Shown here in pieces: positions 1-64,000 of a stretch of DNA of 64,000 nt. Source of the DNA: Mesostigma viride (Eukaryota; Streptophyta; Mesostigmatophyceae; Mesostigmatales; Mesostigmataceae); the NCBI GenBank assembly GCA_009746045.1, contig RPFO01000667.1, positions 3,174,273-3,238,272 on the forward strand, written 5' to 3'. The notes under the pieces were generated by a model, which was not told the origin of the DNA, searched no databases, and was given only the letters and a program-made list of their open reading frames with translations. Both the position numbers and the translations under genes were made by a program. Position 1 is the first letter of the stretch. Every line of letters starts with the position of its first letter.

Positions 1-2
1 AA

Positions 3-233
3 ATTCGTGTGAACCCGAAGAAGTTTCTCGAGAAACAGGCTGGAATCCCATGCTCTGAGGAGATGCTGGCTTTGCTGAACTGCATGCGCGCGAATGACTG
101 GAACGACAGCCCTTGCAGCAAGTACTGGAATGCCCTGCGGTCCTGTGAAGAAAACAGGAAAACCGGAGCAAGCAAAAACCCGTACCGGTCGATTAACCAC
201 AACCTCGCGCGTTTTGCAAAGATGACCAAATGA
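3..233 (+). CDS. Twin CX9C (CHCH) mitochondrial-type protein, C-terminal exon
   Basis: The reading frame is open from the window edge to a TGA at 231-233 and ends in FAKMTK. It carries two CX9C motifs: a Cys pair in CSEEMLALLNC and a second in CSKYWNALRSC, separated by ten residues. This is the coiled-coil-helix fold whose two disulfides are made by the Mia40 relay in the mitochondrial intermembrane space. The preceding segment (NPKKFLEKQAGIPC) and the basic tail resemble small mitoribosomal CHCH proteins of the CHCHD1/mS37/Mrp10 type, so a role in the mitochondrial small ribosomal subunit is the best guess. No ATG lies in frame within the window, so the start and probably an upstream exon are outside. 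The twin CX9C assignment is firm; the exact family member is inferred. Confidence 0.7.
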   Translation: MRVNPKKFLEKQAGIPCSEEMLALLNCMRANDWNDSPCSKYWNALRSCEENRKTGASKNPYRSINHNLARFAKMTK

Positions 234-1036
234 ATAATGTGCATCGAACTGGGGCCTCCAGTTTACGGACTGGGACACCTTCAGTTGCTGCCGCCGTGAG
301 CGTGCAGCTGAAAAGTGCTGCCTGCAGCGATGCCCTTGACATGCTGCCTATGACCTCAATGTCAGCGGTGTGGACGAGAAGGCGAGAAGACAAGTGGGGA
401 TGCTGTCTCGCTAGCAACCGCGGCCTTCACTAGCAGCAAGCTGTTTGAGTTACCGGGGCTGCACTGTGTGGCCAGTCCATGTGGCTGAAGCATGGTTGTT
501 GGGTCGCCACGCTCCAGATTAAGCTCCCTCCAAGCATGCTCTACGAGGATACCCGCTCCTCGTGGTTCACGGCCGCTGGAGGCTTTGAGGACCTCGTTTT
601 CCTCTTTAGTAACCGACGTGCCACAGTTCGCTACTCCTGGGGGCGTGGTGGGATGATGCTAAATGAGGCACGGGTACGACCTTTTGCCTGGTTAACAGCA
701 CGTGGTTAACAGCAGCACTTGAAAGCTACAAAGTACCAGCTGCCCCTCACCTGCCATGCTTTGAGACTCTCAGAAGAGCAGGTGCGCTAACCCGCAAGAT
801 CGACCTTGGCGCTGTTTCATACTGTAGTGGACAAGTAAGCATGGGGGGGTAATGCACTGAAGACACATAACATGCCGGGTGCAAACTGATATATTAAATA
901 TTTCTAATGATTCACATGGCTGCCTGACATAGCCATTGCATTGACGTACCAATCTCAGTTACCACCCTTCCAGGCTTTCATCCTCTGCTCATGGGCAGGA
1001 CGCAAGCATGATGCCCCTTGACTGTTCAGACACATT
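234..1036. other. Downstream flank of the CHCH gene, no further gene seen
   Basis: This stretch presumably starts with the 3' UTR of the CHCH gene. Reading frames here are short and show no family resemblance. A short direct repeat (gttaacagcacgtg-like, around 690-715) is the only internal structure noticed. Confidence 0.4.
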
Positions 1037-1371
1037 TATCAAGGAGACAACCAGTGCAGGCCAGAAATCCTATTTATTGCTGCTTGCCGCGGCTTCTGTA
1101 CATACAGCTTGGGAAAGCGATCGCAGCAGTGGTGCTTACAAGTGGACACTCATGGTCGCTAGGAACAAACGCACTGATCACGCAAGAACTTGTTTTTTTA
1201 GCTAAACCAGCCTTACTCTGAACGTTAGCCAGCCATAATTTTCACGCACAAGGCTACGTACTTCCACCTCCATTCAGATTGATTTCCATGATCTTGAACG
1301 ACTCGACAAACGCGGATAACATAACAGCAGGCTCGAGCTACCGTTAATTAATTAATTAGACTCGAGCTACC
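1037..1371 (-). mobile_element. Repeat family X, copy A (first part, degenerate)
   Basis: This segment aligns by eye with the minus-strand copies of the same repeat at 28607-28797 and 35100-35942. Shared blocks include the gcgatcgcagca segment near 1116, the ccagccataat segment near 1230 and the cgactcg...ggctcgagctacc segment near 1300-1350. It is more diverged than the other copies, so probably older. The rest of this copy lies at 2924-2985: the join is broken at gagctacc by two later retroelement insertions. No coding sequence survives. Confidence 0.55.
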
Positions 1372-1376
1372 ATTAA

Positions 1377-2493
1377 TTAGACTCGTGCTCCCGTTGGGGA
1401 GTCACGGAGCATTAGCCCCGATGGATGGATGGATTAGTTAATTAATTAATAGCCCCGATGGATGGATGGGTGCAAACAGTCCTACCGGTCTAATCTATCT
1501 ACAACAGCTACCTACAACATCTATCTAAAGCTATCAACTTCAACTCTACCCTAGGGGAGCTGTCTGGCGTGCCTCCCGCGGGTTTGCACACGCGGGCGCT
1601 TCCCCACGGGGGGGGCTCGTTGTTCTCTATGATAAATGGCATGCCAAGGTAAAGGTCCTCATTGCGGACATGAGCAGCATATCCTACTCTGAAAATGGAT
1701 CGCAGCAGGTTGGTGACCGCGCCGTCCAGCTTGCGGGCCAGGTCGGCCGTGAGGGTCCACGTCTCGGCCCCATACGTAAGAACAGGAAGGACGAGGACCT
1801 TAAACAGGTCCTGTATCTCGATCTTGCCAAGGGGCTTGCGCCACAGGGCCCGGTAATGGCGTAAAGCGTTCCAGGCGAGGGAGATGCGGTGGTCCACATC
1901 AGCCTCGCAGCTGGGAAGCAGGCTGCCCAGCAGCTTGACGCGGTCCCGATACAGGACTCGAGAGCCATCAAGGAGAAAGCGGTCGGGCGGTGGGTGGGAG
2001 AGCCCAATCGCCAGAGCCTCTGTCTTCTTGCTGACCTCAAGCCCCACTGCCCGAGCCTCGATAGCCAGGCAGTCAAGCCATGTCTGCACGTGCCCAGTGT
2101 CCTCGAAGAGGGTGGTGTCGTCTGCGTAGATGATGTCCGCCAGCCGAATCTTCGTTTCCGCTCCGCCATGTCAGAAGTGGTTGGCAACCTGCACCCCTGG
2201 TTCCCTACCCACGATGCGGGCAAATCGCTTGCGCGCCTGAATCATTACGTATTCGACCACAATAATGAACAGGTAGGGCGACAGCACGCAGCCCTGCCAC
2301 ACACCCTTCTGTAAAGGGCATGGTGGCGTGGTCCCGTAAGAAGTGCGCACCGAAGTGGTGGACCCTTCATACAGGTTGCGGATGACAGCAATAAGGGGGC
2401 GGGGGATCCGGAACAGCTCGAGGATGTCCCATAATAGCGCAGGGCGCAGGCCAGAAAACCGAATCGAAGGCTTTGATGAAGTCCACCAGCACA
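1377..2493 (-). mobile_element. LINE-A copy 1, 5'-truncated, with target-site duplication
   Basis: This is the 3' part of a non-LTR retrotransposon reverse transcriptase, related to copies at 30155 and 57345. Recognisable pieces are LYEGSTTSVRTSYGTTPPC, VWQGCVLSPYLFIIVVEYVM and a C-terminal WTLTADLARKLDGAVTN segment, broken by frameshifts. The 13-bp sequence GAGCTACCATTAA flanks it at 1364-1376 and 2494-2506, which is good evidence for a target-site duplication from target-primed reverse transcription. The 3' end carries the family hairpin followed by a (TAAT)n tail. The copy is dead. Its 5' truncation falls at the same base as in copy 2. Confidence 0.85.
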
Positions 2494-2501
2494 GAGCTAC
2501 C

Positions 2502-2668
2502 ATTAAATTAAATTAAATTAAATTAAATTAAATTAAATTAAATTAAATTAAATTAAATTAAATTAAATTAAATTAAATTAAATTAAATTAAATTAAATTA
2601 AATTAAATTAAATTAAATTAAATTAAATTAAATTAAATTAAATTAAATTAAAATTAAATTAAATTATA
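2502..2668. repeat. (AAATT)n pentanucleotide tract, about 33 units
   Basis: A near-perfect 5-bp tandem repeat. It adjoins the 3' end of the LINE-B fragment on the minus strand, whose relatives elsewhere carry short AATTT tails. It is best read as an expanded retroelement tail. Confidence 0.9.
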
Positions 2669-2923
2669 ACATGCCTCCGTTGGGGGGTCATGTAGCACAT
2701 ATTCCTTGATGGGTGGTGGAAAGGAGAGAGCCGCGTAATCGAACTATCCTAACGCTAAGCTACCTAGTCTAGAAAATCCTAACTGCCCTACTCGTCAAAA
2801 CGCCTCCTCCTCTTGGGGGGAGGGGGCTTGCCCACAGGGTCGGGCGTGTGAGCCTTGACAATCTTCTGCCACCGCGTCTTGTTCTGCATGGCAGTCCAAA
2901 GAAGGGAGAGAGAGTGGATGCGA
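2669..2923 (-). mobile_element. LINE-B 3'-end fragment
   Basis: Read on the minus strand, the segment encodes the end of the LINE-B protein (like SLLWTAMQNKKRWQKIV and PVGKPP at 9870-9970), then the LINE-B 3' UTR and its terminal hairpin, then the AAATT tail. It sits inside repeat X at a gagctaccat site that recurs at 2924-2933. It is a 5'-truncated insertion into which LINE-A copy 1 landed nearby. Confidence 0.75.
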
Positions 2924-2985
2924 GAGCTACCATGGTCCCTATTTTCTATATTTCCAGCCTGCGTTGGTTTTCTCAGTGATAAGTA
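2924..2985 (-). mobile_element. Repeat family X, copy A (continuation)
   Basis: The sequence gagctaccatggtcc...ccagcctgcgttgg...tgataag continues the repeat interrupted at 1371. It matches 35881-35942 and 28739-28797. Confidence 0.55.
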
Positions 2986-3129
2986 AGTAAGTCACACATC
3001 CACCATTTCTATGAAGGGTCCCAAGCCCAGCCAGGTCCGTACCGCTGACGGCGTTACTCCGGCGTTCCTCCTGCACACAGGGGGGTGGTAGGGCTGTGTG
3101 CTCTCCCCACATCTATTCATCATAATTAA

Positions 3130-3400
3130 TTCTCCATTGGGAGCATATTGAATTGAATTGAATTGTAACATAACTCCGTTGGGAGTATATGTAGCACATA
3201 GCCCAGAGAAGGGGCATATGGCCTATCATACATTCTAAGCTACTTCCTGCAAGGGTGGGAATGTAAACAACACTTGCTCTAGGTGCACTAGGGCACCTGC
3301 ACCACCCAGAGTTTCAGGCAACACCCAGCGAAGGGGAGCCTGTCATAGGTGGGGAAGATCATCATGGCTATACAAGAGCTAGGACATAGCTTCTCTACAG
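3130..3400 (-). mobile_element. Family C short retroelement copy
   Basis: On the minus strand this ends with a hairpin (ACATA/TATGT and CTCC/GGAG arms around CAAC) followed by an AATTC-type tail. Its body shares the segments found at 4190-4280, 4900-5165 and 61420-61630: a gcaggtgcacc region, a catatg...cccttctc region and gggctac. It has no coding content and could be a SINE or the 3' end of an unseen LINE. Confidence 0.6.
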
Positions 3401-3583
3401 AGAGCATCTCTCTGCATGGCATAGCATAACTAAATAAAGCTAGGCATCATCTGGAGTGTGGCTCATCATAGGCACACATGTACATGATTAAATAAAGCGC
3501 GTGGCTTAGCTGGGATAGGGCCTCTAGGAGGCGTACATGTACATGGCCACGGTCTATCTATTCTGCACTACTGCTGTATTCCC

Positions 3584-3890
3584 CTAAACTGGGGCGTCTG
3601 GAGTCGCTGGGGCCGCGGGGGTCGCCTGCCAGGGCTTGTGGCCGACGTAGATGGCCGCCCCCTTCCAGTACACCGGCTGCCCCGCCTTGGTCTGCCGGAG
3701 CTGGAGGTAGGTCGGCCATAGCTCCCGTCGCCGTTGTTGCTGCGCCAGGGTCAAGTCGTCGTCAAGGGTGAAGAGAGTCTTCTCGAGCCGCTTGCGGCGT
3801 CTGAGAAAAGAAATCTTGTCCGCCGGGGTCTTAAAGGTGAGAAGGAGCGGGGGCGGCCCTGCCTTATACCCTACCTTTTTTTGGGGGGGA
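3584..3890 (-). pseudogene. LINE ORF1-type protein fragment
   Basis: Minus-strand reading gives an RNA-binding-like domain ending at a TAG at 3584-3586: PPPLLLTF, then ISFLRRRKRLEKTLFTLDDD, AQQQRRRELWP and VYWKGAAIYV. The order matches the fragment at 32766-33082 and the C-terminal part of L1-type ORF1 proteins (a 'phage-like RRRKR ... DDDLT ... W.G' pattern). The N-terminal part is missing. It is presumably a remnant of a LINE whose other half is gone. Confidence 0.6.
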
Positions 3891-3899
3891 GCATATGTG

Positions 3900-4335
3900 A
3901 CACATTAATTAATTAATTAATAGACACGTGACTGCGTCACATGAGCATAAGTCCTCAGTGGGAGGCGAACATGGGATGGAATGGATTTATGGTTAGTAAC
4001 ATAACTCCGTTGGGACTATATGTGGCACATATCCCAGAGATTTTTTCTAGACTAGATAGATTAGCGTTATAGGATAGTCAGATTACGCGGCTCTCTCCAC
4101 TCCACCACCCATCAAGGAATATGTGCTACATGATCTCCCAGCGGAGGCATGTTATAATTTAATTTAATTTTTTTAATATCCCAGAGAAAGGGCATATGGC
4201 TTTTAATACATTCTGGGCTACTTCCTGTAAGAGTGGAATGTAAACAACACTTGCTCTAGGTGCCCCAAGGGCACCTGCACCACCATGCTGTCTCGGAGCT
4301 CAACCCAACTAAGGGGAATGGATGGTGTAAGCTAT
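3900..4335 (-). mobile_element. Nested short retroelements (families D and C)
   Basis: At 3902-3945 a (TTAA)n tail and a CACGTGAC/GTCACATG-type hairpin mark a family D end on the minus strand. From about 4000 a family C copy follows on the minus strand, with its hairpin at 4003-4030. It is interrupted at 4041-4175 by a LINE-B 3' end and resumes at 4188 through the gggcacctgcacc block. Confidence 0.6.
4041..4175 (+). mobile_element. 135-bp LINE-B 3'-end insertion with target-site duplication
   Basis: It is flanked by the 12-bp repeat ATATCCCAGAGA at 4029-4040 and 4176-4187. It contains only the LINE-B 3' UTR, its terminal hairpin and an AATTT/poly-T tail. It interrupts the family C copy, so the family C copy is older. 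Confidence 0.8.
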
Positions 4336-4755
4336 CTAGGTCCTAGTTACAGGGTTGTGGGCACCACGGCCCGAATCGCTATGAATGCCATACGCGGTCA
4401 CACGCGGAGCCCCCACAGACTTGGGGGTGGTCGCCTTCATCACTACTTGCCATCTATCCTTGCGTACTATCTGCCTCCATATTGCAGACAAACCAGGAGG
4501 CTGCCCGGGTGTGAGCCCGTCTCGTCTAGTGTAGCACATGTCCATGCCAAGTCTATCACGAAAAGTCCACGGGTGGCGGCCCTGCCCCGCGCGGTCTGGG
4601 GCACACCAGGTGAGGACATATCGCCCAGGCTGGGTGGGCTTGGTGCCAGCTAGTCTATCTGATGTGTCTACCTGATCTGTGCGGGCCAGGTGCCCGGCTA
4701 GGCCCAGGCGCCTGTGCCTAATAATGTGGGAAACATAGGGCAAATCAGCGTACAA
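4336..4755 (-). pseudogene. LINE-D reverse transcriptase, C-terminal fragment
   Basis: Minus-strand reading gives IIRHRRLGLAGHLARTDQVD, then RLAGTKPTQPGRYVLTW and LSAIWRQIVRKDRWQ. This is the post-RT domain typical of this LINE group (compare IKHRRLRLAGHMARTYQVD in the copy at 46.4-47.0 kb and the plus-strand copy at 37.15 kb). The catalytic part is absent. It is a 5'-truncated dead insertion. Confidence 0.75.
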
Positions 4756-4849
4756 TCCTCATTACTATAATGTGCAAACCAAAGGGGATGTTAAGGGCCT
4801 TGCGCAGCATCTTGGTGACGTTGCCGTTGAGTCGATGTTCCAGCTCCTA

Positions 4850-5165
4850 GCTGCGTCAGAGAATCACATATCCCTGATGATCTTCCACCCTATGTCCGCA
4901 CCTTAGGTGCTGGAATACATTGTGGTGCAGGTGCACTTTGTGCACCTAGAGCAGGTGTAGTTTACACCCTACCCTTCAAATGCAGGATGTAGCCCAGAAT
5001 GTATTAAAAGCCATATGCACCCCTTCTCAGGGATATGTGCTACATGTACTCCCACCGGAGATATGTTACAATTTGACTCAATTTTTAATCCCTGAGAAGG
5101 GGCATATGGTTTTCAATACATTCTGGGCTACAGCCTGCAGGTGGGGGATGTAAATTGCCACCTAT
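4850..5165. repeat. Family C elements as a tail-to-tail inverted pair
   Basis: A plus-strand family C copy ends near 5085 with its hairpin and an AT-rich tail. It is followed at once by a truncated minus-strand copy (5086-5165). The two share the segments ctgagaaggggcatatg and cagaatgtatt in opposite orientation, so the region can fold as a long hairpin. Confidence 0.65.
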
Positions 5166-5462
5166 ACTCTGGCACCATGCACCATGATGTATCATACCTA
5201 AAAGGCCTGGCATAGGGTGGAAATGACAAGACATCACATAGCATGAATGCATCACATAGCATAAAAATGGCTGACGGCGGTATGGCTGACGGCGGAGCTC
5301 AGAACTTTTGCGTATGAGCCCCATTGAAATTCAGTCAGATCACTTGCATTGGATGCGCCTTTTAAATACGCACTCGCCAGTACAATCGGTTACGTATGCG
5401 GCTGAAATGTAAGATCGAAAACTTTATGCACGTGACAAGGAATTAACGCGTAGACTCAGGCT

Positions 5463-6265
5463 ATGACGACTAACGCACACTGCAGTTGCTTGAGAAATCT
5501 GAGGCCGCTCTGGAGGACTTATCTGAAAAACGTGCCCACAAGAGCGCGGCAGAGGAGTTTGTCGACGCGCTGGACATCCCGGCCAGCCACGCCCAGCTGC
5601 CCGCTGCCGGCCCGGCATCGGCCCTTCGGCACCTCGCTGGCAAGCTGCCCGCGGCAGGCCGGGGCCCTGCTGCCCCCCCGCCGCCCGCCCCGCTTCACCA
5701 GCCTGCACCGCCGGCTCCCCGCCGTCATCCAGGCCCGGCTTAAGCCCTGCGCGACAACCGCGACTCCGCCCCGCTACGCCCGCCTAGCTCAAAGCCAAGT
5801 ACCACTCGGCCACGCATCCGGCAGGCGACCCGAAGGAGCACTGAGGAGGACCTCCATGTCCGCGAGTACTTCGCCCACCTCAAGGACCAGCACGCCAAGT
5901 ACGCCTGGACCCGCCTGCGTCACGCCCAACGGCCAGCCGACGGCGCGCTGCCGGCGCCGCGGACGCTCTCTGGCTCACCGCAGCAGCAGCTTGACCAGTG
6001 GTATTCCTCCCAACTGGTCCCGGCTGCTCGGCGCCCCCCCCGCCGCCTCCACCGCTGGGCCGTCTGGCGGCCGCGCGCCTGGTGACTGCGGGCGTCGGCT
6101 GCGCCGCCCACGCCGCCCGCCCGGCTGAGCAGGACTACACATACCCGGCCCTGACGGAACCCCTGGCCGACCCCAACGATCGAGCTACCGCCGTTCACCG
6201 AGCTCGGGCTGCATGAGCACCGCCGCCAGCAACTCCGCTTCTACGCCGCGCGGTTGGACCCGTGA
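5463..6265 (+). pseudogene. Decayed GC-rich coding region, unrecognised
   Basis: GC-rich sequence with codon-like structure spread over several frames: LEKSEAALEDLSEKRAHKSA and EEFVDALDIPASH near the start, LKDQHAKYAWTRLRHAQRP in the middle, and FTELGLHEHRRQQLRF ending at a TGA near 6262. At least two frame changes are needed to join them, so it is not an intact gene. Its position directly upstream of a LINE with decayed endonuclease suggests a retrotransposon ORF, but no domain is diagnostic. Confidence 0.4.
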
Positions 6266-6743
6266 CCAGCTCCCTTCCCCGGTGATTAATTAAGCTGACG
6301 GCGCTCACGGGGTTCCTAGTTAGTCTAAGTCTCCCGCCTGTAGCCTAAGTGGACACGTACGTGTCAGTACCGCCAGCACCCAACTGGGTACTGGGACAGT
6401 ACTGGACTAGAGCAGCTGTGGCATGGACACGTGGCTGTACTCAGTATGTGATGAGCCGGTACCTCAGTACCGCGGGACTGTAGTTGTCATGTTAGGACTG
6501 ACTAGATCAGGTTGTAACTGATAGGTTAGTCCATCCAGGATCAGTAAGTTAGAGTTAACTTACGCAAAGTCTGGCCAGCCATCTCTGACGGCTGGCCAGC
6601 TGTATATGTGCCATTCTATCCTAATGCCAAGGTGTCTCGTCGTCCTCATACTGAGCCATTTGTCACTCTCCCATGGCAGTCAGTGACCACCGCGGTCTGA
6701 GTTGCCATAACTTGCATTAAAAAACCCCACCAAAACAACGTGC
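6266..6743. other. Non-coding spacer upstream of LINE-B
   Basis: No gene is visible. It contains several short repeats of gtac-rich words (gtaccgccagcac, gtacctcagtaccgc) and an inverted ctggccagc pair near 6570-6602. Confidence 0.35.
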
Positions 6744-6811
6744 GTGCGACGAGCACACGAAACCAGCTTTGTTAATTGTACATTCATTTCCGTTTTTACA
6801 CCATCTCACAA

Positions 6812-9800
6812 AATGTCGAACAACCAGTCGAACAAGGGTAAGGCGGCTCACACCGCCAGCTCCCTCTCTCCGACGTCCTCCTCATCGGGGACGTCCGACT
6901 CGGAGTTAGCATTCTATACCAGCAGATGCGGGAGGAGAGTGCTCGCAGCTAGAGAGGAGTCTGCACACTCGATGACGCAAAGTTTCTAACCCCACGCCTT
7001 ATATGGTGGCACATGTCACCTCATGCATTTGATCGGGGCGGTCTAAACACCACCTCACGGTTGGGGTGGGCTACGCACCCCATAATTAACTTGATAGACA
7101 GTGGCGGCGGTGGTCTACCTGAGTTGGAACGCCAGAAGTTATTCGAGGACTTGCATAGCCTTGAGGGGGCCACCCCGGCCCGCCACTTTTTGGTTATGCT
7201 GCTCGACGCCAACGCCACGTTCCCCGTGGGCACTGCTGGCAGTCGCTTTGCGCCTGCGCCAGCATGGCTGCTAACGACAACACTCCCCTATTTCGTGCCT
7301 TTTTGCGGGATAGCGGGATGGTTGCTGTCAACTGTCACTTCCAACGTCCCTCACAGGACTGAGGACTTGGTCACTTTTCGGGGCCCTTACTGCCGTCAGG
7401 CCTGCCTGGACTACGTGGTGGTACGGCAGCCCAGCTAGGTGCACTTCGGTTCTGGACACCCGAGTGTTCAACACGCCCACGGTGTGCTGTGACCACGGTC
7501 CGGTTGGTGCGCGCGACCATTCGGCTCCGGTTCCATGTCCCCGAGCGCCGCGCCCCAGTGGCCCGCCCCGACTGGTCTGCTCTACGCCCGGTCCGGGGAG
7601 ATCCTGAGGACTGGACGGACGCCGAGCGCGAGCGCTGAACCGGTGCCGACGGGAGTACCTGGCAACCCTGGACGCCCAGGCGGACGTCGACGAGCTGGAC
7701 ATTGAAGGGTGCTCCCAACGCCGCCATTTTTGCGGGCTTTGCGGCCCGCGCCCCGGCCGTTGCTGCATGGCGGCCCGGCACCTGCTGGTCATGCCCCGCC
7801 GCCGCCCCGGCCCGCTCTACCGCCAGGACCCCAAGGTCTTGGCCGCCCGGCACCGCCTCAAGCGTAACCGCGGGACCCGCCGTGCAGAAACCGGTGCTCA
7901 AGGCCGCCCTTGTGCAGAGGCCTACGAGCACGCTCAGGACGCAGACTCAGGCGGCCCAGTGCATCGAAGATGCCAAGGCCTGCCAAGCTCGCAACCAGGG
8001 CAAGGACATGTGGTACCACCTCGACCGGCTCGGCGGCCGGCCGCGGCAGCGCACCCCGGTGGAGCACACGGGGCCACGGCACGGCGCCGGTCAGCCTTGA
8101 CCGCTGGTAATTGGCCCACAATGTTTCCTAGCTTGACAGGTGGGGCTCGCGCCCCAGCCCCCCCGCCGCTTCACCCCGAGACGGCCGCCCGTCTCGGTGT
8201 TGCCGGACCCCCCCCGCCGCCGGCGCCCCCCTCCTTGGCCGCGGACTACCAACTAGTCCCCACCTTGCAGGAGCCCTGGCTGCCTTGCCAGTTGCCAACA
8301 ACGACGTCGTCCATCCCTTCACTTTGAAGGAATTGGACAGCGCCCTTGCTCGCCTGCGGTACGACGCGGCGGTCGGTGCCGACCACCTTTCTGCTGAGCT
8401 GCTGAAGACCCCTGACCCGGCGGTGAGGGATCTTCTGCTGGCGTTCCGCAACCGTGTTCTGCTCTCTGACGAGCCTCCGCCTGTTGAGTGGCAGACGGCC
8501 ATCCGCGTCATGCTGTACAAGAAGGGCTCTGCTGCTGACCCCGGCAACTACATATCGGGGTGTCTGCCTCCAGAGCCGCGCTGAAGGTCTTCATGCGCAT
8601 GATGCTGCACAGGCTCCGCGCTGGACCCACACCTGGGTGAGTCTCAGATGGGTTTTCACCGTGGTCGTAACACTGTCATGGCTGTATTTGTCGCGCGCCG
8701 GTTGATGGAGGAGGTGCGCGTTGCCTTTGCCCTGATGGTTTGCCGCTGGTCTTCATTTTTGTTGACTATATCAAGGCCTTTGACACGGTCCTCTGGGAGG
8801 CTCTTTGGGCCATCCTAGCTCTGGATCGGGTACCACCAGCGTTTATTGCTGCCATTCGTCGACTGTATGAGGGCTCACAGGCAGTAGTGCGGACTGCGGA
8901 AGGTACCACCCCGACCATTCCCCCTTCACCACGGGGTGTGGCAAGGTTGTGTCCTGTCCCCATACCTGTTCATTATTGTCGTGGATCACATCATGCGCCG
9001 GGCACGTGCGCGCTGTACTGCTCTTAAGGGGTTCGGGCCCGGCTTGGACATCCTTAACGAGCGCGAGCACGGCGGGGTTGGCACTGGCTACCGCCTGGCC
9101 GACCTGATTTTTGCGGACTGACACCACCCTCATCGCGCGCCCCGAGCACATTCAGACCTCAGTGGCTGGACTGTCTGGGCTTGGAGGCGAGGGTGGTCGG
9201 TGGCGTTGGAGATTAGTGTCAAAACTGAGGCGATGGTGATTGGGGCCTCCAGTCGCCCACCGCTGCCGCGCCTGCTCGACGGGACGGATGTTCCGTTCCG
9301 TGACCGCTTCAAACTGCTGGGGAGTGCTCATGCTCCCTGACACCGCCGACGATGTGGACATCCGCATCGGCCTGGCCTGGGCCAGGCTCTGTTTGCTCAA
9401 CACCTACTGGCGCTCGAAGCTAGGGCCTGGGCGAGTGCTCACTGCAAGCGCATGCTCTTCAAGGTCCTCGTCCTCACGGTGCTTACGTATGGCGCCGAGG
9501 CGTGGACACTCACGGACACACCAGTTGGCAGCTACGCTCGACGGCAATTTATGCTCAGAAAGGTCCTGAATGTAGGGTTTTCCAAGCGTAGGTCATTAGA
9601 GTCTTTGTATCAGGGTATGCCTCGTATTTCGGACGAGATTAGGCAGCGTAGGATAGCATTCGTAGGACATCTTGCTCGCACCAGCCAGGTGGACACCGCC
9701 TTTGGTCTGGCCGGCCCCCAGCGGCTTGGCCAACCAGGGCGGCATATTTTGACCTGGCCTGGCCCCAAGGACATTCCCAGGAAGCTAGGTAAACCTGCCA

Positions 9801-10135
9801 TGAACTACACCCAGATGTTGCTGGCCGACCTACTGGTCCCAGCTCAGTTTGAACACCGCATCCACTCCCTCTCCCTTCTTTGGACTGCCATGCAGAACAA
9901 GAAGCGGTGGCAGAAGATTGTCCAGGCTCACACGCCAGCCCCTGTGGGCAAGCCACCCCTCCCCAAGAGGAAGGGGCGTTTTGCTGAATAGTGTAGTTAG
10001 GATTTTATAGACTAGCTAGCTTAGAGTTAGGTTAGTTCGATTACCCGGCTTCCTCCACGTACCTCCGCCCCCCATCAAGGAATATGTGCTACATGATCTC
10101 CCCACGGAGGCATGTTATAATTTAATTTTATTTAA
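6812..10135 (+). mobile_element. LINE-B, near-complete but decayed (endonuclease + RT)
   Basis: A non-LTR retrotransposon in 5'-3' order. It opens with an ATG reading MSNNQSNKGKAAHTASS (possible ORF1 start). At 7190-7435 the end of an EEP-type endonuclease follows (LDANATF ... LVTFRGPYC ... LDYVVV). The reverse transcriptase begins at about 8285 (HPFTLKELDSALARLRYDAA), with VFIFVDYIKAFDTVLWEALW near 8750, CVLSPYLFIIVVDHIM near 8950 and FAD at the catalytic box near 9112. The C-terminal domain runs to a TAG at 9989-9991 (RRIAFVGHLARTSQVDTAF). Frameshifts and stops break the ORF, including one at the catalytic box. The 3' UTR ends in the hairpin (CTCC/GGAG arms) and a TTTAATTT tail. Confidence 0.8.
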
Positions 10136-10138
10136 TTT

Positions 10139-10230
10139 AGGTTAGTTCGATTACGCGGCTTCGCCCACCTCCACCCATCCAGCAAGGAATATGTGCTACA
10201 TGATCTCCCAACGGAGTCATGTTATAATTT
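10139..10230 (+). mobile_element. Second LINE-B 3' end in tandem
   Basis: The last ~95 bp of LINE-B (gttagttcgattacgcgg ... hairpin ... TTTAATTT) recur directly after the tail of the main copy. This is either a separate short insertion at the tail or a local duplication. Confidence 0.65.
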
Positions 10231-10244
10231 AATTTAATTTGATA

Positions 10245-10375
10245 TAATGATGCAGACGATCTACCTGTAACTTTCGTGTAATTATTTTCTAATGAGATTA
10301 GCATAGTACTCCGTGGCATGCCCATGCGCATGACACGCAAGTACCTACTTACTTAGTACTTAGCTTGAATAAAAC
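10245..10375 (+). repeat. Dispersed repeat family E
   Basis: About 130 bp matching 28450-28580 in reverse orientation. It ends in a potential hairpin (CGTG/CACG and CATGC/GCATG arms with one mismatch), followed by TACT/TTAC-type simple repeats, like the other retroelement ends here. Confidence 0.6.
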
Positions 10376-10501
10376 TCTTTACATGTAGCCATGAGAAACC
10401 ATCTGGAAAGTGGTGAGACAATCAAGAATGGACAGTTAAAATGCTCCAAAATACGGTAGAGCAAAGAATCTGAGGTTATGTATTACCTGCTTCTTCTTTA
10501 A

Positions 10502-12239
10502 CCCGTGTTTTTTTACAACGCGATGTATCGCGTTGTAGGGTTAGAACGCGATGTATCGCGTTGTAATCTGACACGTGGCAGGCACAGTAGATACGAGATT
10601 TTCGGTCTGAAACTCGGTGGACGGCCTCCTTACATCCCGTAGAACTCAAGAAAAAATCCTGGTATTTTTTGGATTTTTTTTGTGACAGCTGCAAACAAAT
10701 ATGTACCACTGAAATCAGGCATTTTCGCGGGACGAAGGTGAAGACGACGGCGATGGCGGCAGGTAGATCTCGCCAGTTTTCGCGCGAATTTCAGTGGCTG
10801 TTGGGTGGCACGACCATGATGATGCGTTCAAAGGTTGATAATGAGGTTTCTACGAGTTTGTTGAGGTACTGGGGCAAAGGAAACGTAGATTTTTCCAGTT
10901 TCTCACCCAACTTTCATGCGGAAACCCTGGAAACCGGCATACATATTATTACGTCAAGACTCGGGTCTGCTGCGGCACCATGCTTGGTATTTCCATGGTG
11001 TTTCGACTTCTTAACACATGTTTATTCATTCCGAACGCCCGGACTCTCGGCTAAACCGAGATTTGTGCAGACTTTTATTGGGTAGCTCCGGGCATGATGG
11101 TGCCTGCAAATAGCGTAAGGCGTGACCGTGGCTATTGCTACGGTATGCTGTATTTTCCTGGAAATGGCCTCTGCCACCGGCTCAAGCGTGCGTGCAGGCG
11201 TAAGTATATCGTGTTTCCACCTAGTTTCTGCCAGTTTCCCACTTATTTCTACCGACCTCTGCCCAGCCTCTCTAAGACCGCCATCCTACTCGACGTTGCT
11301 TGCATGTCAGCCATAGCAGGTTGCAGTTGTGCAGTATTTAGGTGCTGTATACGTCGTCAAGCCGTGAATATATCGTGAGGATTGGATATTGATGGTTTAT
11401 ACTGCGTTGATTGTGCAAGAAGATCAGCTAGGTGCCCATAATCATGGTGTATAATCATGCGTTGTTAGCATCTTGCCACCATTTGCTAGCATGCATTCCA
11501 GCGTCATCTTCGCCTGCATGTAAGCTCATGGATCACTCAACCTATCCAAGCCTTGCATTACACATGCCTCTTTCTTTCAGTATTGCACACGTTGTGGAAT
11601 GAAAACCCAGTGCCTCCCTTCCCACGAGGCATGTGCTCAACACGTTGTGAGAGTGGATGATGCTTTGGCTATGGCTGCCTGATTCAGTCATATTATGTCA
11701 TCCAGTCATGATGTTTGATGCATGTTTGATGCTGTATAACTTATACAACACCTATTTTCAACGTTTTGACCCTCCTAGCTCATGATATCCCCGTTTATGG
11801 GGCTTGTGTCGTTGGGTCATGTTGTGAAGGGCTCTCATTTTTCCCACTGCGTTGTACTGCGTTGTAATTGTAATGATAATAAAAAATAGCTCCAGTGGCC
11901 CAATGGGCCTGAGTTTTGTTTCACAGAGCCTGCATATGTTGCCCATAGCTCGTGCAAGAAGCCAGATTTTTTTCATGAACCATTTGTGAATAAGCACATG
12001 ACTTGTGACCTAGGGTCAACAAATCGCGGTCATGGTCAGACCCCCCTGTATTCAAACCAGTGTATCTCTCAAATGAATTAGCATTTTGTAGGTCTGAGTA
12101 GCTCAAAAAAACCTTTGATTTATGGGCTTTCAGGAAAGTATACACATGACTATGAAAAAAAATTTTCCCTAGATGTTATGACGTGTTCTATAAATAGCTT
12201 ACAACGCAGTATATCGCGTTCTAAAAAAAAAAACACGGG
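10502..12239. mobile_element. TTAA-flanked piggyBac-like non-autonomous element (1.74 kb)
   Basis: TTAA occurs immediately outside both ends (10498-10501 and 12240-12243). The termini are inverted: CCCGTG followed by a T-run at the left, an A-run then CACGGG at the right. TTAA target duplication with CCC/GGG termini is the hallmark of the piggyBac superfamily. Next to the T-run the left end has two copies of a perfect palindrome-like module (aacgcgatgtatcgcgtt, 10517-10562), and the right end one diverged copy (near 12200). No transposase signature was found in the interior; the longest frame, at 10669-11085, is unrecognised. It lies about 0.3 kb beyond the MAEA stop codon. Confidence 0.75.
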
Positions 12240-12243
12240 TTAA

Positions 12244-12531
12244 TAAAAGAAAATAGTGCAAAGCAATTCTGCACTGCGCATCATGGACATCCTGTTATTG
12301 AGCAGTATTTACAAACCTTGTTAGTAGAACACATTGTTCAAAAAATCCTTATGCATTCTGTTGTAGCGTGACGAGCGCGCCTAGTAGCCAAACAACATGC
12401 GAGCCCTCTGTGCAACAAACGCATATGATAAAACGTCATGATGCCACATGGGATACCGCGCAGGCTCCAATCTATGTAGACAAGTGCACCTGCATGTAGC
12501 TTCTGATTCTGACTAACCTGTACACTTTGCC
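12244..12531 (-). other. 3' flank of MAEA
   Basis: Between the MAEA stop codon and the piggyBac-like element; presumably 3' UTR on the minus strand. No clear polyadenylation signal was identified. Confidence 0.35.
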
Positions 12532-15500
12532 CTATGAGATAAAGGCCTTCTCCAGTTCAGAAAAAAGGAAGGTGGCATCTGTTCTGGGGCAGGACACCTT
12601 GCCATTGTTTTTAGCAGCCATCTCCTCCATGGCCTGCACGCACAAGAAATGTTGGAAACATATTATATAAGGAACTAAAAATAAGAAGATCAAGGATTTA
12701 TGCCAAGGCACCCTGTTTTCCTCAATTAGTCGCAAGCTCTGGATAGCATATACCGAACAAAGGTACTGGAGAACAAGCTCATGTAGACATCTCCAAAACA
12801 GTTACCTGCAGCTTACTTTGGAAGGCGGATCCTGGCATCGCCATCTACAAGGCAGGGGGGAAACATGCTGACGCATGGGCTATGACAGCACATGCCACAT
12901 AATGATCAGGATGGCAACAGGAAACGCACCGCGCTCCTGTTGATGAGATCGGTGGGCTGGGTATTCCCTCAAACTAACTTGGCCATGTAACCCTGGGGCC
13001 GCCATGAATTCTGGGTGCCCAAAGAAAGAAAGCCTTACACGTGCTGCTGCAGTGGCACGAACATGGCTAGGACAGTACCAAGCTCTGAGCTGTCTACCCA
13101 ACAGCAAACACATGGGACCACACGCATGTCTCCATCACCAGGCCAGCAGGCACAAGCGATCATCCGAGCAAGCGAATATCCGCCCAGATCTGCCTTATCG
13201 TATTACTGTGCAAATATTACATTATATTCCATTATTGTGCTAAGTGTTTTCCCACCAAGGACCAGCCCAGCCACCTGAGCACAGTAGTGATAGTAGTTAT
13301 AGTATTATAGTAGTTATAGTAGGGTTTTACCAGGACGAGTACAGGACCAGCACACTAGTTATAGTAGGGTTGTACCAGGACGAGTACAGTACCAGGACCT
13401 ACCCATAACCACAAGCGGTTTCGCGGCTTTGTCCCCCCTCCATCCATCCATGGGAATATGTGCTACATGATCTCCCAACGGAGTCATGTTATAATTTAAT
13501 TTATTTTTTTTTTTTAATAACCACAAGGTTATGGCGAGGTTGAATCTTTCAAGCACTTTTAGTCCCGCTCAATGAGCTGGATTATTCCCGGTCCCGGCAA
13601 CCATAACATCGGTAAAATCTCAGGAGTACCCGGACCTGGTCCTGAAAACCAGGGATCCAAGCCTACTAGTGCCTTCCACTCAACTTCCAACCGCCCTACT
13701 CCCTAGACGACCTCATCCACCGCGCCGCCTCACCTGTCAGCTGCGCAATAGCCCCCCCCCCCCCCCCCCCCTCCCTTCCCCCCCCCCTTTCCCCCTTTAC
13801 CTTGCGGCTGTACACACCCTTCCTCATGGGCTTCCTACAGCGACAACAACCACCACCACAGCCACCCCCTCACCTTGCGGCTGTAAACGTGCTTGCCCAC
13901 GCGCCCACCACAGCCACCCCCTCACCTTGCGGCTGTAAACATACTTGCCCACGCACCCACCACAGCCACCCCCTCACCTTGCGGCTCTAAGCGTGCTTGC
14001 CCACGCGCCCACCACAGCCACCCCCTCACCTTGCGGCTCTAAGCGTGCTTGCCCACGCGCCCACCACAGCCACCCCCTCACCTTGCCGCTGTAAACGTGC
14101 TTGCCCACGTGCCCACCACAGCCACCCCCTCACCTTGCGGCTCTACACGTGCTTGCCCACGCGCCCACCACAGCCACCCCCTCACCTTGTGGCTCTAAGC
14201 GTGCTTGCCCACGCGCCCACCACAGCCACCCCCTCACCTTGCGGCTCTACACGTGCTTGCCCACGCGCCCACCACAGCCACCCCCTCACCTTGTGGCTGT
14301 AAATGTGCTTGCCCACGCACCCACCACAGCCACCCCCTCACCTTGCGGCTGTACACGTATCCGTTGGGCAGCACCATCGGCGGGTTCTCGTCCGTCATTA
14401 ACTCCCCGCTGATGCGGCACACCAGCTTGGAGTGCATGTGCTTGGCGGTGGGCAGGGGGGCCGCCAGCTGGCGGAAGGAGGGCAGGTGCAGCGGGTCGTC
14501 GATCGAATAGTCCTCCTCGTTCGCCACGCTGGAGCACGTGCAAGTGGAGGATTTAACAAGAAACGAGCAAAGGGACAACCAAGTCTAAGGGGGGGACCAT
14601 GTCTAATGGGGCAACCATGTCTAATGGGGCGACCATGTCCAAGGGGGCAACCATGTCCAAGGGGGCAACCATGTCTAAGGGGGCAACCATGTCCAAGGGG
14701 GCGACCATGTCCAAGGGGGGACCATGTCTAAGGGGGGACCATGTCTAAGGGGGCAACCATGTCTAAGGGGGCAACCATGTCCAAGGGGGCGACCATGTCT
14801 AAGGGGGCAACCATGTCTAAGGGGGCAACCATGTCCAAGGGGGCGACCATGTCCAAGGGGGGGACCATGTCCAAGGGGGGGACCATGTCTAAGGGGGCAA
14901 CCATGTCTAAGGGGGCAACCATGTCTAAGGGGACAACCATGTCCAAGGGGGCAACCATGTCTAAGGGGGCAACCATGTCTAAGGGGGCGACCATGTCCAA
15001 GGGGGGGACCATGTCTAAGGGGGGGACCATGTCTAAGGGGGCAACCATGTCTAAGGGGGCAACCATGTCCAAGGGGGGGACCATGTCTAAGGGGGCAACC
15101 ATGTCTAAGGGGGCAACCATGTCTAAGGGGGCAACCATGTCTAAGGGGGCGAACGTGTCCAAGGGGGCAACCATGTCCAAGGGGGGGACCATGTCCAAGG
15201 GGGCAACCATGTCTAATGGGGCAACCATGTCTAAGGGGGCGACCATGTCCAAGGGGGGGACCATGTCCAAGGGGGGACCATGTCTAAGGGGGCAACCATG
15301 TCTAAGGGGGCAACCATGTCTAAGGGGGCAACCATGTCCAAGGGGGCAACCATGTCTAAGGGGGCAACCATGTCCAAGGGGGCGACCATGTCCAAGGGGG
15401 GACCATGTCCAAGGGGGGACCATGTCTAAGGGGGCAACCATGTCTAAGGGGGCGACCATGTCCAAGGGGGGACCATGTCTAAGGGGGGGACCATGTCTAA

Positions 15501-18500
15501 GGGGGCAACCATGTCTAAGGGGGCAACCATGTCCAAGGGGGGACCATGTCTAAGGGGGGGACCATGTCTAAGGGGGCAACCATGTCTAAGGGGGCAACCA
15601 TGTCTAAGGGGGCGAACGTGTCCAAGGGGCAACCATGTCCAAGGGGGGACCATGTCCAAGGGGGCAACCATGTCTAAGGGGGCAACCATGTCTAAGGGGG
15701 CAACCATGTCTAAGGGGGCGACCATGTCTAAGGGGGCGACCATGTCTAAGGGGGCAACCATGTCTAAGGGGGCGACCATGTCCAAGGGGGGGACCATGTC
15801 TAAGGGGGGGACCATGTCTAAGGGGGCAACCATGTCTAAGGGGGCAACCATGTCTAAGGGGGCGAACGTGTCCAAGGGGGCAACCATGTCCAAGGGGGGG
15901 ACCATGTCCAAGGGGGCAACCATGTCTAATGGGGCAACCATGTCTAAGGGGGCGACCATGTCTAACGGGGGGGACCATGTCCAAGGGGGCGACCATGTCT
16001 AAGGGGGCGACCATGTCCAAGGGGGGGACCATGTCTAAGGGGGGGACCATGTCTAAGGGGGCAACCATGTCTAAGGGGGGGACCATGTCTAAGGGGGCGA
16101 CCATGTCTAAGGGGGCGACCATGTCTAAGGGGGGGACCATGTCTAAGGGGGGGACCATGTCCAAGGGGGCGACCATGTCTAAGGGGGGGCAACCATGTCT
16201 AAGGGGGCGACCATGTCTAAGGGGGGGACCATGTCTAAGGGGGGGACCATGTCCAAGGGGGCGACCATGTCTAAGGGGGGGCGACCATGTCTAAGGGGGG
16301 GACCATGTCTAAGGGGGCGACCATGTCTAATGGGGGGGACCATGTCCAAGGGGGGACCATGTCTAAGGGGGCAACCATGTCTAAGGGGGCGACCATGTCC
16401 AAGGGGGGGACCATGTCTAAGGGGGCGACCATGTCTAAGGGGGCGACCATGTCTAAGGGGGGGACCATGTCCAAGGGGGGGCGACCATGTCTGAGGGGGG
16501 GACCATGTCTAAGGGGGCGACCATGTCTAATGGGGGGGACCATGTCTAAGGGGGCGACCATGTCCAAGGGGGGGACCATGTCTAAGGGGGGACCATGTCT
16601 AAGGGGGGACCATGTCTAAGGGGGCGACCATGTCTAAGGGGGCGACCATGTCTAAGGGGGGACCATGTCTAAGGGGGCGACCATGTCTAAGGGGGCGACC
16701 ATGTCCAAGGGGGGGACCATGTCTAAGGGGGCGACCATGTCCAAGGGGGCAACCATGTCTAAGGGGGCGACCATGTCTAAGGGGGCGACCATGTCTAAGG
16801 GGGCGACCATGTCTAAGGGGGCGACCATGTCTAAGGGGGCAACCATGTCTAAGGGGGGGACCATGTCCAAGGGGGCGAGCATGTCCAAGGGGGGGACCAT
16901 GTCTAAGGGGGGGACCATGTCTAAGGGGGGGATCATGTCTAAGGGGGCGAACGTGTCTAAGGGGGGGACCATGTCTAGGGGGGGGACCATGTCCAAGGGG
17001 GGGACCATGTCTAAGGGGGGGACCATGCTAAGGGGGCGAACGTGTCAGAAGGGGGGAAACACGAGGGGCGATTTTGCAAGGAATGGAGGAAGGCGTAACG
17101 GGGCCGAGGGGGAAGACGGGGCACAAAGCCACACGGGGGAGCAAGGGGGCAGCGGTAACAACAAGCGTACATGGCCAAACCAGCATGAAGGCGGGCACGG
17201 GAAGTCCATGGGAAACCGGGATTGCAAACTGGCGAATAGAACACGTGGTAAACATGGCTTGGTGACTCATTGCCCAGGCAAGGGACACAAAACCCAGGAA
17301 AACGTGCTGGAAACTTCCAGCACATTGCTTCTTAAAAATTGACAGCCCCATCCACTCGTGAAGCGCCGCACGGATACCCCTGGCTGTGCTTCTTGGTCAA
17401 TAAAGTCCTAAGCACATACGGCACCTTGAGCATTGACAACAACACCCACTCGTCATAAAGCCCATTGACTAGCCCCCATGCGCAACCACTCTGGCTCTGA
17501 CATATGTCTACTCCCCGTCACGCACGGCATCCTGAGCGCCCACTCCCCATGACACCTGTGTCAATATACAGCAACAACTCCGGCACCGCTACTCCCCGTC
17601 ACGCACGGCATCCTGAGCGCCCACTCCCCATGACACCTGTGTCAATATACAGCAACAACTCCGGCACCGCTACTCCCCGTCACGCACGGCATCCTGAGCG
17701 CCCACTCCCCATGACACCTGTGTCAATATACAGCAACAACTCCGGCATCGCTACTCCCCGTCACGCACGGCATCCTGAGCGCCCACTCCCCATGACACCT
17801 GTGTCAATATACAGCAACAACTCCGGCACCGCTACTCCCCGTCACGCACGGCATCCTGAGCGCCCACTCCCCATGACACCTTTGTCAATATACAGCAACA
17901 ACTCCGGCACCGCTACTCCCTGTCACGTACGGCATCCTGAGCGCCCACTCCCCATGACACCTGTGTCAATATACAGCAACAACTCCGGCACCGCTACTCC
18001 CCGTCACGCACGGCATCCTGAGCGCCCACTCCCATGACACCTGTGTCAATATACAGCAACAACTCCGGCACCGCTACTCCCCGTCACGCACGGCATCCTG
18101 AGCGCCCGCTCCCCATGACACCTGTGTCAATATACAGCAACAACTCCGGCACCGCTACTCCCCGTCACGCACGGCATCCTGAGCGCCCACTCCCCATGAC
18201 ACCTGTGTCAATATACAGCAACAACTCCGGCACCGCTACTCCCCGTCACGCACGGCATCCTGAGCGCCCACTCCCATGACACCTGTGTCAATATACAGCA
18301 ACAACTCCGGCACCGCTACTCCCCGTCACGCACGGCATCCTGAGCGCCCGCTCCCCATGACACCTGTGTCAATATACAGCAACAACTCCGGCACCGCTAC
18401 TCCCCGTCACGCACGGCATCCTGAGCGCCCACTCCCCATGACACCTGTGTCAATATACAGCAACAACTCCGGCACCGCTACTCCCCGTCACGCACGGCAT

Positions 18501-21500
18501 CCTGAGCGCCCACTCCCCATGACACCTGTGTCAATATACAGCAACAACTCCGGCACCGCTACTCCCCGTCACGCACGGCATCCTGAGCGCCCACTCCCCA
18601 TGACACCTGTGTCAATATACAGCAACAACTCCGGCACCGCTACTCCCCATCACGCACGGCATCCTGAGCGCCCACTCCCCATGACACCTGTGTCAATATA
18701 CAGCAACAACTCCGGCACCGCTACTCCCCGTCACGCACGGCATCCTGAGCGCCCACTCCCCATGACACCTGTGTCAATATACAGCAACAACTCCGGCACC
18801 GCTACTCCCCGTCACGCACGGCATCCTGAGCGCCCACTCCCCATGACACCTGTGTCAATATACAGCAACAACTCCGGCACCGCTACTCCCTGTCACGTAC
18901 GGTGTCTTGAGCGCGGACAGCCCCGCCTGCAGGTACAGCGACAGCAGCGGCTGCGTGGTCAGGTTGGCCAGCCGGTAGTTGTCGAGCTGGAACTGCTCCA
19001 CTAGCGACCGCCACTGCGACTTGCAGAACAATTGCTGGTGATGGAGATGGTGAGGTGGAGGGTGGGCAGGGGATGGGGGCAGGTAACAGCATCCAGAAGA
19101 GGAGCCACACGGGATGCCAAGTGGCAAAACGTGCGAGCACCCAGGGTGAGACCGTTGCAGGCTAGGGATGGGACCCGCCAGGGACTTGGGCAACCAGACC
19201 GTCTACGCTCAAAACATTTCTTGGGTTGGAGGTATGCAGAGCGGGCGGCCATGCCCGGCGAGACAGCACCCTTACCACACATACAGGCCAAGATTTCGCA
19301 AAAAGAAAACTTTGAACATGGATGCTGACCCCTACACACAGGCGGCGTTAGTGCGCGGCTGATCTCGTTTGCCAGCGATGGACTTGGCAAGAGTTGACAG
19401 GTCAATTTATGAGCACCTATGTCGTTGCACTTCTGTACATAATAAATAAATAAATTAATTCTGTACAGGAAGTAATAGGACTTGGATATCTCACCGAGGT
19501 ACACTTCGCTCGTGTGGTACATATTTCCTCCTTGCCACAGGCACGCCCCCTTACCCACGGTGAAGACAACGACAACCTAACTCAGTGCTATTCTTTTAGC
19601 CCAACCATACAAATATTTTAATGCTATCACCCTTATTCCATTCGCGCAAGTGCGATCACCCCAAGTGCCATCGCCCTTATTCCAGGCATCATATCAAGAA
19701 ATTGGGCGTTTTACATGGGGTGTACACATAGGATCTTATAAATGGGGTACAGATATTGGGCACCCCTTGATTGCAGAGCCATCCTGCATGCGATCGTTGT
19801 CTAGCCCACCCACCCCGCCGACACACAAACCCATCAGCGCCCAAGTGTATCAGCGCAGAGCTGGCACAGAAAACTCTTGCTACAATTCCTCCGGCTGATG
19901 CTCGACACGTAAGCATGCACTTGACATGCTCTTCACACGCTTCTCAGCGCAAACTTGTTGCACCCTCACCACGCCGTATGTGCTTCGCAACTTAGTCTCC
20001 ACTCCCTCGTCTGACCCCCACGTTTCCATCCACCAAACAGGTGCCCCCTCCATTCCCTGTCACCCATCATGTATACAACCATCACCACCCTCCCTGCCAC
20101 GTAAGCATTCCTACCCTTTCCCCCCTTCCCCCCCCTCACTTAACCACCATGTATGCATCCCTCCACCCCCATTCCTCATCCACCCACCCCTATTTCCCTC
20201 TCCTGCCCACCCTCCCCCATTTGTCAACCCACCGCGTACGCCGGGCACGTCGTGGTGGGCTTGAACGCCAGCAGCGCAACGGCCTGCTGCAGCTCCTGCA
20301 TGTGCGTGGCCCCCCAGGGCGCCAGGTGCTTGCGCGCGTACGAGATCGCCTCCATGCGCTGGTTGGACCGCACCAGCTCCACAAACTCCTGCACGCGCAG
20401 CCGGAACTCAAACTTGCTCTGGCGGGCGCAGCCACAGGCGATGACGAGAGGTGGAAGGTGAAGAGCAGACATGACAGGGATGACAAGGCAGGAAAGGACA
20501 GAGAATGAACGTGAGGAGACGGGAAGGCAAAAGATGAGAAAAGGTAAGGAAAGAGAGGAGAAGAGAGGGAGAGGCAGGCATGACAGGGGGCAGTCAAGTA
20601 CTAGCGGTCCTAAATCACCCACAAATGCATTCTAGATATCGCCCACCTGCCCCCACCTTGAGCTTCTTCAGGCGCGAGCGGTTGTGCACGCACCTTCCCC
20701 CCTCCCTTAAACAGCCCATCTAAGAAGCAGCCCCCACCTTGAGCTTCTTCAGGCGCGAGCGGTTGTCGGCGCACCACGCGAGCGCCTCGCTGGCGTCGCA
20801 CCGTCGCAGCGCGTCCACCACCTTGCAGGCGGAGAGGAACAGGTCCAGGTCCACCAGCTCCTGGCGTACGGCACACAGGCATGTACACAAGCAAGACAGC
20901 GCATGAACAAGCCAGCAAGAGGGGGACAGGTCTCAATCAAACGAGCTCCTGGTGTACGGCACACGTGCACACAGGGGGCATCCACCCATGCATTCCCAGG
21001 CAAGCGCAGCATTGTGAGAACAAGAAAGCGAGCAGGGGAACAGGGGGGAGGTCCACCAGATCCTGCGTACGGGGATGCCAGCACAGACACGTGGACAGGC
21101 AATCGCATGGCATGTGTGCTCACAGGCAAGCATGACATTGTGCTAGGCTTCGCGATGCGCCCCTTCTAGTGGGGACAAGCACACAAGGGGAGAGAACCCA
21201 CTGTGCTAGGCCACCCGCAAAGGCGAAGGCAAAAACAACCGTGGGACACCGAAGGCGCAAAGCACACGAGTATGCACAAGCAGGCACATATTTAAACAGG
21301 CAAACAAGCAAGCAGGGGAGCAGGAACAGACAGGGGAACAGGGGGCCAGCGCATGCCAAGCAAGCATGTGTGCACGGGTGTGAGCAAGAAAGCCAGTGCG
21401 CTAGCAACGCAACGAAGACCATGCAGGAAATCGCAGCAGGAATCATTGGCTCTTGATAAGAGGAAAAGAAAAGCAAATGAGAGGCAGTGAAATGTCCAGC

Positions 21501-22441
21501 AAAACCACAATATACAGATGGACGCTTCTGGGGCCTACCCAGATACAGCCTTAGAAGGTATGGTACACCCCACAAGACTCATGGCACACAATCAGGAGAC
21601 AGCAGGGGGCTTAAGGTCCTTGCCCTATTGGTCTGCCCTCCTACTTCCATGAAAAATCAGGCAAGAAGGCAGCGCTCTTCTTGAGAACGTGGGCTTGCCC
21701 ACACGTGCTGGGACGGGCCACAGGTGTATGCTAACGCATGCACAACCAGAGAGCAAGGCTTATTAAAGACTCATTGTCAACATTTGTACGAAGTGCCACT
21801 AAACAACACGAGCCGTCACAGTTTACATGGTTCACCATTGTAAACCATACATGACGCTTCTTACGTAAAGGCGTACAAGCGTGGATGCGCCTCACCTTGA
21901 TACCTGCACCCTCCGCATACTTGACGGCAGAGTCGTAGTACCCGCAGCGGAGCATGTAGTCAATGATAATACGATCCACCCGTGTTTCGTTCCACCGCGC
22001 ATTTCTGTCGTTTTCGCTGAGCGCGCCCAGGTGTTCCAGCCGAGCACGGCAGCGAGAAATTTCCTTCTCCTCGGAATCGTTGGTCTCGTCCAACTGGCAC
22101 ATGAGGGAACATTTTGCAAGCAGGACGCAAAGTTATACATATGATAAAAGAATCTCCGGCATCTTCTTTTATCAGAAGTAGCACCACATCTCAGAAACAG
22201 TTATAATTCTTACCTTCCGCTTCAAACCCTGGAGTCTGTCGATTAAACTATCTAGATGCTTCTCCGCCTCTTCCTTGGTGAAATCCTTGACATCCGCATC
22301 AGTGAATCCACTTAAAATGGCGTTGACGTCTTTCTCCGCGATCCGGGCTCGCGTGCGGAGCAACTTCTTCAGATTCTCATAAGGAACTTGCAAAATTGTG
22401 GTCTCGATTTTCGGTGCCGATGGCAAATTGCTAACCTCCAT
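12532..22441 (-). CDS. MAEA/GID9-like subunit of the GID/CTLH E3 ubiquitin ligase
   Basis: Seven exons on the minus strand give about 380 codons with consistent phases: 22441-22214, 22093-21896, 20860-20738, 20418-20233, 19019-18901, 14528-14342, 12633-12532 (TAG). The start is the ATG at 22441 (MEVSNLPSAPKIETTILQVP). Exon 2 carries a LisH motif (RIIIDYMLRCGYYDSAVKYA), exons 3-4 the CTLH region (LAWCADNRSRLKKLK, FEFRLRVQEFVELVR), exon 5 the CRA-like segment (LQAGLSALKT), and exons 6-7 the degenerate Gid-type RING (HSKLVCRISGELM, PPMVLPNGYVYS, KVSCPRTDATF). Known homologues pair with an RMND5-type RING to ubiquitinate metabolic and developmental targets. Length is near the family norm of about 400. 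The N-terminal acceptor of exon 5 is the least certain boundary. Introns 5 and 6 are swollen by minisatellites built partly from the exon edges. Confidence 0.88.
13416..13516 (+). mobile_element. 101-bp LINE-B 3'-end insertion in MAEA intron 6
   Basis: Flanked by the 11-bp duplication ATAACCACAAG (13405-13415 and 13517-13527). It holds only the LINE-B 3' UTR end, hairpin and T-rich tail, in antisense orientation to the host gene. Confidence 0.85.
13796..14341 (-). repeat. 52-bp minisatellite carrying copies of the MAEA exon 6 splice donor
   Basis: About ten tandem units of roughly 52 bp abut the end of exon 6. Read on the gene's strand, each unit holds TACAGCCGCAAG or a close variant followed by GTGAGG, which is the last codons of exon 6 plus its 5' splice site. 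Copies start near 13800, 13875, 13926, 13978, 14030, 14082, 14133, 14185, 14237 and 14289; the genuine junction is at 14342/14341. The outermost copy reads GTAAAG instead of GTGAGG. The GT is kept in all copies. Confidence 0.92.
14583..17040. repeat. 18-bp G-rich minisatellite, about 135 units, in MAEA intron 5
   Basis: The consensus unit is a run of 5-7 G, C, A or G, then ACCATGTC, T or C, and AA. Variation is mainly in G-run length and three transition sites. The array ends about 55 bp from the exon 6 acceptor (14529). Because 18 is a multiple of three, both strands show long artificial reading frames (MSKGAT and MVAPLD repeats). The G-rich strand is the template strand of MAEA. Regular G-runs make quadruplex formation plausible. 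Confidence 0.95.
17505..18905 (-). repeat. 81-bp minisatellite derived from the MAEA exon 5 splice donor
   Basis: About 17 tandem units of 81 bp (two are 80 bp) run up to the end of exon 5. On the gene's strand each unit contains GCGCTCAGGATGCC followed by GTGCGTGAC, matching the true exon 5 junction GCGCTCAAGACACC followed by GTACGTGAC. A unit near 17926 shares the GTACGTGACAGGG variant with the true site. Two variants (a missing C near 18028 and 18270; A to G near 18107 and 18349) recur 242 bp apart, showing a three-unit block duplication. The plus-strand 27-residue repeat frame (MTPVSIYSNNSGTATPRHAR...) is a by-product. Confidence 0.92.
20653..20775 (-). repeat. Duplicated MAEA exon 3 end with splice donor
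   Basis: A 36-bp sequence covering the last ~30 bases of exon 3 and the start of its donor (CTCAAG then GTGGGGG on the gene's strand) occurs twice, at 20653-20688 and 20731-20766, 78 bp apart. The upstream copy is the real junction at 20738. Confidence 0.85.
20849..21075 (-). repeat. Degenerate copies of the MAEA exon 3 acceptor in intron 2
   Basis: The real acceptor region (near 20851-20880, gctcctggcgtacggcacac on the plus strand) recurs as gctcctggtgtacggcacac near 20943 and, more diverged, as ccaccagatcctgcgtacgg near 21054. Intervening caagcag/cagcag-rich sequence also repeats. Confidence 0.65.
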
Positions 22442-23677
22442 CCTAACTTAGAGCTGCGAAGAAAAAACAATTGCTAAGATATCAGGGTGAAAAATCATGG
22501 CCGAAAATCCTTGCAGAAGCACAGTAAGCATCCTATAATTCTCATGCCGGAATTTGCAATCATAGCCATGCAGCCATTGCACCAAAGAAATTTTTAACGT
22601 CCCCGGCTACGACTGCCCCGCTGACCGACCATCACCACGAAGATGCCTGAAGCTAATGCTTGTGCTGTCATCATGCAGCTACATTCGCCGCGCCGCGCCT
22701 CGTCATTGTACATCCGCCACGTCGCGTGTCCTAATTGGATGTGGTTCGCAGGTGCTGATAATCCTCAGCAAGTTCCCCTGACTGACTGACTGAACTCTTC
22801 AAGTAGTCATCGTACAGTACTCGAGTTGAGTTGAGATGAGTTGAGTTGAGTGAATTCCCGCGCCAGTGGTCCGACAGGGTTCATCGTACTTGGGCGAGCT
22901 TCACGCTGACCCGCGTGGCCTGGGCGTAGACGGTAATACCGTACTACCGTCGACTTTCGAGATTTGGTTGGTGAAGTTGTTGCAGTCTTGCCAAATGCCA
23001 AATTCTCCGCCTCGGCCGCGAGCCTCGGCCCTTGAGAATGAACGAGACGACTCACACCTGTAGGCTACTTGAAAGTTTGAAGAAGAAGCACGGCTAGGAT
23101 ATGGAGCCCTGGTCGACGCTGCCTTCTGAGTAATGAAACGTTGGCATACGTCTGACATTAACTCGACTCGGGGAAGCCTGGTTTAAGGTTGTTGTGGGTG
23201 TCAAATTGGTTGCCTTCTCGTCGTTCATTCAGCAGAATGTATCTAGTGCATCCTGATTGTTGATTACGTTCTGATTTTTGAGCCTCCTGACCGGCAAGCA
23301 CGATACGGTGATATTCTAGCCACGTGACGACAGCCAGTTGGCGAGGTCATATCCTGAGTCGTCCTTGGACATTTTGTTACACCTCCGTTAAATCCAAATT
23401 TTGCTTTACATCACGAGCACCATGCGTACTCGCCAGTACAAGACCCCGCCATCGAAGGTATAATTACGCCGACGTCAGTAGAGTGTCGGGGCTTTTTGCC
23501 TGTCAATTGATTGTCATGTTTCTTCACCTTATGTGTACTAATGGTATAGGGGTACACCGTTACAGGGGCTTTAGAAAGCAGCGATGATCTACGTTTCTCG
23601 TGCAAGCTCCGTTATCTAAACTGGTTTGTGGTTGCGTGGCTGGAATATCGCGTGGATTTTTTGCGCCGAAACTGCAG
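22442..23677. promoter_or_regulatory. Divergent intergenic region between MAEA and the lysine-rich gene
   Basis: The two genes point away from each other, so this interval should hold both promoters and the missing 5' exon of the plus-strand gene. An ATG at 22498 followed after nine codons by GTAAGC is one possible first exon, unproven. A gagttgagttgagatgag microrepeat lies near 22826-22852. No TATA box or other element could be assigned. Confidence 0.35.
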
Positions 23678-26061
23678 GAGAAAAGTTCGACAGGCACAAT
23701 CAGGGAGCAGCACGCGGGAAATGCCGCGAAAGTTGAAGCTGCAACTGTCACTGGCGAAGTGCAGAGAGCCTCGAAAATGAAACCCAAGGTATTGGCCAAA
23801 GAGCAGTCTCCAGCCGGCGCCAAGCCCACTAGCGGGAAGGAGAAAGGAGTGCGGAAGCAGGCCGAAGCGAAGAAAAAAGGGAAAGAGAGGGTTGGCACGC
23901 CCCCAGCAACCCTACCAGACATGCAAGGAGTGGAGGGTTTGCTTCCGGACAGCATTGTGCAGGCGATATCCGGGAAGAAACGGTACGTGCCACTCCCTCT
24001 AGCTTGACGGAAATGAGGGCTGTCCGCATGCTTCTGGGACCCAGGTCGCCGTCGTCCCCCTCCCCCCGCTCCCCACTCTTGGCGTTAACTCTCTCCATGG
24101 AGGCACACACAAACTGAAGGAATGAATACTGTCGCCTGCACACAGGGATCTACTCCTCGCCCTAGATAATTGCCAGGACGTCCGCCCTGTGGGGGCTGGC
24201 AGTGCTCCCCGTATATGTTGTCGCCTGTCTCGTTGCACCAGCGCGCACCACACACCAGCGCGCCTAGTCATACCAGTCTGCATTGTACAACCCACCGCTG
24301 CTGGCATCCGTGGGACCACCCCCCCGGTTACCAGACATGCGTGGTGTTCCATGGGTTGGGGATGCCAGGCTTCTACAGCCACGATCATATCTGTGATTAA
24401 GGACTATTTATGGTTATCCCTTGGAAACCCTTGCCCTGTACTGATATACCCGTCCGACCCCAACCGCGCAGTCGGGGGACGGTTATGAGAGTGTAGGTCA
24501 GGTCGCACAGTAGAATGCTTGCGCACGTCACAAGGGTATGTGCAGGCTCACGTGACTGGCTCCCCCGGCATGCTGCGCGCATGCACGGCGGATATTCTCC
24601 CGGTTACTCCAAAGCACTGGTTCCTCTCAAGTACCCCGGGTTTTACTTCTTCTGAGAAAAGGGGCCTGCCACGCTGCCTGCTGCGCACATGTGCGGCAGA
24701 TGCCAGCAGACGCTTGCATTGTCCTGTATGACAGAGCATCTGGTGAACATGTACCTGAGCTTCTCACGCCATCTCTCGCCACCTTCGCATCGTTCCCTGG
24801 TGCTCACATCTGGCTGTTGGCCACACAGTGCCTGCACTCATGGCGGCTTTATCTTGTGCTGCCCCGTCGTGTGCTGCCCCGTCTTGTGCTGCCTGGATAA
24901 GTCCGCCCTGTGAGTTACCTCGGGTTCACGTCAGCCATGAAATAATGCACTCCCATGCTCGCGGTAGATGCGCTCGCGAGAGCATTTCTCGTGTTCTTGT
25001 GCAACCATGCTGATGAGTGAGATGCGCTGACAAGGGCCATATGCCGTCATCATCTGGTCGCTCGTGTGCCGCAGGCATGCACCAGAGGGGCACCCTGCGA
25101 GGGACGCGGCCGGCGCGGGACACCCTGCTGCTGCCACGATCGATGGCCGCGCAGACCACAAGAAGAAGCGCAAGAAGCCGGCACCTGGGGACGTGGTTGT
25201 GAGCGCGTGAGTGCGGCGCGATGTTTGGTTGTGAGCGCGCGAGTGCGTGGTGGGGGGAACAGTCCTGGCATGTGATGGCCATGGGTTTTGGGTCGACGTA
25301 AGTGCACGCGTGGGTGCGACGCAGTCCTATGTGTAGGTGCATGACTAAGGTGCTTTGGGGTGTGCAAATGTGGAGTGCTGTAGTTGTTGTCGGAGTATGG
25401 TGCTGTTCTGAGTGATGGTGTGTGCGCGTGTGTGTGTGTGTGTGTGTGTGTGTCATCATTGTCTGTGGGTGTGGTGTTGGCTTCCGACCTTTGTGCCCAC
25501 TTTGCCATGCCCATCTGGGCCAGTGCCTAGCGGTGGTGACCACGGCTTCCTGAGGCATATCCGTTCTATTTCTCTACTGGCATGGGTCGGAATTTGTGGG
25601 CAAGCCAGGATATCAGGCAGCCAGTGCTACACTCGATGCTTGTTCTGTCACTGCTGCAGACTGTTAGACTCTATTTTGCTGCGGGCAAGGGCATTCAAGT
25701 ACAATTTTTATGGGGGATTTGGAACCCATTTACTTGTTTGACCATCAAGTCCAGTTCACGCCATGGAACGCTGATCCCAACAGCCTTGCTCATGCGGCTT
25801 CAGCTAACCTGTGCGCTCCTGCCAATCGCATGAATTGCGCTATTATTTTCATGCTGTTGTCTGCGCAGTGCCAAGGCGGGGGTAGATATCCTGCTGCTGG
25901 GCGACACCAAGGCGACGGGAACGGCCATGCCGTCCAGTGCAGCACTCGAGTTCTCCAAACAGCGCTTTGCGGCGGGCCCGACAGGACGAAAGCGGTCCCT
26001 GGACATGTTGAATACCAGGAAAGGTTGCAAAGTACCTGTGGCATTCATGTCGAGGTCATGA
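23678..26061 (+). CDS. Unrecognised lysine-rich protein, three exons seen, 5' end missing
   Basis: Exons with matching phases: 23678-23982 (acceptor ctgcag; ends phase 2 before GTACGTG), 25075-25206 (acceptor gccgcag; ends phase 2 before GTGAGTG) and 25869-26061 (acceptor tgcgcag; TGA). The product is rich in Lys/Ala/Gly with basic clusters (KQAEAKKKGKER, ADHKKKRKKP), a short hydrophobic stretch (VEGLLPDSIVQAISGKK) and a C-terminal part reading AKAGVDILLLGDTKATG then ALEFSKQRFAAGPTGRKRSL. Composition and layout are like small nucleolar or ribosome-biogenesis factors, but no family was identified. Whether the last exon continues to this TGA or splices again near 26021-26034 is open. The exon ending at 25206 has its donor duplicated about 34 bp downstream. 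Confidence 0.6.
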
Positions 26062-26337
26062 GTGCATAGGTGCTCTGATGGGGATCCGTATGCGCTGCCA
26101 TCCAGCACTCCTACCATTGCTGTTCTATCGTAAGACACGTTAGCTGGTTAAACCCTTCGTTTTCCCAGGTTCTGACAACCTGGGGTCAGTGGGGTGAGAG
26201 TAGTGTCTGGCGTTGTTGTGGGCATATTTCTTCCATTCATGAAGCTGTCTGGTCGGGATTCAGCAAGCAAGGGACGCTTATTCCCAAATTTCAATGGGAA
26301 GGGCAGAACAGGCCCTTGTATTTATGGGTACTCATAT
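26062..26337. other. 3' flank of the lysine-rich gene
   Basis: No coding signal. It ends where the repeat X copy B begins. Confidence 0.3.
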
Positions 26338-27960
26338 TATCAAGGAGACAACCAGGGCAGGCTAGAAATCGGGAGAATCCGGACCATGGTAGCTCGAGCC
26401 TGCCGTTATCTTGTCCGCGTTTTCGAGTCGGGGTAAAATTGGCTCTTTTTTAGCAAATTTAGCAAATTAGCAAATTAGCGGAAGGCGGGGGCCGAGATTA
26501 ATTAAGAGGTACCTTGAAATTAAATAAGACGCATACCTCTATCGAGATATATGTTTGGAGGCAAGTTTCTATTGGCGTTAATTTGTACTATTGTACGACA
26601 ACTGTCAAGGGTGACGGCATGTACTGAAATCGCGGATACTTTCTAGATCGATTGCGCATTCGACGGTTAAAAGGCAGAGCTGCGGTTGAAAGTACTGTAC
26701 GTGGGGGGGGACGGTGTTACAACGGGGGGGGGACGCATTTATGGGGGGGGGGACGGTGTTACAACGGGGGGCGGTGTTACAACGGGGGACGGTGTTACAA
26801 CGGGGGGCGAGATTAATTAAGAGGTAAGTTACCTTGAAATTAAATAAGACGCACGCCTCTATCGAGATATATGTATGGAGGCGAGTTTCTATTGGCGTAA
26901 ATTTGTAGTATTGTACGAAAACTGTCAAGGGTGACGGAAAGTACTGAAATCGCGGAAGTGTCGCGGGGACGTTTCTACTTTCTAGATCGATTGCGCATTC
27001 GACGGTTAAGAGGCAGAGGTGCGGTCGACTGGCAGTACTGTACGACGGTGTTGGACGGAATTTCCGGTTAGCGATGCGGTATAAAGCTTTGCATGTCACG
27101 TTGTCGGATCTTAGCCCTTGCGTCGCGCTATGCTGTGGCGAACTTATTCTCCGCCGTCAGATTGCACCGTCGATGAGCGTCGATGCTCGTCGATGAACCC
27201 AACGCAAGCCATGTGACGGAAAGAAGTAAAAATTGGTGCGGCGGCCTCTAAGGCTGAGTTTGGTAAAGTACGGAACTTGTAGCCCGGCGACTCCGCGTCG
27301 AGCAGTCCGCAGGTAGTCCGCCGGCGTTAATTTGTTAATTTTGTTAATTTGTAAACTGGGGACAACCTAGTCGGGGTAAAATTTCGAGTCGTTCAGGATG
27401 ATGAATATGAATGGAGATGGAAATGTGTAGCCTTGTGCATTGAAATTATGGCTGGCTTACGTGTAGAGCGACTAGATGACCTAGACGGTGGGGCCGGAAA
27501 CAGCTTGCTTGATCAGGGCGTGTGTTTCGAGCCTAACTGGCCGGGAGTGTCTAGTGGTGAGCACCATTGCTGCGATCGCTCTCCCACCATTTACGAGGAA
27601 ATACCCGCAAATGGACCACTGAAAAGGTCTAGCTAGTCAGCCATTACGTTAGCCATGCCATGATTCCAAACGTCCAAGAACTGCACACGGTGCAAAGGCA
27701 AAAATCCGCAGGATAGGACTTTCAACTGTGCGGCGGGATCCAAAAGCCCGCGGATGCCAGAAAACATCGTGTTGCTGCAGCGACGCGACGATGTGGACAA
27801 CGAATCCAGTGCCAAGCTCGGAACGTCCGCAAAGGAGATCTGGCATCACAGGGTTCAGATGTGCGGAGATACTATGCGATCCAGCCGGTCCACGACCCAG
27901 GTTTGTAGAGCTTGTGCCAAGGGGCAGCACCGAACAGATGTGACTCATATTATGATCAAA
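26338..27960 (+). mobile_element. Repeat family X, copy B, interrupted
   Basis: It starts with tatcaaggagacaaccag and matches copy D (35100-35942, reverse) along its length apart from a 951-bp insertion. Short conserved frames include MAGLRVERLDDLDGGAGNS and NWPGVSSGEHHCCDRSPTIY, and a frame near 27660-27960 with clustered Cys/His. Copy D preserves more of it (NCTRCKGKKPEDSTFKC). It looks like a decayed element that once encoded a Cys-rich protein. I cannot assign a class; terminal repeats and target duplications were not found. Confidence 0.55.
26431..27381. mobile_element. 951-bp insertion with 9-10 bp target duplication
   Basis: Flanked by TTTCGAGTCG at 26421-26430 and 27382-27391; comparison with copies C and D shows the uninterrupted site. 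Target duplication length is like Mutator-type elements, but the element ends share GGGTAAAAT in direct, not inverted, orientation. Subterminal AT-rich blocks (caaattagcaaattagc at the left, gttaattttgttaattt at the right) are roughly inverted. The interior has two ~150-bp direct repeats (about 26500-26650 and 26810-27010) and several gacggtgttacaac units separated by G-runs. There is no coding capacity. Confidence 0.6.
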
Positions 27961-28449
27961 TGACCACAGTTTGTAAGATACTGAACCAATAAATACAATT
28001 AATACCTCTTGATTTGCTCGAGGATATATTGTTGAGTTATAACATTAATTTTACTTCCTCGTTACATCTCTGGCCTGAGTAGGTTTCGCTTGGCGCCTGG
28101 TATGTACCGTCGGGACTGTGCGGCGAATGGTGGTGTCTACACACCAGTATGTATCGAGATCACTTGCTGATGTCCTGCCATGTTCTGATTTTCTACCGGA
28201 TCTACTGATTTTCGGCAGCCACTAGTTGTCTCACTTTATAGCATACACTTGGCAATGTACGTGGCACCCAAGGCCTTGTTGTTGGCAGCGCGTAGTGCAG
28301 TCTCGACTTGACTAGGCGTGGTGGAAATTTGTAATGATCACGTTGATCGAACATTTGCAATAGTTGCAGAAGAATTGGCAGTCAACAGGTAACCTTAATT
28401 TAAAAGCAGATTTGCGTGTGACAGTGGTAACTGAAGTCTGATCTAGCAA
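27961..28449. other. Spacer without recognised features
   Basis: AT-richer sequence between repeat X copy B and a family E repeat. No gene or repeat was recognised. Confidence 0.3.
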
Positions 28450-28580
28450 GCTTAGGCTAAAAGTAAGTAAGTACTTACGTGTCATGCGCCTGGGCAATGG
28501 GCATGCCACGGAGTACTGTCATGCTAATCTCATTAGAAAATAATTACACGAAAACAAATATCGTCTCCATCGTGCCCCAA
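28450..28580 (-). repeat. Dispersed repeat family E, second copy
   Basis: Reverse-orientation match to 10245-10375, with the same gcatgccc...gcgcatgacacg hairpin and adjoining aagtaagtactta simple repeat. Confidence 0.6.
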
Positions 28581-28606
28581 CCATATAGTCACTCTTTCCG
28601 GCCCCG

Positions 28607-28797
28607 CCGTCTAGGTCATCTAGTCGCTCTACACGTAAGCCAGCCATAATTTCAATGCACACGGATACACATTTCCATCACCATTCATCTTCATCATCCT
28701 GAACGACTCGAACACGCGGACAAGATAACGGCAGGCTCGAGCTACCATGGTCCGGATTCTCCCGATTTCTGGCCTGCGCTGGTTGTCTCCTTGATAT
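28607..28797 (-). mobile_element. Repeat family X, copy C (partial)
   Basis: Close match to 35744-35942. It is truncated at 28607 and ends at the ctccttgata terminus shared with the other copies. Confidence 0.65.
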
Positions 28798-28959
28798 AGT
28801 CACTAGAGGGGGATATAATCCTCATCTGAGCTGTCCTCTACTGTATATAATGGCAGACGAGGCGGTAGTGTAGCGGCTATCCTCAGGGGCAACAACCTCC
28901 ACCTGCGGACTTCTACCCTGCATTATACCAATGGGCCGCGGGGCCCGTTGGGAGAAAAC

Positions 28960-29735
28960 AGGAGCATGCCCCACAGGAAGGTGCTTATCGCAGACGGCAT
29001 GCAGCCCATTTCTCCTTGTCTATGGTGCGGGCGTGGAGTACAGATAGTTCCAGAATCCCTGCATCCTCAAGCAATTGTGTCACATAGGTCCCGGGGGTCG
29101 CGCCGCGGCGGTGCGGGGCGCGCGCAAGTTTGCCAGTGGGTTGCGACGGGACAAGGGGACCCTGCCATAGGAGGACCTCCGTGTTTACCTGGTTGGCCAG
29201 CCCTAAACCCGCCCGCAGGGCCCACATGATCGGTATTCACCTGGTCTGTGCGGGCAATCTTGATGGCCGGCAAAGAGCCGGAGGCGGCGGTGTCGGATGG
29301 TATGGGTGACACGGGGGAGCTTGCAGTAGAGCTCCGGCTCGGCCCGGGTGCGGCGCTCTGGTAGCGGACGCCGAGGATGTGACGGAGCATTCGAGCGACT
29401 GTGCCGTCAATGAGCTGCCTGCTCAGCGCCTGGTCCAGGGTCCACACCTCGCAGCCGTAAGGGAGGATGCTGAGGACAAGGGCCTTGAACAGAATGCGCT
29501 TGCGCCGCTCACTCAGGTAGCGACATGCATGTCCAAACCTGTCGAGGCGGCGGACGGCCGCCCAGGCCTGGCCAATGCGGGTGTTCATGATGTCGTCGGC
29601 CGTGGAGGGGAGCCAGCTGCCAAGGAGCTTGAATCGAGTCGCTGCATGGGGGGGGCGGTGCTGCCGTCGATCCAGCAGGAGGAGGGTGGGTGGGGTGGTC
29701 CCAGCGGGGAAGCCGATGGCCAAGGATAGGCCATA
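28960..29735 (-). pseudogene. LINE reverse transcriptase C-terminal half (third subfamily)
   Basis: Minus-strand reading gives TRFKLLGSWLPSTADD, ILFKALVLSILPYGCEVWTL and GTVARMLRHILGVRYQ, the same order as LINE-A (VKLLGSLLPS..VD, FKVLVLPVLTYGAETWTL, GAVTNMLRSIFRVGY) but clearly diverged. The frame then decays. The catalytic half is missing. Confidence 0.7.
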
Positions 29736-29927
29736 TAAAAGGATGAACGCAATGCCATGAGGGTCATTTTTTTTGTTCAGTTTCTTTACTCACAGACAGC
29801 CAGTTTGTCGTCTTCCGACGGAGATGAATTGGACAACGAGGCGGCACCCGTTAGCAAGACCTGTGAGTCAAGAAGGTTTTGTCAAGTGATGAGGATCTAC
29901 AAGAGTACACTCCGTGGTTGGATCGAT

Positions 29928-31711
<1,784 letters not shown>

Positions 31712-32765
31712 TATGTCGCGTCTGCGTACCACAATCTCCGGCGCCACCATGGCGGCTGGCCATGCTCAGCTTTGGTAAAACCCAAATGAGCTGAGCTGAC
31801 ATGCCTGCCTTAACTGCATGCCCGGTGGGGTGGGCGAGGACCTGTTGTCCCATGATTAACGAAAGGAGGGTTCTCAGCCGAGGACAAGGAACTGTCCCTC
31901 GTTCCTGATGACCACGTTATTGATCCCCTTGTGTACCGTCACGTGCCGCGTTTGACTATCCTTGCTGGGGCGTTAGCTAGACGCTCCAACTAATCTAATT
32001 GCGACAATGATGATGGTGCAAGATGATGCTTTTGCCTCCCCTGCTATAGAACAATGTTTTCACAACACACACTTTGCACAGTCTGATGATGAAGCCGCAC
32101 ATGCGGAATTTATTGAGAAAGTTAATAGTTAATACAATTACAACACGTTGATAGTCTCAATATCGATGCACTCCATGCTCACGAGCCCGCAGTTAGGCAG
32201 CGCTCCATGACATGCTACCGGCCTTGCTCCCAAGGAAAGGGAGAAACACGAAGGCCACTAACGAGAGACTCGAAGAGACTACACGCTACGTGAGAGTCCT
32301 CTTCGACTATGAACCAAACCATTCGTCATGCCACACGCATGACACACGCCACACTTGTCAGTCCAGCCAGGAATGCCAAAACTATCTTGCTGCCTGAACC
32401 ATGCAAACAGAAACAGCATTCCAGTTGCCAACCTGGCTTACTACCACACATGCCAACAAAAACAGAAAGGCATCCCGACAAATCTAAATTGCTACCCTGT
32501 TGCCGATCTCATCTCCTAGAGGCTCCGGCATTTCTGTCGATCCCTGGGAATGTCCGGCATTTAGTCACGACCACCAAGGTCGAAGCATAATATCCTTCAA
32601 ACAATCTGCACGCTCACACCTTGCGTGTGAGTGGCCCAGCAAACATTGCTTCTAATCTTTCAGTTTCTAGAAGAAATCCCTTTGTAGGGCTGCCAGCGAT
32701 TTCGCATTCATTCCAGCGATCTGGCTCCGCACCGCAAATTGTCCAGTTTTCCATTTTCTGTCCAG
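31712..32765. other. Spacer without recognised features
   Basis: Reading frames are short and without family resemblance; no tandem structure was seen. Confidence 0.3.
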
Positions 32766-33534
32766 TCCTCATGTTCTCGACGAGCTGAAGAAACAGCTCT
32801 TGGCGTGCATGGAGCTGCCAGGTGCGGCACTGCAGGGCGCCTACCGCCTGCCCCATCTACGGGCCAAGGCTGGGCCCCCTCCAGTGGTCCTCACCTTCAG
32901 CGACATCACAGCCCGAGTTCGGTTCCTCTCTCGCCGCAAGAAGCTGGTGGACACCTCCTGGTCGCTTGACGACGACCTGACGCCTGCCCAGCAGCAGCAA
33001 CGCCGCGATCAGTGGCCCGACTACATCCGCCACAAGACCAACCCCGAGAAGCCCCAAGCAAGTGTACTGGCGGGGCGGGGACCAGTGACCGCCAATACGC
33101 CGTATAATACGGTAAATACGCCGTATTATACAATACGGCGGGGTTTGGCGTACTAACGTACTAGAAATACGCGTATTGCGTTCTCAACGCAAATACGGCG
33201 CATAATACGTATTTTTCGCGTATTATACGGCGCCCGGCACCGGAATTTGGCGCCAGAGCTAGTTTTGGCGTAGCTCATGCAGCCGAGAGCCTTGCGCGCC
33301 AAAAGTAACCGCCGCTACCGAAGCTGAGGCCTGAGGCCGAACACTAAACATGCAAAAGGCACAGGTGCTGCTGCCTGTGTACCCGGCAGTTTGATAGCAC
33401 AGTGCTGGCATAGTGGCATTTACTAGCTGCATGGAAAGTAGAGCGATGGCGCACGGTCGAGGCAAGGAACCTGACCTCGGAATAAACTACGATGACATGT
33501 CAGATACGGAGTACGAGCACGACATCTTGCTAGC

Positions 33535-33870
33535 TTGGAGCTAGATGATGATGCCGACAACAATGACGGTGGGGACGAGGAGCCTACTGGCCCCGACAAC
33601 AGTGGGGACGAGTGGGATGGTGATGCAAAGCGGGACAAGGCTGCCGTTTGGGAGTTCGTCAAGAAGGAGCGCATTGTAGTGAACGGCCTGCTGACGAACA
33701 ACTACAAGCAATCCTGCCTTCAGTGCGGCATTACCTGGAAGGGGAGCGCCACTATGGCAAAGCTCCACATCGTGGGCAAGCCTTGGTGCCGGGATGTGAA
33801 GCCTTGCCCCAATCCGCCGAAGGCATATAGGGCGTATTTGCAGGGGATTTTCAGCGGGCCAAGAACCTGA
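33535..33870 (+). pseudogene. BED-type zinc-finger N-terminus of a hAT transposase
   Basis: The frame has an acidic leader (Asp/Glu-rich, about 35 residues), then AAVWEFVKKERIV, a CLQCGITWKG knuckle, and a downstream LHIVGKPWC that supplies His and Cys. This W..F ... CxxC ... H pattern is the BED finger that binds transposon ends. The frame stops at 33870; a further short frame at 33943-34200 (MPQMMKLDKLQLDLALCKGF) may continue the protein after a frameshift. No RNase-H-like catalytic core was found. Confidence 0.65.
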
Positions 33871-34199
33871 AGAGGCGTGGCCAAGCGGACCACATGGAGC
33901 TCGTGACCAAGCGCCGGGCAGCGACTCAACTGGGATGGCCTCGTGGAGGGCAGCGCCTCTGAGTGGCACGACGCCCAGGTTGGCTCTTCACAACAGCACA
34001 GCTCGAGCAGACCTGAGGCGTCCGAGGAGGGCCTGACCATGCCGCAGATGATGAAGCTGGATAAGCTGCAGCTGGACCTTGCATTGTGCAAGGGCTTTAT
34101 TTCTGCTGGTATCCCTTTCAATGTCCTTAACAATGATGCATTTCGTGCTGCATTGACATTGTATGTATGGCATGGTGGTGGCTGCCTGCATATATGTTA

Positions 34200-35099
34200 A
34201 AAATATAATTACTTACAGCAGAGTGAAATCACTCAAACCAAAGCAAACGCCCAGCTATAAACCTATATACAGAGCCATGTCAAAGCTCTATACTACGATA
34301 AGACCAATGGAAACGCCTAACGGGAGGAACCTAATAGCCCTGCTGCACCGCAAAATCAGCCCTGCATATATGTGTTTATGGCATGCATGGTGCATGACAT
34401 TGTATGTATGGCATGGTGGTGGCTGCCTGCATGTCTCGAGAGCTTTAGATAGATAGGATTTTACATCTCATATGATGATGGATGACATTGTATGTATGGT
34501 ATGATGGTGGCCGCCTGCATATGTGCTTATGGCAATGTGGTGCATGACAGTGTATGGCATGCCGGTGGTTGCCTGCATGCATGTCTCAAGAGCTGTAGAT
34601 AGATAGTAGGATTTTACATCTCTGATATGATGATGCATGACGTTGTATGTATGGCATGGTCAGGTGGCTGCCTGCCGCATATGTGTTTATGGCATGGTGC
34701 ATGACAGTGTATGGCATGGTGGTTGCCTGCTGCAATGATGCATGTCTCAAGAACTTTAGATAGATGGGATTTTACATCTCATATGATGATGCATGTTCAT
34801 GGCATGGGTTGTGATGCTACCTGCATTTGTTTATTGCCATGTTGGTTTTGGCCTTTTGGGCTTCTGGGTGGAGGAACTGGACCTTCTTGCCGTATGACTT
34901 AGGAATTAATTAATGGTTGTCATAATTAAGGAATAATAAAGAATCAGGTCAATTAGCATTAATAAAATAATGGTTCATCATGGTGGCTGCCTGCAATTGT
35001 GTTTAGTAGGGCATGGTGCATGACATTGTATGCATGGAATAAAGATTAGTTCAAGTATACAAATGGGTGAGTATATATCACACTTCATGCAACTATAGA
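34200..35099 (+). repeat. Degenerate ~110-bp repeats inside the hAT element
   Basis: Several imperfect copies of a unit containing gcatgacattgtatgtatggcatggtgg, a gcctgcatatgtg block, and an agctttagatagat...gattttacatctcatatgatgatg block, near 34160, 34390, 34490, 34540, 34640 and 34690. They replace the region where the transposase core would lie. Confidence 0.7.
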
Positions 35100-35942
35100 C
35101 AACCAAGTGAGTCAATAGGCTATGACCAGTCTACGTGCATTGCATTGGTATTCATCAAGTTTGAGACGTTTTTCCCGTCTTTGTTCTTATCGTGTTGATT
35201 TCATCACGACTCTTGTTGAACTCTTGCAGCGTTTATTGGTCAAAGACGATGACCGAGACATTATGCGTCAAGTCCGATGTTTTTTGCAACGTCACCCACA
35301 TCTGTTCGGTGCTGCCCCTTGGCACAAGCTCTACAAACAGGTCGTGGACCGGCTGGATCGCATAGTATCTCCGCACATCTGAACCCTGTGATGCCAGATC
35401 TCCTTTGCGGCCGTTCCGAGCTTGGCCCTGGATTCGTTGTCCACATCGTCGCGTCGCTGCAGCAACACGATGTTTTCTGGCATCCGCGGGCTTTTGGTTC
35501 CCGCCGCACATTTGAAAGTGCTGTCCTCCGGCTTTTTGCCTTTGCACCGTGTGCAGTTCTTGGACGTTTGGAATCATGGCATGGCTAACGTGATGACTGA
35601 CTAGCTACCTTTTCAGTGGTTTTCCATTTGCGGGTATTTCCTCGTAAATGGTGGGAGAGCGATCGCAGCAATGGTGCTCACCACTAGACACTCCCGGCCA
35701 GTTAGGCTCGAAACACACGCCCTGATCAAGCATGCTGTTTCCGGCCCCACCGTCTAGGTCATCTAGTCGCTCTACACGTAAGCCAGCCATAATTTCAATG
35801 CACGAGGATACACATTTCCATCACCATTCATCTTCATCATCCTGAACGACTCGAACACGCGGACAAGATAACGGCAGGCTCGAGCTACCATGGTCCGGAT
35901 TCTCCCGATTTCTGGCCTGCGCTGGTTGTCTCCTTGATAAGC
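35100..35942 (-). mobile_element. Repeat family X, copy D, inside the hAT element
   Basis: The best preserved copy. Minus-strand frames include EIGRIRTMVARACRYLVRVF, MAGLRVERLDDLDGGAGNSM, NCTRCKGKKPEDSTFKC and a C-terminal HDLFVELVPRGSTEQMW. Its limits are set by comparison with copies B and C: the ctccttgata end is shared, while the other end is approximate. Confidence 0.6.
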
Positions 35943-36329
35943 AAGAGTTTTTGAGAGGCACACCCATGGGATAAACACCTTAGAATATTTTATCTTATCC
36001 TATTTGAAAATCCACTTTTCCGGTCAAAAAACCACTTTTTGAGCTTTTGGCGTATAATACGCGTATAATACGCGTATAATTTACGAAATACGCAATACGC
36101 CGAGGTTTTGCCGTATTGCCGTATTGCCGTATTGGCTCACACTGGCGGGGACCTTAATGTCAACAAGAAACTGTGGAAGCCCCCCCGGGCTTCCCCGGGA
36201 TAGAGCACTCCAGCTAGTTGTCGAGCTGGGGGCAATCGATGATGGGATAGCTTAGGCATACAGCAACGATATTAGCGCACAGCGTTATAGTACCTTCAAT
36301 TAGCTCTGGCACCTTGTGGTCATCAGCTT

Positions 36330-37020
36330 GCGCCTTAATTAGCCGACGTATTGAGCCCACCTCACATTTGTAGCATAAGCTATGCGTCAGCCTACCTATG
36401 GTATTGCACTGGTTGTATTGCACCCACTGTCAGTGTTGCGCCCCGGCATGATGCACCATGCCGTGGAGAGAGCGCTCTGTGGCCAGCCCACTTGCGGCAG
36501 TGAGAGAAGCTAGGGCACAGCAAAGCATGGAGACTAACTTCCCTCCTTCTCGCTGTGTATATAGGGTTGAAGGTTCCTTTACTCTGTATTGGCACCCACG
36601 TGACGCAGTCACGTGCTTATTACTTAATTAATAGCTCAGCAGTCAGCATAGCCACTTAGCTCTTAAGTTGTTTAGATTCTATGTGATGGCATTTTCAGCC
36701 ATGGCTGATGGCTCATTGTGGCCATTTGCTATAGGGCCTAACGCCTTAGCCAGCGTCTTGAGCCCACCTCACCTTCTATAAGCTATGCGTCAGCCTAGTA
36801 CTCAGTATGGTACTGCATGGTTGTATTGCACCCACAGTGTTGCGCCCCGGCACCCTGCTGTGGAGAGAGAGCTCTTTGGCCTGCCCAGTTGGCAGTGAGA
36901 GAAGCTCGCCGGGGCGCCCCCCCTCCTTCTCATAATTGTGTGTAGGGGTTGAAGGTTCCTTTACTCTGTATTCAATGGCACCCACGTGGCGCATGGTCAC
37001 GTGCTACTAATTAGTCAGTG
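36330..37020 (+). repeat. Pair of family D short retroelement copies
   Basis: Two direct copies (about 36330-36640 and 36737-37020) share ttgagcccacctcac, aagctatgcgtcagcct, gttgcgccccggca and gttgaaggttcctttactctgtatt. Each ends in a CACGTGAC/GTCACGTG-type hairpin followed by an AT-rich tail. They look like SINEs or truncated LINE ends; no convincing RNA polymerase III A/B boxes were identified. Confidence 0.65.
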
Positions 37021-37144
37021 TCGCAATCACACTGATACTGCGTTACAGTCGTAACCGCCTATACTAACAGATGCGCATTGATCGACGCATCGGATGCAAT
37101 TAGTCTGACTCATTTTAATTGGGCTCAGATGCCAAAGTTCTGAG

Positions 37145-38740
37145 GTCCGCCGTCAGCCATGTAGTCCGCGCATGGCTAGGCATGGACCTGTGCTACTCTA
37201 GACGGGGCGGGCAAACGCCCGGGGAGCCCCCTGGTTTGTCTGTAATATGGAGACATGCAGATGACACGTAAAGACAGGTGGCAGCTAGACAACTTAACTA
37301 ATAATACCGTAGTGGCTCTTATACGTGTACGCTTAATTATTGTACGAAGAGTTTTTGGAATTTTTGTTACGTGTACGCCAACTTTCGGGAATAATTTTTA
37401 CAGTACGTACGTATACTGTCAGGGTATATTCAGGGGTACCTAGTAGTAGTTCGCTGGCACACAGGGACTGCGGCTGCAGAAACCTTTGGCGGGCGTCCAT
37501 GCAACCGGGCGTTTGATGGGCTTGGGCACAGCGGCCAGCCAGTCGCGCATGCGCTCAGCAATGCCGGGCGCATAGCGCGGATCGGAGGAGGGAGGGGCCG
37601 GGACGTGGTATAGTGCCAACAACCACTGTGGGCTGGAATTTACCCCACAGCCCGTCCAGAGTCCGCTGCTTCTTCTCGATCAGTTCTCACCCATAGCTAC
37701 CTACCTACCGCGACGAGAGAACCCACCACGATAGGCACCTTACCTTACCGGTTATCCCCACAGATCAGCGATGTTTGCGCGCGAATTGAAACAGTTGGCG
37801 GCGGACCGGTCTACTCGTGGTAGACCCGGTCACGTAGATCGACCCCGAATAAAACTTTAAGTAGCGCAATCGATAGATCTCGCCGAGAGGATTTCAGATC
37901 ATACCTTAGGTACATAATAGTACATTACTACGGTAAAGTGTGATTACGGTTACAAAACTGGTGAAAATGGCTCTGACGTCAATCATTGACGCCAACCAAG
38001 CCGTAGTAAGTAAAGAATGGGAAGTTGGACAGGGGGGGCATGAGGGGGGGTCCAATCTCAAGTATAAGTAGCGCAATCGATAGATCTCGATGCGAGCATT
38101 CCGGATCAGCCTCTAAAGTGCCCAAAGATGTCCGATTTCGGGAATTACGGGTCAAAACCAAACGTCATCTCAGCCAAAAATTAAAGAATTTTCCGAAAAG
38201 TGCATTTTCGGCTGTAGTAGACCGGTTCGCCGCCAACTGTTTCAATTGTAGTTTCGCAGCCTCCCGCTCGAGGCCTCAAGCCCTCAACACAGCTCCCGCG
38301 CTGCGCCGCGCCGGTTCAAACTCGCGCCGCGCCATTGCTAGGTCTGCGCTGCGCTGCGCCGGTGGCTGGTGGCACCTAATTTTGAGGTGTACGAGGCCAG
38401 ACGGAGGTTTTTTTGGGGCCTGTACGAGGGCGATTCGTACATAATTATGCGTACTGATATAAGAGCCACTATGGTAGTTGTCTCACTTCATTAATGAAGG
38501 ACACCATCCCCTGGCAGCGTCGGTGGGGGCTCCGCGTGTGAACAAATTTGGCATGCATGCATAGCGATTCGGGCAATAGTGCTCGCAACGTACGACGCAA
38601 CCCTGTAACTAGGCACTAGACTGATAGTGATAGCTACCCCATCCACCCCATCCCTGAGGAATTATTATGCTCACGTGACGCAGTTACGTGTAAATAAATA
38701 AGTAAATAAATGATGAATTCTGTCTCAGTGGAGTGCGACA
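37145..38740 (+). mobile_element. LINE-D 3' fragment interrupted by a TIR element
   Basis: The left part (37150-37289) reads LCYSRRGGQTPGEPPGLSVI like the minus-strand copy at 4336-4755. The right part (38483-38740) continues with the following residues, a 3' UTR, the CACGTGAC hairpin at about 38673 and a TAAATAAATAAG tail. The break falls between residues matching KDRWQ and TPKSVG of the other copy. Confidence 0.65.
37290..38482. mobile_element. TIR element (~1.2 kb) nested in LINE-D
   Basis: Terminal inverted repeats of about 45 bp share GTAGTGGCTCTTATA (with G/A at one site) and GTACGC.TAATTA.TGTACGAA. The left arm has an extra ~11 bp after ACAACT. Inside lies a second inverted pair of about 33 bp (37786-37818 and 38216-38249, tgaaacagttggcggcg), plus a repeated gcgcaatcgatagatctcg (37865 and 38070). 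No transposase was recognised. The class is uncertain; the target duplication could not be settled. Confidence 0.6.
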
Positions 38741-38785
38741 CTACAAAAGCAATTTAGTAACCAAATTAATGGCGACATCTGACAA

Positions 38786-38832
38786 TTAATTAATGAATTA
38801 ATTATTTAATTAGACTCGTGCTCCCGTTGGTA
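38786..38832 (-). mobile_element. Minimal 47-bp LINE-A insertion
   Basis: Flanked by the 12-bp duplication GACATCTGACAA (38774-38785 and 38833-38844). The insert, read on the minus strand, is only the last 18 bases or so of LINE-A (ccaacgggagcacgagtc, starting within the hairpin loop) followed by its TAAT-type tail. Confidence 0.85.
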
Positions 38833-38844
38833 GACATCTGACAA

Positions 38845-39639
38845 GCTAGTAGAATGCTTGAGCATGAGGCTGGCATGTGGCATGACTGCAATGTTCAGTC
38901 GGCCAACCGTGAACCGGGGCCCTCCCCCCTAGATTATTATGCTAGGCAATTAGACTCACCTAGATAGGCTTCTTCACATCAATCTAAGGCTTCTCCTAGT
39001 ATGGACGATGGGGAAGCCTTACTCATGCATCCGCCATCCATGATGCTGGAAGCTTTATTGCAGTGACCCATAATAAATAGTTGTTTCACTTAATACCATA
39101 GTAGTTGCTAGACTCTCCCAGAGAGCAGTTTCGTTGAACGTCTGGCCTGCTTTTTGAAGGCAGTGGAGATTCCTCTAGGCTGTGCACATAAAGGTCGGTC
39201 ATGCTTGGGTAGCGCCATATGGCATGCTTCGGCGGAACCGCCTACCTCCCGCCGGTAACTCAACGGCCTACGTAAGATTTCCGTTTCCGGGGGAAATGGC
39301 GTCTACCCACCAAGCGGGTCGACATGGGCCACTCGGCTAACCGGGGACGAATGCCGCACTTCATTTACTCCTCGGCCCTTCCTTCCGACCCCCCCCCACA
39401 AACAGAAGCTGCACCAGGGCAAAACGGCAGCAAGTCCATTTCCTTGTGCCCTGCACCGAGGCAAGCAACCCGGCGGCCATAGTTCAGGCGGTGCGGTGTG
39501 AAGCGAATCGATAGCATACTAGGCAACACCGCGTAATTTTTATGATTCGAGGACCGAGGTATGATTTGCAGTTTTAGCAGGAGGCCTTCTTGTTTTCCGC
39601 TGCTGTTATGACTCAGCCGACTACAAAGTGATCAGGTCA
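38845..39639. other. Spacer without recognised gene
   Basis: Contains a GC-richer stretch at about 39200-39530 that shows no reading frame or RNA fold that I can name. Confidence 0.3.
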
Positions 39640-39975
39640 TCAGGAGCATCTCCTCAGTGTCATAAACGACCGTCGAGGTCGTCGGTGCCCCATCGTATGA
39701 TCCCGATGATTTTTTCTCGGAGAGCATCGCCACTCTGGCGCACTTCATTGGCTACAGCGTACAAGCTTGCAAGGGTGTGTGTTCGTATCCAGGTGTATTC
39801 CGACGACTAATAAGCAGTGTCCTTGCCATAGGCCATAGCCCATGCATGATCCTGTAAACACAAGTACTGAGATCAGCCCGCTCCAGTTCTGCCTGCAGCA
39901 GTTCGTCCCACAAATCAAATTCAACTGAATGTAGCCAAATGTAGTCAAATATCCTAACCGTCACCTTGGAAAGCT
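39640..39975 (-). pseudogene. Decayed coding fragment, unrecognised
   Basis: Minus-strand frames read FDLWDELLQAELERADLSTC and MHGLWPMARTLLISRRNTPG, then after a frameshift TLASLYAVANEVRQSGDALR and EKIIGIIRWGTDDLDGRL. Composition looks protein-like across a single +/-1 slip near 39770. No family was identified. Confidence 0.4.
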
Positions 39976-40562
39976 TTTTGGGGGGTCAAATACCAAAATA
40001 TTTATTGCTTTTGGTCATGGTCCCTGCTTTTGGTGCATGCTTTTGGTCATCGTGAGCCCATGATCGGTGAGGATTGAGGAGGCAGGGAAGCCCATGTCGG
40101 CGTACAAGTAAAAACCCAGCAGGCAAGTTTCCCGGGAAAAAAATTCGCGGGAAAGTGCCTAGTTCAGCACTGTGAACGCCAGCAAGTTCTTTGTATCGAA
40201 CGTCGCGATGCAAGGCATTCGTACATAGGCCGAGTTGTGAATGATACGGCTTCCTGGATATTGGCTGCAAACCGACAGAAGGGAGACCTGCCAGCCTAAG
40301 CTTTGACCTAATCTATTGGCTTACGTGAGTTACGTCAGGAATGCAGGAGCCAGGCAATTAGTGCAATTTCTGTACCTTGTCGCTTGCGGTATCCCCGCCA
40401 AGCGAGCAGGTTGGTCGATAAATATTCAGGTCACGCGCGATGCCATCGGTGTTCGCTGATAATTGACTTGCCCAACGCCTTGGAAAGCTGCAGCCTCGTA
40501 TAGTCCAACTAGCTCATTTGACCTCAGCGTTACCACGCTTGGAAGGTCCCCAACCCCGTGAA

Positions 40563-56821
<16,259 letters not shown>

Positions 56822-57333
56822 GATTGCAGGGTGCTACATGACCTCAGCATTCCCTCCCAGGCTAATTTTTAAAAGCCCTGGGTTAGTCGAGGCATAAACA
56901 GCTCCGTTACGAGCATGCTACCAGTTTCAGCTATGCATGCAGCTTCCCTCTCATGGACAAAGACATGGGCAGGGGGCAGATGCTCGTGTGGACCTGAACT
57001 GGCACTTGTATGCTGATGCCTGGCGAATGCTGTTGGCAGGACTGCCACGTGGGCTTTAGAAACATGGGCGTAGCGGTCCTAACATGTTCCTTACCGATAG
57101 GGTGTACTGGTAGGGCATAAGCTCTACCATATCTCCTTGTTTCACTGTGAAACCCATAGATCAGATAGTGAGTCATGATGATCGACATCGACCATTGCTG
57201 CTGCCCAAGGCATAAGGGCGGTATTTAGCAGCACCCTGTGCAGATATTCCCTGCCTCGTCTTTGCAGAAGGTCGATTGTTTACAGGTGACTGCATATCAT
57301 GTGGGCATAATTAAGTCCTCCAAATGAGAAGCC
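56822..57333 (+). other. 3' flank of SSADH
   Basis: No gene is visible; presumably includes the SSADH 3' UTR. It ends at the LINE-A copy 3 target site. Confidence 0.35.
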
Positions 57334-57344
57334 ATGGTGGGATC

Positions 57345-58882
57345 TTATGCGGCTCATCCTGAACCGCCTGCGCACGGCCCTGGACGGTCACCTCAGCGAG
57401 ACTCAGCACGGCTTCCGTTCAGGTCGCAACACAGTACAGGCGCTCTTCGCTACTCGCCGACTGGTGGAGGAACTGCAACGCCTTCAGCCTGGTGAGTCCC
57501 CTTTGCACCTTGTGCTGGTGGACTTCATCAAAGCCTTCGATTCGGTTTTCTGGCCTGCGCTTTGGGACATCCTCGAGCTGTTCCGGATCCCCCGCCCCCT
57601 GATTGCTGTCATCCGCAACCTGTATGAAGGTCCACCACCACTTCGGTGCGCACTTCTTACGGGACCACGCCACCATGCCCTTTACAGAAGGGTGTGTGGC
57701 AGGGCTGCGTGCTGTCGCCCTACCTGTTCATTATTGTGGTCGAATACGTAATGATTCAGGCGCGCAAGCGATTTGCCCGCATCGTGGGTAGGGAACCAGG
57801 AGTGCAGGTTGCTAACAAATTCTGGCATGGCGGAGCGGACACGGAGATTCGGCTGGCAGACATCATCTACGCAGACGACACCACCCTCTTCGAGGACACT
57901 GGGCACGTGCAGACATGGCTTGACTGCCTGGCTATCGAGGCTCGGGCAGTGGGGCTTGAGGTCAGCAAGAAGACAGAGGCCCTGGCGGTTGGGCTCACCC
58001 ACTCACCGCCACCCCTCTATCTCCTCGACGGCTCTCAAGTCCTGTATCGGGACCGCGTCAAGCTGCTGGGCAGCCTGCTCCCCAGCTGCGAGGTCGATGT
58101 GGACCATCGCATCTCCCTCGCCTGGCACGCTTTACGCCAGTACCGGGCCCTGTGGCGCAAGCCCCTGGGCAAGATCGAGAAACAGGACCTGTTCAAGGTC
58201 CTCGTCCTTCGTGTTCTCACGTATGGGGCCGAGACGTGGACCCTCACCGCCGACCTGGCCCGCAAGCTGGACGGCGCGGTCACCAACATGCTGCGTTCCA
58301 TTTTCAGAGTAGGATATGCTGCTCATGTCCGCAATGAGGACCTGTACCAGGGCATGCCATACATCACCAGCACCATTAAGCAGCGGCGCCTGCAGCTAGT
58401 AGGGCACCTAGCTCGCACCAACCAGGTAGACACCTCACGTGGCCCCCCCGCAGGACTGCGACCAGCTCAGCCTGGCCGGCACCTCCTGACGTGGGCCGGG
58501 CCCCCTGATGTTAGACGCCGCAAGGCCCGCACCTTCAAAGAACAGCTAGTAGAGGACATGGGGGGCCTAGGCCTCTCCGTGATTTGGAAGAAGATGATGG
58601 ACAAGGCCAAGTGGGCCCAGGTCATAGAGGACAACGAGCCCCCCCCTGTGGGGAAGCGCCTGCGTGTGCAAACCCGGGGGCGGCACGCCAGACAGCTCCC
58701 CTAGGGCATCGTTAGGCTGTCTAGCTAGATGTTGTAGTTGGAATGCTGTTAGATAGATGTCGTAGGTAGCTGATGTAGATAGATTAGACCGGTAGGACTG
58801 TTTGCACCCATCCATCCATCCATCGGGGTTAATGCTCCGTGACTCCCCAACGGGAGCACGAGTCTAATTAATTAATTAATTA
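57345..58882 (+). mobile_element. LINE-A copy 3, longest copy, with 11-bp target duplication
   Basis: ATGGTGGGATC flanks it at 57334-57344 and 58883-58893. Coding begins MRLILNRLRTALDGHLSETQ and includes HGFRSGRNTVQALFATRRLV, LVDFIKAFDSVFWPALWDIL and, after one frameshift near 57630, VWQGCVLSPYLFIIVVEYVM, IIYADDTTLFEDTGHVQTWL and a C-terminal domain ending at a TAG at 58702-58704. The 3' UTR, hairpin (58838-58860) and (TAAT)n tail follow. Only the one frameshift separates this fragment from an open RT frame, so it is fairly young. The endonuclease and ORF1 are absent through 5' truncation. Confidence 0.9.
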
Positions 58883-58893
58883 ATGGTGGGATC

Positions 58894-60100
58894 GATGGAT
58901 TTATGCATTGTACAGTAGTCTGACTGCCGGTCACAATAAGTAAACCTTGACATCTTCCTTCCGACTGAAATAAAGACTTTTACCGCGAGCTCCTATCACT
59001 TGGATCTTTAGTTCCAGGCTCGGTTGATTTGAGATGGAGAGTTCCTCAACATGAATGTGATTATCTAGCAGTATAGAAGGATGAGCAGCGGACCATGGTG
59101 GTCGTTCGTTCAGACCTTCACTCACAACTGGTTGTTGTCTTTATGAGATGAACTAGTTTGACAGCCCGGCCGTGGCCCCCGTTATGGTCACAATCATGTG
59201 GTTCAATAAGTTACAGGCGGGACTTCGACATAAGCTTGAGTCTGGATGATGGGTTGTCTAAGGAGGACATGTGTGTGTCGGATACCCGCACAGGGTCGGC
59301 AAGTAGTCTAGAGGTCTTGTAAGCTATTGGGCTGGGATGCTAGGATGCTCCCCCCCCTTTCTCCTGAGCTGAGGGATGCTAGGTCGCGAATACCCCCAAC
59401 GGTGGTTATGTCGGACACCGTACGTTGGTGACCCAAGCGCTTGGCAGGCTGTTGATTGGTACCGGATGGACCGGACCAGTCTTTCTCTTGTGTGACGATT
59501 GTCACTCTCTAATGGAATGTTTCCTTTTGCTGCGCCGAATCACGTAGTTCTACAATGAGGTGTCTGCAAGTAGACAGGTATAGCCTAGCACAGGGAGTGG
59601 TTGCATCACGGACCGCTCCAACCCATCCTCTTTCACTATCGGTCTATTATCCTTATTATGATGAGGAAAAATAGAAGACAAAGGCCACGAGAGCCTACAC
59701 ACAAGATCGAACAAAGCGTTTGCCTTAACTCATATATTATGTAGTTGGAGGCGTGGGTGACTCCATGGCCGGCGTCTTCCTACAGTATACCAGACGATGC
59801 CACCCGCAATTGGGACGCGTCATCCAAACAATTGGCCCAATCAGGCACAAGCATCCAACGCTTGGTCCAATAAGCAACTAGCAATCAAAGGCTATGATGC
59901 ACAAAACGAAATGTCAATCTCAGGATGGAGGGCGTCAACACAAAACTCTTCGCTTACATGTGGGCATGACATGCCCATGCACAACCACAACGAAACACTG
60001 TATTTATGGGGGAGAACTCAGAACAAGGAAGCCCAATGGAGAGAGACGAAGCGAGAGGGAGTTAGGGAATCAGTGAGGGCCAATGGAGGCAGGGAGGGAG
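58894..60100. other. Spacer without recognised features
   Basis: Reading frames are short and without family resemblance. Confidence 0.3.
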
Positions 60101-60127
60101 GAAAGGAGGAAGAGAGGGAGGAAAGGC

Positions 60128-60565
60128 CCATGCCCCCGCCCCCGCGCCTGCCCGTGCCCGCCCCCGCGCCCCCCCGCCCCCGCCCCTGCTCCCGCCCCCG
60201 CCCCTGCCCCTGCCCCCGCCCCCGCCCCGCCCCGCCCCCGCCCCGCCCCCGCCCCGCCCCCGCCCCGCCCCGCCCCCGCCCCCCCCCGCCCCCGCCCCGC
60301 CCCGGCCCCGGCCCCGCCCCGCCCCGCCCCCGCCCCCGCCCCGCCCCCGCCCCCGCCCCGCCCCCGCCCCCGCCCCCGCCCCCGCCCCCGCCCCCCCCCC
60401 CCCGCCCCCGCCCCCGCCCCCGCCCCCCCGCCCCCGCCCCCGCCCCCCCCCGCCCCGCCCCCGCCCCCGCCCCGCCCCCGCCCCCGCCCCGCCCCCCCCC
60501 CGCCCCCGCCTCCGCCTCCGCCTCCGCCCCCGCCCCCGCCCCACCCCCGCCCCCGCCCCGCCCAG
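60128..60565 (+). repeat. (CCCCGCC)-type simple-sequence tract, about 440 bp
   Basis: Irregular runs of 4-10 C separated by single G, with a few T and A. The minus strand is a dense series of G-runs. Proline/alanine/arginine frames on the plus strand and glycine-rich frames on the minus strand are artefacts of composition. Confidence 0.95.
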
Positions 60566-60569
60566 CTGA

Positions 60570-61389
60570 AAATTCGCAGGTACCAGCGCGCGCTCTGCCA
60601 TCGCCACAAGCCCTACAAGGATAACCACCAACCAAAAACTTATCAGTGAAGCACTAGAAGGATAAAGGAAAGAGGAAAAGCAATCATTAGTTAATACCGC
60701 AATGAACGCTTGCGTTGCAGTAATAATTGCCCGAAATATGTACATCGGGAACGCGGCAATAAGACTGGGCGAGGTGTACTACGTCTTTTAATTAATGCAC
60801 ATGCGATGCTGGGCGGCCAATGTGACGACGACGAGGGGGCCGGGGGCGTCCGCAATTAAGGCGAAGCAACTTTTATGATGCACCCTTTGGACAGGAACTG
60901 GAATAAGGGCTCCGTGGGAGCAACGCTTGCCCTAAAGCAGAAACCCACACGATGCCGCTGACCGCTAGAAAGATTGCGAGGATGGCCACCAGCACAACCT
61001 GTCTGCTGTTGGTCGAGCGGCAATTAATGCAGGGACGGGCCATGAAAGCTGGAGGTCACGAGCATGCTGTTGCATTGGATGTCAACAAACACCCTGTTTC
61101 GAGCACGAGAGGCGAACAGGAAACTAAAAGCGGAAAGCGCCAGCTATACACTGGTTAAGGTACATGTATCGCGCAACTCGCGAGAATTCCAGGAGCCCAA
61201 GTTTACAAAACCCTCAAGCTCCGGCCTCCGGGAGAGGCCTTTATATTCTCCCAAACCGGCGCCTCTAAATGTGTGTGTTCCAAGCCTATCTGTGGGCTCT
61301 GGACCATGGGGGCTGGGGCAGCCTTACTGCATCCGGCATGAGTCAGCCATGATTTGCCCATGCAGAGAGCCACTCTCTGTTGAGACGCC
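60570..61389. other. Spacer without recognised features
   Basis: No gene, RNA or repeat could be supported here. Confidence 0.3.
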
Positions 61390-61640
61390 ATCATACCCAA
61401 GCCATTGCCTAGCCATGATCATCTTCCACCCCATGTCCGCAACTTTGCACAGCTGCTGGAGTACATGGTGGTGCAGGTGCACCTCAATTGTGCACCCCGA
61501 GGAGTAGGTGGCAGTTTACACCAGCCACCTGCAGGTTGTCGCCTAGAATGTATTGAAAACCATCTGCCCCTTCTCAGGGATATGTTGTCAATGTGTTACA
61601 TATCCTCCCCACGGAGGTATGTTCTTAATTAATTAATGTT
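61390..61640 (+). mobile_element. Family C short retroelement copy
   Basis: Matches 4860-5085: atcttccaccc, gtggtgcaggtgcac, tagaatgtatt, ccccttctcagggatatg, then the hairpin (CTCC/GGAG arms) and a TTAA tail. It is the most complete copy of this family in the window. Confidence 0.7.
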
Positions 61641-61679
61641 TACATACTCGCTTTTACATATCGTGCATATTAATTCATT

Positions 61680-62639
61680 TGTCGTACACACCTGGTAAAC
61701 CAATACAAGGATTCGCGTCAAGCTGGCTTAATGTCGAGGATGCCACGGATGTGTACGCCAGTGATTTTGAGCCTGGCGAGCAACACCTCATGTCCACCAT
61801 GACGAATTTTTATGGTAGCTCTTTGAGTTGCGATGGACCGGTCACAGGACACAGATACTGTAGCACTACTGTATACTTGTCGCGCGCTGTTCAATTTACG
61901 CGCCAAGGGTGCATGCAATAATTGCGAGTGGCGCGTAAGTCAGTCGTAACCCGTGTCCTGGTCGGCACAGGGCAAGGCAAGGTACAGTGTTGTTGTTCAA
62001 CAGACGACTGCGACCGAAAGTCTTCCAACTGACGGCACTTACTAGTAACTGACACCATGTTGACGTCGGCACGATTGCTCCAAGTCAACGAGACCGCGTG
62101 TAAGGAATACCGAATGCGTGCCAACTTATTAGTTCAGAGCAGCGACCAAGCGAACTCAGAACTGCCAACTAGTATTTTTGCGTGGTGCAAATGGCGCTTG
62201 GGTGGGACAAATTAATCAATACCAAGGCATACCGGATGCAGAGCGGGGCCGCGGGGGTCACTCACGCAGTTTCTGGCCCTTTTTTGCTATTGGATGAAAC
62301 GGTGTACACGATATGCCGGACTTTGGGGGGGGGGGCGGGACCGGCGGAACGAGCAAGGATGAGGTCCTTGGCTATACGAGGCCCCCACCGAGCCTTACAA
62401 GGTCACGGTGGTTGACGAGATTGTTTTGTGTCTCAGCGCTCGGTATATGCATCCCAACATGAACGTGCAAGATGATCCCCTCTACAGTCTACCCATACAG
62501 CGTCTAAAAATTGGCTTCGTGTCGGGTCGGGAGCCTCCATCGACTCATGATTACTTGAACGGTATGACTCCTCGCGTAACCGCGGACTTATACGGGGACT
62601 CGTGATTTGCTGCGGAACCCCTTACTGCCGCGGAAGGGA
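61680..62639 (+). pseudogene. Series of short protein-like frames, unrecognised
   Basis: Successive frames (TPGKPIQGFASSWLNVEDAT; LTSARLLQVNETACKEYRMR; SGPFLLLDETVYTICRTLG; EPYKVTVVDEIVLCLSARYM; PIQRLKIGFVSGREPPSTHD) are protein-like but need several frame changes, one at a G12 run at about 62325. They could be a decayed gene, unspliced exons, or the 5' part of the gene at 62640. No family was identified. Confidence 0.35.
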
Positions 62640-64000
62640 ATGCAAGCCCATGACGGCGTAGTTTCAAAAGACGAGACCGAACGTCGCGAGCGGTGGGACT
62701 TCGTTGTCGTTGTGTGCCAGTATGTGGTATGTACGCTTCTCACGGTTTCGTGCATCGTCGTCTGGGCGGAAGGGCTGCCGCAGCGCGCCCCGCACGGAGT
62801 TTCCAACCACGCGGCGTCCATGTTGGTCCTCTACGAGCTACCGGAGTACGGGGGGCGACACGTGGCGCTCGATTGCCTGCCGCCTCCCAAGGTGGACTTG
62901 AAAGCCTGGGTTGGCTGGGAGATACGTTCCGTCGGCGTCAAGGCCAACGCCACGGTCGTGCTACGGGTGCCCGACAAGCACGCCCACCGCAAGGACCGCG
63001 ATGCCAGCATCGACGTTGTCCTGCGTGCTGGCGTAGCGGATGTGCTGGACGCTTGGTCCCGCCCGCCCCTGGCCGTGGTCTTTGCGTGCGATGCCCAGCT
63101 GAGCGCACGCCACGCGAGACAGCGCACGTGCCCCCACAGCGGCCGCTGGGCGCTTGTCCCCTGCACACATGGCGGCGCCGAATCGCACACACCAGCTGAC
63201 GTGGCCAACCAGCTTCCAGTGCCCAGCGATGGTGGCAGCGGAGCTACTCCCTCCGACGTGAGCAGAGAACAGCCTTTCACAGAACCAGCGGTGGCGGCTG
63301 ACAGTACCACTGTGCATGCTGTGGCTGGGGACGACTCCCCGGCCGCCCCGGGCCCTGGCTATGTGGCTCGCATCTCCGTGCTCTTCGACACCTCAGGTGG
63401 CGACGGCGGCACGCGCGGGGCGGGGATGCAAGCGGGCCAGCCTGGTGGGACACCCTGGTCCGAGCCGCCCCCTGGCAGGGACGAGCGCGTCCAGCAGATG
63501 CTGGCCCGCGTGGCGCAACTGCCGGCGTCCTCCGCCACTGGCGGGCACCACGCGTGGCTTCCGCCCTCCAAACAAGGCCACCTGGCGAGCCACCCGCTGC
63601 GCAACCACGTCACCAAGCCCGACCCTGGCGCCCCCGTGGGCCCGCACTGCATGGCCGCATGCCCCGCGGTGCTGGGTGGCTATGGCCCGGCACACGCCAG
63701 CTCCCACTCTGTGATGAGTGCGTCGCAAGGTGGACCCCAATTGTACGAAAGCCACGGCCGGGCCGCCCATTGGGGCCTGCTGTCCCGCTGGAGACTCGAG
63801 CGCGGGCCATCTGGGGGTGCTGCCGCCGTGCAGGGCGACCAAGTGGTTGGGTTCCAGTACTCGGGTGACGTCGCCAGCAGCCGGCGTGCGGGCATCGTGC
63901 TTGTCCACTGTGACCGCGACGTGTCCGAGTACCTGGCCCCGCTCTCGTGCTCGTTTGTGCGGCTGTACATCTACAGCAAGTGCCCCAAGACGCCGCCCGT
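62640..64000 (+). CDS. Predicted type II membrane protein, possible glycosyltransferase, open at window end
   Basis: The frame is open from an ATG at 62640 (preceded in frame by a stop at 62577) through the last base, 453 codons, and is markedly GC-rich at third positions. The first ~20 residues are polar and charged (MQAHDGVVSKDETERRERWD), followed by one hydrophobic span (VVVVCQYVVCTLLTVSCIVV) and a long, apparently lumenal region. That is signal-anchor topology, usual for Golgi enzymes. Residues ~70-160 look like a folded domain (VALDCLPPPKVDLKAWVGWE). A Pro/Gly/Ser-rich linker follows, and near the end VHCDRDVSEYL ... VRLYIYSKCP resembles the start of DUF3431-type putative glycosyltransferases. 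That resemblance is from memory and weak. The start could be further upstream if exons precede it. Confidence 0.55.
   Translation, partial: MQAHDGVVSKDETERRERWDFVVVVCQYVVCTLLTVSCIVVWAEGLPQRAPHGVSNHAASMLVLYELPEYGGRHVALDCLPPPKVDLKAWVGWEIRSVGVKANATVVLRVPDKHAHRKDRDASIDVVLRAGVADVLDAWSRPPLAVVFACDAQLSARHARQRTCPHSGRWALVPCTHGGAESHTPADVANQLPVPSDGGSGATPSDVSREQPFTEPAVAADSTTVHAVAGDDSPAAPGPGYVARISVLFDTSGGDGGTRGAGMQAGQPGGTPWSEPPPGRDERVQQMLARVAQLPASSATGGHHAWLPPSKQGHLASHPLRNHVTKPDPGAPVGPHCMAACPAVLGGYGPAHASSHSVMSASQGGPQLYESHGRAAHWGLLSRWRLERGPSGGAAAVQGDQVVGFQYSGDVASSRRAGIVLVHCDRDVSEYLAPLSCSFVRLYIYSKCPKTPP

Follow-up and report, generated by a model that had tools for sequence, protein, structure and literature searches.

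Why should the end of an exon, together with its 5' splice donor, recur inside the intron that follows it? This question is raised by a 64,000-nt stretch of DNA (hereafter the window) from Mesostigma viride, a unicellular streptophyte alga. An earlier note on this DNA had reported that exon edges, and donors above all, are duplicated into the adjoining introns of three unrelated genes, namely those for MAEA, SSADH, and a lysine-rich protein, and it had proposed a genome-wide process of duplication followed by slippage. Intron growth is mostly discussed as the result of transposon insertion. Direct duplication across donors would constitute a second route, and in this streptophyte, which branched early and has long introns, it can be read and counted from sequence.

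Gene models and genomic setting

The assembly scored here comprises 440 Mb in 2,243 contigs. In the available part of its report, the published PacBio and optical-map assembly of Mesostigma is given as 441.8 Mb, with a mean intron length of 1,142 bp and with repeats making up 30.1% of intron space (PMC6947507). Copied splice sites are not mentioned in the accessible portions of this paper or of another, on Mesostigma strain CCAC 1140, which has also been sequenced (PMC7027972). The titles returned by literature searches include nothing on exon-edge copies in this alga, which is weak evidence of absence.

All three genes match public Mesvir1 proteins, and their exon edges are secure (Table 1). 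The hand-joined coding sequence of MAEA is identical to jgi/Mesvir1/24631 over 385 amino acids, and a spliced aligner reproduced its six introns with the proteins of Marchantia (59%) and Klebsormidium (55%). SSADH, whose exons are numbered from the one at 40563, has 575 amino acids and is 100% identical to jgi/Mesvir1/24633; the introns that the spliced aligner derived from two homologues are those of the public protein over the portion covered. Intron 6 of this gene is a GC-AG intron (46219/46220, CAG/GCAAGG, with the slash at the junction), in agreement with the public protein. The lysine-rich gene corresponds to jgi/Mesvir1/24632 (176 amino acids), with 100% identity over the aligned 79% of a 211-residue query, and the first exon of the gene model is absent from this public protein.

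The window also holds reading frames for reverse transcriptases of the non-LTR type. One of these, at 57628-58701, matches Pfam RVT_1 (E 1.6e-7), and others were recognized by translation at 30150-31360 and 1511-2512; the frame at 1511-2170 gave no Pfam RVT_1 match. Long (TAAG)n runs adjoin the copy at 30150-31360, and an imperfect, C-rich repeat built from GCCCCC covers ~430 bp at 60132-60563. The same contig carries a virus-like stretch about 10-20 kb before the left edge of the window (L012:83-910 on the minus strand and L012:6792-8006 on the plus strand). There, one frame weakly resembles a Pox_A32-type packaging ATPase (E 1.4e-4, below the curated cut-off), and a long neighboring frame has no Pfam match. 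Contigs C2011 and C1671 carry long intronless ALDH or chaperonin frames that are bacteria-like, and these are possibly contaminant contigs.

Copies of exon edges in adjoining introns

Copies of exon edges in adjoining introns are real. Each of the 21 donors and 21 acceptors of MAEA and SSADH was compared with 200 segments of other introns, and all of these controls were beaten by 10 of the donors and 4 of the acceptors. The donor copies reported earlier for MAEA exons 3, 5, and 6 and for SSADH exons 4, 5, 11, and 14 all scored above the controls, as did the acceptor copies of MAEA exon 3 and SSADH exon 5, the latter with a one-base shift of the junction. The donor copy reported for the lysine-rich gene is likewise supported (Table 1). 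Two further copies on the earlier list did not survive the comparison. A weak donor copy of SSADH exon 6 scored 9.0 against a control 95th percentile of 11.2, and an acceptor copy of SSADH exon 10, also scoring 9.0, was matched by the 12.5% of controls that were equally good. A donor copy of SSADH exon 2, located 915 nt downstream, is an addition to that list. The acceptor of SSADH exon 11 also beat its controls (11.8 versus a maximum of 10.8), and SSADH introns 1 and 13 did so narrowly, with neither reaching the junction-crossing threshold applied later.

Chance likeness as the source of the copies is ruled out by these intron-segment controls and by resampled introns. When introns of up to 2,500 nt were resampled and the exons kept, 0.07 donors were crossed per replicate (30 replicates), compared with 14 observed. 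Similarly, 60 Markov resamples of 21 MAEA and SSADH regions gave a mean of 1.1 arrays, versus 25 observed, and 0.07 donor-crossing arrays, versus 7 observed.

Table 1. Positions in the window of the gene models, of the copied exon edges, and of the associated arrays
Feature	Position	Strand	Original, size, or basis
MAEA gene, 7 exons	12532..22441	-	jgi/Mesvir1/24631 and spliced alignment
MAEA exons 1-4	22441-22214, 22093-21896, 20860-20738, 20418-20233	-	
MAEA exons 5-7	19034-18901, 14528-14342, 12633-12532	-	
Lysine-rich gene, coding part	23777..26061	+	jgi/Mesvir1/24632
SSADH gene, 16 exons	40563..56821	+	jgi/Mesvir1/24633
MAEA exon 3 end and donor, original	20730..20775	-	
MAEA exon 3 end and donor, copy	20649..20694	-	46 nt, 93%, 81 nt downstream
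MAEA exon 3 acceptor, upstream copy	20941..20969	-	original 20853-20881
MAEA exon 3 acceptor, second upstream copy	21049..21065	-	202 nt away
Array starting within MAEA exon 5 (donor after 18901)	17508..18914	-	81 bp x 17.4
Minisatellite in much of MAEA intron 5, unrelated to exon edge	14578..17055		18 bp, ~138 copies
Array starting 17 nt within MAEA exon 6 (donor after 14342)	13853..14358	-	52 bp x 9.7
Lysine-rich exon end (last base 25206) and donor, original	25194..25215	+	
Lysine-rich exon end and donor, copy	25226..25247	+	22 nt, 95%, GT changed to GC
SSADH exon 2 end and donor, copy	42423..42445	+	original 41508-41530
SSADH exon 4 end and donor, copy	44287..44306	+	original 44248-44267
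SSADH exon 5 start, upstream copy	45194..45210	+	original 45274-45290
SSADH exon 5 end and donor, copy	45428..45442	+	original 45350-45364
SSADH exon 11 end, diverged copy, donor GT lost	52453..52484	+	original 52365-52396
SSADH exon 14 (ends at 55389), diverged tandem copies across its donor	55374..55493	+	50 bp

Orientation, length, and spacing of the copies

An orientation scan of 68 exons (12,025 bases) yielded 50 matches between an exon and an adjoining intron, all of them sense and none antisense. Forty matches, from 15 exons, reach the donor end, and 7, from 5 exons, reach the acceptor end; the remaining 3 stop 14-48 nt short of the donor. Among the 68 exons there was no case of an exon tail in the upstream intron or of an exon head in the downstream intron. 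Matches to other introns within the same gene (6 sense, 5 antisense) are at noise level. Repair capture that acts in either orientation and on any part of an exon was considered and rejected on these figures, with 47 of the matches at an edge and 3 within 48 nt of a donor.

The copied exon tails measure 5-38 nt and are shorter than expected if their lengths were drawn uniformly, with the spacing or the exon length as the upper limit (KS P 4e-5). In 12 of the 15 introns whose donor is crossed by a copy, no likeness above shuffles extends leftward beyond the copied tail, and in MAEA 5, MMSDH 7, and VCP 4 such likeness may exceed shuffles. Copies are located 32-915 nt from their source in these 15 cases, and thus all lie within 5 kb. 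The nearest copies are contiguous in three cases and spaced in the other 12, where 9-892 nt of sequence without recognizable likeness lies between them, although decay blurs the breakpoints. Because the intron sequence of both copies decays, the stretch between them may in part be what is left of a longer, decayed unit rather than inserted filler. The donor GT is kept in 12 of the 15 nearest copies, as judged from alignments read by eye.

Arrays that begin at exon ends

At MAEA exons 5 and 6 and SSADH exon 14, the exon end and donor belong to the unit of a donor-spanning minisatellite. The two MAEA arrays, as measured (Table 1), bear out the reported range from one copy to arrays of 10-17. The exon 6 array contains nine further donor copies, every one reading AAG/gtgagg. 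In the exon 5 array, the exon-derived part of the units carries changes. Because these units are ~98% alike and share changes that are missing from the exon, the copy was made first and amplified later. Duplication across donors, with amplification in some cases, is supported in unrelated genes, and simple slippage is compatible with these three exons; in the other 12 donor cases the nearest copies are spaced.

The arrays originated locally. Among the best candidates scored, nothing else in the genome matches the 81-bp unit, and a variant of the 18-bp unit has 29 exact genome matches, all of which fall within MAEA intron 5. A weak likeness (67%-73%) to the 52-bp array of MAEA exon 6 was seen at C1579:3185457-3186829, possibly marking a MAEA paralogue there. 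Introns that bear arrays are longer than those that do not, with medians of 954 versus 364 nt (33 versus 21 introns). This agrees with the earlier suggestion that arrays inflate existing introns, though long introns also have more room for arrays.

Donors, acceptors, and intron interiors compared

Counts were made on 57 introns from ten loci of one genome, 24 of them in the window and 33 outside. The latter derive from four sets of gene models: MMSDH (7 introns, 57% identity to the human reference), a portion of VCP (5 introns, 84% identity), a portion of the clathrin heavy chain (14 introns of at least 70 nt, 59% identity), and four weakly modeled ALDH fragments (L033, L036, L037, and L040; 7 introns, 31%-47% identity to the reference). 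These weak models were kept and supply 2 of the 6 donors crossed beyond the window. Two clathrin introns that begin with GC were also kept, though they may be alignment artefacts. Clathrin intron 1 (<70 nt), low-complexity matches, the EF2 intron, and a fragment of a chaperonin gene (L049), whose two introns include one with a doubtful GC donor and none with a crossed donor, were excluded. A coding-potential search of 200 kb from other stretches of the genome, partly N runs, mostly returned repeats and virus-like or transposon-like frames, and it gave no usable gene models.

Unrelated genes commonly carry copies that cross a donor. Of the 57 introns, 15 have a crossed donor, compared with 3.8 predicted from intron interiors, whereas acceptors are crossed in 4 of 57, compared with 4.4 predicted. 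For window genes the corresponding figures are 9 of 24 donors (2.26 predicted) and 1 of 24 acceptors (2.52 predicted). Outside the window they are 6 of 33 donors (1.51 predicted) and 3 of 33 acceptors (1.85 predicted), and in the three best outside models 4 of 26 (1.16 predicted) and 3 of 26 (1.37 predicted). In the 14 short introns of the clathrin heavy chain there is a single array, and no donor is copied. Across nine scoring settings, the donor ratio of observed to predicted ranged from 2.8 to 4.4. Crossings peak at the junction, from 1/51 at -60 and 5/56 at -20 to 15/56 at 0 and 7/57 at +20, and they amount to 5%-15% from there as far as +200. A count based on arrays agrees with this arm-based one: 56 arrays in 54 introns cross 12 donors and 3 acceptors, with 3.0 expected for each.

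Duplication across donors in unrelated genes extends beyond the three genes first described; judged from these ten loci, a genome-wide process may be at work. The priority of donors over acceptors is evident in the pooled counts and in the window, but it is not matched outside, where six donors versus three acceptors is no difference (P 0.51, 33 introns). The pooled donor excess leans on the window, which was chosen for showing the pattern.

Explanations for the donor copies

The explanation we favor, and consider probable, is that short local duplications arise in these genes, that they are harmless when they straddle a donor, and that a few are amplified into minisatellites. Short stretches, with a recognizable length of mostly 15-52 nt, would be copied nearby in the same orientation, in many cases with other sequence lying between source and copy. 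When such a stretch straddles a donor, the first copy would still supply the end of the exon and a functional donor, and for this reason the protein would be unchanged. The second copy, now within the intron, would decay, and in a few instances the duplication would expand into a minisatellite that lengthens the intron. The duplications may stem from the repair of breaks with staggered ends or of paired nicks, and slippage or unequal exchange may amplify them; this mechanism we infer from one genome's sequence, in which no breakpoint was seen. Duplications internal to exons would presumably be removed by selection. A duplicated donor should be tolerated because the first donor stays in place, whereas a duplicated acceptor should cause mis-splicing because a complete acceptor then precedes the correct one, and mis-splicing may therefore act as a brake on acceptors. 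The exon copy, moreover, does not drift, which by itself may double visibility: pairs with one member in an exon would remain recognizable for roughly twice the time of pairs that lie wholly in introns. The selective account of donors over acceptors leans on the window genes, and the lack of any donor copy in the clathrin heavy chain counts against the favored explanation.

A different reading, which we think rather unlikely, holds that 5' splice sites are themselves mutational hotspots. Transcription or splicing would cause duplications centered on donors, through a paused polymerase, R-loops, or nicking at the junction, and introns would grow from the 5' end. Stated for the genome as a whole, and with the same doubt, Mesostigma donors would be hotspots where the donor and the final 5-40 nt of its exon are copied downstream, seeding intronic minisatellites. 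The junction-centered peak and the short copied tails agree with this idea. The size of the donor excess must be read with the visibility bias noted above in mind. With a twofold correction for visibility, the 15 donors still exceed the 6.8 expected (P 0.0002 and 0.0004), and with a threefold correction they exceed 9.7 (P 0.014); the twofold correction leaves acceptors in deficit (4 versus 8.0 predicted, P 0.048). Against a hotspot, the thresholds were fixed after the window was seen, and decay of unconstrained intron sequence can by itself yield right ends near the splice consensus. Outside the window, moreover, the twofold correction gives 6 donors versus 3.0 (P 0.046, 33 introns), and in the three best models 4 versus 2.3 (P 0.17, 26 introns). 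A donor-specific hotspot and an acceptor brake are both possible, and neither is established beyond the window, given these P values and donors that are not clearly above acceptors there.

In three further proposals the copies would be by-products or signals of something else. If transposons or other elements had inserted at donors, the copies would be target-site duplications. Direct copies on either side of other sequence, as seen in 12 of the 15 crossed donors, and the reverse-transcriptase frames within the window are what such insertion could leave. Yet the stretches between copies have one 15-nt match in common, none of the 11 that exceed 40 nt (donor and acceptor cases) has terminal inverted repeats, and several, at 9, 10, and 19 nt, are too short. 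We thus rejected insertion as improbable for want of related inserts or terminal repeats, in a small sample from which old insertions could escape. That selection maintains the copies, in the role of decoy or alternative donors, seems to us a shade less credible still. The retention of GT in most nearest copies and the identical donors of the nine MAEA exon 6 copies would suit such a role, but identities of 73%-100% give about this retention without selection, and young arrays are alike in any case. Use of a later donor is predicted to truncate the protein in 5 of the 7 exons tried (MAEA exons 3 and 5 and SSADH exons 5, 11, and 14); for MAEA exon 6 it would change the C terminus, and for SSADH exon 4 it would add 13 amino acids in frame. 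The public MAEA, SSADH, and lysine-rich proteins use the first donor. Least credible of all, and very remote, is that the copies are left over from introns gained when AGGT segments were tandemly duplicated (the Rogers model), a link that the earlier note had drawn. Although 29 of 57 donors read AG/GT, the predicted signature is an exon tail at the 3' end of the intron and the head of the next exon at its 5' end, and either one occurs in 0 of 57 introns, whether in register or within 80 nt; we have dropped this link.

Implications and comparison with known systems

Copies of this kind indicate that introns can grow without any change to the protein. If the hotspot reading were true, the splice junction would be a mutagenic site that ties transcription or splicing to intron growth. 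Two questions become testable: are 5' splice sites mutagenic, and does the first-transcribed donor win among identical donors in series?

Several known processes resemble the one proposed here. Fill-in at breaks by Pol alpha-primase produces small tandem duplications among human and plant insertions, according to the available part of the source, and these share with the Mesostigma copies that they are short (<100 bp), direct, and local (PMC8355091). Unlike those duplications, many of the Mesostigma copies are spaced, and they are known from the sequence of one genome; a bias to donors is not part of that work in the portion seen. Strand-annealing repair in primates captures nearby DNA, and in the portion of the account available the copies likewise come from within 5 kb and include intron splice sites (PMC2671141). 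That process can invert sequence and copy whole exons, whereas the Mesostigma copies are sense and comprise exon edges only. Dual-specific splice sites in UBC repeats, as described in the accessible text, also present serial splice signals in a tandem array, but there the repeats are coding and the introns are multiples of the unit, while Mesostigma arrays start at an exon end and are intronic (PMC10809524).

As far as the partly seen accounts go, AGGT intron gain shares with these copies the duplication of sequence across the junction of exon and intron, of which potato RdRp is an example; that process creates a new intron, and the Mesostigma copies sit in existing ones. A further likeness to the arrays is provided by human IFI6 (6-16), in which a minisatellite supplies several splice donors. 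In both systems, an array spans an exon-intron boundary and the donor is repeated. IFI6 represents one gene, whereas in Mesostigma several genes are affected and most carry a single diverged copy.
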